Shown piece by piece: positions 1 through 64,000 of a stretch of DNA of 64,000 nt (positions within the stretch are counted from its first letter, which is position 1; the number at the start of each line of letters is the position of its first letter). The position numbers and the translations under genes were made by a program. The notes under the pieces are model-generated. The model was not told the DNA's origin. It saw only the letters and a list, made by a program, of their open reading frames with translations, and searched no databases. The DNA lies in the NCBI GenBank assembly GCA_023634235.1, contig JAMKCF010000002.1, positions 12,402,591 through 12,466,590 of the forward strand, given 5' to 3'. This DNA comes from Pisaster brevispinus. Taxonomy: Eukaryota > Echinodermata > Asteroidea > Forcipulatida > Asteriidae.

Positions 1-1002
1 AAGTTGCATGGCTCAGTTTTTGTCAAAATGATTTCTTTACACGTTTATCTGAACGAGTTTTGACAGAGGATCGTTTAAAACAAATAATAAATAAACGTAA
101 TACAAACATTTCCGCATATGCAGTGAATAAAACAAAAAATACATGTAAAATGCAAACATTTTGTACATGGCTGATGGATGTGATTTAATATCAGGGTCCC
201 AACAGTGCTTGTTTTTTAGTTCGTAAAACCCTGCGATGAGGCGTGCCCCTGTCAAATACCACACGACTGCAGTTGGTTACTGCAGCGTGCAGTACGTTGT
301 ATATTTTCCGTTTGCATCGTAGATTTCATACTTTAAGGCGATTAAATTTTAACCCAAACTTTCCAGTTTTACCGGCCAAAACTGAAGCTACATCTCAAAT
401 GCATATAAATGAAACAACGTTGCGCACATTAAAGATCATTGCGCACGAGATTTGCAATGGTCATCATTATTTTAAAACAGTTGATGATTGTCAGGGACTT
501 CGTGCACATTGGTATCGGGCTCATAAAATTATTAAAGTAAAATATTTGGTAAAATGTGTTGGTGCATTCTTTTTCACTATGACCAGTGAGGTCCCGAATG
601 GTAATTAATAAATTATTTCCATATTTCAGCCAACAGTGTACTTTGTCTTTTCCTGGAGGGCTCATCTTCACAAAGAGATCTTGACTGCAAATCACTTATG
701 TGCCTAATTAGCTAAGCAATGTGTGACGTCACAATACCAAACACTATGGTGATCCTGACAACTCATCTATAAAAGATGAATCGTTAGTGGTTTGTGGAAT
801 CGACCCCACTGGTACCCATACTCAGTTAATATTATTTGGCAGCGGATTTTTATTTATTTTATTTTTTTTTTTGGGGGGGGGCAATACACTGGTGACCAGA
901 TTAGGTCTTGACGACAGTCGTTTACACTCCAATGTATTTCCACGTAATGGATTCAATCAAAATGATTGAAATTAAATCTAGGCTCTAGTTAAGCGTTAGA
1001 TA

Positions 1003-1062
1003 GCTTGTTTGTTTGTTTGTTGGGGTGTTTGTTTGTTTGTTTGTTGTTGTGGGTTTTTTTTT
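1003..1062. repeat. (TTTG)n simple repeat with GGGG interruptions
   Basis: Tandem GTTT units are broken by a TTGGGGTG segment. The same tract recurs at 22613-22642 and, expanded, at 59290-59370 in the two sister modules. Confidence 0.85.
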
Positions 1063-2009
1063 GGTTTTTTTCATAAGTCAAATATTTGTTTGTTAAATTC
1101 ACCGTCTTTAAACTAAAGTCTAACCAAACCAACAATTAGGTTTGATTTGGTCAAAACAGCAATGCGCAGTAACACAAACGATCACGCAAAAACGATTCAC
1201 CAACAATGAATGAAACGCTTCACCAATGACTGAAGCTCAAACAGTTTCTGGTTGGGGTCGCTTAAAAAAAGCCCCTGATGAACTTTGTCACGAAGATGGG
1301 AGTGAATTGGTGGTGAATGGTGTCGTGGTTGGTAGACCTAGAAAAAACCACAGTAATCGAAAGATTTTCACATGGCCTATAAAGACAAAGAATATACGGT
1401 TTTCTAGTCACTTTAATTTTCTTCAATCATCTATTGACAATTCGGTTCGACAGAGTACCCTGACTTCGACAGTATCATCCTCATTGGTGGCGATCTTGGT
1501 ACCTAATTAGAAGTGTTAGGCCTAGCTGAATGTCGCACAGTGAACCTCATAGTGACACCCCACTCAGACCAATACTGGCAAGAAACACACACAACCATAT
1601 CAATAAACTTCACAATTTACTATTAAATTGGGTTGCCAATCGAATTCCCCGAGTTTTATGAAGTAACTTGCTCAAAACAGTTCTCCGTCAGTATCAAGTG
1701 GCCCCCCTGTCAGCGGACTCGTAGAAAAAAGCATCGGAAACGTCGACCGTGCCGCAGCCCTGTCGCATTCGGCAGGCTCACTGAGTTGCCCCATGAGGGC
1801 ATTGCGAGAACCCGTGGGAATTCGTTGGATAAGTTTAACCAACGTACACCAAATTCGACAGTGAAGCATTAATTATAAAAGCTAATTCTGGAATTTGAAG
1901 AAAGATTCGACTTTGTAAAACGGAATGTTTGCACACAAAAAAAGAACGAGGAAACACATTTCAAATACTGAAAATTGCTTTACGTTTTTACCCTACGACA
2001 GAGGTATTC

Positions 2010-2415
2010 ACTTATTTAGATTAAATTAACTCAGCTTTATGGTGTTGTAATCAATTTTTTAAAATCCTACGGCTCACGGTTCGGCTGTGGCAAGAAACGT
2101 ACCTCATTTCCAATGTTAAGGAAGTACCAATAATAAAATGATTTTTACAATAGTTCGAGATTTTTTCATTTTTCCCCCGACTTCCTCATCAAGGAGGAAA
2201 TCTAGAGTTGGTTCAATGCCCCGCCTCTCTGTAGATCGAGCCAATTATGGTAAAAAAAATCAATGTTATTTTATAAGGGTAAGCCAAATCATTGTTTTGG
2301 GAGAGTTAAGTATTTTATATCCTATAGTTTTAAATAAACTTACACATTTGATCGTGCACTTTTTGACGCCAAGTTACAGTAGACTTAAACCATTGTGTCA
2401 TTATGGAATCTAAAG
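2010..2415 (-). promoter_or_regulatory. Gene-less promoter remnant (ghost promoter 1)
   Basis: This matches the distal half of the short-tail gene promoters (compare 9715-10107 upstream of G2). It keeps the CAAT-containing segment, the TTAAGGAAGTACCA segment and the inverted ETS-like pair GACTTCCTC...GAGGAAATC at 2179-2202, but no ATG, signal peptide or CRE follows on the left. About 1 kb to its right comes the long-tail 3' flank, the same order as in the intact G2-G3 and G7-G8 pairs. I infer that a short-tail gene was deleted here. Confidence 0.6.
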
Positions 2416-3012
2416 AGTATACGTAAATAGCTTGAAATATAGCTGTAATTTTACTGACTAAAGGCAAAGTATACCTTTAGTTTTTGGAACCGTGCGATTG
2501 TTTCCTTTCTTTATAAATGAAGATTTAAACAATAAATCTAACCTGTGTATATTTTACTTCAAAAAGTGGCAGAGTTTTTGTGCCATCGCCAAAAAAACTG
2601 GAGAGATTAAATCCGCGCAGGAAGAATAACCCGGAACTGGAATACACAATCTGAGTAACGCTTCACGCAGACACGTTTTCTCAGTTTAATTTTGTTTAAT
2701 CTCTCTCTCTAAAACCACTTTCCTTAGAAAGGAATCGTTTCTCAAAATGTTATTTACCATCAATAGCTGCAGTGCTTCTTGAACCAAGTAAATCTTTTAC
2801 GACCATTAATTCTTCGAGTCATTACCAAAGGTTTATCCTCCCTTTACGTAAATAATAGATTAACAACTTTACGTCTCAGATACTGCTTGATACAAAGTAT
2901 TAAAGTAAACTATTAAAGCCATTCGTTAACAGGTTTATGCATAACACTGTTCACACATATACTGACTGTGACTGCTGAGCGAAGGCTCTTCTGTTAGACA
3001 TTCTCGTCTTCT

Positions 3013-4743
3013 TTAGAGGGCGTGGCGTATGCTCCCTTCTCTTAGGTTATCAATAGTTTCCTTTTTGACGATTCCAGCGTAAAGAGTCTCCTCCTTTTCC
3101 GAGCTGACGATTTTTGGCGATCCTCGGGAGAGATCCAAGTCGGCGTAGATAAGCCCCTCGGCGTTTCTTAGTCTGGGGTCATCTTTAGCGGCTCCGTCTC
3201 CATCACGGTCTGCTGTTTGCTCTGTTGTTTCGGACTTGGCTTCGGTCCTGGTGTTCTTTTGGGATTTGGAGAGATGGTACGGCATGACGTGGGGAGGTTC
3301 CTTCCCGGTTGGTGTTCGGCCGGGTTGGCTTCCCGCTACCGGTGCAACCTTTACATCGGGGATGGTATCCCGTTGAATCTCATCTCTTCCCGCGTCCTTA
3401 GCCGTGATTACACCACCTTTCGGCTCATCATGTTCAGCTGTTATATTAGGGCGGCCTTTATCCACAAGAGCGTACAGTGAATCAAGACGACGTGGTTTAT
3501 ACCCACAGTCAAATGGTGTAGTTTCCTCCACAGACAGGTGTATGTCCTCACACACCTGGTCGCGGTGAACGTCTACCTGTGGCTGTGAGACCAATGAGTG
3601 TGGCTCAACTGCCCCTTCCTCTTGTGCAGAACTCGTCGATGCCTTAGCGCTCTCAGAAGCAGCATGCTTGGTCGGTTGAGTTTCTGCTAACTTATTGGCG
3701 TCCGCATCTCTCCTGTCACCATCTCGAGGATCGGGACGCTGAGATCGTGTCTTGTTTCGTCCTTTGAAGACGAGACAGTAGATAAGACATACGATGAGGA
3801 GTATCAAGAAGACTGCACCCACACCCCCTCCAGCAAATAGGGCTGTGTTTCCGTTTCCCGAATGGTCGATCCCAGTGTCAGTTTCCGGTTTGGTTTGGAT
3901 TGATGGGGAATGAGGTTGTGAATCACCCTCAGTGGTTATTGTTGGAGCACGTGATCTGTCTTCGGTTGGTGATCCAGGGATAACAGAATCTTGATTAGCT
4001 GTTAAAAGATCGGAGTTATTGGTGGATTTGTCGGTTACAATTGGTTTGGTTATAATTGAGTGATCGTGAACTAGAATCAAAAAGTTGTCACTTGTTTTGA
4101 CGAGAGTAGCTCCACTGTATGCCTCACAAGTTACCTTAGACCGATTGTGTCTTTTTTTTATGTTCTTTATTTTTAGAGTGTTACTGTTTTCACCTAAAAC
4201 AATTCCATCGGATTCCGTGTCAAAATATGTTGCACTAAGTCCGTTTATTTTCCATTTATAGGTCAGACGAGCTCCATTTGCTTTACAACTAAATACAACA
4301 CTTTTCCCTGCAGTTATTTTAGGAGGGTTTGCCTTCACTGTAATGTTCAATAAAGATGGTATGAAGAGTGTCACATTTCCTAAAGTTATAACAGTGTTTT
4401 GTTGTGCTTTTGAGTGACTTATCTTACATCTGTATTTGCGAGCATCATTCTCCTCAACTTGTGTGAGAATGAGAGACCAGTTGGGACCACCGGATAATGA
4501 AAATGATTGTACAACATCATTGCGAACAGTGCCACATGAACCTATTGGTTCAAATGTTTCATTCAAACGACGTAGCCAAGAAACCTCACACTTGCCGTGT
4601 GTACACTCGTCAAAGTCAGTTGGACAAATTAGAGTCGCGTTAGTTCCCACTTCGGCCACGACATCATTCAGCTGACCCGTGAGTTCACACGCTCTGCCTC
4701 CATAAGACAACAAAGAAACCACTGCGAAAGCTACGAGGAACAT
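3013..4743 (-). CDS. G1: long-tail two-Ig receptor with ITIM/ITSM tail (class A ectodomain)
   Basis: Single-exon ORF of 576 aa, probably an inhibitory-type cell-surface receptor; the ligand is unknown. Signal peptide is residues 1-18. Ig1 spans about 19-126, with Cys at 19, 40, 47, 52, 70 and 105, Trp56 and a DARKYRC F-strand motif. Ig2 spans about 130-225 (Cys153, Trp164, Cys206). A Pro/Ser/Thr-rich stalk follows, then an uncharged membrane span at about 301-326 and a 250-residue tail. Tail tyrosines include CGYKPR (Y415), SLYALV (Y424), LIYADL (Y533, ITIM) and TLYAGI (Y555, ITSM-like). SLYALV fits the ITIM consensus here only, because G3 and G12 read PVYALV. The start is the ATG just before the hydrophobic signal peptide; A at -3 is favourable. 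A CRE lies 107 bp upstream. Family assignment is by motif; no named orthologue is recognised. Confidence 0.9.
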   Translation of the reverse strand: MFLVAFAVVSLLSYGGRACELTGQLNDVVAEVGTNATLICPTDFDECTHGKCEVSWLRRLNETFEPIGSCGTVRNDVVQSFSLSGGPNWSLILTQVEENDARKYRCKISHSKAQQNTVITLGNVTLFIPSLLNITVKANPPKITAGKSVVFSCKANGARLTYKWKINGLSATYFDTESDGIVLGENSNTLKIKNIKKRHNRSKVTCEAYSGATLVKTSDNFLILVHDHSIITKPIVTDKSTNNSDLLTANQDSVIPGSPTEDRSRAPTITTEGDSQPHSPSIQTKPETDTGIDHSGNGNTALFAGGGVGAVFLILLIVCLIYCLVFKGRNKTRSQRPDPRDGDRRDADANKLAETQPTKHAASESAKASTSSAQEEGAVEPHSLVSQPQVDVHRDQVCEDIHLSVEETTPFDCGYKPRRLDSLYALVDKGRPNITAEHDEPKGGVITAKDAGRDEIQRDTIPDVKVAPVAGSQPGRTPTGKEPPHVMPYHLSKSQKNTRTEAKSETTEQTADRDGDGAAKDDPRLRNAEGLIYADLDLSRGSPKIVSSEKEETLYAGIVKKETIDNLREGSIRHAL

Positions 4744-4849
4744 CTTTACTTTACGCTGTGTTAAACTCGTAAAAAGTGTTGAGGTTTTGTTGATTTCAGA
4801 AGTATCAAAGTGTGTTAAACTCTTTGAACACTCTCTTCATCCAACGAAG

Positions 4850-4857
4850 TGACGTCA
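4850..4857. promoter_or_regulatory. CRE/ATF palindrome upstream of G1
   Basis: Perfect TGACGTCA 107 bp upstream of the G1 ATG. A site at nearly the same distance precedes ten other genes of the array. Binding by a CREB/ATF-type bZIP factor is inferred from the consensus. Confidence 0.6.
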
Positions 4858-6473
4858 TCAGACAACAGGGGGCTGAAGTTAGTCAGATTAAATTAACTTA
4901 GATTTACAGTATTGTATAAGCAATTCTATAAAATTCTACAATTGGCGGTTCGAACATTGCAAGGAGAGCCCTCATGTCCAATGTTAAGGAAGCATCAATG
5001 GTGGATTGTTTTATACAGTATTTTGAGTTTTTATTGTTTTTATAATTATCTGACTTCCTCGTCAAGAGGGAAACCCGTAGTTTATGCCCCGCCTCTCGGT
5101 TAACCGTGGAAAAGACCACTGTTGTTTTTAAAGGGAAAGCCAAATCATTGTTTTGGGAGAGTAAATTATTTCCTATCCTTTAGTCTCAAACAAACTTACA
5201 CAATGTGCAAGTTATGTGCGTATTCAAAGATTTTTGGGAACATTTTCCAACGCACATCGCTTTGCAGTTGCATGGCCCAGTTTTTATCAAAAGAGTTCAT
5301 TTAGATAATGTTTATCTGAACGAATTCACGGGGTCCCAACATTAATAGAAAAAAAGCACCGCCGTTATATACTTCATGTTTGCAATTGGTTACTGCAGCG
5401 TGCAGTAAGTTAAATGCTTCTCATTTGCTATGTTTAACTTCAGCTTCCTGTAGGAAAATTCACTGACCGCAACAATTTCTTAGAGCTACGCGAAAACGAT
5501 CCCGTGCCAATGTCATGCCAGAACATGTGCCCTGCTGCCAATATTAGAATGTCCGCTTGTTACAATAGACCTTATGCACATGACGTCATTTGAGAAGGGC
5601 GCCATCACTTGGAGGTCAAAAGGAGGCTGTTCATTGGCCAATCCTGTGCTCCGCGTGTACACAACTGTGCGTTTTCATTGTTTCGTCATCGGTTTACCTC
5701 TATGATGGCGGCTGGATGACGTCAATGCATAAGGTCTATAATTGTAAATCTAAATGTTCATGCGTGTGTGACGTCATATTGTTTACGGCGCCAAGCCAAA
5801 TAACGCCCTGCGTCCACTGCGCATGCCCAGTCGACAATTTTGGGCAGCGGACACTTTTTGGCAAGACACCGGTGACCAGAATAGGTCTTGGCGACAGTCG
5901 TTTACAACTCCAATGTATTTCCACATAATGGATTTGATCAAAATTATTGTAATAGAAAAGAGTCTCTGCTTTAGCGTTAGGTAAAAAATAATAATTCATG
6001 AGTCGAATTGTTGTTTGTAAAATTCACAATCTTTTAAAGTCTAACCTAGCCAACAACTCAATTTAATTAGGTCGAAACAGCTATGTCGCGGTAATACAAA
6101 CGATCGCACAAAAACGCTTCACCAACAATGAATGAAACGCTTCACCAATTACTGAAGCTCAAACAGTTTCTGGTTGGGGTCGCTAAAAAAAGTACACCGC
6201 TTGTGAACTTTGTCACGAAGATAAAAGGGATTTGGTCGTAAAGTTAGTGTCTTGGTTGACACCTAGAAAAACCACAGTGATTGGATGAGTTTCATATGGC
6301 ATAGAGAGACAAAGAATGTACTTTTTTCAATCTCTTTAATTTTCTTCAATCGATCATCTATAAACAATCCGGTTTGCCAGAGTACCCTGACCCCGACAAT
6401 TAGACGAGATCTTGAGATCTTTACTTTATTCGAAGTGTTGAATGGACCCTAGTGACACCCCCATCTCAGACCA

Positions 6474-6750
6474 GGTGACAATTTCGCAGCGCTGCCAGTA
6501 AGCAAAGTGTTGTGCTAACTATTGCTAACTATAGCTTAAGCGTACAAGCGTATTTCACAGGTTAGCAAGACAATTTGGCAGCCATCTTGCGCGTTTGCCT
6601 GGATTTGCATTGTCACGTCATTAATTTGCATACAGTAAGCACCGGACGGTTATAACATGCCTTTTCGTCTGCTTACAGTTAGCAGCAGTATGAAATGGAA
6701 ATCACACAGTAAGCACGACATTGGCTGTTAGGCAACTCTATGAAATTGGG
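6474..6750. mobile_element. Foldback MITE, family 2, copy a
   Basis: The ends are inverted: left GACAATTTCGCAGCGCTGCC, right GGCAACTCTATGAAATTGGG. The interior carries repeated GTAAGCAC / GTGCTTAC words. Five fairly complete copies plus one split copy sit at equivalent places in other modules, and the module at 1.5-1.6 kb has no insertion. No ORF. Confidence 0.75.
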
Positions 6751-7921
6751 TACCGACAGAAAACTCAAACAACCAAACTTATTTCACAATATGTTATTAA
6801 TTTCGTTGAGTTTGCCAGTTCGATTCAGATTAAGTATAATACAAGTACACAATATGAGTTTTATTTAATGAGAGTAACTTGCCCGAAACAGTTCTCCGTC
6901 AGTGTCAAGTCGGTCCCTGACAGGGGACTCGACAAAAACCCACCAGAAACGTGGACCATGCACCGTTGCAGTCAGCGGGCTCACTGATTCGCCGCATGAG
7001 GGCGTTACGAGAAGCTTTTAATGTATTTCTTTTTTCTTTCTAATAAAGAAATGATAACAACAGTTTGGTTTACACATAAAATTAACACAAAAATGTACGA
7101 AGTAAAAAAAAATGTATTCATGATTGATAACTGGTTTAAAAAGTGCCATTGTATGGTTTCTTTAGTTTAAAAGCTTACTGGTTATGTAAAATAGACATCA
7201 ACCTTTTTTACGGTAATATATATTCGTCAAAAATAATCGAGAAACTGGACATGAAAACCTTTAAAAAATATAACAGTTGATTTCGGTTGTTCACCACCAA
7301 AATTAAGAACTGTGTGTTTTCATGCTGAAAACTGTGCATAGTTTTTCATTATTTCCTCCCAACTCACACAATGGATTAAGCCCAACTTTTCACAGGCTTG
7401 TTATTTCCTGTATATAGTTGATCACACACAAAATGGGCACCAATCCTGTACAAGACCGTGAACACCCAAGTCGAAAATGTTGTCAGTGCTGTATTTGGTT
7501 GTCATGCCAGAAAAGCTTGTAACTTTCTCTCTCTAGCTTAATTAAACTGTTGCTAAGAAATACACTGACCTAAGTATCGCTACTTTATTTACACGAACAT
7601 TCTAATAACACATCTTTAAATTTTTTGAAGCATTCCAGCATTGAAATCCATCATATCACCGCTTGAATAATTTCATTAATTTAATATTTATGTCACTAGA
7701 TGGATGTGACTGTAAACGCTGTTACAGCCAACTTGGAATGTTAAGGAATTTCAAGAAGAAAGCATAGGCCTAGTATGTGATGGCAAAGAAGAAAGTTATT
7801 ATACAAACTTTGAGCAAAATAATTCTAAATGGTTTTTATTTTAAATATCAAGTAAAAAAAAAAACACAAGGGAAACTGACTGGGTTTGTTTTAACCAGTT
7901 TGAGATTGCACAAAGACAAAT

Positions 7922-7994
7922 TGGTTAAAGCCGGATTTGAGCCAAAGACCTCCGGATTTACGTTATGGCGCTCTACCAACTGAGCTATCAATGT
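7922..7994 (-). tRNA. tRNA-Tyr(GUA)-like pseudogene downstream of G2
   Basis: The minus strand shows a D arm (TAGCTCAGTTGGTAGAGC), a seven-base anticodon loop with GTA and a T arm (GGCTCAAATCC). The acceptor strands (ACATTGA and TTTAACC) hardly pair and there is no intron, although eukaryotic tRNA-Tyr genes usually have one. It is therefore likely a retroposed tRNA or SINE head, not a working tRNA gene. It lies 345 bp past the G2 stop. Confidence 0.7.
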
Positions 7995-8338
7995 TGGCGG
8001 TATGTCTATGTTGTCAATTATTTTGTTCGGGTTGCCAGTAATAAGCCATAGTTATATTTTAATCACTATTTAAACTTTTTTTTTTCTTTTTACAATTGAA
8101 TATTATAGAGTGTTTCGCCATCCTTATATCAACCGTCTGTGCTCCAGCTAACCCCCGAACCCCATGTCAGCTTCCCGAAAACTGTTCTTTGTTCCCCTTC
8201 CCTATCTTCAGTCTACTCTTCGTTCCCTCCATATTAGCAACTTGTCCACATTACTGCTTCTGTTTCACAAAACATAGTTTTGTGTCTTATAACCTTTGTC
8301 CATGTAAGCTATTATACACCGCATCGGGACGTCTTGGT

Positions 8339-9577
8339 TTACAACACCTCTACGTAGTGGTGCATGTCATCACTCCCTCGGTCGCGCTGAGTTTTCACCT
8401 GTTTCTGTGAGTGGAATCGGTGTGGCCTGATTGACTCATTCCCTGCTGTAAAACTCGTCGATGCCTTAGCACTCTCAGAAGCAGCATGCTTGGTCGGTTG
8501 AGTTTCTGCTAACTCAACGGCACCCGCATCTCTCCGCTCACCACCTTGAGACGTGAAGCCTTCAGACTTTGTCTTGCCTCGGAAGACGAGCCAGTAGACA
8601 AGGATTGCAATGTCGAGGATCAAGAAGACGGCAGCCACACCCACTCCTATGAAGTGCACTGAGTTTCTGCTTGTAAGATGGTCGATCCCCGGGTCAGGTT
8701 CCTGTTTGGTTTGAATTGATGGGGAATGAGGTTGTGAATCATCCTCAACGGTCACTGCTGGTGGAGCACGTGATCTGTAATCTTCGGTTGATGGACCATG
8801 GGTAACAAAGTCTCGATTAGGTGTCATAAAATTCGGGTTGTTGGTAGCGATTTCTGGTACGTTTGGTTGAGTTGTGATTTCGTGATTGTGAACTCGAATC
8901 GTAAAGTTTTCACTTGTTTTGACGAATGTGTCTCCACTGTATGCAGCACAAGTTACATTGGCACCATCCTGTCCTCTTTGCATGTTCAAAATGTGTACAG
9001 TTTGTTTGTCTTTCCTGAACTCATATTTTGTGGCATTTCGAAATATCTCAATATTCAGCCGGTCCAAAAACCATTTATATGTGAAATGGGCTTCTTTCGT
9101 TTTTTGAACAAGACAAATTAAGGTACCACTTTGTCCTTCAGTTAATTGAGACGGGTTTGTCATCACTGTTATGTTAATTGCCGATGGTATAATTAGTGCC
9201 ACGCTCTCAGAAAGTATTGGTTTTACTGATGTATTTGAAAAACGAATCTTGCATTGGTATTTTTGAGCATCGTCCAGCTGAACTGCACTTATTTTTAGAG
9301 TCCAAATGGAACCACTAGATATTGAAAACCTGTTTGTAAAGTTTGTTCTAACTGTGGTACATGAAGTTATCGTTATTTGTTTACGATGGTTTATCATACG
9401 ATGCCAAACAACCTTACAATTGTCGTTCTTACACTCGCCTTTCTCAATGTTAGTTGGACACTTAAAAATCGCGTTAGTTCCCACTTCGGCCACGACATCC
9501 CTTGGCTGACCCGTGAGTTCACACGCTCTGCCTCCGTAAGACAACAAAGAAAACACTGCGACTGCTACGAGGAACAT
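8339..9577 (-). CDS. G2: short-tail two-Ig receptor with Asp in the membrane span (class C)
   Basis: Single-exon ORF of 412 aa. Signal peptide is residues 1-18. Ig1 spans about 19-128, with Cys at 19, 40, 49, 54, 73 and 109. Ig2 spans about 133-228 (Cys155, Trp169, Cys210). The stalk is Ser/Thr/Pro-rich with PHSPSIQTK. The membrane span at about 307-332 contains Asp322. The 80-residue tail ends DDMHHYVEVL and has no canonical ITIM. Its proximal tail (ELAETQPTKHAASESAKAS) is shared with the long-tail genes. In an activating-type receptor a charged span would contact a partner of opposite charge; that role is inferred. The start is the ATG at 9577; the frame stays open upstream but has no earlier ATG before the CRE. 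Confidence 0.9.
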   Translation of the reverse strand: MFLVAVAVFSLLSYGGRACELTGQPRDVVAEVGTNAIFKCPTNIEKGECKNDNCKVVWHRMINHRKQITITSCTTVRTNFTNRFSISSGSIWTLKISAVQLDDAQKYQCKIRFSNTSVKPILSESVALIIPSAINITVMTNPSQLTEGQSGTLICLVQKTKEAHFTYKWFLDRLNIEIFRNATKYEFRKDKQTVHILNMQRGQDGANVTCAAYSGDTFVKTSENFTIRVHNHEITTQPNVPEIATNNPNFMTPNRDFVTHGPSTEDYRSRAPPAVTVEDDSQPHSPSIQTKQEPDPGIDHLTSRNSVHFIGVGVAAVFLILDIAILVYWLVFRGKTKSEGFTSQGGERRDAGAVELAETQPTKHAASESAKASTSFTAGNESIRPHRFHSQKQVKTQRDRGSDDMHHYVEVL

Positions 9578-10709
9578 CTTCAATTGATGCTGTGTTTAAT
9601 TTGTTAAAGGTTTTGAAGTTTTGTTGACTTCAGAAATATCGAACTGTTGAACGCTTTGACAACTCGCTTCCACTAACGATGTGACGTCACCAGACGTCCG
9701 AGGTCTTAAGTTAGTCAGACTAATTGAACTCTATAGTGTTGTAATCAATTTTATACAATCCTACAGCTCCCGGTTCGACTGTGGTAAGAAACGTTCCTCG
9801 CGTCCACTGTTAAGGAAGTACCAATGATGAATTATTTTATACAATATTTTGAGATTTTGTATTTTGTTTTGTCCGACTTCCTCATCAAGGAGGAAATCTG
9901 TCGTTGGTTCAAGGCCCCGCCTCTCGGTAAATCGAGCTATTTTTGGCAAACAATCAATTTTGTTAGTAAAAAGGAAAGCCACATTATTGTTTTGGGGAGA
10001 GTTAGTATGTCTTATCCTAAAGTTTCAAATAAACTTACTCAAATGATCGTGCACTTTCTGACGACAAGTTACAGTAGATTTAGACCATTGTTTCAGTATG
10101 GCCTCTAAACAGTGTAATTAAATAGTTTTGAATATAGCTGCAATTTTAAAAGCAAAGTATACCTTTGGTTTTTGGAACCGTGCGATTGTCTTCATTCGTT
10201 ATGAATGGAGATTTGAACAGTAAAACTAACCAGCGAACATTTTACTTCGACAGGTTGTAGCGTTTTTGAGCAGTCGCCGAAAACTGGAGAGGTTATGTCC
10301 ACGCAGGAAGAATAACCCGTAACTGGAATACACAAGCTGAGAAACGCTTTATGCAGAAAGGTGTCTCAGTTTAAATTATTTGTAAATCTCTCCCCCCCTC
10401 TCTCTCTCTCTCTCTAAGACCACATTTTTTAGAAGGGAATCGTTTCTCAAAATGTTATACACCATCAATAGCTGCAGTGCTTCTTACCAAGTAAGTTTTT
10501 ACGGCCAATAATTGTTGGAGTAATTACCAAAGGTTTATCCTCCCTTGTCAGAAATATTAGAGTAACAACTTTACGTCTCGGATATTGCTTGATACAAAGT
10601 AGGTAAACTTTTAAAACTATTCGTTAACAGGTTTATGCATAAAACTTTGCAAAAATATACTGACTGTAACTGCTGAGCAAAGGCTCTTCTGTTAGACACT
10701 CTCGTCTTC
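9578..10709. other. Short spacer between G2 and pseudogene G3
   Basis: Holds the G2 promoter (9578-10110), then the long-tail 3' flank including a CT-rich tract at about 10392-10420. There is no gene, no tRNA-like sequence and no MITE. The same compact short-gene/long-gene spacing occurs between G7 and G8. Confidence 0.75.
9682..9689. promoter_or_regulatory. CRE/ATF palindrome upstream of G2
   Basis: Perfect TGACGTCA exactly 105 bp upstream of the G2 ATG. A more distal inverted ETS-like pair (GACTTCCTC...GAGGAAATC) lies at 9875-9898 and is shared with most other promoters. Confidence 0.6.
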
Positions 10710-12349
10710 TTAGGGGGCGTGGCGGATACTCCCTTCTCTTAGGTTCCCAACAGTTTCCCTGTCGACGATTCCAGCATAAACAGTCTCCTCTTCTTCCGAG
10801 CTGACGATTCTTAGCGATCCTCGGGAGAGATCCAAGTCGGCGTAGATAAGCCCCTCAGCGTTCTTTAGTCTGGGGTCATCTTTAGCGGCTCCATCTCCAT
10901 CACGGTCTGCTGTTTGCTCTGGTGGTTCGGACTTGGCTTCGGTCTTGGGTCGGGTTCGGGATTTGGAGAGATGGTACGGCGTGACGTGGGGAGGTTTCTT
11001 CCCGGTGGGTGCTTGGCCGGGTTTGCTTCCCGCTACCGGTGCAACCTTTACATCGGGGATGGTATCCCGTTGAATCTCATCTCTTCCCGCGTCCTTAGCC
11101 GTGATTACACCACCCTTCGGTTCATCCTGTTCAGCTGCAATACTGGGGTGGTTTTTATCGACAAGAGCATACACTGGATCAAGACGACGTGGTTTATACC
11201 CACAGTCAAATGGTGGAGGTTCCTCCACAGACAGGGGTATGTCCTCACACACCTGGTCGCGGTGAACGTCTACCTGTGGCTGCGAATCCAATATGTGTGG
11301 TTCAACTGCCCCATCCTCTCGTGGAGAACTCGGCGATGCATTAGCACACTCAGAAGCAGCATGCTTGGTCGGTTGAGTTTCGGCTAACTCAACGGCATCA
11401 GCATCTCTCATGTCACCATCTTGAGGGTCGGGACGCTGAGATCGTGTCTTGTTTCGTCCTTTGAAGACGAGACAGTAGATAAGACATACGATGAGGAGTA
11501 TCAAGAAGACTACAACCACACCCCCTCCAGCAAATAGGGCTGTGTTTCCGTTTCCCGAATGGTCGATCCCGGTGTCAGTTTCCCGTTTGGTTTGGATTGA
11601 TGGTGAATGAGGTTGTGAATCACCCTCAGCGGTCATTGTTGGAGCACTTGATCTGTCTACAGTTGATGGTCCAGGGATAACAGAGTCTTGATTAGCTGTT
11701 AAAAGATCGGAGTTAATGGTGGATTTGTCGGTTACAATTGGTTGGGTTATAATTGGGTGATCGTGAACTCGAATTGTAAAATTGTCACTTGTTTTGACGA
11801 GAGTAGCTCCACTGTATGCCTCACAAGTTACCTTTGAACGATTGTGTTTTTCTTGTATGTTCTTAATTTCTAGAGTTTTACCATTTTCACCATCGGATTC
11901 CGTGTCAAAATATGTTGCACTAAGTCCGTTTAATTTCCATTTATAGGTCAGACGAGCTCCGTTTGCTTTACAACTAAATACAACACTTTTCCCTGCAGTT
12001 ATTTTAGGAGGGTTTGCCTTCACTGTAATGGTCAATAAAGATGGTATGATGAGTGCCACGTGTCCTAAAGTTATATTAGTGTTTTTTGGTGCTTTTGCGT
12101 GACCTATCTTGCACCTGTATTTGCGAGCATCATTCTCCTCAACTCCTGTGATATTGAGAGACCAGTTGGGACCAGCCAAGAAACCTCACACTTGCCGTGT
12201 GTACACTTGTCAAAGTCAGTTGAACAAGTAAAAATCGCGTTAGTTCCCACTTCGGCCACGACATCCCTTGGCTGACCCGTGAGTTCACACGCTCTGCCTC
12301 CATAAGACAACAAAGAAAACACTGCGAAAGCTACGAGCAACATCTTCAT
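10710..12349 (-). pseudogene. G3: long-tail receptor (class A), broken by an 85-bp deletion in Ig1
   Basis: The 5' part (ATG at 12349, with a second in-frame ATG at 12343) encodes the signal peptide and the first half of Ig1 as far as CEVSWL. Compared with G1, about 85 bp (4490-4574 in G1) are then missing, removing the C'-E part of Ig1 and shifting the frame, so translation ends soon after with unrelated residues. The rest of Ig1, Ig2, stalk, span and tail remain open in another frame down to 10710. That part keeps LIYADL and an ITSM-like TVYAGI. The deletion junction is at about 12174. Good conservation downstream suggests the break is recent. A restart inside Ig1 would give a protein without a signal peptide. 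Confidence 0.85.
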
Positions 12350-12447
12350 TTTGTAGCTGTATTAAACTCGTAAGAAGTGGTGAGGTTTTGTTGAATTCAG
12401 AAATATCGAAGTGTTAACCTCTTTGAACACTCTTTTCAACCAACAAG

Positions 12448-12455
12448 TGACGTCA
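12448..12455. promoter_or_regulatory. CRE/ATF palindrome upstream of G3
   Basis: TGACGTCA, 99 bp from the outer ATG (12349) and 105 bp from the inner ATG (12343), so the inner ATG is the one in the usual position. Confidence 0.55.
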
Positions 12456-13934
12456 TCAGACAACAGGGGGCTGAAGTTAGTCAGATTAAATCAACTTAGA
12501 TTTACAGTATTGTATAAGCAATTCTATAAAATTCTGCAACTGGCGGTTTCGAACATGGCAAGGAACGTCCCTCATGTCCAATGTTAAGGAAGCATCAATG
12601 GTGGATTGCTTATACAGTATTTTGAGTTTTGATGTTTATTTTAATTATCTGACTTCCTCGTTAAGAGGGAAACTTGTAGTTGGTGTAATGCCCCGCCTCT
12701 CGGTTAATCGAGCCAGTTGTGGACAAAATCAATGTTGTTTTTAAAGGGAAAGCCAAATCATTGTTTTGGGAGAGTAAATTATTTCCTATCCTTTAGTCTC
12801 AAACAAACTTACACAATGTGCGAGTTATGTGCGTAATCAAACATTTTGGGGAACATTTTCCAACGCACATCGCTTTATAGTTGCATGGCCCAGTTTTTAT
12901 CAAAAGAGTTTCTTTAGATAATGTTTATCTGAACGAATTCACGGGGTCCCAACATTAATAGAAAAAAAAGTTTTTAAAACCCTGCGGTGCCGCGCATTGC
13001 TGTTAAATACTACATGTGTGCAATTGGTTACTGCAGCGTGCAGTAAGTTAAATACTTCTCATTTGCAATGTTTAACTTCAACTTCCTGAAGAAACATTCA
13101 CTGACCGCAACAATTTCTTAGAGCTAAGCGAAAACAAACCCGTTTCAATGTCATGCCAAAACTTGTCCGCTTGTTACCATACTGTAATCTAATTGGTCAT
13201 GCGTGTGTGACGTCATATCGTTTACGGTGCCAAGCCAAATAACGCCCTGCGTCCACAGAGCATGCTCAGTCGACATTTTTTTGGCAGCGGACACTTTTTG
13301 GCAAGACACCGGTGGCCAGAATAGGTCTTGACGACAGTCGTTTACAACTCCAATGTATTTCCACGTGATGGATTTGATCAAAACTATTGTAATGGAAAAG
13401 AGGCTCTACTTTAGCGTTAGGTAATTTAAAAAATAATAATTCATGAGTCGAATTTTTGTGTGTAAAATTAAAAATCTTGAAAAGTCTAACCTAGCCAACA
13501 ACTCAGTTGTTTTTTTTAGGTCGAAACAACTATGACGCAGTAACACAAACAATGCACAAAAACAATTCACCAACAATGAATGAAACGCTTCAACAATGAC
13601 TGAAGCTAAAACAGTTTCTGGTTGGGGTCGCTCAATAAGTACGCCCCTTGTGAACTTTGTCACGAAGATGGAAGTTATTTGGTCGTAAAGTTAGTTTCTT
13701 GGTTGATACACCTAGAAAACCACAGTGATTGGATGATTTTCATATGGCATAGAGAGACAAAGAATATACTTTTTTCAATCTCTTTATTTTCTTCAATCGA
13801 TCATCTATAAACAATCCGGTTTGCCAGCAGAGTACCCTGACCCCGACAGTGTTATCCTTATTGGACGAGATCTTGAGACCTTTACTTTAATCGAAGTGTT
13901 GAATGGACCCTAGTGACACCCCCATCTCAGACCA

Positions 13935-14212
13935 GGGGACAGTTTCGTAGCGCTGCCGGTAAGGAAATTGTTGTGCTAACTATTGCTAACTATAGCTTAA
14001 GCGTACAAGCGTATTTCACAGGTTAGCAAGACAATTTGGCAGCCATCTTGTGCGTTCGCCTTAGATTTGCATTGTTACGTCATTAATTTGCATACAGTAA
14101 GCACCGGAAGGTTATAACATGCCTTTTCGTGTGCTTACAGTTAGCAGCAGTATGAAATGGAAATCACACAGTAAGCACGACATTGGCCGTTAAGCAACTC
14201 TATGAAATTGGG
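13935..14212. mobile_element. Foldback MITE, family 2, copy b
   Basis: Left end GGGGACAGTTTCGTAGCGCT, right end AGCAACTCTATGAAATTGGG, with GTAAGCAC words inside. It sits at the same place as the copy at 6474-6750, so it was inserted before the modules were duplicated. Confidence 0.75.
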
Positions 14213-14262
14213 TACCGACAGAAAACTCAAACAACCAAACTTATTTCACAATATGTTATTAA

Positions 14263-15619
14263 AGGGGCACACCGGCTTCGTTGGGCTATTTGGGCTACAA
14301 AATAGGCTAACATATGACTTCAAAGGTCTTTCAGGAATGGAGAAGAAAGGTTCCTAAGAGAAACCATCCAATTTTGCCGTTTTTGAGCATTTTTCAAAAA
14401 ACGAAGGTCACGTGATTTATCCGAACCAAAAAAGTGGTTCGGATAAATCACGTGATCTTCGGAGATAGTTTTACTTCCAGCCGTATAAAAGTAAATTACT
14501 GAACCAAATTTAAATCTGTTTAAAAAAAATTATTCATGAGTATTTGACAAAAAAGACTAAGTATTCAGATTATTGATACAATTTTTAAATAATGATGAAA
14601 AATCGAACGTAAGATTCGCATTCAGAGAGTCCGTGCAACCGAAGCGTGTTTTACGGCGCACCAGCGTGGGAGCTAGCGGAACGTAAACCTAGGGGCATAT
14701 CCCGTACAGCCTGTGCCGTGTCTCGTGGGGCCAGAGAGACAAGCCCGGGCATGAACTCCCCAGCTTGCCGGTCTAGCCGTGAGCTTGGGAGCTTATCGGA
14801 GGGGTAGGGAGCCAGACCAACAATTACATTTTTTTAGGAGGGTTTCAGTCTGATACCCTAGCTATTATCCCCTAACTCCTGCAACGTGTTGCCTGCGCTA
14901 CACACGCGGGACGACAACGGGAAATATTTATCCTATACAGCTGGTCTACTTCTATGATAGCTGCACAATGTCCACCCATTGCTGCTTTTGCTGGCTTTCC
15001 CTTTGGATTTATCGTTGTTGTTTTTTTACTTTTTACTTTTCGTTGGACCACCTTTTAGGTGTTTTTCCTTGCGATGTTTTTTGTACCGATCCTTGGATGT
15101 CGAAGAAACGTTCTCCATTGCAAGTACATACACCATTACATAGTACGTCGTCGTACACAGAATACAGGTTGGGGTGCGTTTTCGCGGTCGTACCAATAAC
15201 TGTTTCAATGGCAAGTTCAACCGAAACAGTTATTGGTTGCGAGCGGACTTCGACTAGGACTGACCATAGAGCAAGGAACCTTCCCTTGGACTGACGTCCG
15301 TTCATGTCTGTTTTTTAATTTACTCGTGAATTTGTGCGATGGATATGAAGTCTGGATTTTCATGCCTCGCCATTGTTATAATTGATACATAAAAAGAGCA
15401 CTAGTCTACTTACAACACTGCGCAACATTGTACGTAAACTTGACAGTTGCAACGGCTGGAAAAGCGTATAAGCTGACCTTTGACCGCGTTTTGTTGTTTT
15501 CACATTTTTCGTTAATTACGTGATATTTTGATGATTTTATTTTTACAACAACCATCTACAAATTATTGTCTGTCATTCCACATCACTATATTAGGTAAAC
15601 TGTAAGCCGGTGTGTCCCT
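14263..15619. mobile_element. 1.36-kb non-autonomous DNA element with TTAA target duplication
   Basis: TTAA at 14259-14262 and again at 15620-15623 bounds an element starting AGGGGCACACCGGCTT and ending AAGCCGGTGTGTCCCT: 16-bp terminal inverted repeats with one mismatch. The unoccupied site (ATGTTATTAATTTCGTTGAG) is seen at 6791 and 29151. TTAA duplication is typical of piggyBac-type transposition, though these ends are not the classic CCC start. Two internal hairpins occur: 21-bp arms at 14408-14428/14435-14455 and 14-bp arms at 15193-15206/15223-15236. No transposase is recognisable; short ORFs at 14968-15305 resemble nothing I can name. Confidence 0.88.
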
Positions 15620-16754
15620 TTAATTTCGTTGAGTTTGCCAATTCGATTCAGATTTAATACAAGTACACAATATGAGTTTTATTTAATGAAAATAACTTGC
15701 CGAAAACAGTTCTCCGTCAGTGTTAAGTCGGTCCCTGACAGGGGACTTGACAAAAACCCACCAGAAACGTGGACCATGCCCCGTTGCAGTCAGCGGGCTC
15801 ACTGATTCGCCGCAAGAGGGCGTTACGAGAAGCTTTAAATGTATTTCTTTTTTTTCTTTCTTATAAATAAATGATAACAAGAGTTTGTTTACACTTAAAA
15901 TTAACACAAAAATGTACGAAGTAAAAAAAAATGAATTCATGATTGGTAACTGGATAAAAAAGTGCCAGTGTATGATTCCTTTAGTTTAAAAGCTTACTGG
16001 TTATGTAAAACAGACATCTACCTTTTTTTACGGTGAAACATTTTCGTCATAAATAATCGAGAAACTGGACATGAAAACCTTTAAAAAATATAACAGTTGA
16101 TTTCGGTTGTTCACAACCAAAATTAAGAACTGTGTGTTTTCATGCTGAAAACTGTGCATAGTTTTTCACTATTTCCTCCCAACTCACACAACGGATTAAG
16201 CCCAACTATTCACATGTTTTTTATTTCCTGTATATCGTTGATCACACAAGAAATGGACACTGTCTGCGACTATTTTGTCAGCTCTACCAATCCCAAGACC
16301 GTGAACACCCAACTCGAAAATGTTGTCACTGCTGTATTTGGTTGTCATGCCGAAACAGCTCGTAAATTTCTCTCTCTAGTTAATTAAACTGTTGCTAAGA
16401 AATACACTGACCTAAGTATCGCTACTTTATTTACAAGAACATTCTAATAACACATCTTTGATTTTTCTAAGCATTCCAGCATTGAAACCCATAAATTCAC
16501 CGCTTGAATAATGTCATTGATTTAATATCCATGCAGATGGATCTGACTGTAAACGCTGACAGCCAGCTTTGAATGTTAAGGAATTTCAAGAAGAAAGCAT
16601 GGCATATATAGTGATGGCAAAATAGAAAGTTATTATACAAACTTTGAGCAAAAGAATTCTAAATGGTTTTATTTTAAATATCAAGTAAAAAACAAAACCA
16701 CAAGGGAAACTGACTGGGTTTGTTTTAAATAGTTTGAGATTGAAAAAGACAAAT

Positions 16755-16827
16755 TGGTTAAAGCCGGATTTGAACCAACGACCTCCGGATTTACATTCTG
16801 GCGCTCTACCAACTGAGCTATCAAGAG
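16755..16827 (-). tRNA. tRNA-Tyr(GUA)-like pseudogene downstream of G4
   Basis: The anticodon loop ATGTAAA keeps T33 and reads GTA, so tyrosine is the best origin. Intron-less, with an unpaired acceptor stem. Lies 293 bp past the G4 stop. Confidence 0.7.
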
Positions 16828-17119
16828 GCGGTATCTCTATGTTGTCAATATTTTTTCAGGGTTTTTTCTTTTTACAATTGACTATTATAGAGTGTTTGGC
16901 CATCCTTATATCAACCGTCTGTGCTCCAGCTAACCCCCCGAACCCCATGTCAGCTTCCCGAAAATTGTTCTCCATCCCTATCGTCATTCAACTCTTCGTT
17001 CCTTGCTGTTTACTCCATAGCAACTTTTCCACATGACTGCTTCTGTTTCCCAAAACTTACTTTTGTGTCTTATAACGTTTGTACGTAAATGCTATCATAC
17101 CTGATCGGGACGTCTTGGT

Positions 17120-18140
17120 TTACAACACCTCTACGTAGTGGTGCATGTCATCACTCCCACGGTCGCGCTGAGTTTTCACCCGTTTCTGTGAGTGGATTCG
17201 GTGTGGCCTGATTGACTTATTCCCTGCTGTAGAACTCGTCGATGCCTTAGCACTCTCAGAAGCAGCATGCTTGGTCGGTTGAGTTTCTGCTAACTCAATG
17301 GCACCCGCATCTCTCCACTCACCACCTTGAGACGTGAGGCTTTCAGACTTTGTCTTGCCTCGGAAGACGAGCCAGTAGACAAGGATCACAATGTCGAGGA
17401 TCAAGAAGACGGCAGCCACGCCCACTCCTATGAAGTGCACTGAGTTTCTGCTTGTAAGATGGTCGATCCACGGGTCAGGTTCCTGTTTGGTTTGAAATGA
17501 TGGGGAATGAGGTTGTGAATCAACCTCAACGGTCACTGCTGGTTGTGCACGTGATCTGTAATCTTGGGTTGATGGATCAGGGATAATAGAGTTTCGAATA
17601 GTTGTTGTAAGATCGGGGTTGATGGTGGATTTGTCGGGTACGATTGGTTTAGGTAGGATTTGGCGGCTGTGAACTCGAATCATAAAGTTGTTACTTTTCT
17701 TGACTAATGTGTCTCCGCTGTACGCAGCACAAGTTACAGAAGTTCCATCCCAATTTGTTTGTATGTCTTGAACTTCTAGAGTTTTATTGTCTGTGCCAAG
17801 CTCAAAGTGCAAGGACGTCTCACCCCAATTTGTTATATCGATTCCGTTGAATTTCCATTTGTATGTCAAATGAGCTCCTTTCGCTCCTCTAGTAAAACAA
17901 CTAAAGACAACATTTTCCCCTCAGTTATTTGGGAAGGATTTGTCTCAACCGTAATGTTGATCACTGATGGAATAACGATAGTTGCGTTTTCAGAATCTAC
18001 AGTTTTTGCCGATTCCTCAGAGCGACTACTAATGCTGCATCTGTATTTGCGACGATCAGCAATTTCAACTCCGCTGATATTGAGATTCCAGTTGGAACCA
18101 CCAGATATTGAAAACCTGTCTATTAAATGATCATACACTG
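17120..18140 (-). pseudogene. G4: 5'-truncated, frameshifted short-tail receptor (class B)
   Basis: The remnant begins inside Ig1 (about residue 72 of G9 numbering, at the VYDHLIDRFSISGG region) and runs to the normal short-tail stop. Signal peptide, the first four Ig1 cysteines and the promoter are missing. At 18138-18140 (CTG) the gene joins directly to sequence normally found about 0.9-1.0 kb downstream of short-tail genes (TATATCGTTGATCACAC). A C-run at 17917-17920 has four bases where relatives have five, shifting the frame in Ig2. The 3' part is open: span with Asp, tail ending HHYVEVL. The apparent Met-initiated upstream peptide is read from the flanking repeat and is not receptor sequence. 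Confidence 0.88.
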
Positions 18141-19109
18141 TATATCGTTGATCACACAAAACATGAACACTGTCTGCGACTATTTCGTCAGCTCTACCGA
18201 TCCTGTATAATACCGTGAACACCCAACTCGAAATTGTTGTCAGTGCTGTATTTGGTTGTTATGCCAGAAAATATTGTAACTTTCTCTCTCTAGTTTAACT
18301 GTTGCTGAGAATTACACTGACCTAAGTATCGCTACTTTATTTACAAGAACATTCTAATAACACATCATTGGTTTTTCGAAGCAATCCAGCATTGAAATCC
18401 ATCAGTTCACCGCTAGAATAATTTCATTAATTTGTGATCCATGCAGATGGATCTGACTGTAAACGCTGTAACAGCCAACTTAAATGTTAAGGAATTTAAA
18501 GAAGAAAGCTTAGCATTAATAGTAATGGCAAAATAGAAAGGTGTATATACATACTTTGAGCAAAATAATTCTAAATGATTCAGTGGTTTTATTTTAAATA
18601 TCAAGTAAAAACAAACACAAGAGAAACTGACTGGGTTCGTTTTAAATAGTTTGAGATTGAACAAAGACAAATTGGTTGAAGCCGGATTTGAACCAACGAC
18701 CTCCGGATTTACGTTCTGTCGCTCTACCAACTGAGCTACCAACGTTAAAGGTATCTCTATGTTGTCAGTGTTTTTGTTCGGGTTGCCAGCCAGTCAAAAT
18801 TCATAGTTATATTTCAATCACTATTTAATAATGTTTTAGTTTTTCTGTTTTTTTTACAATTGACTATATAGAGTGTTTTGCCATCTTTATATCAACCATC
18901 TGTGCTCAAGCTCAACCCCAACTCCCTGTCAGCTTCCCGAAAACTGTTCTTTGTTCCCCTTCGCTATCTTCAGTCTACTCTTCGTTCCTTACAGTTCACT
19001 CCATAGCAACTTGTCTACATGACTGTTTCTGTTTCACAAAACTTACTTTTGTGTCTTACATACCTTTTGTCCATAAAAGCTATTATACACCGGATCGGGA
19101 TGTCTGGGT
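18141..19109. other. Spacer between G4 remnant and G5 (3' flank of G5)
   Basis: Consists of the short-tail 3' flank: the TATCGTTGATCACAC segment, the CTAGTTTAACTGTTGCT segment, the tRNA-like sequence and the region before the G5 stop. The usual 5 kb of intergenic module is absent, which is explained by the deletion that truncated G4. Confidence 0.75.
18673..18745 (-). tRNA. tRNA-Tyr-like pseudogene downstream of G5
   Basis: Same tRNA-derived sequence (GTA loop) with C33 in place of T and a changed anticodon stem (GACAG). Lies 365 bp past the G5 stop. Not expected to fold as a functional tRNA. Confidence 0.65.
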
Positions 19110-20294
19110 TTACAACACCTCTACGTAGTGGTGCATGTCATCACTCCCACGGTCGCGCTGAGTTTTCACCTGTTTCTGTGAGTGGAATCGGTGTGGCCTG
19201 ATTGACTCATTCCCTGCTGTAGAACTCGTCGATGCCTTAGCACTCTCAGAAGCAGCATGCTTGGTCGGTTGAGTTTCTGCTAACTCAACGGCACCCGCAT
19301 CTCTCCGCTCACCACCTTGAGACGTGAGGCTTTCAGACTTTGTCTTGCCTCGGAAGACGAGCCAGTAGACAAGGATCACAATGTCGAGGATCAAGAAGAC
19401 GGCAGCCACGCCCACTCCTATGAAGTGCACAGAGTTTCCGCTTCCAAGATGGTCGACCCCGGGGTCAGGTTCCTGTTTGGTTTGGATAGATGGGGAATGA
19501 GGCTGAGAATTAACCTCCTCGGTCACCAAATCTCGATTAGTTGTTATAAGATTCGGGTTGACGGTAGAGATTTCGGGTATGTTTGGTTGAGCTGTGATTC
19601 GGCGATCGTTAACTCGAATCGTGAAATTTTCACTTGTTTTGACGAGTGTGTCTCTACTGTACGCGGCACAAGTTACATTAGTGCCATCCTGTCCTCTTTG
19701 CATGCTCTGAAATTGTACAGTTTGTTTGTCTTTTCCGAGCTCAAATTCTATTGAACTTTGGAAGAACTCAATATTCAGCCCGAGCAAAAACCATTTATAT
19801 TTGAAATGGGCTCCTCTCGTCATTTGGACAAGACAACTAAAGGTACCACTTTTTCCTTCAGTTAATTGAGACTGGTTTGTCATCACTGTGATGTTGATTG
19901 TCGATGGTATAAATAGTGCCACACTCTCAGAAATTACTGGTTTTACTGATGTATTTGAAGAACGAATCTTGCATCTGTATTTTTGAGCATCGTTCATCCG
20001 AACTTTGCTGATTTTGAGAGACCACTTGTTACCGCCAGATATTGAAAACCTGTCAACGAAACCGCTAAACAACACGTTACATGAACTAATCTGTTCATAT
20101 GTGTCATTTATCAGAATATGCCAAGTAACCGCACAATTTTCGTTCTTACACTCGCCTGTCTCAATATCAGTTGGACACTTAAAAATCGCGTTAGTTCCCA
20201 CTTCGGCCACGACATCCTCTGGCTGACCCGTGAGTTCACACGCTCTGCCTCTGTATGACAACAAAGAAAACACTGCGACAGCTACGAGGAACAT
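19110..20294 (-). CDS. G5: short-tail two-Ig receptor with Asp in the span (class C, short stalk)
   Basis: Single-exon ORF of 394 aa. Signal peptide, six-Cys Ig1 with the GECKNENC spacing of class C, and Ig2 (TFSCLVQ...VTCAAYS) are followed by a stalk about 18 residues shorter than in G2: the ST(E/K)DYRSRAPP segment is missing. The span FIGVGVAAVFLILDIVILVYW has Asp304, and the tail ends DDMHHYVEVL. By eye the closest relative is G11, which shares the short stalk and nearly the same 5' flank. The ATG at 20294 is chosen because the signal peptide starts there and the CRE spacing fits; no earlier in-frame ATG is apparent. Role as a non-inhibitory paired receptor is inferred. Confidence 0.9.
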   Translation of the reverse strand: MFLVAVAVFSLLSYRGRACELTGQPEDVVAEVGTNAIFKCPTDIETGECKNENCAVTWHILINDTYEQISSCNVLFSGFVDRFSISGGNKWSLKISKVRMNDAQKYRCKIRSSNTSVKPVISESVALFIPSTINITVMTNQSQLTEGKSGTFSCLVQMTRGAHFKYKWFLLGLNIEFFQSSIEFELGKDKQTVQFQSMQRGQDGTNVTCAAYSRDTLVKTSENFTIRVNDRRITAQPNIPEISTVNPNLITTNRDLVTEEVNSQPHSPSIQTKQEPDPGVDHLGSGNSVHFIGVGVAAVFLILDIVILVYWLVFRGKTKSESLTSQGGERRDAGAVELAETQPTKHAASESAKASTSSTAGNESIRPHRFHSQKQVKTQRDRGSDDMHHYVEVL

Positions 20295-20391
20295 CTTCAC
20301 GTGATGCTGTGTTAAATTCGTTTTGAGGTTTTGTTGACTTCAGAAATATCGAATTGTTGAACTTTATGACCAAACGCTTCCACTAACGAAG

Positions 20392-20399
20392 TGACGTCA
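20392..20399. promoter_or_regulatory. CRE/ATF palindrome upstream of G5
   Basis: TGACGTCA 98 bp upstream of the ATG. The inverted ETS-like pair lies at 20599-20622. Confidence 0.6.
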
Positions 20400-22261
20400 T
20401 AAGACGACTGGGGTCTAGAGTTAGTCAGATTAAATTAACTTAGCTTTACAGTGTTGTATTATATTAATCAATGTTATAAAATTCTACAACTCCCGGTTCG
20501 ACCGTGGCAAGAAACGTCCCTCATGTCCAATGTTAAGGAAGCATCAACGGTGACTTGTTATATACAGTATTTTTGAGGGTTTTTTATTTTTGTTGTCTGA
20601 CTTCCTCACCAAGGAGGAAATCCGTAGTTGGTTCACTACCCCGCCTCTCGGTAAAATCGAGCCAGTTATGACCCCCCAAAACAACGTTACTTAAAGGGAA
20701 AGCCAAATCAATGTTTTGGAGAGAAAAGTTATTTCCTGTCCGCTCTAGTTTCCGATAAACTCACACAATGTTCGAGTTCTCTGGTATTCAAACATTTTAG
20801 AGATCATTTTCCCATCGTACATTGCTTTAAAGTTGCATGGCCCAGTTTTTGTCAAAATGATTTCTTTACATGTTTATCTGAACGAGTTTTGACAGTGGAT
20901 CGTTTAAAACAAATAATAAATAAACGTAATACAAACATTTCCGCATGTGCAGTGAATATAACAAAAAATACATGTAAAATGCACACATTTTGTACATGGC
21001 TGATGGATGTGATTTAATATCAGGGTCCCAACAGTGCTTGTTTTTTAGTTTGTAAAACCCTGCGATGAGGCGTGCCCCTGTCAAATACCACACGGCTGTA
21101 ATTGGTTACTGCAGCGTGCAGTACGTTGTATATTTTCCGTTTGCATCGTTGATTTCATACTTTAAGGCGTTTACATTTTAATCCAAACTTTCCAGTTTTA
21201 ACGGCCAAAACTGAAGCTACACCTCCAATGCATATAAATGAAACAACGTCGCGCACTTTAAACATCATTGCGCACGAGATTTGCAATGGTCATCATTATT
21301 CTTAAAACAGTTGATGATTGTCAGGGACTTCGTGCACATTGGTATCGGGCTCATAAAATTATTAAAGTAAAATATTTGGTAAAATGTGTTGGTGCATTCT
21401 TTTTCAGATTCAAAATAATTTGCAAAGAAACAACATTTCTGAAAGACGGTATGTGTTTTTCTGGAAAATGCTTCTTGTTTTCCCCTTTCTTAGGTAATTT
21501 AGGTCTTTATGGCCGACTGCTCATTAGTGATTTTAGGTCCTGAATGGTAATTAATAAATTATTTCCATATTTCAGCCAACAGTGTAATTTGTCTTTTCCT
21601 GGAGGGCTCATCTTCACAAAGAGATCTTAACTGCAAATAACTCATGTGTCTAATTAGCTAAGCAATGTGTGACGTCACAATACCAAACACTATGGAGATC
21701 CTGACAACTCATCTATAAAAGATGAATCGTTAGTGGTTTGTGGAACGACCCCACTGGTACCCAACATAGGCGGCTCACCACACTATGATCACTGACGCAT
21801 TGCTCTAAATAGTTGTCACATTAAACACGTTTTCTAGGTATAGTTCCTCAACTTGATTAATTTGTTTAAAGAGATTGCTAGCTCCCTCGAGAGACACATC
21901 CTGTTAAATTCGGATGATTGATTTTCAAAGTGCTTCCCAGAGGCATTCATGTCCCAAACTATCTTTCTTCCATCCCCCAATATAAAAATCTTTGCACTCG
22001 CGCGCTCCTCCCTCTCCCAAGTGTGAGTAAATGCGAAGCAATAATACCAACATCCCGAGACCAACAGTGGCTTTGTATGACGACCCTCACAAGGAACAAC
22101 TTCCTGAAGGAAATTTCACTGACCGCAACAATTTCTTAGAGCTACCCTCGAAAACGATCCCGTGTCAATGTCATGCCAAAACGTGTCCGCTGCTGCCAAA
22201 ATAGTGTCCGCTCATTAGCATACTGTGATCTAATTGGTCTTGCGTTTGTGACACGGCACCA

Positions 22262-22409
22262 GGGGCTGATTTCACAAAGAGATAAGAATAATCTTAAGAT
22301 GAGTTGTCAGTATTTCCATAGTGATTTGTATTGTGAAATCACACTTTGCTCAGCAACTAAGACCATTTGACAGTTAAGATCAATCTTAGCTCTTTGTGAA
22401 ATCGGCCCC
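22262..22409. mobile_element. 148-bp foldback MITE, family 1
   Basis: Starts GGGGCTGATTTCACAAAGAG and ends CTCTTTGTGAAATCGGCCCC, giving terminal inverted repeats of roughly 35 bp with mismatches. Modules at 5.8, 13.2, 44.6 and 53.1 kb show the unoccupied site (CGGYGCCAAGCCAAA), implying a 2-3-bp target duplication (CA or CCA). No coding capacity. Confidence 0.88.
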
Positions 22410-22612
22410 AAGCCAAATAGCGCCATGCGTCAACTGCGCATGCTCAGTTAATATTATTTGGCAGCGGATTATTATTTTTTTGGGGGCAATACACTGGTGA
22501 CCAGAATAGGTCTTGACGACAGTCGTTTACAACTCCAATGTATTTCCACGTAATGGATTCGATCAAAATGATTGAAATTGAATCTAGGCTCTAGTTAAGC
22601 GTTAGATAGCTT

Positions 22613-22642
22613 GTTTGTTTGTTTGTTTGTTTGTTTGTTGTT
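22613..22642. repeat. (TTTG)n simple repeat
   Basis: Short perfect TTTG tract equivalent to those at 1003 and 59290, without the GGGG interruption seen there. Confidence 0.85.
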
Positions 22643-23583
22643 GTTGATTTTTTTGTTTCATAAGTCAATTATTTGTTTGTTAAATTCACCGTCTTTAAAC
22701 TAAAGTCTAACCAAACCAACAATTAGGTTCGATTTGGTCAAAACAGCAATGCGCAGTAACACAAACGATCACGCAAAAACGATTCACCAACAATGAATGA
22801 AACGCTTCACCAATGACTGAAGCTCAAACAGTTTCTGGTTGGGGTCGCTCAAAAAAAGCCCCTGATGAACTTTGTCACGAAGATGGGAGTAAATTGGTGG
22901 TGAAGTTGGTGTCGTGGTTGGTAGACCTAGAAAAAACCACAGTATTCGAAAGATTTTCACATGGCCTATAAAGACAAAGAATATACGGTTTTCTAGTCAC
23001 TTTAATTTTCTTCAATCGTCTATTGACAATCCGGTTCGACAGAGTACCCTGACTTCGACAGTATCATCCTCATTGGTGGCGATCTTGGTACCTAATATGA
23101 GAAGTGTTAGGCCTAGCTGAATATCGCACAGTGAACCTCTCAGTGACACCCCACTCAGACCAATACGGGCAAGAAACACACACAACCAGATCAATAAACT
23201 TCACAATTTACTATTGCATTGGGTTACCAATCGAATTCACCGAGTTTTATGAAGTAACTTGCTCAAAACAGTTCTCCGTCAGTATCAAATAGCCCCCTGT
23301 CAGTGGACTCGAAGAAAAAAAACCACCAGTAACGTGGACCGTGCCGCAGCCCTGTCGCATTCGGCAGGCTCACTGAGTTGCCCCATGAGGGCATTGCGAG
23401 AACCCGTGGGAATTCGTTGGATAAGTTTAACCAACGTACACCAAATTCGACAGTGAAGCATTAATTTAAAAAACTCACTCTGGAATTTGAAGAAAGATTC
23501 GACTTTGTAAAACGGAATTTTTGCACACACAAAAGAAACGAGAAAACACATTTCAAATACTGAAAACTGTTAACGTTTTTACC

Positions 23584-24005
23584 CTACGACAGAGGTCTTC
23601 AGTTATTTAGATTAAATGAACTCAGCTTTATGGAGTTGTAATCAATTTTTTTAAATCCTACGGCTCACGGTTCGGCTGTGGCAAGAAACGTACCTCATTT
23701 CCAATGTTAAGGAAGTACCAATAATAAAATGATTTTTATAATATTTTGAGTTTTTTTCATTTTTTCCCCGACTTCCTCATCAAGGAGGAAATCTAGAGTT
23801 GGTTCAATGCCCCGCCTCTCTGTAAATCGAGCCAATTATGGTAAAAAATCAATGTTATTTTATAAGGGTAAGCCAAATCATTGTTTTGGGAGAGTTAAGT
23901 ATTTTATATCCTCTAGTTTTTAATAAACTTACACATTTGATCGTGCACTTTTTGACGCAAAGTTACAGTAGACTTAAACCATTGTGTCATTATGGAATCT
24001 AAAGA
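23584..24005 (-). promoter_or_regulatory. Ghost promoter 2
   Basis: Distal half of a short-tail promoter (inverted ETS-like pair at 23770-23793) joined on its left to the GC-rich-block flank, with no gene between. The long-tail 3' flank follows on the right, as downstream of the real G2 and G7 promoters. Confidence 0.6.
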
Positions 24006-24574
24006 GTATCAGTAAATAGCTTTAAATATAGCTGCAATTTTACTGACTAAAGGGAAAGTATACAATTGGTTTTTGGAACCGTGCGATTGTTTCCTTTCTT
24101 TATAAATGAAGATTTAAACAATAAATCTATCCTGTGTATAAGTTGTAGAGTTTTTGTGTCATCGCCAAAAAACTGTAGAGATTAAATCCACGCAGGAAGA
24201 ATAACCCGTAAGTGGAATACACAATCTGAGAAACGCTTCGTGCAGAAACGTTTCTCAGTTTAATTTGGTTTAATCTCTCTCTCTCAAACCACATTCCTTA
24301 GAAAGGAATCGTTTCTCATAATGTTACACACGATCAAAAGCTGCAGTGCTTCTTAGGCCTATACCAAGTAAGTTTTTATGGCCAATAATTGTTGGAGTAA
24401 TTACCAAAGGTTTATCCTCCCTTTGCAGAAATATTGATACAAATATTGATACTTGATACAAAGTAAGTAAACTATTAAAAACCATTCGTTAACAGGTCTA
24501 TACATAAAACTTAAACAAAATATACTGACTGTGACTGCTGAGCAAAGGCTCTTCTGTTAGACAGTCTCGTCTTC

Positions 24575-26116
24575 TTAGGGGGTGTGGTGGATGCTCCCTT
24601 CTCTTAGGTTACCAACAGTTTCCTTGTTGACAATTCCAGCATAAAGAGTCTCCTCCTCTTCTGAGCTGACGATTCTTGGCGATCCTCGGGAGAGATCCAA
24701 GTCGGCGTAGATAAGCCCCTCGGCGTTCCTTAGTCTGGGGTCATCTTTAGCGGCTCCGTCTCCATAAAGGTCTGCTGTTTGCTCTAGTGGTACGGATTTG
24801 GAGAGATGGTACGGCGTGACGTGGGGAGGTTTCTTCCCGGCGGGTGTCCGGCCGGGTTGGCTTCCCGCTAGCGGTGCAACCTTTACATCGGGGATGGTAT
24901 CCCGTTGAATCTCATCTCTTCCCGCGTCCTTAGCCGTGATTACACCTTCTTTCGGCTCTTCCTTCTGGGAGACTTTTGAAGATTGTTCAGCCGCGGTATG
25001 GGAGAGGCTTTTATCCACAAGACCATACACTGGATTAAGACGACGTGGTTTATACCCACAGTCAAATGGTGTTGTTTCCTCTACAGACAGGGGTATGTCC
25101 TCACACACCTGGTCGCGGTGAACGTCTACCTGTGGCTGCGAGTCCAATGGGTGCGTCTCAACTGCCCTTTCCTCTCGTGTAGAAGTCGTCGATGCACACT
25201 TAGAAGCAGCATGCTTGGTCGGTTGAGTTTCTGCTAACTCAACGGCGTCCGCATCTCTCCTGTCACCATCTCGAGGATCGGGACGTTGAGATCGTGTCTT
25301 GTGTCGTCCTCTGAAGACGAGACAGTAGATGAGACATACGATGAGGAGTATCAAGAAGACTGCACCCACACCCCCTCCAGCAAATAGGGCTGCGTTTCCG
25401 TTTCCCGATTGGTCGTTATCGGTGCTTAGGCGGTCGTAAACTTGAATCGTAAAGTTGTCGCTTGTTTTGACGAGAGTATCTCCACTGTATGCCTCACATG
25501 CTACCTGAGTGCCATGCTGTACTGTTTGTATATTCTTAAATTCTAGAGTTTTGTGGTTTTTACCAAAAACAAATTTATTGGGTTCCTTGTAAAAATTTGT
25601 TATACTAAATCCGTTCAAATTCCATTGATATTTCAAACGAGCTCCTTCCGCTGTACGAGTAATACAACTAAATACAACACTATCCCCTACAGTTATTTGA
25701 GTAGGGTTTGCGTTCACCGAGATGGTAAATATCGATGGTATAATGAGTGTCGTGTAACCATAAGTTATAATATTAGCTTTTGGTTGTGTTTTTGCGTGAC
25801 CTATCTTGCACCTGTATTTGCGAGCATCATTCTCCTCAACTCCTGTGATATTGAGAGACCAGTTGGGACCACCAGATAATGAAAGTCGTTTTACAACTTC
25901 GATGCCACATGCACCTATTGTTTGAAACGTTGCCTTCATCCGACGATGCCAAGAAACCACACACTTCTTGTGAGTGCACTCGTCAAAATCAGTTGGACAA
26001 GTAAGAATCGCGTTAGTTCCCACTTCGGCCACGACATCGTTTGGTTGACCCGTGAGTTCACACGCTCTGCCTCCATAAGACAACAAAGAAAACACTGCGA
26101 AAGCTACGAGGAACAT
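24575..26116 (-). CDS. G6: long-tail two-Ig receptor with ITIM/ITSM tail (class A, stalk deleted)
   Basis: Single-exon ORF of 513 aa. Signal peptide 1-18; Ig1 with Cys at 19, 40, 47, 52, 70 and 103; Ig2 with Cys151, Trp165 and Cys207. The stalk is only about 14 residues (RLSTDNDQSGNGNA), where relatives have about 70, so Ig2 would sit close to the membrane. Uncharged span about 243-268. Tail tyrosines: CGYKPR, PVYGLV, TPYHLS, LIYADL (Y470, ITIM) and TLYAGI (Y492, ITSM-like). The tail also carries the extra segment QSSKVSQKEEPK, comparable to one in G12. The ATG at 26116 precedes the signal peptide; a CRE lies 66 bp upstream, closer than usual, because about 40 bp of the leader are missing. 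Confidence 0.9.
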   Translation of the reverse strand: MFLVAFAVFSLLSYGGRACELTGQPNDVVAEVGTNAILTCPTDFDECTHKKCVVSWHRRMKATFQTIGACGIEVVKRLSLSGGPNWSLNITGVEENDARKYRCKIGHAKTQPKANIITYGYTTLIIPSIFTISVNANPTQITVGDSVVFSCITRTAEGARLKYQWNLNGFSITNFYKEPNKFVFGKNHKTLEFKNIQTVQHGTQVACEAYSGDTLVKTSDNFTIQVYDRLSTDNDQSGNGNAALFAGGGVGAVFLILLIVCLIYCLVFRGRHKTRSQRPDPRDGDRRDADAVELAETQPTKHAASKCASTTSTREERAVETHPLDSQPQVDVHRDQVCEDIPLSVEETTPFDCGYKPRRLNPVYGLVDKSLSHTAAEQSSKVSQKEEPKEGVITAKDAGRDEIQRDTIPDVKVAPLAGSQPGRTPAGKKPPHVTPYHLSKSVPLEQTADLYGDGAAKDDPRLRNAEGLIYADLDLSRGSPRIVSSEEEETLYAGIVNKETVGNLREGSIHHTP

Positions 26117-26181
26117 CTTCACGTGATGCTGAGTTTTTATTGACTGTTAAACTCTTTGACCACTCGCTTCTCCTAACGAAG

Positions 26182-26189
26182 TGACGTCA
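26182..26189. promoter_or_regulatory. CRE/ATF palindrome upstream of G6
   Basis: TGACGTCA 66 bp from the ATG; the interval is about 40 bp shorter than in the other genes. Confidence 0.55.
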
Positions 26190-26569
26190 TCAGACAAAAG
26201 GGGTCTTAGGTCAGTCCAGTTCAATGATCATATAGCTTTACAGTGTTGCTTAATCAATTTTATGAAATTCTGCAATTCCCGGTTCGACCGTGGCAAGAAA
26301 AGTTCCTCACGTCAAATGTTTAGAAAGTACAAAATGGTGAATGGCTTATACAACACTTATGTTATTTTAATATTTTCGCTGTCTGACTTCCTCATCAAGG
26401 GGGATCCCTGGTTGGTTCATTACCCCGCCTCTCGGTAAAATAAAGCCAGTTGTGACCAATAAAAACAACAATGTTATTAAAGGGAAAGCCAGATCATTTT
26501 TTGGAGAATAACGTATATCTTATCCTCTCTAGTTTCCATTAAACTCACACAATGTTCGAGTTCTGTGGT

Positions 26570-26891
26570 ATTCAAATATTTTAGAGATCATTTTCCCATC
26601 GTACATTGCTTTAAAGTTGCATGGCCCAGTTTTTGTCAAAATGATTTCTTTACATGTTTATCTGAACGAGTTTTGACAGAGGATCGTTTAAAACAAATAA
26701 TAAATAAACGTAATACAAGCATTTCGGTGCTTATTCGAACAATTTTAGGAACTTTTTCCCACGTACATCGCTTTAAAGTTGCATGGCCCAATTCTTATCA
26801 AAATGATTTCTTTACATGTTAATCTGAGCGAGTTTTGACAGATGATCATTAAAACAAAATGTAAATAAACATAGTACAAACATTTCCGCAT
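26570..26891. repeat. 161-bp tandem duplication
   Basis: Units 26570-26730 and 26731-26891 both contain the CGTACATYGCTTTAAAGTTG segment and a TGATTTCTTTACATGTT segment. Other modules carry this sequence once. The two units have diverged, so the duplication is not recent. Confidence 0.75.
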
Positions 26892-27851
26892 ATGCAGTGT
26901 ATATTTAAAAAAATACATGTAAAATGCACACATTTTGTACATGGCTGATGGATCTGATTTAATATCGGGGTCCCAACAGTAATTGTTTTTTAGTTTGTAA
27001 AATCCTGCGATGACGAACCCCTGTCAAATACCACACGGCTGTAATTAGTTACTGCAGTGTGCAGTACGTTGTATAATTCTCATTTGCAATGTTGATTTCA
27101 TACTTTAAGGCAATTACATTTTAATCCAAACTTTCCAGTTAAACCGGCCAAAACTGAAGCTACATCTCCAATGCATATAAATGAAACAACGTTGCGCACT
27201 TTAAACATCATTGCGCACGAGATTTGCAATGGTCATCATTATTTTAAAAACAGTTGATGATTTTCAGGGACTTCGTGCACATTGGTATCGGGCTCATAAA
27301 ATTATTAAAGTAAAATATTTGGTAAATTGTGTTGGTGCATTCTTTTTCAGGATCAAAATAATTTGCAAAGAAACAAAATTTCTGAAAGACGGTAGGCCTA
27401 TGTGTTTTTCTAGAAAATGCTTCTTGTTTTTCCCTTTCTTAGGTAAGTTAGGTCTTTATGGCCGACTGCTCATTAGTGATTTTAGAAAAGCAAAATCCTA
27501 CATCGAATTTGACAGTAAATTTACAGAAACATTTGAACATTCTCTAGTAGGAACTATGACCAGTGAGGTCCCGAATGGTAATTAATAAATTATTTCCATA
27601 TTTCAGACAACAGTGTAATTTGTCTTTTCCTGGAGGGCTCATCTTCACAAAGAGATCTTATAACTGCAAATAACTCATGTGCCTCATTAGCTAAGCAATG
27701 TGTGACGTCACAATACCAAACACTATGGTGATCCTGACAACTCATAAGATGAATCATTAGTGCTCTGTGAAATCGACCCCACTGGTACCTAGAATGGGTG
27801 GTTCACGACACTATGATCACTGACGCAATGCTCTAAATAGTTGTCACATTA

Positions 27852-29010
27852 AGTAGAGCCTCTTTTCCATTACAATAAATGTTGATCAAATCCATTACGT
27901 GGAACTACATTCGAGATGTAAACGACTGTCGCAAAGACCTATTCTGGTCACCGATGTCATGCCAAAAAGTGACCGCTGCCAAAAAAATGTCGCCTGAGCA
28001 GGGCGTTATTTGGCTCGGCGCCGTAAACAATATGACGTCATACACGCATTACCAATTAGATCGCAGTATGCTAATGAGCGGACACTATTTTGGCAGCAGC
28101 GGTCATGTTTTGGCACGACATTGTCACGCGATCGTTTTCGAGGATAGCTCCAAGTAGTTGTTGCGGTCAGTGAATTTATCTTCAGGAAGTTGCTCCTGGT
28201 GAGGGTCGTCATACGAGGCCACTGTTGCTAGCACTATAAAAAGCGGTCAAACTAATTTATCAGGATGTGTCTCTCGAGGGAGTTAGCAATCTCTTTAAAC
28301 AAGTTAATTAAGTTGAGGAACTATACCTAGAAATAGAGTTTAACCTTCCGGTGCTTACTGTATGCAAATGAATGATGTAACAAAGCAAATCCATAGTGAA
28401 CGCGCAAGATGTCTTGCTAACCTGTGAAATACGCTTACGCATAAGCTATTTTTTCTGCTATAGTAAGCACAAAAAGTGCTTACCGTTATGCAGTGCTATG
28501 AAATTGGCCCCAGGTCTGAGATGGGGGTGTCACTAGGGTCCATTCAGCTGGGCCTAACACTTCTAATAAAGGAAATGTCCCAAAATCTCGTTCAATAAGA
28601 ATAATACTGTCGGAGTCGGGGTACTCTGCAAACCGTTGTGTCTATGGATGATTGATGAAAGTTAAAGAGATTGGAAAAAGTACATTCTTTGTCTCTCTAT
28701 GCCATTTGAAAATCATCCAATCACTGTGGTTTTTCTAGGTGTCAACCAAGACACTAACTTTACGACCAAATCCCTTTCATTTCGTGACAAACTTCACAAG
28801 GGACGTACTTTTTCGAGCAACCCCAACCAGAAACTGTTTGAGCTTCAGTCATTGGTGAAGCGTTTTTGTGTGATTGTTTGTGTTACCGCGACATAGCTGT
28901 TTCGAACTTATCAAACCGAGTTGTTGGTTAGGTTAGACTTTTAAAGATTGTTAATTTTACACACAAAAATTCGACTCATGAATTATTATTTTTTAAATTA
29001 CCTAACGCTT
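27852..29010 (-). repeat. Inverted, circularly permuted copy of the intergenic block
   Basis: Relative to sister modules (for example 21.8-22.8 and 52.6-54.0 kb) this stretch is reverse-complemented in two adjacent pieces. Piece 27852-28341 is the inverse of the segment ending in GGCTCTACT. Piece 28342-29010 is the inverse of the segment beginning TTAGCGTTAGG and ending in the middle of the MITE at GGAAGGTT. The order is rc(first half) then rc(second half), not what a single inversion gives. Normal orientation resumes with AGCATGCC at 29013. Confidence 0.8.
28342..28512 (-). mobile_element. Foldback MITE family 2, split copy, inverted left portion
   Basis: The reverse complement of the MITE's left 170 bp, ending GAAATTGGCCCC. 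The remainder of the same element lies in forward orientation at 29011-29109, separated by about 0.5 kb. Confidence 0.75.
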
Positions 29011-29109
29011 AAAGCATGCCTTTTCGTGTGCTTACAGTTAGCAGTAGTATGAAATGGAAATCACACAGTAAGCACAACATTGGCCGTTAAGCAGCTCTAG
29101 GATATTGGG
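29011..29109 (+). mobile_element. Foldback MITE family 2, split copy, right portion
   Basis: Begins at the AGCATGCCTTTTCGTG word found mid-element in intact copies and runs to the GATATTGGGTACC end. Confidence 0.75.
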
Positions 29110-29749
29110 TACCGACAGAAAACTCAAACAACCAAACTTATTTCACAATATGTTATTAATTTCGTTGAGTTTGCCAATTCGATTCAGATTTAGTATAATA
29201 CAAGTACACATTATGAGTTTTATATAATGAAAGTAACTTGCCCAAAACAGTTCTCCGTCAGTGTCAAGTTGGCCCCTGACAGGGGACTCGACAAAAACCC
29301 ACCAGAAACGTGGACCGTGCCGCAGCTACGTCGCAGTCAATGGCTCACTGAGTCGCCGCATGAGGGCGTTACGAGAACCCAAGGAAATTCGTTTCATAAT
29401 ATTCAGCCAAAATTCACACAACTCAATAGTATAGCATCAACTTAAGAAGCTCAATCTGGAATTTGAAGCGAGAAAAACAAATTGCAAATACTGAAAAATT
29501 GCTTCACGTGTCTACCCTACAGCAGAGTGTTTCTCACTCATCTTTTTCTTAAGCCTTTGAGGAAGATTATTGTATATGATAAAAACGTATAAAGGTCATT
29601 AACACTGCCTGCATTTATCCCACCGTCCATTTAGGTTGCAGCATGCTTTTAATGTATTTCTTTCTTCCTTTCTAATAAAGAAATGATAACAACAGTTTGT
29701 TTACACATAAAATTAACACAAAAATTTACAACAACAAAAAACTTATTCA

Positions 29750-31098
29750 TGATTGGTAACTGGGTAGAAAAGCGCCATTGTATGATTCATTTAGTTTAAA
29801 AGCTTACTGGTTATGTAAATCTGACAGCCAGCTTTTTATTTGTTACGGTGAAATATTTTTGTCATAAATAATCGAGAAACTGTACATAAAAACCTTTTTA
29901 AAATTATAATAGTTGATTTCGGTAGTTCACAACCAAAATTAAGAACTATGTGTTTACATGCAGAAAACTGTGCATAGTTTTTCACTATTTCCTCCCAACT
30001 CACACAACGGATTAATTAAGGCCAAATTTTCACAGGTTTAATGTTCCCTGTATATCGTTGATCATACAAAACATGAACACTGTCCGCGACTATTTTGTCA
30101 GCTCTACCAATCATCTATAATACCATGAACACCCAACTCGAAAATTTTGTTAGTGCTGTATTTGGTTGTCATGCCAGAAAAGCTTGTAATTTTCTCTCTC
30201 TAGTTAATAAAACTATTGCTAAGAAATACACTGACCTAAGTATCGCTACTTTATTTACAAGAACATTCTAATAACACATCTTTGAATTTTTTGAAGCATT
30301 CCATTATTGAAATCCATCAATTCACCGCTTGAATAATTTCATTAATTTAATATTTATGTCACTAGATGGATGTGACTGTAAACGCTGTTACAGCCAACTT
30401 GGGATGTTAAGAAATTTCAAGAAGAAAGCATAGGATTATTTGTGATTGGTAACTGGACAAAAAAGCGCCATTATTTAATTTAAGGTTAAAAGCTTACTAG
30501 TTATGTAATTCATACAAGAACCATTTTTTGTGTGAAATAAATTCAGAATCTATCGAGAAAATGTACATATTTTTTTTAAACTCAACAGCTGATTTCGGTT
30601 GTTCACAACCAAAATGAAGGACTATGTGTTTACACGCAACAAACTGTGAATTGTTTTTCACTATATTTTTCTCCTGACTCACACAACGGATTAAGCCCAA
30701 AAACTCACAGGTTTGTTATTTCATGTATGTGGTTGATCACACAAAACATGAAGGCTGCTTGTGACTATTTCGTCAGCTCTACCAGTCCTTTATAACACCC
30801 TGAACACCCAACCCGAAAATGCATTCAATGCTGTATTGGTTGTCGTGCCAGAAAAGCTTGTAACTGTCTCTCTCTAGTTAAAATGTTGCTAAGAAAGACC
30901 CTGACTTAAACATAACTACTTTATTTACAAGAACATTCTAATAACACATGTTTGATTTTTCTAAGCATTCCAGCATTGAAACCCATAAATTCACCGCTTG
31001 AATAATGTCATTGATTTAATATCCATGTAGATGGATCTGACTGTAAACGCTGACAGCCAACGTTGAATGTTAAGTAAATTCAAGAAGAAAGCATAGCA
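29750..31098. repeat. Tandem pair of ~690-bp short-tail 3' units (before G7)
   Basis: Units 29750-30442 and 30443-about 31098 each hold the TGATTGGTAACTGG start, the TTCGGTTGTTCACAACC hairpin-like word and the GTTGATCA-ACAAAACATGAA segment. The diverged second unit has a distinct form shared with those at G9 and G10. G2, G4 and G11 have a single unit. Confidence 0.75.
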
Positions 31099-31252
31099 TA
31101 ATTATATAGTGATGGCAAAATAGAAAGTTATTATACAAACTTTGAGCCAAATAATTCTAAATGGTTTTATTTTAAATATCAAGTAAAAAACAAAACAACA
31201 AGAGAAACTGACTGGGTTTGTTTTAAATAGTTTGAGATTGAAAAAGACAAAT

Positions 31253-31325
31253 TGGTTAAAGCCGGATTTGAACCAACGACCTCCGGATTTACGTTCTGGC
31301 GCTCTACTAACTGAGCTATCAACGT
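31253..31325 (-). tRNA. tRNA-Tyr-like pseudogene downstream of G7
   Basis: Same tRNA-derived sequence with a GTA loop and mismatched acceptor strands; 352 bp past the G7 stop. Confidence 0.7.
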
Positions 31326-31676
31326 TGGCGGTATCTCTATGTTGTCAATATTTTTGTTCGGGATGCAAGTTAGAAGAAGTCATAGTTATATTTTAATCAC
31401 TATTTAATCAGGTTTTTTCTTTTTACAATTGACTATATAGAGTGTTTCGCCATCGTTATATCAACCATCTGTGCTCAGGCTCACCCCCAACTCCCTGTCA
31501 GCTTTCCGAAAATCGTTCTTTGTTCCCCTTCGCTATCTTCAGTCTACTCTTTGTTCCTTACCGTTCACTCCATAGTAACTTGTCCACATGACTGCTTCTG
31601 TTTAACAAAATTTAGTTTTGTGTCTTATAACCTTTGTCCATATAAGCTATTATACACCAGATTGGGACGTCTTGGT

Positions 31677-32914
31677 TTACAACACCTCTACGTAGTGGTG
31701 CATGTCATCACTCCCACGGTCGTGCTGAGTATTCACCTGTTTCTGTGAGTGGAATCGGTGTGGCCTGATTGACTCATTCCCTGCTGCTGTAGAACTCGTC
31801 GATGCCTTAGCACTCTCAGAAGCAGCATGCTTGGTCGGTTGAGTTTCTGCTAACTCAACGGCACCCGCATCTCTCCGCTCACCACCTTGAGACGTGAGGC
31901 TTTCAGACTTTGTCTTGCCTCGGAAGACGAGCCAGTAGACAAGGATTGCAATGTCGAGGATCAAGAAGACGGCAGCCACGCCCACTCCTATGAAGTGGAC
32001 TGAGTTTCCGCTTCTAAGATGGTCGATCCCCGGGTCAGATTCCTGTTTGGTTTGGATGGATGGGGAATGAGGTTGTGAATCACCCTCCATGGTCACTGCT
32101 GGTGGTGCATGTGATCTGTAATGTTCGGTTGATGGACCATGGGTAATAAAGTTTCGATAAGTTGTTATGATATCGGGGTTGATGGTGGATTGTTCGGGTA
32201 CCATTGGTTTAGACAGGATTCGGCGTTCGTGAACTCGAATCATAAAGTTTTCACTTTTCATGACTAATGTGTCTCCGCTGTATGCAGCACAAGTTACATT
32301 GATACCATCAAAATCTGTTTGTATATCTTGAACTTCTAGAGTTTTACTGTCTGCGCCAAGCTCAAAGTGAAAGGAAGCCCCACCCAGAGTGTTATATCGA
32401 TTCCGTTGAATTTCCATTTATATGTCAAATGAGCTTCTTTAGCTCCTCTAGTAAAACATTTCAAGACAACATTTTCCCCCTCAGTTATTTGGGAAGGATT
32501 TGTCTCAACCGTAATGTTGATCACTGATGGAATAACGATAGTTGCATTTTCAGAATCTTCTGTTGTAAGTGATCCATCGTAGCGTCTAATGCCGCATCTG
32601 TATTTGCGACGATCAGCAAGTTCAACTTCTCTGATAGTGAGAAACCACCAGATGGAACCACCAGATATTGAAACCTTGCCTTTGAAATTCTCATAAACTA
32701 AGGCACATGAACTAATTTGCTCATATTTGTGGTTCATCAGACGATACCACTTAACCGTACACTGTCTGTGTGTACACTTGTCAAAGTCAGTTGGACAAGT
32801 AAGAACCGCGTTAGTTCCCACTTCGGCCACGACATCCCTTGGCTGACCCGTGAGTTTACACGCTCTGCCTCCATAAGACAACAAAGAAAACACTGCGACA
32901 ACTACGAGGAACAT
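31677..32914 (-). pseudogene. G7: short-tail receptor (class B) with a 1-bp frameshift in Ig2
   Basis: 1238 bp from ATG to stop against 1239 in the intact relative G9. Signal peptide, Ig1 and the first half of Ig2 (through YKWKFNGIDIT) read in one frame; the rest of Ig2, stalk, Asp-containing span and the HHYVEVL tail read in another. One base is missing at about 32378-32385, where relatives have an extra base in the segment before CCCA. All other features are intact, so this is either a very recent pseudogene, a null allele or a sequencing error. The promoter is of the G2 type and its CRE is altered to TAACGTCA (33019-33026), 105 bp upstream, the only degenerate one in the array. As it reads, the product would be a secreted, truncated Ig protein. 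Confidence 0.8.
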
Positions 32915-34041
32915 CTTCACTTGACGCTGTGTTAACCTTGTAAGAAGTTTCGAGGTTTTGTTGACTTCAGAAATATCGAACTTTTGAACGCTTTGACAAC
33001 TCGCTTCCACTAACGATGTAACGTCATCAGACGTCCGAGGTCTTAAGTTTATAGTCAGACTAATTGAACTAAGCTTTATAGTGTTGTAATCAATTTTTTA
33101 CAACCTTACAGCTCCCGGTTCGACTGTGGTAAGAAACGTTCCTCACGTCCACTGTTAAGGAAGTACCAACTATGAATTATTTTATACAACATTTTGAGAT
33201 TTTGTTATTTTTGTTGACCGACTTCCTCATCAAGGAGGAAATCTGAAGTTTGTTCATTGCCCCGCCTCTCTGTAAATCGAGCCAGTTTTGGCAAACAATC
33301 AATTTTGTTAGTAAAAGGAAAGCCACATCATTGTTTTGGGGAGAGTTAAGTATTTCTTGTCCTAAAGTTTCAAATAAACTTACTCAATTGATCGTGCACT
33401 TTTTGACGCCAAGTTACAGTAGATTTAGACCATTGTTTCAGTATGGCCTCTAAAGAGTGAAAATAAATAATTTTAAATGTAGCTGTAATAATACTGATTA
33501 AAGGCAAAGTATACCTTTGGTTTGGAACTGTGCGATTGTTTCCATTCATTATAAATGGAAATTTAAATAATAAAACTAACCGGTGATATATTCTTTTTCA
33601 AAAGGTGGTAGCGTTTTTGAGATATCTCCAAAAATTGGGGAGGTTATGTCCACGCAGAAAGAATAACCCGTAACTGGAATAAACAATCTGAGAAACGCTT
33701 TATGCAGAAAAGTTTCTCAGATTAAATGATTTTTGAATCCCTCTCTCTAAAACCACATTGCTTAGAAGGGAATCGTTTCTCAAAATGTTATCCACCACCA
33801 CTAGCTGCAGTACTTCTTACTAAGTAAGTTTTAACGGTCATTTAGTTTTGGAGTAATTACCAAAGGTCCATTTCCCTTTACAGAAATGTTAGATTAGCAA
33901 CTTTACGTCTCGAATATTGCTTGATACAAAGTAGGTGAACTATTAAAGCCATTCGTTAACAGGTTTACGCATAAAACTTTTCAAAACTATACTGACTGTG
34001 ACTACTGAGCAAAGGCTCTTCTGTTAGACACTCTCGTCTTC
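32915..34041. other. Short spacer between G7 and G8
   Basis: G7 promoter, with a degenerate CRE at 33019-33026 and inverted ETS-like pair at 33220-33243, followed by the long-tail 3' flank of G8. Closely parallels 9578-10709. No gene, MITE or tRNA-like sequence. Confidence 0.75.
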
Positions 34042-35781
34042 TTAGGGGGCTTGGCGGATACTCCCTTCTCTTAGGTTCCCAACAGTTTCCTTGTTGACGA
34101 TTCCAGCATAAAGAGTCTCCTCCTCTTTCGAGCTGACGATTCTTGGCGATCCTCGGGAAAGATTCAAGTCGGCGTAGATAAGCCCCTCGGCGTTCCTTAC
34201 TCTGGGGTCATCTTTAGCGGCTCCGTCTCCATCACGGTCTGCTGTTTGCTCTGGTGGTTCGGACTTGGCTTCGGTCCTGGTGTGCTTTCTGGATTTGGAG
34301 AGATGGTACGGCGTGACGTGGGGAGGTTTCTTCCCGGTGGGTGTTTGGCCGGTTTTGCTTCCCGCTACTGGTGCAGTCTTTACATCGGGGATGGTATCCC
34401 GTTGAATCTCATCTCTTCCCGCGTCCTTATCCGTGATTACACCACCCTTCGGCTCATCCTGTTCAGCTGCAATATTGGGGCGGCTTTTATCCACAAAACC
34501 ATACACTGGATCAAGACGACGTGGTTTATACCCACAGTCAAATGGTAGAGGTTCCTCCACAGACAGGGGTATGTCCTCACACACCTGGTCGCGATGAACG
34601 TCTACCCCCGGCTGCGAGTCCAATATGTGAGGCTCAAATGCCCCTTCCTCTCGTGTAGAACTCGTCGATGCCTTAGCACTCTCAGAGGCAGCATGCTTTG
34701 TCAGTTGAGTTTCTGCTAACTCAACGGCATCCACATCTCTCCTGTCACCATCTCGAGGATCGGGACGCTGAGATCGTGTCTTGTTTCGTCCTTTGAAGAC
34801 GAGACAGTAGATAAGACATACGATGAGGAGTATCAAGAAGACTGCACCCACACCCCCTCCAGCAAACAGGGCTGTGTTTCCGTTCACTGGATGGTCTATC
34901 CCGGGTTTAGGTCCCTGTTTGGTTTGGATGGATGGGTAGTGAGGTTGTGAATCATCCCCAAAGGTAACTGATGGAGCATCTGATCTGTCTTTGGTTGATG
35001 ATCTGGGGACAACAGAATCTCGATTAGTTGTTATAAGTTCGGGGTTGTCTGTGGATTTTTCGGGTACGATTGGTTTTGGTAGGATCTGGCGGCCGTTAAC
35101 TCGAATCATAAAGTTTTCACTTTTCTTGACCAATGTGTCTCCGCTGTACGTAGCACAAGTTACAGAAGTATCATCCAAACTTGCTTGTATATCATGAACT
35201 TCTAGAGTTTTACTGTCTGCGCCAAGCTCAAATTGCAAGGAATTTCTATTCCAATTTGTTATATCCATTCCGTTGAATTTCCATTTATATGTCAAATGAG
35301 CTCTTTTTGCTCCTTTAGTAAAACAATTAAAGACAACATTTTCTCCCTCAGTTATTTGGGAAGGATTTGTCTCAACCGTAATGTTGATCACTGATGGAAC
35401 AACGACAGCTGCGTTTACCGAATATACTGTCCTTAGTGATCCACCGGAGCGACTACTAATGCTGCATCTGTATTTGCGACTATCAGCAAGTTCAACTCCT
35501 CTGATAGTGAGAAGCCAATTGGAACCACCAGATATTGAAACCTTGCCTTTGAAATTCTCATAAACTAAGGCACATGAACTAATTTGTTCATATCTGTGGT
35601 TCATCAGACGATACCATCTAACCGTACACTGCTGATGTGTACACTTGTCAAAGTCAGTTGGACAAGTAAGAATCGCGTTAGTTCCTACTTCGGCCACGAC
35701 ATCCCTTGGTTGACCCGTGAGTTCACACGCTCTGCCTCCATAAGACAACAAAGAAAACACTGCGAAAGCTACGAGGAACAT
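34042..35781 (-). CDS. G8: long-tail two-Ig receptor with ITIM/ITSM tail (class B)
   Basis: Single-exon ORF of 579 aa. Signal peptide 1-18; Ig1 with Cys at 19, 40, 47, 52, 70 and 106 and the YEQISSC segment; Ig2 (Cys153, Trp167, Cys209). The stalk is full length and the uncharged span lies at about 305-328. Tail tyrosines: CGYKPR, PVYGFV, TPYHLS, LIYADL (Y536, ITIM) and TLYAGI (Y558, ITSM-like). The ectodomain is of the same class as short-tail G7 and G9, while span and tail match G1, G3 and G6, so G8 is a mosaic or the parent of one. Cytoplasmic SH2-phosphatase recruitment is inferred from the motifs. The ATG at 35781 is chosen because no upstream ATG extends the frame; the CRE is 105 bp upstream. 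Confidence 0.92.
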   Translation of the reverse strand: MFLVAFAVFSLLSYGGRACELTGQPRDVVAEVGTNAILTCPTDFDKCTHQQCTVRWYRLMNHRYEQISSCALVYENFKGKVSISGGSNWLLTIRGVELADSRKYRCSISSRSGGSLRTVYSVNAAVVVPSVINITVETNPSQITEGENVVFNCFTKGAKRAHLTYKWKFNGMDITNWNRNSLQFELGADSKTLEVHDIQASLDDTSVTCATYSGDTLVKKSENFMIRVNGRQILPKPIVPEKSTDNPELITTNRDSVVPRSSTKDRSDAPSVTFGDDSQPHYPSIQTKQGPKPGIDHPVNGNTALFAGGGVGAVFLILLIVCLIYCLVFKGRNKTRSQRPDPRDGDRRDVDAVELAETQLTKHAASESAKASTSSTREEGAFEPHILDSQPGVDVHRDQVCEDIPLSVEEPLPFDCGYKPRRLDPVYGFVDKSRPNIAAEQDEPKGGVITDKDAGRDEIQRDTIPDVKTAPVAGSKTGQTPTGKKPPHVTPYHLSKSRKHTRTEAKSEPPEQTADRDGDGAAKDDPRVRNAEGLIYADLNLSRGSPRIVSSKEEETLYAGIVNKETVGNLREGSIRQAP

Positions 35782-35885
35782 CTTCACTTGACGCTGTGTT
35801 AAAATCGTAAGAAGTTTTGAGTGTTTGTTGGCCTCAGAAATATCGAATTGTTGAACTCTTTGACCACTCGTTTCCACTATCGAAG

Positions 35886-35893
35886 TGACGTCA
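35886..35893. promoter_or_regulatory. CRE/ATF palindrome upstream of G8
   Basis: Perfect TGACGTCA exactly 105 bp from the ATG. Confidence 0.6.
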
Positions 35894-36589
35894 TCACACA
35901 ACAGGGGTCTTACATTAGTCAGATTAAATGAACTTAGCTTTACAGTGTTGTTTAATTAGTTGTATATCACTCTACAACTCCCGGTTTGACCGTGGCAAGA
36001 AACGTTCCTCGTGTCCAATGTTAAGGAAGCGTCAATGGTGATTTTTTTTATACAGTTTTTTGAGGGTTTTTTATGACATTTTTGATATCCGACTTCCCCG
36101 TCGAAAAGGAAATTATTAAATTGGATTAATGCCCCGACCCTCGGTAAAATCGAGCCAGTTATGAAAACAAAATCATAATGTTATAAAAGGGAAACCCAAA
36201 TCGGGGATTATTTGTTCCCACGTACACTGCTTTAAGGCTGCCTGGCCCATTTTGTCAAAAGATATTTTTATCTGAAAGAATTTTAACTGATGATGTTGTT
36301 TCAAGAACAGAAAACATACACAAATTTCCGCATATGCCGCGGACATTGCACAAAACACATGTAACATCCACTCCATTTAATACATGGCTGATGGATGTGA
36401 TTTAATGTCGGGGTCCCTAAATTAATTCTTTGTTAATTTTTAAAATCCTGCGATGCCGCGCACCTGTCAAATACCACACGACTGCCGTTGGTTACTGCAG
36501 CGTGCAGTACGTTGTAAATTACTCATTTGGAATGTTGATTTTCAACAGCTATTAATTTTTGTTAATTATTATGTTTTAAAACTGTAAAA

Positions 36590-36800
36590 TCGTAGCCTAT
36601 AAAGATATCATTGTCTGAAGGGTCGTAGACCTGATTGTGCCTGTCTGAAGATAGAAATTGTAGGGTTTCACCTAATTTTGCAAAAACACTTTTGCAAAAA
36701 AACCAGTAGGCCATCGGAGGGGTACCACTTATCATCGGCAAGTTGGATCTTGTAATACCTTAAATGAAAGCTTGTAAGTTTGTCGAATCTATACCAACAG
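36590..36800. repeat. Segment shared by the 5' flanks of G8, G9 and G12
   Basis: Contains GGCCATCGGAGGGGTACCAC and the CATCGGCAA-TTGGATCT words. Recurs at about 42478-42660 and 63588-63785 only, in each case in the far 5' flank of a class B gene. Confidence 0.75.
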
Positions 36801-36904
36801 AAAATTAAAATGTTAAAATTTCCAGTTAAACTGGCCAGAACTGAACATCTTCAATGTATATATATGAAATAACATCGCGTACTTTAACGATCATTGCGAA
36901 CGAG

Positions 36905-37070
36905 ATTTGCAACAAGTAGGATTTGAAACTTTGCATGGTGGAAGTATAAAAAAGTGAGGCTTGCGGTAACACCATGTGGAAATCTCTTTTGAGTAGTGTA
37001 GGTTCTGAAAAGAACCGGTGGTTAACAATTCAACGTTTCGATCAGTATGCTCTGATCGTCTCCTGAAGAC
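36905..37070. other. Unique fragment with GATCAG-TATGCT-CTGATC palindrome
   Basis: This stretch occurs once in the window, between GAGATTTGCAA and TATGACGCGG, where sister modules carry about 1 kb of other sequence. It holds a near-palindrome GATCAGTATGCTCTGATC at 37040-37057. Probably a fragment of a dispersed repeat, but I cannot name it. Confidence 0.5.
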
Positions 37071-37480
37071 TATGACGCGGTAACACAAACAAACGCACAA
37101 CAACGCTTCACCAACAATGAATGAAACGCTTCACCAATGACTGAAGCTCAAACAGTTTCTGGTTGGGGTCGCTCAAAAAAGTACGCCCCTTGTGAACTTT
37201 GTCACGATGATGGAAGGGATTTGGTCGTAAAGTTAGTGTCTTGGTTGATACACCTAGAAAAACCACAATGATTGGATGATTTTCATATGGCATAGAGAGA
37301 CAAGGAATGTACTTTTTTCCAATCTCTTTTAATTGCTTCAATCATCCGTAGACACTCCAGTTTGCCAGAGTACCCTGACTCCAACAACATTATCCTTATT
37401 GGACAAGCTTTTGGGACCTTTCCTTTATTAGAAGTGTAAGGCCTAGCTGAATGGACCCTAGTGACACCCCTATAAGACCA

Positions 37481-37762
37481 GGGGACAATTTCATAGCTCT
37501 GCATAACGGTAAGCATGTTTGTGTGCTTACTATAGCAGAAAAATAACTTAACCGTAAGCGTATTTCACAGGTAAGCAAGACAATTTGGCAGCCATCTTGC
37601 GCGTTCATCATGGATTTGCTTTCTTACGTCATTCATTTTCATACAGTAAGCTGCGGAAGGTTAGCATGCCTTTTCGTGTGCTTACAGTTAGCAGGGCTAT
37701 GAAATGGAAATCACACAGTAAGCACAAAATCGGCCGGTAACCAGCTCTATGAAAATGGGCCC
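37481..37762. mobile_element. Foldback MITE, family 2, copy c
   Basis: Left end GGGGACAATTTCATAGCTCT, right end CTATGAAAATGGGCCC; interior GTAAGCAC words. Same insertion point as copies a, b, d and e. Confidence 0.75.
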
Positions 37763-38400
37763 AGTACCGACAGAAAACTCACACAACCAAACTTCTTTCA
37801 CAATATGTTATTAATTTCGTTGAGTATGCCAATCTGATTCAGATGTAGTATAATCTAGTAAACAACATGACATTTATACAATGAAAGTAACTTGCCAAAA
37901 ACAGTTCTCCGTCAGTGTCAAGTCGGCCCCTGACAGGTGACTCGACAAAAACCCACCAGAAACGTGGACCGTGCCGCAGCCTCGTCGCAGTCGGCAGGCT
38001 CACTGAGTCACCCCATGAGGGTGTTACGGGAACCCATGGAAATCCGTTACATACGTTCAACCAAAAATCACAAAAACTCAATTTTTTTTAGTATAGCATC
38101 AAAAGAAGCTCATTCTGGAATTTGAAGAGAACATTGACTCTGTGAAAGGGAACTTTTGCAAGATAGTTGTTTAACAAAATGAACGAGAAAAAAACACTGA
38201 AAATTGCTTCTAGTTGTTACCCTACAGCAGGGTGTTTCTCACTCATCTTTTTCTTAAGCCTTTGAGGAAGATTATTGTATATGATTAAAACATATAAAGG
38301 CCATTATTTCTTTCTTTATAATAATAAAAAATGATAACAACAGTTTGTTTACACATAAAATTAACACAAAAATGTACGAAGTAAACAAAACAAAAAATAA

Positions 38401-39740
38401 TGATTGGTAATTGGATAAAAAAGCACCATTGTATGATTTCTTTAGTTTGAAAGCTTACTGGTTATGTAAAACAGACATCAATCTTTTTTCTTCTTTTTTC
38501 TGTGAAATATTTTCCTCATAAATAATCGAGAAACTGTACATGAAAACCTTTAAACAAATGTAACAGTTGATTTCGGTTGTTCACAACCAAAATTAAGAAC
38601 TCTGTGCTTACATGCAGAAAACTGTGCATAGTTTTTCACTATTTCCTCCCAACTCACACAACGGATTAATTAAGGCCAAATTTTCACAGGTTTAATGTTC
38701 CCTGTATATCGTTGATCATACAAAACATGAACACTGTCCGCGACTATTTTGTCAGCTCTACCAATCATCTATAATACCATGAACACCCAACTCGAAAATT
38801 TTGTTAGTGCTGTATTTGGTTGTCATGCCAGAAAAGCTTGTAACTTTCTCTCTCTAGTTAATTAAACTATTGCTAAGAAATACACTGACCTAAGTATCAC
38901 TACTTTATTTACAAGAACATTCTAATAACACATCTTTGAATTTTTTGAAGCATTCCATTATTGAAATCCATCAATTCACCGCTTAAATAATTTCATTAAT
39001 TTAATATTTATGTCACTAGATGGATGTGACTGTAAACGCTGTTACAGCCAACTTGGGATGTTAAGGAATTTAAAGAAGAAAGCATAGGATTATTTATGAT
39101 TGGTAACTGGACAAAAAAACGCCATTATTTTATTTTAGTTTAAAAGCTTACTGGTTATGTAATTCATACAAGAACCATTTTTTGTGTCAAATGAATTCAG
39201 AATCTATCGAGAAAATGTACATAATTTAACAGCTGATTTCGGTTGTTCACAACCAAAATTAAGGACTATGTGTTTACATGCAACAAACTGTGAGTTGTTT
39301 TTCACTATATTTTTCTCCTGACTCACACAACGGATTACTCCCAAAAATTCACAGGTTTGTTATTTCATGTATGTGGTTGATCACACAAAACATGAAGGCT
39401 GCTTGTGACTATTTCGTCAGCTCTACCAGTCCTGTATAACACCCTGAACACCCGACCCAAACATGCATTCAATTTGTATTGGTTGTCGTGCCAGAAAAGC
39501 TTGTAACTGTCTCTCTCTAGTTAAAATGTTGCTAAGAAAGACTCTGACTTAAATATCACTACTTTATGTACAAGAAAATTCTAACAACACATGTTTGACT
39601 TTTCTAAGCATTCCAGCATTGAAACCCATCAATTCACCGCTTGAATAATGTCAATTTTTTAATATCCATGTAGATGGATCTGACTGTAAACGCTGACAGC
39701 CAACTTTAAATGTTAAGGAATTTCAAGAAGAAAGCATAGC
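38401..39740. repeat. Tandem pair of ~690-bp short-tail 3' units (before G9)
   Basis: Units 38401-39096 and 39097-about 39740, matching the pairs at 29750 and 46591 in order and sequence, so the tandem pair predates duplication of these three cassettes. Confidence 0.75.
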
Positions 39741-39891
39741 ATATATAGTGATGGCAAAATAGAAAGTTATTATACAAACTTTGTGCAAAATCATTCTAAA
39801 TGGTTTTATTTTAAATATCAAGTAAAAAACAAAACCACAAGGGAAACTGACTGGGTTTGTTTTAAATAGTTTGAGATTGAAAAAGACAAAT

Positions 39892-39964
39892 TGGTTAAAG
39901 CCGGATTTGAACCAACGACCTCCGGATTTACATTCTGGCGCTCTACCAACTGAGCTATCATAGT
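39892..39964 (-). tRNA. tRNA-Tyr(GUA)-like pseudogene downstream of G9
   Basis: The loop ATGTAAA keeps T33 with anticodon GTA; no intron; acceptor strands unpaired. 345 bp past the G9 stop. Confidence 0.7.
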
Positions 39965-40308
39965 TGGTGGTATCTCTATGTTGTCAATATTTTTGTTCGG
40001 GATGCTAGTCAAAAGTCATAGTTATAGTTTAATCACTATTTAATCTTTTTTTTTTCTTTTTACAATTGACTATATAGTGTTTTGTCATCCTTATATCAAC
40101 CATCTGTGCTCAAGCTAACCCCCCGAACTCCATGTCAGCTTCCCGACAATTGATCCCCTTCGCTATCTTCAGTCTACTCTTCGTTCCTTACCGTTCTCTC
40201 CATAGCAACTTGCCATATGACTGCTTCTGTTTCACAAAACTTAGTTTTGTGTCTTATAACCTTTGTCCATATAAGCTATTATTATACACTGGAACGGGAC
40301 GTCTGGGT

Positions 40309-41547
40309 TTACAACACCTCTACGTAGTGGTGCATGTCATCACTCCCACGGTCGCGCTGAGTTTTCACCTGTTTCTGCGAGTGGAATCGGTGTGGCCTGA
40401 TTGACTCATTCCCTGCTGCTGTAGAACTCGTCGATGCCTTAGCACTCTCAGAAGCAGCATGCTTGTTCGGTTGAGTTTCTGCTAATTCAACGGCACCCGC
40501 ATCTCTCCTCGTACCACCTTGAGACGTGAGGCCTTCAGACTTTGTCTTGCCTCGGAAGACGAGCCAGTAGACAAGGATTGCAATGTCGAGAATCAAGAAG
40601 ACGGCAGCCACGCCCACTCCTATGAAGTGCACTGAGTTTCCGCTTCCAAGATGGTCAATCCCCGGATCAGGTTCATGTTTGGTTTGGATTGATGGGGAAT
40701 GAGGTTGTGAATCACCCTTCATGGTCACTGCTGGTGGTGCACGTGATCTGTTATGTTCGGTTGATGAACCATGGATAATAGAGTTTCGATTAGTTATTGT
40801 AAGATCGGGGTTAATAGTGGATTTGGCGGGTACGATTGGTTTAGATGGGATTTGGCGGCTGTGAACTCGAATCATAAATTTTTCACTTTTCTTGACTAAT
40901 GTGTCTCCGCTGTACGCAGCACAAGTTACATTTGTACCATCCCGATTTGTTTGTATATTTTGAACTTCTAGAGTTTTACTGTATGTGCCAAGCTCATAGT
41001 GAAAGGAAGTCGTATCCCAATTTGTTATATCGATTCCGTTGAATTTCCATGTATGTGTCAAATGGGCTCCTTTCACTCCTCTTGTAAAACAACTAAAGAC
41101 AACATTTTCCCCCTCAGTTATTTGGGAAGGATTTGTCTCAACCGTAATGTTGATCACTGATGGAATAACGATAGTTGCGATTTCAGATGCTACATTTTTT
41201 GCCGATTCCTTAAAGCGACTACTAATCTTGCATCTGTATTTGCGACGATCAGCTAGCTCAACTCCGCCGATAGTGAGAGACCAGTTGGAACCACCAGATA
41301 TTGAAAACCTGTCTGATAAATCCTCATACACTGAGGTACATGAACTAATCAGTTCATATTTGTGGTTCATCAGACGATACCAAGAAACCGTACACTCCTC
41401 GTGTGTACACCCGCCAAAGTCAGTTGGACAAGTAAGAATCGCGTTAGTTCCCACTTCGGCCACGACATCCCTTGGCTGACCCGTGAGTTCACACGCTCTG
41501 CCTCCATAAGACAACAAAGAAAACACTGCGAAAGCTACGAGGAACAT
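40309..41547 (-). CDS. G9: short-tail two-Ig receptor with Asp in the span (class B)
   Basis: Single-exon ORF of 412 aa. Signal peptide 1-18; Ig1 with Cys at 19, 40, 47, 52, 70 and 106 and Trp56; Ig2 with Cys153, Trp167 and Cys209. Stalk about 231-303 with PHSPSIQTK. The span at about 306-331 carries Asp321, followed by a basic FRGKTK stop-transfer. The tail runs to SDDMHHYVEVL with Y408. Its ectodomain closely matches long-tail G8 and G12, so G9 is the clearest short-tail partner of a paired set. The tail has no canonical ITIM: the residue at -2 from Y408 is His. The ATG at 41547 is set by the signal peptide and by the CRE 105 bp upstream. Signalling polarity is inferred. Confidence 0.92.
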   Translation of the reverse strand: MFLVAFAVFSLLSYGGRACELTGQPRDVVAEVGTNAILTCPTDFGGCTHEECTVSWYRLMNHKYELISSCTSVYEDLSDRFSISGGSNWSLTIGGVELADRRKYRCKISSRFKESAKNVASEIATIVIPSVINITVETNPSQITEGENVVFSCFTRGVKGAHLTHTWKFNGIDITNWDTTSFHYELGTYSKTLEVQNIQTNRDGTNVTCAAYSGDTLVKKSEKFMIRVHSRQIPSKPIVPAKSTINPDLTITNRNSIIHGSSTEHNRSRAPPAVTMKGDSQPHSPSIQTKHEPDPGIDHLGSGNSVHFIGVGVAAVFLILDIAILVYWLVFRGKTKSEGLTSQGGTRRDAGAVELAETQPNKHAASESAKASTSSTAAGNESIRPHRFHSQKQVKTQRDRGSDDMHHYVEVL

Positions 41548-41651
41548 CTTCACTTGACGCTGTGTTAAACTCGTAAGAAGTTGTGAGTGTTTGTTGGCCT
41601 CAGAAATATCGAATTGTTGAACTCTTTGACCACTCGTTTCCACTATCGAAG

Positions 41652-41659
41652 TGACGTCA
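41652..41659. promoter_or_regulatory. CRE/ATF palindrome upstream of G9
   Basis: Perfect TGACGTCA exactly 105 bp from the ATG. Confidence 0.6.
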
Positions 41660-43236
41660 TCACACAACAGAGGTCTTAAATTAGACAGATTAAATGAGCT
41701 TAGCTTTACAGTGTTTAATCAATTGTAAAAAAAATTCTACAACTCACGGTTCCTCACGTCCAATGTTAAGGAAGCATCAATGGTGATTTGTTTTATACAG
41801 ATTTTTGAGTTTACTTAATAACATTTTTTATATCTGACTTCCCCGTCGAAAAGGAAATCCTTAAATTGGTTCAATGCCCCGCCTCTCGGTAAAATCGAGC
41901 CAGTTATGGCAACACAATCATATCGTTTTTAAAGGTAAACCCAAAATCGTTGTTTTGGAGAGAACATTATTTGGTATCCTCATAGTTTTTCAATAAATCA
42001 CACAATGTGCGAGTCCTGTCAGTATTCAAACATTTGGGGGATTATTTTTCCCCCACGTACACTGCTTTAAGGTTGCATGGCCCAGTTTGTCAAACGATCT
42101 TTTTATCTGAAAGAATTTTGACTAATGATGTTGCTTCAAGAAGAAAAACATACAAAACCTTCCGCATATGCCGCGGACATTGGATGTATGTTGGATTGGA
42201 TTGGATGGATGTGTTTAAATGTCGGGTCCCTAAATTAATTCTTTGTTAGTTTTTAAAACCCTGCGATGCCGACCACCTGTCAACTACCATACGACTGCCG
42301 TTGGTTACTGCAGCGTGCAGCACGTTGTGAATTAATAGTTTGCAATGTTGATTTCATACTTCTTTTTCAACAGCTATATATTGTTATTTTTTTTTTTTTT
42401 TTACACTGTGAAACTGTAGCCTATATAAGTGTTTTCTTACTGGAGATTCCGAGTGCATCAGTCATATTATTGTCTAAAGGGTCGTAGACCATAATTGTGC
42501 CTGTCTGAATATGGAACTTGTGGGGTTTCACCTGTTATTGCAAAAACACTTAAGAGTAATTAACTTAAATACGTTTTCGGCTGCAGTAACCGGTAGGCCA
42601 TCGGAGGGGTACCACTTATCATCGGCAAATTGGATCTAAAGGTGGTCGAATCTATACTAACAGACAATTAAAATGTTAAAATTTCCAGTTAAACTGGCCA
42701 GAACTGTACATCTTCAATGTATATAAATGAAATAACATCGCGCACTTTAACAATCATTGCGCACGAGATATGCAATGTTCATCATCTATCTACAGTTGAT
42801 GCTTGTCAGGGACTTCGTGCACATTTGAATCGGGCTTTTAATAATATTAAAGTAAAACATTTTGTAAAATGTGTCGGTGCACTCTTTTTCAGAATCAAAA
42901 TAATTTGCAAAGAAACAAAGTATCCGAAAGACCGTATGTGTTTTTCAGGAAATTTGCGTCTTTTTCCGCTTTCTTTTTGTAAGTGAGGTCTTTATAGCTG
43001 ACTGCTCATTAGTGATTTTAGAAGGTCACAATTCTACATCGAATTTGACAGTAAATTTACAGAAACATTTGAACATTCTCTAGTAGGAACTATTACCAGT
43101 GAGGTCCCGAATTGAAAGTATTCCTGGAGGGCTCATCTTCACAAAGAGATCTTAACTGCAAATCACTCTTGGGCCTAATTAGCTAAGCAATTATGTGATA
43201 TCAAAACAAATCTCTTTGGTGATCCTAACAACTTAT

Positions 43237-44014
43237 TGTTGTGGTCACAGTTTGTGTACCTTCTGTTTTCTTTTGGAATTCCTTTCAGCCACATTATTGC
43301 CTAGAGGAACATTCCTAGTTTAGCTGTTCCTTTCTGCTGGATTGTTCTCGGCTGGCTGAATTCCTAAGTTCTTTCATTACTTTCAGCCACATGGTCGCAT
43401 TTGATTTAACTCTAATGCGTGTATATAATGCATTGTATGCCCACGCTGCGGCCTCCTTCGACTCAGACTCGGGATGGGATGCTGACCGGCCAGCCCACGG
43501 AAATTGACGGCGCTACTACCACCACTGACAGGACGACACTTGGGCGTGGTCGCTGGCTGCATGCTGTGTTCTGGCTGGGGGGGGGGGGCTCGCTTGGTCT
43601 GACAAGATGTCCCGCCGTGAAGGCTACCCACTACCCCGCTCCTTGTGACTGTGTGGTTGGCGCCGGACTCCCCATTCCCGAGTCCTGAGTTGGTTGAGCA
43701 GGCGGCATTTATTTACGGTATTTTCCAATCTCTAATTTGGCCAAATATTACTATTCGTTTATGCATACCAAATCGCTTTAACTCATGCTTTTCATTATTT
43801 ACCGATTGTAAGTTTTCTTGAATCGCTTTTGCTGTTTGTAAATAAATTCATATATTTGTTATTTGTGACTATTTACAACGTCTGGATCTGTACCACTTTG
43901 TTTGTTGCTGGTTTTCCCGTTCATCGTCATTTAGTTATTCCCATTTGTGTAACATCGCTGTCGTGCGAATCGCCTCAGTTGGTAAAACTCCAAATGAGTT
44001 GGTCGTACGTAACA
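43237..44014 (+). mobile_element. Solo LTR, 778 bp
   Basis: Begins TGTTGTGG and ends CGTAACA (TG...CA). It is flanked by TTAT at 43233-43236 and 44015-44018; the unoccupied equivalent (CAACTCATCCATAAACG) is at 52528. Inside are a TATA-like TATATAA at 43422-43428 and AATAAA at 43841-43846, in plus orientation. No internal retrotransposon genes or second LTR are present, so it is a recombined remnant. A poly-G run lies at about 43579. Confidence 0.82.
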
Positions 44015-45270
44015 TTATCCATAAACGATAAATCATTGGTGCTTTGTGAAATCGACCCCACTGGTACCCAACATAGGCGGTTCACGACACTATGATCACT
44101 GACGCAATGCTCTAAATAGTTGTCACATCAACATCAACTTAATGAATGTGTTTAAAGAGATTGCTACCTCCCTCGAGAGACACATCATGATAAATTAGGA
44201 TGATCGATTTTCAAAGTGCTACCCAAAGGTAAAAAAGGGCACCCATGTCCCAGACAATCTTTCTTCCCTCTTCCAAGATAACAATCTTTGCACTCACTCC
44301 TCCTCCCAAGTGTGAGTAAATGCGAAGCAAAACTTCCCATTATTTCGAGACCAACAGTGGCCTTGTATATGACGGCCCTCACAAGGAACAACTTTGGAGA
44401 AAAATTCACTGACCGCAACAACTTCTTAGAGCTATCCGCAAAAACGATCCCGTGTCAATGTCATGCCAAAACATGTCCGCCGCTGCCAAAATGGTGTCCA
44501 CTCATTAGCATACTTCGATCTAATTGGTCATGCTTGTGTGACGTCATATTGTTAACGGCGCTAAGCCAAACAGCGCCCTGCGTCCACTGCGCATGCTCAG
44601 TCGAAATTTGGGCATCGGACACTTTTTGGCAAGACACCGGTGACTAGAATAGGTCTTGTCGACAGTCGTTTACAACTCAAATGTTTTTCCACGTAATGGA
44701 TTTGATCAAAACTATCGGATTGGATTAAAGGCTCTACTTTGGCATTACGTAAATTCTTTTAAAAATAATTCATTATTCAATTTTTTTTTTTTTTTTAATT
44801 CTTTTTTTTTAACTAAAGTCTAACCGAACTAACAATTAGGTTTGATTTGGTCGGAACAGCAATGCACAGTAACACAGACGATCGCGCAAAAACCTTCACC
44901 AACAATGAATGAAACGCTTCACCAATGACTGAAGCTCAAACAGTTTCTGGTCGGGGTCGCTCAAAAAATACGCCCCTGGTGAACTTTGTCACGAAGATGG
45001 AAGTGATTTGGTGGTGAAGTTGGTGTCGTGGTTGGTGGAACAAGAAAAACCACAGTGATCGGATGATTTTCTTATGGCCTAGACAGACATAGCATGTACT
45101 ACTTTCCTGTCTCTTTAATTTTCTTCAATCATTCTATAGACACTCCGGTTTGCCAGAGTACCCTGACTCCAACAGCATTATCCTTATTGGACGAGGTTTT
45201 GGGACCTTTCCTTTATTAGAAGTGTTAGGCCTAGCTTAATGGACACTAGTGACACCCCCATCTCAGACAA

Positions 45271-45553
45271 GGGGCCAATTTTATAGCGCTGCATAATGGT
45301 AAGCATATTTTTGTGTTCCTAAAGCAGAAAAATAGCTGAAGTGTAAACGTATTTCAAAGGTTAGCAAGACAATTAGGCAGCAATCTTGCGCGTTCGCCTT
45401 GGATTTGCTTTGTTATTACGTCATTCATTTTTATACAGTAAGCTCCGGAAGGTTAGCATGCCTTTTCGTGTGCTTATGGTTAGCAGCGCTATGAAATGGA
45501 AAGCACACAGTCAGCACAAAATCGGCCGTTAAGCAGCTCTATAAAATTGAGCC
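45271..45553. mobile_element. Foldback MITE, family 2, copy d
   Basis: Left end GGGGCCAATTTTATAGCGCT, right end AGCTCTATAAAATTGAGCCC; same insertion point as other copies. Confidence 0.75.
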
Positions 45554-45659
45554 CAGTACCGACAGGAAACTCACACAATCAAAATTCTTTCACAATATGT
45601 TATTAATTTTGTTGAGTATGCCAATCTGATTCAGATTTAGTATAATCTAGTAAACAACA

Positions 45660-46300
45660 AGACATTTATACAATGAAAGTAACTTGACCAAAAAAGTTCT
45701 CCGTCAGTGTCAAATCGGCCACTGTCAGCGGACTCGACAAAAACCCACCAGAAACGTGGACCGTGCCCCAGCCCCGTCGCAGTCATTCGGCTCACTGAGT
45801 CACCCCATGAGGGTGTTACGAGAACCCATGGAAATCCGTTACATACGTTCAACCAAAATTTACAAAACTCAATTTTGTTATAGTATAGCACCAAAAAAAC
45901 AAAACTCATTCTGGAATTTGAAGAAAACATTGACTCTGTGAAATGGAACTTTTGCAACAAATAGTTTTTAACAAAATGAAAGAGAAAAACAAAATGCCAA
46001 CACTGAAAATTGCCTCACGTTTTTACCCTAAAGCAGGTTTCTTTTAATACAAGTACACAATATGAGTTTTATATAATGAAAGTAACTTGCCCAAAACATT
46101 TCTCCGTCAGTGTCAAGTCGGCCCCTGACAGGGGACTCGACAAAAACCCACCAGAAATGTGGACCGTGCCGCAGCCCTGTCGCAGTCAGTGGGCTCACTG
46201 AGTCGCCCCATGAGGGCGTTACGAGAACCCAAGGAAATTCGTTATATACATTCGGCCAAAGTTCACACAACTAAATAGTATAGCATCAACTTAAGAAGCT
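45660..46300. repeat. Tandem duplication of the GC-rich block
   Basis: GAAAGTAACTTG...CTCCGTCAGTGTCAA followed by ACTCGACAAAAACCCACCAG occurs at about 45672-45840 and again at about 46076-46240. Other modules have this block once. On plus or minus strand it gives only short broken ORFs. Confidence 0.75.
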
Positions 46301-46590
46301 CAATCTGGAATTTGAAGCGAGAAAAACAAATTGCAGATACTGAAAATTGCCGCACGTGTCTACCCTACAGCAGAATGTTTCTCACTCATCTTTTTCGTAA
46401 GCATTTGAGGAAGATTATTTTACATGATTAAAACGTATAAAGGCCATCAACACTGGCTGCATTTATACCACCGTCCATTTAGGTTACAGCATGCAATTTA
46501 TATATTTCTTTCTTTCTAATAAAGAAATGATAACAACAGTTTGTTTATACATAAAATTAACACAAAAATAAAAAATAAAAAAATTATTTA

Positions 46591-47932
46591 TGATTGGTAA
46601 CTGGATAAAAAAGTGCCATTGTATGATTCCTTTAGTTTAAAAGCTTACTGGTTATGTAAATCAGACATCAACCTTTTTTTGTTACGGTGAAATATTTTCG
46701 TCATAAATGATCGAGAAACTGTACATGAAAACCTTTAAAAATATATAACAGTTGATTTCGGTTGTTCACAACCAAAATTAAGAACTCTATGTTTACATGC
46801 TGAAAACTGTGCATAGTTTTTCACTATTTCCTCCCAACTCACACAACGGATTAAGCCCAAAAATTCACAGTTTTTTTTATTTCCTGTATATCGTTGATCA
46901 CACACAAAATGTATACTGTCTGTGACTATTTTGTCAGCCCTACCAATCCTGTACAAGACCATGAACACCCAACTCGACAATGTTGTCAATGCTGTATTTG
47001 GTTGTCATGCGAGAAAAGCTTGTAACTTTCTCTCTCTAGTTAGTTAAAATATTGCTAAGAAACAAACTGACCTAAGTATCGCTACTTTATTTACAACAAC
47101 ATTCTAATAACACATGTTTGAATATTTTGAAGCATTCCAGCATTGAAATCCACCAATTCACCGCTTGAATAATTTCATTAATTTAATATTTATGTCACTA
47201 GATGGATGTGACTGTAAACGCTGTTACAGCCAACTTGGAATGTTAAGGAATTTCAAGAAGAAAGCGTAGGATTATTTGTGATTGGTTACTGGACAAAAAA
47301 GCGCCATTATTTAATGTTAGTTTAAAAGCCTACTGGTTATGTAATTCATACAGGAACCATTTTGTGTGTGAAATGAATTCAGAATCTATCGAGAAAATGT
47401 ACATAATTTTTTTAACTCAACAGCTGACTTCGGTTGTTCACAACCAAAATTAAGGACTATGTGTTTACATGCAAAAAACTGTGAAAGGTTTTTCACTATA
47501 TTTTTCTCCTGACTCACACAACGGATTAAGCCCAAAAACTCACAGGTTTGTTATTTCATGTATGGGGTTGATCACACAAAACATGAAGGCTGCTTGTGAC
47601 TATTTCGCCAGCTCTACCAGTCCTCTATAACACCCTGAACACCCAACCCAAAAATGTATTCAATTTTGTATTGGTTGTCGTGCCAGAAAAGCTTGTAACT
47701 GTCTCTCTCTAGTTAAAATGTTGCTTAGAAAGACCCTGACTTAAATATCACTACTTTATTTACAAGAACATTCTAATAACACATGTTTGATTTTTCTAAG
47801 CATTCCAGCATTGAAATCTATCAATTCACCGCTTGAATAATGTCAATGATTTAATATCCATGTAGATGGATCTGACTGTAAACGCTGACAGCCAACTTTG
47901 AATGTTAAGGAATTTCAAGAAGAAAGCATGGC
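46591..47932. repeat. Tandem pair of ~690-bp short-tail 3' units (before G10)
   Basis: Units 46591-47278 and 47279-about 47932, homologous in the same order to those before G7 and G9. Confidence 0.75.
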
Positions 47933-48084
47933 ATATATAGTGATGGCAAAATAGAAAGTTATTATACAAACTTTGAGCAAGAGAATTCTAAATGGTTTTA
48001 TTTTAAATATCAAGTAAAAAACAAAACCACAAGGGAAACTGACTGGGTTCGTTTTAAATAGTTTGAGATTGAACGAAGACAATA

Positions 48085-48157
48085 TGGTTACAGCCGGATT
48101 TGAACCAACGACCTCCGGATTTACGTTCTGGCGATCTACCAACAGAGTTGTCAACGT
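48085..48157 (-). tRNA. Degenerate tRNA-Tyr-like pseudogene downstream of G10
   Basis: The most decayed copy: the D arm is altered (GATCTACCAACAGAGTTG on plus) while the anticodon and T arms remain. 349 bp past the G10 stop. Confidence 0.65.
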
Positions 48158-48505
48158 TGGCGGTATACTTAAGTTGTCAATATTTTTGTTCGGGTTGCCA
48201 GTCAAAAGACGTAGTTATATTTTAATCACTATTTAATCAGGTTTTTTCTTTTTACAATTGACTATATAATGTTTCGCCATCCTTATATCAACCATCTGTG
48301 CTCCAGCTAACCCCCCGAACCCCATGTCAGCTTCCCGAAAACTGTTCTTTGTTTCCCTTCGCTATCTTCAGTCTACTCTTCGTTCCTTGCCGTTCACTCC
48401 ATAGCAGCTTGTCCACATGACTGCTTCTGTTTCACAAAACTTAGTTTTGTGTCTTATAACGTTTGTACGTAAATGCTATCATACACCTGATCGGGACGTC
48501 TTGGT

Positions 48506-51074
48506 TTACAATACCTCTACGTAGTGTTGCATGTCATCACTCCCACGGTCGCGCTGAGTTTTCACCTGTTTCTGTGAGTGGAATCGGTGTGGCCTGATTG
48601 ACTCATTCCCTGCTGTAGAACTCGTCGATGCCTTAGCACTCTCAGAAGCAGCATGCTTGGTCGGTTGAGTTTCTGCTAACTCAACGGCACCCGCATCTCT
48701 CCGCTCACCACCTTGAGACGTGAGGCCTTCAGACTTTGTCTTGCCTCGGAAGACGAGCCAGTAGACAAGGATTGCAATGTCGAGGATCAAGAAGACGGCA
48801 GCCACGCCCACTCCTATGAAGTGGACTGAGTTTCCGCTTAGAAGATGGTCGACCCCGGCGTCAGAATCCTGTTTGGTTTGGATCGATGGGGAATGAGGTT
48901 GCGAATCTTCCTCAAAGGTCACTGCTGGTGGTGGTGAACGTGATCTGTAATCTTTGGTTGATGGACCATGGATAACAGAATCTTGATTAGTTTTCTTAAG
49001 ATTGGGGTTTTTGGTAGAGATTGCGGGTACGTTTGGTTGAGTTTTGATTTGGCGATTGTGAACTCGAATCGTAAAGTTTCCACTTGTTTTGACGAATGTG
49101 TCTCCACTGTATGCCGCACAAGTTACATTGACACCATCCAGTCTTTTTTGCATGCTCCAAATGTGTACAGTTTGTTTGTCTTTTCTGAACTCAAATTCCA
49201 TTGAACTTCTAAATGACTCAATGTTCACCCCGTGCAATAACCATTTATACGTGAAATGGGCTCCTCTCGCCATTTGGACAAGACAACTGAAGGTACCACT
49301 TATTCCTTTAGTTAATTGAGAGTGGTTTGTCATCACTGTGATGTTGATTGCCGATGGTATTGTGACAAAAATTGCTCTTCCTGAATAATTAATTCCCAGC
49401 TATATTCCAACAGCATGAAATAATGTAGATGGTGTATTAACACAAACAACAGTTCGTCATGTGAGCTCAAGTATCTGTCAGATAATCATAAAACAGGAAC
49501 GGACAGAACTTGTTCTTTATTCATTCGATTTATTCTTTAAAACTTACCGAATTAATGTGCTATCTAAATTGTTCCCTTGAGAATTGACGATTGTAGACAA
49601 TAGACTTTGACTAAAATACTAGTGTAGTTTATAACAAACTTTAACGTAACGAGTGCATTGGTATGTGCATCATTACTTCACGTGTAAAATGGTGTTGTAT
49701 ACAAAGTCAATGGCCATAACTTCTATACACATTTCTTAATCAATATTACTGTGTATAGTTTTACATTGCAGATTGTACACGAGAGTGAGTGACCATATTT
49801 GCATAGCGTTACGCGCCGACGCGCCGTGCACTAAGGTGAAGCCAATCAGCGCGCATTGCCCTAGTTTGCGAGCCCATAAAGAGTATAAAAGGCGAGCTGC
49901 CAGTGCGTTTCGCTGCTCTGTTCGTCTCTAGGACAGGCCCTGTGGGGAGAGAGAAGCTGTGTTGCAGAAAGCCGGAGCTGAGCAGTACACTGCAGTGAAG
50001 ACCAGTGGCAGAGTATCGGAGCCTAGAAAACACTTGTGGTTGCTGAATTAAATAGAGGCAGAGTAGAATCCAGATATCCAGTTCGTTACTGGATAGCTAT
50101 AGAGCAGAGCACGCAAATAATTCCGGCATATACAATTTATTAGAGCAGCGTAGCCCCCGCAGATTTCCCAATTCATTCAATTATAGTTGCACAGTATGCA
50201 AATGCAGTCACTCAGTCTGATGAATATTAAATACCAAGTGGATTATTGTAAATATTGCTAAGTGAAGTTTTGATGAATAAATAAGCACAATTCCCCTGTT
50301 GAAGTTAAAGGAAACGTTTCAAAGGCTGATTTATATTGCTGTTTAGTTGCCTGAGAGTAGTTAAAGTAGACGCCTCGTTCCCTCCCCGACCTTTCAATAG
50401 ACTTCAAGTTCATGCCCCTCAGTCCCATATTATTATTAAAAACAGACTCCTTAGGTCAATACTCTTTTGTAGACAATAATCACCGCCATCCACCCCTCCC
50501 TCCAAACAATAGGTCCACCCTTCCCCTCCGCCCCAATCAACTCAGACGCTGTTAAGTGTTAGCAGAGCATGCAGAGACATCGTCAGTTTGGTGGAGTGAA
50601 TCTGGTGTGAAGTCCGCCCTCTATTGACGCCCGCTAGCATCACTCGACATAAGTATAACGGAGCGGTGTAGCAGCCCGTTACAGTATAATCAGTGCCACG
50701 CTCTCAGAAAGTATTGGTTTTACGGATGTATTTGAAAAACGAATCTTGCATCTGTAATTTTGAGCATCGTTCAGCTGAACTGCACTAATATTTAGAGTCC
50801 AAATGGAACCACTAGATATTGAAAACCTGTCACTTAAAAGTGTTAACACTGTGGTACATGAAGTAATGGTTACTTGTTTACGATGGTTTATCATACGATG
50901 CCAAGTAACCTTACAATTGTCGTTCTTACACTCGCCTTCCTCAATGTTAGTTGGACAGTTAAAAATCGCGTTAGTTCCCACTTCGGCCACGACATCGTTT
51001 GGTTGACCCGTGAGTTCACACGCTCTGCCTCCATAAGACAACAAAGAAAACACTGCGACAGCTACGAGGAACAT
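48506..51074 (-). pseudogene. G10: short-tail receptor (class C) interrupted by a solo LTR
   Basis: The 5' part (ATG at 51074) encodes signal peptide and complete Ig1 with six Cys up to ESVALII. At that point a 1323-bp LTR is inserted (49361-50683), and translation would stop two codons later (Leu then TAA). After the LTR, receptor sequence resumes at 49360 with the linker, Ig2, full stalk, Asp-containing span and the tail ending DDMQHYVEVL at 48506. Apart from the LTR and its 4-bp duplication (GTAT) no disabling change is obvious, so the insertion is probably the inactivating event. It would leave at best a soluble single-Ig protein. Splicing out of the LTR cannot be excluded from sequence. 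A CRE remains 107 bp upstream. Confidence 0.9.
49361..50683 (+). mobile_element. Solo LTR, 1323 bp, inside G10
   Basis: Begins TGTGACAAAA and ends CCCGTTACA, an imperfect TGTRAC...GTTACA terminal pair. GTAT is duplicated at 49357-49360 and 50684-50687; intact relatives read GGTATAAT across the site. A TATA box (TATAAAA, 49884-49890) and AATAAA (50276-50281) fit a U3-R-U5 order on the plus strand, antisense to G10. Ty3/gypsy-type ends are suggested, but with no internal region the family cannot be set. Confidence 0.88.
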
Positions 51075-51180
51075 CTTCACTTGCTGCTGAGTTAAACTCG
51101 TTAGAAGTTTCGAGGTGTTTGTTTACTTCAGTTCATATCAAATTGTTGAACTCTTTGACCACTCTCTTCCACTAATGAAG

Positions 51181-51188
51181 TGACGTCA
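51181..51188. promoter_or_regulatory. CRE/ATF palindrome upstream of G10
   Basis: Perfect TGACGTCA 107 bp from the ATG, retained although the gene is broken. Confidence 0.55.
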
Positions 51189-53800
51189 TCAGACAACAGT
51201 CAGATTTAATGAACTTAGCTTTACAGTGTTTTATTCAAAGTTACACAATTCTACAGCTCCCGGTTCGATCGTGGCAAGAAAAGTTACTCGTGTCCAATGT
51301 TAAGGAAGTACCAGTTGTGAATTGTTTTATACAACATTTTTTGAGTAGTTTTTATATTGTTGTTGTCTGACTTCCTCATCTAGGGGAATATCCCTAGTTG
51401 GTTCATTACTCCGCCCCACGGTAAAATCGATCCAGTTATGACAAAAAACTGTGTTAATAAAGGGAAAGCCAAATCAATATTTTAGTGAGTAAATTATTTC
51501 TTTTCCTCTCTAGTTTCCATTAAACTCACACAATGTGCGAGTTCTGTGCGTATTCAAACATTTTGGGGAACATTTTCCCACGTACATCGCTTTAAAATTG
51601 CATGGCCCAGTTTTTGTCAAATAACATTTTTACATACATGTTTATCTGAACAAATTTTGGCAGATGATCGTTTAAAAGAAATTTCAATAAACATAATACA
51701 AGCATTTCCGCATATGCAGTGGATATAACACAAATTACATGTTAAATGCACAACACTTTGTACATGGCATGTGGATGTGATTTTAGTGTTGGGTCCCAAC
51801 ATTAATTCTTTGTTAGTTTTTAAAATCCTGTGATGCTGCACCCATGTCAAATACTACACGACTGCCATTGGTTACTGCAGCGTACAGTACGTTATATATT
51901 TCTCATTTGCCTAGTTAATTTCTTACTTTTAGACAATTAAAATGTTAATCCAAACTTTCCAGTTAAACCGGCCAAAACTTAAGCTTCATCTTCAATGTAT
52001 ACAAATGAAACAACATCGCGCACTTTAACAATCATTGCGCACGAGATTTGCAATGTTCTTCATCATTCTACAGTTGATGCTTGTCAGGGACTTCGTGTAC
52101 ATTTGTATCAAGTTCATAAGATTATTAAAGTAAAACATTGGGTAAAATGTGTTGAGGCAATCTTTTTCAGAATCAAAACAATTTGCAAATAAACAAAAGA
52201 CAGTAGGTGTTTTTCTGAAAATTTGCTTTTGTTTTTGCCTTTTTTTTGTAAGTTATGTCTTTATAGCCGACTGCTCATTAGTGATATTTTAGAAGGTCAC
52301 AGTTCTACATCGATTTTGACAGTAAATGTACAGAACCATTTGAACCCTCTCTAGTATAGGGACTATGACCAGTGAGGTCCCGAATGGTAATTAACTTTCA
52401 GCCAACATGTACGTTGTCTTTCCATGAGGGCTCATCTGCACAAAGAGATCGTAACTGCAAATCACTCTTGTACATAGTTAGCTAAGCAATGTGTGACGTC
52501 AAAATACAAATCACTATGGTGATCCTGACAACTCATCCATAAACGATGAATCATTAGTGCTTTGTGAAATCGACCCCACTGGTACCCAACATAGGCGGTT
52601 CACGACACTATGATCACTGACGCAATGCTCTAAATAGTTGTCACAATAAACACGATTTCTAGGTATAGTTCATCAACTTAATGAATTTATTTAAAGAGAT
52701 TGCTAGCTCCCTCGAGAGACACATCCTGATTTTTTAGTATGACCTATTTTTAAAGTGCTACTCAAAGATTAAAAAAGCACTTGTGTCCCAGACCACCTTT
52801 CTTCCATCCCCCAATATAAAAATCTTTGCACTCGCTCCTCCTCTCAAGTGTGAGTAAATGCGAAGCAATAATTCCCATCATTGCGAGACCAACAGTGGCC
52901 TTGTATGACGACCCTCACCAGGAACAACTTTGGAGAAAAATTCACTGATAATTTCTTAGAGCTATCCGCGAAAACGATCCCGTGACACGTCGTGCCAAAA
53001 CATGTCCGCTGCTGCCAAATAATAGTGTCCGCTCATTAGCATACTGAGATATATTGGTGGTGCGTGTGTGACGTCATGTTGTTTACGGCGCCAAGCCAAA
53101 TAGCGCCCTGCGTCCACTGCGCAAGCTCAGTCGATATTATTTGGCAGCGGACTTTTTTTGGCAAGACACCAGTGACCAGAATAGGTCTTGACGGCAGTTC
53201 TTACAACTCCAATGTATTTCCGTGTAATGGATTCGATCAAAACTATTGTAATGGAGAAGAGGCTCTACTTTAGCTTTAGGTAATTAAAAAAATAATAATT
53301 CATGAGTCGAATTTTTGTTTGTAAAATTCACAATCTTTAAAAGTCTAACCTAACCAACAACTCAGTTTGGTTAGGTTGAAACAGCTATGTCGCGGTAACA
53401 TAAACAATCGCACAAAAACGCTTCACGAAAAATGAATGAAACGCTTCACCAATGACTGAAGCTCAAACAGTTTCTGGTTGGGTTCCTCGCTCAAAAAAGT
53501 ACGCCCCTTGTGAACTTTGTCACGAAGATGGAAGGGATTTGGTCGTAAAGTAAGTGTCTTGGTTGATACACCTAGAAAAACCACAGTGATTGGATGATTT
53601 TCAAATGGCATAGAGAGACAAAGAATGTACTTTTTCCAATCTCTTTAACTTTCATCAATCATCCATAGACACTCCGGTTTGACAGAGTGCCCTGACTCCA
53701 ACAGTATTATCCTTATTGGACGAGACCTTGGAACATTTCCTTTATTAGAACTGTTAGGCCCAGCTGAATGGACCCTAATGACACCCCCATCTCAGACGAG

Positions 53801-54077
53801 AGGCCAATTTCATAGCGTTGCATAACGGTAAGCACATTTTTGTGCTTACTATAGCAGAAAAAATAACTTAAGCGTAAGCATATTTCACAGGTTAGCAAGA
53901 CAATTTGGCAGCCATCTTGCGCGTTCGCCTTGGATTTGCATTGTTACGGCATACATTTGCAAACAGTAAGCACCGGAAGGTTAATATGCCTTTTTCTGTG
54001 CTTACAGTTAGCAGCAGTATAAAGGAAATCAGACAGTAAGCACAACATTCGCCGTTAAGCAGCCCTAAAAAATTGGG
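53801..54077. mobile_element. Foldback MITE, family 2, copy e
   Basis: Left end AGGCCAATTTCATAGCGTTG with a GTAAGCACATTTTTGTGCTTAC hairpin-like word; right end AGCAGCCCTAAAAAATTGGG. Confidence 0.75.
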
Positions 54078-55327
54078 TACCGACAGAAAACTCAAACAAC
54101 CAAACTTATTTCACAATATGTTATTAATTTCGTTGAGTTTGTCAATTCAATTCAGATTAATTATAATACAAGTACACAATTATGAGTTTTATATAATGAA
54201 AGTAACTTGCCCAAAACAGTTTTCCGTCAGTGTCAAGTCGGCCCCTGACAGGGGACTCAACAGAAACCCACCAGAAACGTGGACCGTGCCGCAGCCCCGT
54301 CGCAGTCAGTGGGCTCACTGAGTCGCCGCATGAGGGCGTTACGAGAGCCCAAGGAAATTCGTTATATACATTCAGCCAAAATTCACACAACTCAATAGTA
54401 TATATAGCATTAACTTAAGTAGCTCAATCTGGAATTTGAAGCGAGAAAAACAAAGTGCAAATACTGAAAATTGCCGCACGTGTCTACCCTACAGCAGAAT
54501 GTTTCTCACTCATCTTTTTCTTAAGCCTTTGAGGAAGATTATTGTATAATGATTAAAACGAATAGAGGCCATAACACTTTCTGCATTTATCCCACCGTCC
54601 ATTTAGGTTTGCAGCATGCTTTTAAATTATGTCTTTCTTTCTTTCTAATAAAGAAATGATAACAACAATTTGTTTGCACATAAAATTAACACAAAAATGT
54701 TATGTTACATCAAATTTTTTTGTTTCAGTGAAATATTATTCTCATGAATACTCGTGAAACTGAACATGAAAACCCTTTTAAAAATGTAACAGTTGATTTC
54801 CGTTGTTCACAACCAAAATTAAGAACTATGTGTTACATGCAGAAAACTGTGCATAGTTTTTCACTATTTCCTCCCAACTCACACAACGGATTAATTAAGG
54901 CCAAATTTTCACAGGTTTGTTATTTCCTGTATATCGTTGATCACACAAAACATGAACACTGTCTGCGTCTATTTTGTCAGCCCTACCAATCCTGTATAAT
55001 ACCGTGAACACCCAACTCGAAAATGTTGTCAGTGCTGTATTTGGTTGTCATGCCAGAAAAGCTTGTAACTTTCTCTCTCTAGTTAAACTATTGCTGAGAA
55101 ATACACTGACCTAAGTATCGCTACTTTATTTACAAGAACATTCTAATAACACATCTTTGATTTTTTGAAGCATTCCAGCAAATAAGGGTATAATTTTTAT
55201 ATACATACTTTGAGCAAAATAATTCTATATGATTCAATGGTTTTATTTTAAATATCAAGTAAAAACAAACACAAGGGAAACTGATTGGGTTCGTTTTAAA
55301 TAGTTTGAGATTGAACACAAACAAAAA

Positions 55328-55400
55328 TGGTTAAAGCCGGATTTGAACCAACGACCTCCGGATTTACGTACTGGCGCTCTACCAACTGAGCTATCAACGT
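55328..55400 (-). tRNA. tRNA-Tyr-like pseudogene downstream of G11
   Basis: Same tRNA-derived sequence with a GTA loop; 284 bp past the G11 stop, the shortest spacing in the set. Confidence 0.7.
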
Positions 55401-55683
55401 TAATCACTATTTAATCAGGCTTTTTCTCTTTACAATTGACTATATAGAGTGTTTCGCGATCCTTATATCAACCATCTGTGCTCAGGCTCACCTCCAACTC
55501 CCTGTCAGCTTTCCAAAAATCGTTCTTTGTTCCCCTTCGCTATCTTCAGTCTACTCTTCGTTCCTTACCGTTCTCTCCATAGCAACTTGTCCACATTACT
55601 GCTTCTGTTTCACAAATCTTAGTTTTGTGTCTTATTACCTTGGTCCATAAAAGCTATTTTACGCCGGATCGGGACGTCTTTGT

Positions 55684-56868
55684 TTACAACAACTCTACGT
55701 AGTGGTGTATGTCATCACTCCTACGGTCGCGCTGAGTTTTCACCTGTTTCTGTGAGTGGAATCGGTGTGGCCTGATTGACTCATTCCCTGCTGTAGAACT
55801 CGTCGATGCCTTAGCACTCTCAGAAGCAGCATGCTTGGTCGGTTGAGTTTCTGCTAACTCAACGGCACCCGCATGTCTCCGCTCACCACCTTGAGACGTG
55901 AGGCTTTCAGACTTTGTCTTACCTCGGAAGACGAGCCAGTAGACAAGGATCACACGGTCGAGGATCAAGAAGACGGCAGCCACGCCCACTCCTATGAAGT
56001 GGACTGAGTTTCCGCTTCCAAGATGGTCAATCTCGGGGTCAGGTTCCTGTTTGGTTTGGATAGATGGGGAATGAGGCTGAGAATTATCCTCCTCCGTCAC
56101 CAAATCTCGATTAGTTGTTATAAGATTTGGGTTGATGGTAGAGATTTCGGGAATATTTGGTTGAGTTGTAATTTGACGTTCGTTAACTCGAATCATAAAG
56201 TTTTTACTTGTTTTGACGAGTGTGTCTCCAATGTACGCTGCACAAGTTACATTAGTGCCATCCTGTCCTGGTCGCATGTTCCGAATTTGTACAGTTTGTG
56301 TGTCTTTTCCGAACTCAAATTCTATGGCACCTTTGAATAACTCAATATTCAGCCCGAGCAATAACCATTTATATTTGAAATGGGCTCCTCTCGCCATTTG
56401 GACAAGACAAATAAAGGTACCACTTTTTCCTTCAGTTATTTGAGACTGGTTTGTCATCACTGTGATGTTGATTGCCGAAGGTATAATCAGTGCCACACTC
56501 TCAGAAATTACTGGTTTTACTGATGTATTTGAAGAACGAATCTTGCATCTGTATTTTTGAGCATCGTTCATCCGAACTCTGCTGATTTTGAGAGACCACT
56601 TGTTACCGCCAGATATTGAAAACCTGTCAACGAAACCGCTAAACAACACGTTACATGAACTAATCTGTTCATATGTGTCATTCATCAGAATATGCCAAGT
56701 AACCGTACAATTTTCGTTCTTACACTCGCCTGTCTCAATATCAGTTGGACAAGTAAGAGTCGCGTTAGTTCCCACTTCGGCCACGACATCGTTTGGTTGA
56801 CCCGTGAGTTCACACGCTCTGCCTCCATAAGACAACAAAGAAAACACTGCGACAGCTACGAGGAACAT
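55684..56868 (-). CDS. G11: short-tail two-Ig receptor with Asp-Arg in the span (class C, short stalk)
   Basis: Single-exon ORF of 394 aa, the closest relative of G5. Signal peptide 1-18; class C Ig1 with six Cys and the GECKNENC spacing; Ig2 (FICLVQ...VTCAAYI). The stalk is short, with the same missing segment as in G5. The span reads FLILDRVILVYW, so Asp304 is followed by Arg305, where all other short-tail genes have a hydrophobic residue. The tail ends DDIHHYVELL and also shows R-for-G and V-to-L changes at its end. An acid-base pair within the span could neutralise the Asp or change partner choice (inference). The ATG at 56868 is set by the signal peptide and the CRE 105 bp upstream. Confidence 0.9.
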   Translation of the reverse strand: MFLVAVAVFSLLSYGGRACELTGQPNDVVAEVGTNATLTCPTDIETGECKNENCTVTWHILMNDTYEQISSCNVLFSGFVDRFSISGGNKWSLKISRVRMNDAQKYRCKIRSSNTSVKPVISESVALIIPSAINITVMTNQSQITEGKSGTFICLVQMARGAHFKYKWLLLGLNIELFKGAIEFEFGKDTQTVQIRNMRPGQDGTNVTCAAYIGDTLVKTSKNFMIRVNERQITTQPNIPEISTINPNLITTNRDLVTEEDNSQPHSPSIQTKQEPDPEIDHLGSGNSVHFIGVGVAAVFLILDRVILVYWLVFRGKTKSESLTSQGGERRHAGAVELAETQPTKHAASESAKASTSSTAGNESIRPHRFHSQKQVKTQRDRRSDDIHHYVELL

Positions 56869-56972
56869 CTTCACTTGATGCTGTGTTAAATTCGTTAAAA
56901 GTTTTGAGGTTTTGTTGACTTCAGAAATATCGAATTGTTGAACTTTATGATCAAACGCTTCCACTAACGAAG

Positions 56973-56980
56973 TGACGTCA
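56973..56980. promoter_or_regulatory. CRE/ATF palindrome upstream of G11
   Basis: Perfect TGACGTCA exactly 105 bp from the ATG; inverted ETS-like pair at 57182-57205. Confidence 0.6.
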
Positions 56981-58940
56981 TAAGACGACTGGGGTCTAGA
57001 GTTAGTCAGATTAAATTAACTTAGCTTTACAGTGTTGTATTATATTAATCAATGTTATAAAATTCTACAACTCCCGGTTCGACCGTGGCAAGAAACGTCC
57101 CTCATGTCCAATGTTAAGGAAGCATCAACGGTGACTTGTTTTATACAGTATTTTTGAGGGTTTTTTTTATTTTTGTTGTCTGACTTCCTCACCAAGGAGG
57201 AAATCCGTAGTTGGTTCACTACCCCACCTCTCGGTAAAATCGAGCCAGTTATGACCCCCCAAAACAACGTTTCTTAAAGGGAAAGCCAAATCAATGTTTT
57301 GGAGAGAAAAGTTATTTCCTGTCCGCTCTAGTTTCCGATAAACTCACACAATGTTCGAGTTCTGTGGTATTCAAACATTTTGGAGATCATTTTCCCATCG
57401 TACATTGCTTTAAAGTTGCATGGCCCAGTTTTTGTCAAAATGATTTCTTTACATGTTTATCTGAACGAGTTTTGGCAGAGGATCGTTTAAAACAAATAAT
57501 AAATAAACGTAGTACAAACATTTCCGCATATGCAGTGAATATAACAAAAATACATGTAAACTGCACACATTTTGTACATGGCTGATGGATGTGATTTAAT
57601 ATCAGGGTCCCAACAGTGCTTGTTTTTTAGTTTGTAAAACCCTGCGATGAGGCGTGCCCCTGTCAAATACCACACGACTGCAGTTGGTTACTGCAGTGTG
57701 CAATACGTTGTATAATTCTCATTTGCAGAGTTGGTTTCATACTTTAAGGCAATTACTTTTTAATCCAAACTTTCCAGTTTAACCGGCCAAAACTGAAGCT
57801 ACATCTCCAATGCATATAAATGAAACAACGTTGCGCACTTTAACAATCATTGCGCACGATATTTGCAATGGTCTTCATTATTCTAAAAACAGTTGATGAT
57901 TGTCAGGGACTTCGTGCACATTGGTATTGGGCTCATAAAATTATTAACGTTAACATTTGGTAAAATGTGTTGGTGCATTCTTTTTCAGAATCAAAGTAAT
58001 TTGCAAAGAAACAACATTTCTGAAAGACGGTATGTGTTTTTCTGGAAAATGCTTCTTGTTTTCCCCTTTATTTAGGTAAGTTAGGTCTTTATGGCCGACT
58101 GCGCATTAGTGATTTTAGAAAAGCAAAATCCTACATCGAGTTTGACAGTAAATTTACAGAAACATTTGAACATTCTCTAGTAGGAACTATGACCAGTGAG
58201 GTCCCGAAAGGTAATTAATAAATTATTTCCATATTTCAGCCAACAGTGTAATTTGTCTTTTCCTGGAGGGCTCATCTTCACAAAGAGATCTTAACTGCAA
58301 ATCAATCATGTGCCTAATTAGCTAAGCATTGTGTGACGTCACAATACCAAACACTATGGTGATCCTGACAACTCATCTATAAAAGATGAATCGTTAGTGG
58401 TTTGTGGAATCGACCCCACTGGTACCCAACAAAGGCGGCTCACGACCCTATGATCACTGATGCATTGCTCTAAATAGTTGTCACATTAAACACACTTTCT
58501 AGGTATAGTTCCTCAACTTGATTAATTTGTTTAAAGAGATTGCTAGCTCCCTCAAGAGACACATCCTGATTTTTTAGTATGACCTAATTTTAAAGTGCTA
58601 CTCAAAGATTAAAAAAGCACTTGTGTCCCAGACCACCTTTCTTCCATCCCCCAATATAAAAATCTTTGCACTCGCTCCTCCTCTCAAGAGTGAGTAAATG
58701 CGAAGGAATAATTCCAACATCCCGAGACCAACATTTGCCTTGTATGACGACCCTCACAAGGAACAACTTCCTGAAGGAAATTTCACTGACCGCAACCATT
58801 TCTTAAAGCTATCCTCGAAAACCATCCCGTGTCAATGTCATGCCAAAACGTGTCCGCTGCTGCCAAAATAGTGTCCGCTCGTTAGCATACTGTGATCTAA
58901 TTGGTCTTCCGTTTGTGACGTCATACTGTTTACGGCACCA

Positions 58941-59088
58941 GGGGCTGATTTCACAAAGAGATAAGAATAATGTTAAGATGAGTTGTCAGTATTTCCATAG
59001 TGATTTGTATTGTGACATCACACTTTGCTCAGCTACTAAGATCATTTGACAGTTAAGATCAATCTTAGCTCTTTGTGAAATCGGCCCC
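58941..59088. mobile_element. 148-bp foldback MITE, family 1, second copy
   Basis: Same length, ends and flanks (CGGCACCA / AAGCCAAATAGCG) as the copy at 22262-22409, so the two copies descend from one insertion followed by module duplication. Confidence 0.88.
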
Positions 59089-59289
59089 AAGCCAAATAGC
59101 GCCATGCATCAACTGCGCAAGCTCAGTTAATATTATTTGGCAGCGGATTTTGTTTTTGTTTTTTTGGCAATACACTGGTGACCAGAATAGGTCTTGACGA
59201 CAGTCGTTTACAACTCCAATGTATTTCCACGTAATGGATTCGATCAAAATGATTGAGATTGAATCTAGGCTCTAGTTAAGCGTTAGATA

Positions 59290-59370
59290 GCTTGTTTGTT
59301 TGTTTGTTGGGGTGTTTGTTTGTTTGTTTGTTGGGGTGTTGGGGTGTTTGTTTGTTTGTTTGTTTGTTGT
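59290..59370. repeat. (TTTG)n repeat with GGGG interruptions, expanded
   Basis: Three TTTG runs are separated by TTGGGGTG words. Longer than the equivalents at 1003 and 22613. The short minus-strand ORF here, rich in Lys, Gln, Thr and Asn, is low complexity. Confidence 0.85.
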
Positions 59371-60304
59371 TGGGTTGGTTTTTTCGGTTTTTTTCATAAG
59401 TCAAATATTTGTTTGTTAAATTCACCGTTTTTAAACTAAAGTCTAACCAAACCAACAATTAGGTTTGATTTGGTCAAAACAGCAATGCGCAGTAACACAA
59501 ACGATCACGCAAAAACGATTCACCAACAATGAATGAAACGCTTCACCTATGACTGAAGCTCAAACAGTTTCTGGTTGGGGTCGCTTAAAAAAAGCCCCTG
59601 ATGAACTTTGTCACGAAGATGGGAGTGAATTGGTGGCGAAGTTGGTGTCTTGGTTGGTAGACCTAGAAAAAACCACAGTAATCGAAAGATTTTCGCATGG
59701 CCTATAAAGACAAAGAATATACTGTTTTCTAGTCACTTTAATTTTCTTCAATCATCTATTGACAATCCGGTTTGATAGAGTACCCTTTTTCGACAGTGTC
59801 ATTCTCATTGTTCGAGATCTTGGGACCTTTATTAGAAGTGTTTGGCCTAGCTGAATGTCGCACAGTGAACCTCATAGTGACACCCCACTCAGACCAATAC
59901 TGGCAAGAAACACACACAACCATATCAATAAACTTCACAATTTACTTTTTTTTTTTGCCAATCGAATTTCACGAGTTTGATGAAGTAACTTGCTCAAAAC
60001 AGTTCTCCGTCAGTATCAAGTGGCCCCCTGTCAGCGGACTCGAAGAAAAAAACCACTAGAAACGTCGACCGTGCCGCAGCCCTGTCGCATTCGGCAGGCT
60101 CACTGAGTTGCCCCATGAGGGCGTTGCGAGAACCCGTGGGAATTCGTTGGATAAGTTTAACCAACGTACACCAAATTCAACAGTGAAGTATTAATTTAAA
60201 AAGCTCATTCTGGAATTTGAAGAAAGATTCGACTCTGTAAAACGGAGTTTTCGCAGCAAAAAAATGAACGAGAAAAACAAATTTCAAATACTGAAAATTG
60301 CTTC

Positions 60305-60740
60305 TTCTTTTTTACCCTACGACAAAGGTCTTTTTTTTTTTTTTTTGGATTAAATGAACTCAGCTTTACAGTGTTGTAATCAATTTTATAAAATCCTACA
60401 GGTCGCGGTTCGGCTGTAGCAAGAAACGTACCTCATTTCCAATGTTAAGGAAGTACCATTAATAAAATAATGTTTACAATTTTTTGAGATTTTGCCATTT
60501 TCCCCCAACTTCCTCATCAAGGAGGAAATCTAGAGTTGGTTCACTACCCGCGTCTCTGTAAATCGAGCCAATTATGGCAAAAAATTCAATGTTATTTTAT
60601 AAGGGAAAGCCAAATCATTGTTTTGGGAGAGTAAAGTATTTCCTATCCTCTAGTTTTAAATAAACTTACACATTTGATCGTGCACTTTTTGACGCCAAGT
60701 TACAGTAGACTTAAACCATTGTGTCATTATGGATTCTAAA
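60305..60740 (-). promoter_or_regulatory. Ghost promoter 3
   Basis: Distal half of a short-tail promoter with the inverted ETS-like pair at about 60508-60531, lacking a gene on its left. A poly-T run at about 60331-60346 lies at the junction with the GC-rich-block flank. Confidence 0.6.
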
Positions 60741-61329
60741 GAGTATAAGTAAATAGCTTTAAATATAGCTGCAATTTTACTGATTAAAGGCAAAGTATAC
60801 ATTTGGTTTTTGGAACCGTGCACATGTTTCCTTTCTTTATAAATGAAGATTTAAACAATAAATCTAACCTGTGTATATTTAACTTCAAAAAGTGGTAGCG
60901 TTTTTGTGCCATCGCCTTAAATCTGGAGAGATTAAGTCCACGCAGGAAGAATAACCCGTAACTGGAATACACAATCTGAGAAACACTTCAAGCAGAAACG
61001 TTTCTCAGTTTACTTTTGTTTAATCTCTCTCTCTCTCAAACCACATTCCTTAGAAAGGAATCGTTTCTCATAATGTTATACACCATCAATAGCTGCAGTG
61101 CTTTTTATACCAAGTAAGTTTTTACGGCCATTAATTCTTCGAGTAATTACCAAAGGTTTATCCTCCCTTTACAAAAATATTGATTAACAACTTTACGTCT
61201 CGGATATTGCTTGATACAAAGTAAGTAAACTATTAACAACCATTTGTTAACAGGTTTATGCATAAAACTTTACAAAAATATACTGACTGTGACTGAGCAA
61301 AGGCTGTTCTGTTAGACACTCTCGTCTTC

Positions 61330-63090
61330 TTAGGGGGCGTGGCGGATACTCCCTTCTCTTAGGTTACCAACAGTTTCCTTGTTGACGATTCCAGCATAAA
61401 GAGTCTCCTCCTCTTCCAAGCTGACGAATCTTGGCGATCCTCGGGAGAGATCCAAGTCGGCGTAGATAAGCCCCTCAGCGTTCCTTAGTCTGGGGTCATC
61501 TTTAGCGGCTCCGTCTCCATCACGATCTGCTGTTTGCTCTGGTGGTTCGGACTTGGTTTCGGTCCTGGTGTGCTTTCGGGATTTGGAGAGATGGTACGGC
61601 GTGACGTGGGGAGGTTTCTTCCCGGTGGGTGTTTGGCCGGGTTTGCTTCCCGCTACCGGTGCAACCTTTACATCGGGGATGGTATCCCGTTGAATCTCAT
61701 CTCTTACCGCGTCCTTAGCTGTCATTACACTACCTATTGGTTCATCCTGCCGGAAGACTTTTGAAGATTGTTCAGCTGTGGTATTGGGGCGGCTTTTATC
61801 CACAAGAGCATACACTGGATCAAGACGACGTGGTTTATACCCACAGTCAAATGGTGTAGTTTCCTCCACAGACAGGGGTATGTCCTCACACACCTGGTCG
61901 CGGTGAACGTCTACCTGTGGCTGCGAGTCCAATGAGAGTGGCTCAACTGCCCCTTCCATTTGTGTAGAACTTGTCGATGCCTTAGCACTGTCAGAGGCAG
62001 CATGCTTGGTCGGTTGAGTTTCTGCTAACTCAACGGCATCCACATCTCTCCTGTCACTATATTGAGGGTCGGGACGCTGAGATCGTGTCTTGTTCCGTCC
62101 TTTGAAGACGAGACAGTAGATAAGACATACGATGAGGAGTATCAAGAAGACTGCACCCACACCCCCTCCAGCAAATAGGGTTGTGTTTCCGTTCACTGGA
62201 TGGTCTTTCCCGGTTTTAGGTCCCTGTTTGGTTTGGATGGATGGGGAGTGAGGTTGTGAATCACCCCCAAAGGTCACTGATGGACCACTTGATCTGTCTT
62301 CGGTTGATGGTCTGGGGACAACAGAATCTCGATTAGTTGTTATAAGATCGGGGTTGACTGTGGATTTTTCGGGTACGATTGGTTTTGGTAGAATTTGGCG
62401 GCCGTTAACTCGAATCATAAAGTTTTCACTTTTCTTGACCAATGTGTCTCCGCTATACGTAGCACAAGTTACAGAAGCATCATTCAAACTTGTTTGTATA
62501 TCATGAACTTCTAGAGTTTTACTGTCTGCGCCAAGCTCAAATTGCAAGGAATTTCTATTCCAATGTGTTATATCCATTCCGTTGACTATCCATTCATATG
62601 TCAAATTAGCTCTTTTTGCTCCTCTAGTAAAACAATTAAAGACAACATTTTCCCCCTCAGTTATTTGGGAAGGATTTGTTTCAACCGTAATGTTGATCAC
62701 TGATGGTATAACGATTGTTGCGTTTTCAGAATCTACAATTTTTGCCGATTCCTGAGAGCGACTACTAATCTTGCATCTGTATTTGCGACTATCAGCAAGT
62801 TCAACTCCTCTGATAGTGAGAGACCAGTTGGAACCAAGAGATATTGAAAACCTGTCCATTAAATTCTCATACACTGAGGCACATGAACTAATCAGTTCAT
62901 ATGTGTGGTTAACCAGACGATACCAAGAAACCGTACACTGCTCATGTGTACACCCGCCAACATCAGTTGGACAAGTAAGAATCGCGTTAGTTCCCACTTC
63001 GGCCACGACATCCCTTGGTTGACCCGTGAGTTTACACGCTCTGCCTCCATAAGACAACAAAGAAAACACTGCGACAGCTACGAGGAACAT
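61330..63090 (-). CDS. G12: long-tail two-Ig receptor with ITIM/ITSM tail (class B)
   Basis: Single-exon ORF of 586 aa, the longest in the array. Signal peptide 1-18; Ig1 with Cys at 19, 40, 47, 52, 70 and 106 and Trp56; Ig2 with Cys153, Trp167 and Cys209. Stalk about 231-303; uncharged span 305-328. Tail tyrosines: CGYKPR (Y418), PVYALV (Y427), TPYHLS (Y499), LIYADL (Y543, ITIM, 61453-61470) and TLYAGI (Y565, ITSM-like, 61387-61404). The two C-terminal motifs are 22 residues apart, suiting two SH2 domains of one phosphatase (inference from the ITIM/ITSM paradigm). The ectodomain is that of G8 and short-tail G9. The ATG at 63090 is set by the signal peptide; the CRE is 105 bp upstream. Confidence 0.92.
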   Translation of the reverse strand: MFLVAVAVFSLLSYGGRACKLTGQPRDVVAEVGTNAILTCPTDVGGCTHEQCTVSWYRLVNHTYELISSCASVYENLMDRFSISLGSNWSLTIRGVELADSRKYRCKISSRSQESAKIVDSENATIVIPSVINITVETNPSQITEGENVVFNCFTRGAKRANLTYEWIVNGMDITHWNRNSLQFELGADSKTLEVHDIQTSLNDASVTCATYSGDTLVKKSENFMIRVNGRQILPKPIVPEKSTVNPDLITTNRDSVVPRPSTEDRSSGPSVTFGGDSQPHSPSIQTKQGPKTGKDHPVNGNTTLFAGGGVGAVFLILLIVCLIYCLVFKGRNKTRSQRPDPQYSDRRDVDAVELAETQPTKHAASDSAKASTSSTQMEGAVEPLSLDSQPQVDVHRDQVCEDIPLSVEETTPFDCGYKPRRLDPVYALVDKSRPNTTAEQSSKVFRQDEPIGSVMTAKDAVRDEIQRDTIPDVKVAPVAGSKPGQTPTGKKPPHVTPYHLSKSRKHTRTETKSEPPEQTADRDGDGAAKDDPRLRNAEGLIYADLDLSRGSPRFVSLEEEETLYAGIVNKETVGNLREGSIRHAP

Positions 63091-64000
63091 CTTCACTTGA
63101 TGCTGTGTTATATTCGTTAAAGGTTTTGAGGTTTTGTTGACTTCAGAAATATCGAAATGTTGAACTCTTTGACCACTCGCTAGAACCAACGAAGTGACGT
63201 CATCACACAACAGGGGTCTTAAGCTAGTCAGATTAAATGAACTTAGCTTTACAGTGTTGTTTAATCATTTTTATAAAATTCTACTGCTCCCGGGTCGACC
63301 GTGGCAAGAAACGTTCCTTATGTCCAATATTAAGGAAGCGTCAATGGTGGAATGTTTTATACAGTATTAAGAGGTTTTTTATTTTTGATATCTGACTTCC
63401 TCGTCAAGAGGGAAATCCGTAGGTTCAATGCCCCGCCTCTCGGTAAATCGAGCCAGTTGTGGGGGAAAATGTTATTAAAGGGAAAGCCAAATCAATGTTT
63501 TGGGAGAGTAAATAGTTTCCTCATGGTTTCCAATAAATCACACAATGTGCGAGTTCTGTGCGTAATCAAACTTTTTGGGGATGATTTTTCCCAGGTCTCT
63601 CTGAAGATAGAACTTATAGGGTTTCACTTGTTTTTGCTCAAAACACGAAACGAGTAATTAACTAAAATGTGTTTCTGGTCTACTGGCTGCAGTAACCAGT
63701 AGGCCATCGGAGGGGTACCACTCATCATCGGCAAATTGGATCTTGCAATACCTTAAATGAAAGCTTGTAAGTTTATCGAATCTGTACAAATAGACAGTTA
63801 AAACTCTAATCCAAACTTTCCAGTTAAACTGGCCACAACTGAAGCTACATCTTCAATGTAGATAAATGAAACAACATCGCCTACTAAAACGATCATTGCG
63901 CACGAGACTTGTAATGTTCATCATAATAACAGTTGATGCTTGTCAGGGACTCCGTGCACATTTGTATTGGGCTTTTATTAATTTTAAAGTAAAACATTGG
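63091..64000. other. 5' flank of G12 to window end
   Basis: G12 promoter and distal promoter, then the class B marker segment (about 63588-63785) and the start of another intergenic repeat block, which runs off the window. No gene is seen. Confidence 0.7.
63195..63202. promoter_or_regulatory. CRE/ATF palindrome upstream of G12
   Basis: Perfect TGACGTCA exactly 105 bp from the ATG; a partial inverted ETS-like pair (GACTTCCTC...GGGAAATC) lies at 63394-63417. Confidence 0.6.

Follow-up and report, generated by a model that had tools for sequence, protein, structure and literature searches.

A tandem array of candidate paired-type immunoglobulin receptors with long ITIM/ITSM tails and short tails

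Does this locus hold an invertebrate counterpart of the paired receptors of vertebrates? The accessible text of PMC3533184 describes paired receptors as having related ectodomains, inhibitory members with an ITIM, activating members with short tails and a basic (Lys/Arg) residue in the membrane span, and a small gene cluster on one chromosome; expression in immune cells and an ITAM adaptor are also part of the description. We compared the locus with this design feature by feature and asked how its short forms may have arisen.

The array and the anatomy of its proteins

A tblastn search of the window (the whole stretch of 64,000 nucleotides analysed here) identified 12 homologous receptor genes, all on the minus strand, between positions 3013 and 63090; the array's first ATG and its final stop codon fall precisely on these two limits (Table 1). 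The 12 same-strand homologues of the original prediction were thus recovered, and inspection of every tail gave the expected five long and seven short forms. This density, 12 copies per 60 kb on one strand, corresponds to the small single-chromosome cluster of paired receptors. Eight copies, four of each class, have an open frame from ATG to stop; the other four are broken, which counts against a paired-receptor explanation. The genes had been taken to be single-exon, and this appears to hold for the eight intact copies, in which the coding frame is uninterrupted.

Table 1. Receptor genes of the array and the insertion found in one of them.
Feature	Position	Strand	Tail class	Length (aa)	Ectodomain group	State and remarks
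Gene A	61330..63090	-	long	586	I	intact; LIYADL and TLYAGI
Gene B	55684..56868	-	short	394	III	intact; span Asp followed by Arg; C-terminal YVELL
Gene C	48506..51074	-	short		III	split by ~1.3-kb insertion
Insertion in gene C	49358..50684	-				~1.3 kb; ends TG...CA, ATAC on either flank; LTR-like; limits approximate
Gene D	40309..41547	-	short	412	I	intact
Gene E	34042..35781	-	long	579	I	intact
Gene F	31677..32914	-	short		I	frameshifted in Ig2; 1.1 kb downstream of long E
Gene G	24575..26116	-	long	513	II	intact; most of stalk absent
Gene H	19110..20294	-	short	394	III	intact
Gene I	17120..18141	-	short		I	without signal and Ig1 start; frameshifted
Gene J	10710..12343	-	long		II	~30 codons of Ig1 deleted; frame lost
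Gene K	8339..9577	-	short	412	III	intact; 1.1 kb downstream of long J
Gene L	3013..4743	-	long	576	II	intact; LIYADL, TLYAGI and extra ITIM match SLYALV

The intact genes are predicted to encode type I membrane proteins, with the side of the tail assigned by hydropathy and charge. They are laid out as a predicted signal peptide, a V-type Ig domain (Ig1), a second Ig domain (Ig2), a stalk rich in Thr, Pro and Ser, one span and a cytoplasmic tail. The shared signal, Ig pair and stalk proposed earlier agree with this general layout, except that gene G keeps 15 of 74 stalk residues and gene I lacks the signal. Signal peptides were judged without a predictor, and the first 19-residue window passes a hydropathy of 1.6 in four of the eight intact copies; B, J, K and L additionally have weak windows, at 1.67-1.72, close to where Ig1 meets Ig2. 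The HMM check proposed for the Ig domains came out in their favour: Pfam Ig_3 scored above its gathering threshold in all seven proteins of a first set and in three of six further proteins or pieces. The 5' piece of gene C passes V-set, its 3' piece is under the cut-off, and the piece of gene I has no Pfam match at 0.01. The AlphaFold pLDDT is about 72-83 for Ig1 and about 20-37 for Ig2, which makes the latter unusable. Fold searches, based on the Ig1 model only, list V-type domains. Searching protein A against PDB sequences with phmmer gave weak generic Ig matches (best E-value 6e-4), mostly antibodies in the top rows.

Vertebrate genomes are CpG-depleted. The observed/expected CpG ratio of the window is 0.83-0.85, which argues against a vertebrate origin and supports the earlier impression of an invertebrate. 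Neither protein L alone nor the eight aligned intact proteins retrieved anything at an E-value of 0.001 among the 7,995 candidates listed and scored each time. Scans of viral_contigs and genome_contigs found no relative; these sets are viral and prokaryotic and therefore have little bearing on rarity in animals. In the titles and abstract starts among the literature matches listed, in which subscription papers are sparsely covered, there was no invertebrate array combining ITIM-bearing long tails with charged-span short tails, nor any one-exon ITIM receptor.

Tail classes, membrane spans and the origin of the short forms

The two classes differ in their tails much as anticipated. Long tails extend 240-252 residues past the span (about 250 predicted) and short ones 75-76 in all seven copies (about 80 predicted). 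Every long tail carries the expected pair of motifs, the ITIM LIYADL and, at a spacing of 22 residues, an ITSM that reads TLYAGI in four tails and TVYAGI in one; the latter is that of gene J, whose tail is still open. When each long tail was shuffled 20,000 times, an ITIM with an ITSM 15-35 residues downstream arose in a fraction of 0.0003-0.00065. A motif scan found no ITIM, ITSM or ITAM in any of the seven short tails, all of which finish with a single tyrosine motif, YVE[VL]L. By sequence, the array thus appears to combine an ITIM in the long class with a short cytoplasmic region in the short class, as paired receptors do. These short tails exceed those of many vertebrate partners.

The spans separate the classes as cleanly. 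The mid-span residue is Asp (GAC) in all seven short genes and Leu (CTC) in all long ones. Short spans read FLILD[IR][AV]ILVYW (VFLILDIAILVYW), and only in gene B does an Arg adjoin the Asp. Among the intact short copies (n=4), amino acid identity is 94-100% in the span, 92-96% in the tail and 53-93% in Ig1, and the dN/dS of the span is 0-0.23. Conservation of the signal peptide is comparable (89-100%). The charge of Asp is opposite to that of the published Lys/Arg residue, a mismatch with the paired design (PMC3533184). A further point against the paired-receptor explanation is that no gene for an adaptor came to light in the window.

Aligned with the long tail, the short genes have their stop at a gap of net 20 bases. 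Weak colinear similarity past this stop was found by an anchored test only, over the first ~55 nt, with overlapping offsets of 20, 40 and 60 and a tie between 20 and 40 in copies C and I. The unanchored tests detected no similarity there, which counts against the explanation: nhmmer matched four of seven copies at 0.7-1.5 bits, not above shuffles (best 2.1 bits), local alignment left six of seven copies under the 95% shuffle level, and a second local-alignment test left six of seven under the best shuffle. Because the stop lies at the net 20-base gap and is followed by weak colinear similarity, the short forms probably descend from the long form through a frameshifting tail indel. KIR2DS2, which keeps a relic of its lost tail, is a published case of a short form made from a long one (PMC3533184). 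A separate candidate, an ITIM remnant far past the short stop, was supported neither by eye nor by local alignment or nhmmer; that the ITIM region left no trace in these searches also counts against the explanation.

Trees of the ectodomains reject the tail classes, and trees of the tails reject an ectodomain group. The phylogenetic switch point lies in the stalk, and similar ectodomains are therefore carried on opposite tails. Long A and short D, for example, share 85% amino acid identity in Ig1 and 71% in Ig2, which are related ectodomains in the sense used for paired receptors. By these trees the genes are mosaics, with tails swapped between ectodomain groups. Mean dN/dS is 0.59-0.83 in the Ig domains (0.83 in Ig1) and 0.69 in the long tail, whose alignment has 159 invariant columns out of 256. 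Ig1 evolves fast and the long tail is weakly constrained, and both count against the explanation. A claim of positive selection on the binding loops was rejected (loops 0.81, framework 0.80, overlapping bootstrap ranges), and this comparison of loops and framework showed no site-level positive selection.

Known systems and competing explanations

Vertebrate paired-receptor genes are split into exons by domain. The array has in common with KIR, LILR, PIR, PILR, SIRP and CD300 a tandem cluster, shared Ig ectodomains, long tails with an ITIM beside short tails, a span charge restricted to the short class and a short form apparently derived from the long one by tail loss (for KIR2DS2, PMC3533184). 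It differs in its Asp span, one-exon coding, non-vertebrate CpG and lack of a specific sequence relative in the searches. The paired-receptor design originally proposed thus stands as regards shared Ig ectodomains, ITIM/ITSM versus short tails, clustering and tail swaps, but not as regards the span residue, which is acidic rather than basic. Owing to this residue and the one-exon frames, we would set the array outside any vertebrate family, though it may work like one. Classical activating Fc receptors also have an acidic residue or Asn in the span, but their motif, (M/L)Fxx(D/N)TxL in the accessible text of PMC2413239, is not matched by the short spans in a by-eye comparison. The XFL genes of Xenopus likewise intermingle two types, charged spans with little or no tail and uncharged spans with tyrosine motifs; however, XFL are vertebrate, their charged span is of the basic NxxR type, and their long tails are on exons apart from the span (same source).

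The original observation is confirmed as real, with corrections: eight of 12 copies are intact, the stalk of G is reduced, and the Asp/Leu split, the mosaicism and the similarity past the stop had been overlooked. These three features, together with the position of the short stop, strengthen the paired-receptor reading. From the anatomy, motifs, span split, mosaicism and stop position read in the sequence, we give a probability of roughly 0.6 to an invertebrate cluster of paired-type Ig receptors, with inhibitory long members and activating or adaptor-coupled short ones. In the scheme that follows, we infer the phosphorylation and the docking of a phosphatase, the adaptor, the ligand and the cell type, as well as the sign of signalling and the long-to-short direction. 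Ligand binding to long members would lead a Src-type kinase to phosphorylate LIYADL and T[LV]YAGI, which would jointly dock the two SH2 domains of a SHP-type phosphatase. The short class, born of the long form by a frameshifting tail indel, would have lost the ITIM and ITSM and instead carries the mid-span Asp and terminal YVE[VL]L; the Asp may pair with another subunit, the lone tyrosine may dock an SH2 protein, or both. Recombination in the stalk after the tail split would have placed similar ectodomains on both tail types, and the same ligands could therefore be read with opposite sign.

The short forms might instead be decoys or dampers on the same ligand, with an Asp whose only effect is to make the receptor less stable at the surface or to have it pair with a long member. 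We regard this as rather unlikely. It would account for the absence of ITAM and ITIM from all seven short tails and for a span residue that differs from the basic residue which activating partners are known to have (PMC3533184), but the short spans and tails are far more alike than Ig1, and the conserved terminal YVE[VL]L would be superfluous in a pure decoy; this likeness could also stem from recent conversion of tails. It is less likely still that the array serves allorecognition or adhesion, with a self ligand and a tail split that sets fusion or rejection; its paired logic would be unchanged, but its role would not be defence. The FcoR of Botryllus and Alr of Hydractinia are, like the array, invertebrate receptor clusters with an ITIM in only some members, others having a hemITAM or core YxxI/L/V (PMC12065747). 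Nothing ties the array to either, since the searches found no sequence relative. FcoR has a V-Ig, a sushi and two C2-Ig domains and switches motifs through alternative splicing, whereas the array has two Ig domains and no Pfam match to the sushi family at E-values up to 1 in seven proteins; the accessible text of PMC12065747 mentions a charged-span short class and one-exon genes for neither family.

If the one-exon frames were incomplete, 3' splicing could add or swap tails and the classes would be isoform exons. The ATG is immediately preceded by TTTAACACAG or a close variant, a possible acceptor that would allow for a 5' untranslated exon, and frames downstream of genes C, D, F and I contain TFYFAI, which fits a loose ITSM pattern. 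These frames, however, belong to a tRNA-derived repeat; H has PFYFAI in place of TFYFAI, B and K do not show it among the frames listed, and no other tyrosine-bearing forward frame of at least 30 residues is common to all seven short genes. The distal ITIM exon named at the outset as a threat to the short class likewise gained no clear sequence support, with no clear candidate within up to 3 kb behind the short genes (about 0.7 kb in H). With eight copies unbroken from ATG to stop, we consider isoform exons very improbable. Hardly any weight falls on a decaying array devoid of present function: the four broken copies and the dN/dS values of the Ig domains and long tail fit it, but eight frames are full-length, five open long tails keep both motifs and the class-specific span is conserved.

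What a paired system at this locus would mean

If the paired-receptor reading is true, recognition by activating and inhibitory partners, familiar above all from the natural killer and myeloid cells of vertebrates, was built in an invertebrate by the same steps: genes were duplicated in tandem, the ITIM tail was lost, the span gained a charged residue and tails were swapped via stalk recombination. That paired receptors were invented independently in an invertebrate lineage, with one-exon genes, the same route from inhibitory to activating through an ITIM-removing frameshift, stalk tail swaps and an acidic span that would need an undescribed basic or self-pairing adaptor, is a tentative extension that we hold to be possible. 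On the paired-receptor reading, the reversed span charge would directly predict a property of the partner subunit that is missing here. With 12 copies in 60 kb, the array would be a compact natural experiment in which an inhibitory receptor turns into its opposite.

Two classes of span and tail

The original prediction of five long tails with LIYADL and TLYAGI or TVYAGI beside seven short ones agrees with the anatomy of the array. The long tails (genes A, E, G, J, L) extend 240-252 residues beyond the membrane span, and all five carry LIYADL and T[LV]YAGI with 22 residues from tyrosine to tyrosine; gene L has an additional third match, SLYALV. LIYADL is identical in the five copies and TLYAGI is altered once (L to V), in an alignment with 159 invariant columns out of 256. 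An ITIM followed by an ITSM at 15-35 residues arises in a fraction of 0.0003-0.00065 of shuffled long tails. The short tails (B, C, D, F, H, I, K) have 75-76 residues, and no match to ITIM, ITSM, or ITAM was found in any of the seven. Each has a single tyrosine, at the extreme end (HYVEVL in six, HYVELL in B). From these features we infer that long tails inhibit and that short tails activate or couple to a partner.

The span is the sole strongly hydrophobic segment (2.4-3.5 on a 19-residue scale; weak windows elsewhere, under 1.75). In all 12 genes there are more Lys/Arg after it (2-5 in 15 residues) than before it (1-3), which predicts that the tail lies on the inner side of the membrane. The mid-span codon is GAC (Asp) in all short genes and CTC (Leu) in all long ones, which differ by two bases. 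About a dozen span residues distinguish the classes (62-69% identity over 32 residues), and this is the one placing charge inside the membrane; in B, an Arg adjoins the Asp. Among intact short copies (six pairs), span dN/dS is 0-0.23.

The mean dN/dS (NG86; intact copies compared pairwise, keeping pairs whose dS exceeds 0) is 0.83 for Ig1, 0.59 for Ig2, 0.60 for the stalk, 0.40 for the span, 0.69 for the long tail (6 pairs), and 1.19 for the shared tail, the latter pushed up by between-class pairs (1.0-1.7). The ectodomains diverge fast; our test gave no demonstration of site-level positive selection. Vertebrate genomes are strongly CpG-depleted, and the observed/expected CpG ratios (0.83 within genes, 0.84 between them), together with one-exon coding, suggest an invertebrate host. 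No relatives were found at E 0.001 among the 7,995 candidates scored in each of two protein searches (gene L; the eight intact proteins aligned), or in viral or prokaryotic contig collections.

Mosaic genes and the short stop

The genes are mosaics. In the DNA tree of Ig1+Ig2, the 12 copies fall into three groups (A, D, E, F, I; G, J, L; B, C, H, K), of which the first combines two long and three short genes; placing the long genes together is rejected (AU p 0.00024; 0.0037 with Ig2 alone). The tree of span plus shared tail splits long from short genes (100/100 support) and rejects the group A, D, E, F, I (AU p 3.7e-56, for a group named only after the alignment was seen). In 80-base windows, identity between A and short D is 80-97% over the signal and Ig region, 69-84% over the stalk, and 64-76% over span and tail, except in a single stretch at 91%. 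Between A and long L, identity is 84-90% over the signal and first residues, 57-76% over the remaining Ig region, and 89-99% over span and tail. Recombination or conversion in the stalk would be the simplest explanation of this switch.

The first ~70 tail residues are homologous between classes (48-54% identity), and where D, F, and K are aligned to the long tail, the short stop sits at a net 20-base gap. For the 55 bases past this stop, the colinear long-tail stretch is the best or tied-best of the offsets tried in all seven short copies (with first-order shuffles as the null, p is 0.0005 to 0.039); the copies are related and are not seven independent tests. Unanchored searches past the stop did not separate similarity from noise in most copies, and the ITIM region itself was not recovered there. 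A change from long to short is simpler, because in the opposite direction an open frame of some 160-180 codons with both motifs would have had to exist beforehand. A relic behind a stop codon is described for KIR2DS2 (PMC3533184).

Gene order and flanking elements

A short gene lies directly downstream of each of the four long genes with a downstream neighbour in the window (A-B, E-F, G-H, J-K). The E-F and J-K spacers (1118 and 1120 bp) are 86.5% identical, and those of A-B and G-H (4449 and 4268 bp) are 89-95% identical. This order and the matching spacers show that a long-short pair was duplicated as a unit.

Features flanking or interrupting the genes
Feature	Positions	Strand	Remarks
tRNA-like stretch	18673-18740	minus	Rfam tRNA, 33-44 bits (all five)
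tRNA-like stretch	31253-31324	minus	
tRNA-like stretch	39899-39958	minus	
tRNA-like stretch	55328-55399	minus	
tRNA-like stretch	16762-16821	minus	
Dispersed repeat	about 15690-15985	minus	frame roughly ...GPRFWWVFVESPVRGRLDTDGELFWASYFH... (all four)
Dispersed repeat	about 37840-38090	minus	
Dispersed repeat	about 45640-46270	minus	
Dispersed repeat	about 54160-54410	minus	
Solo-LTR-like insertion in gene C	49358-50684		TG...CA ends, ATAC flanks
TTTAACACAG	e.g. 41548-41577		directly upstream of each ATG

The tRNA-like stretches, in which ARAGORN called no tRNA, follow five of the short genes at a distance of some 285-440 bases; in alignment the same stretch is visible behind all seven, so a tRNA-derived element has been copied together with the short gene. 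A tandem duplication of ~690 bp lies about 570-1930 bases past the stop of C, D, and F (halves 78-81% identical across copies); the unit is seemingly single behind I and K. The dispersed repeat is present in many spacers. Among the 11 copies compared, B, D, E, H, and L are preceded by exactly TTTAACACAG and the other six by a similar sequence; a 5' untranslated exon could be spliced to this point, with the sequence as its acceptor.

Comparison with known receptors

Of five sequence features of paired receptors (PMC3533184) that were compared, the array shows four, the exception being a basic residue in the span. PMC2413239 reports an acidic or Asn span residue in classical activating Fc receptors, within a motif, (M/L)Fxx(D/N)TxL, that the array's spans do not fit. 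It also describes Xenopus FcR-like genes, in which both span/tail classes occur and are intermingled; there, unlike in the array, the charged span residue is basic and separate exons encode the long tails. Among invertebrates, published accounts report ITIM and other tyrosine motifs in Botryllus FcoR and Hydractinia candidates (PMC12065747) and five Ig domains plus an ITAM in the oyster IgSF receptor CgIgIT2 (PMC11999971). We would call the array a variant on the paired-receptor design, outside any named family.
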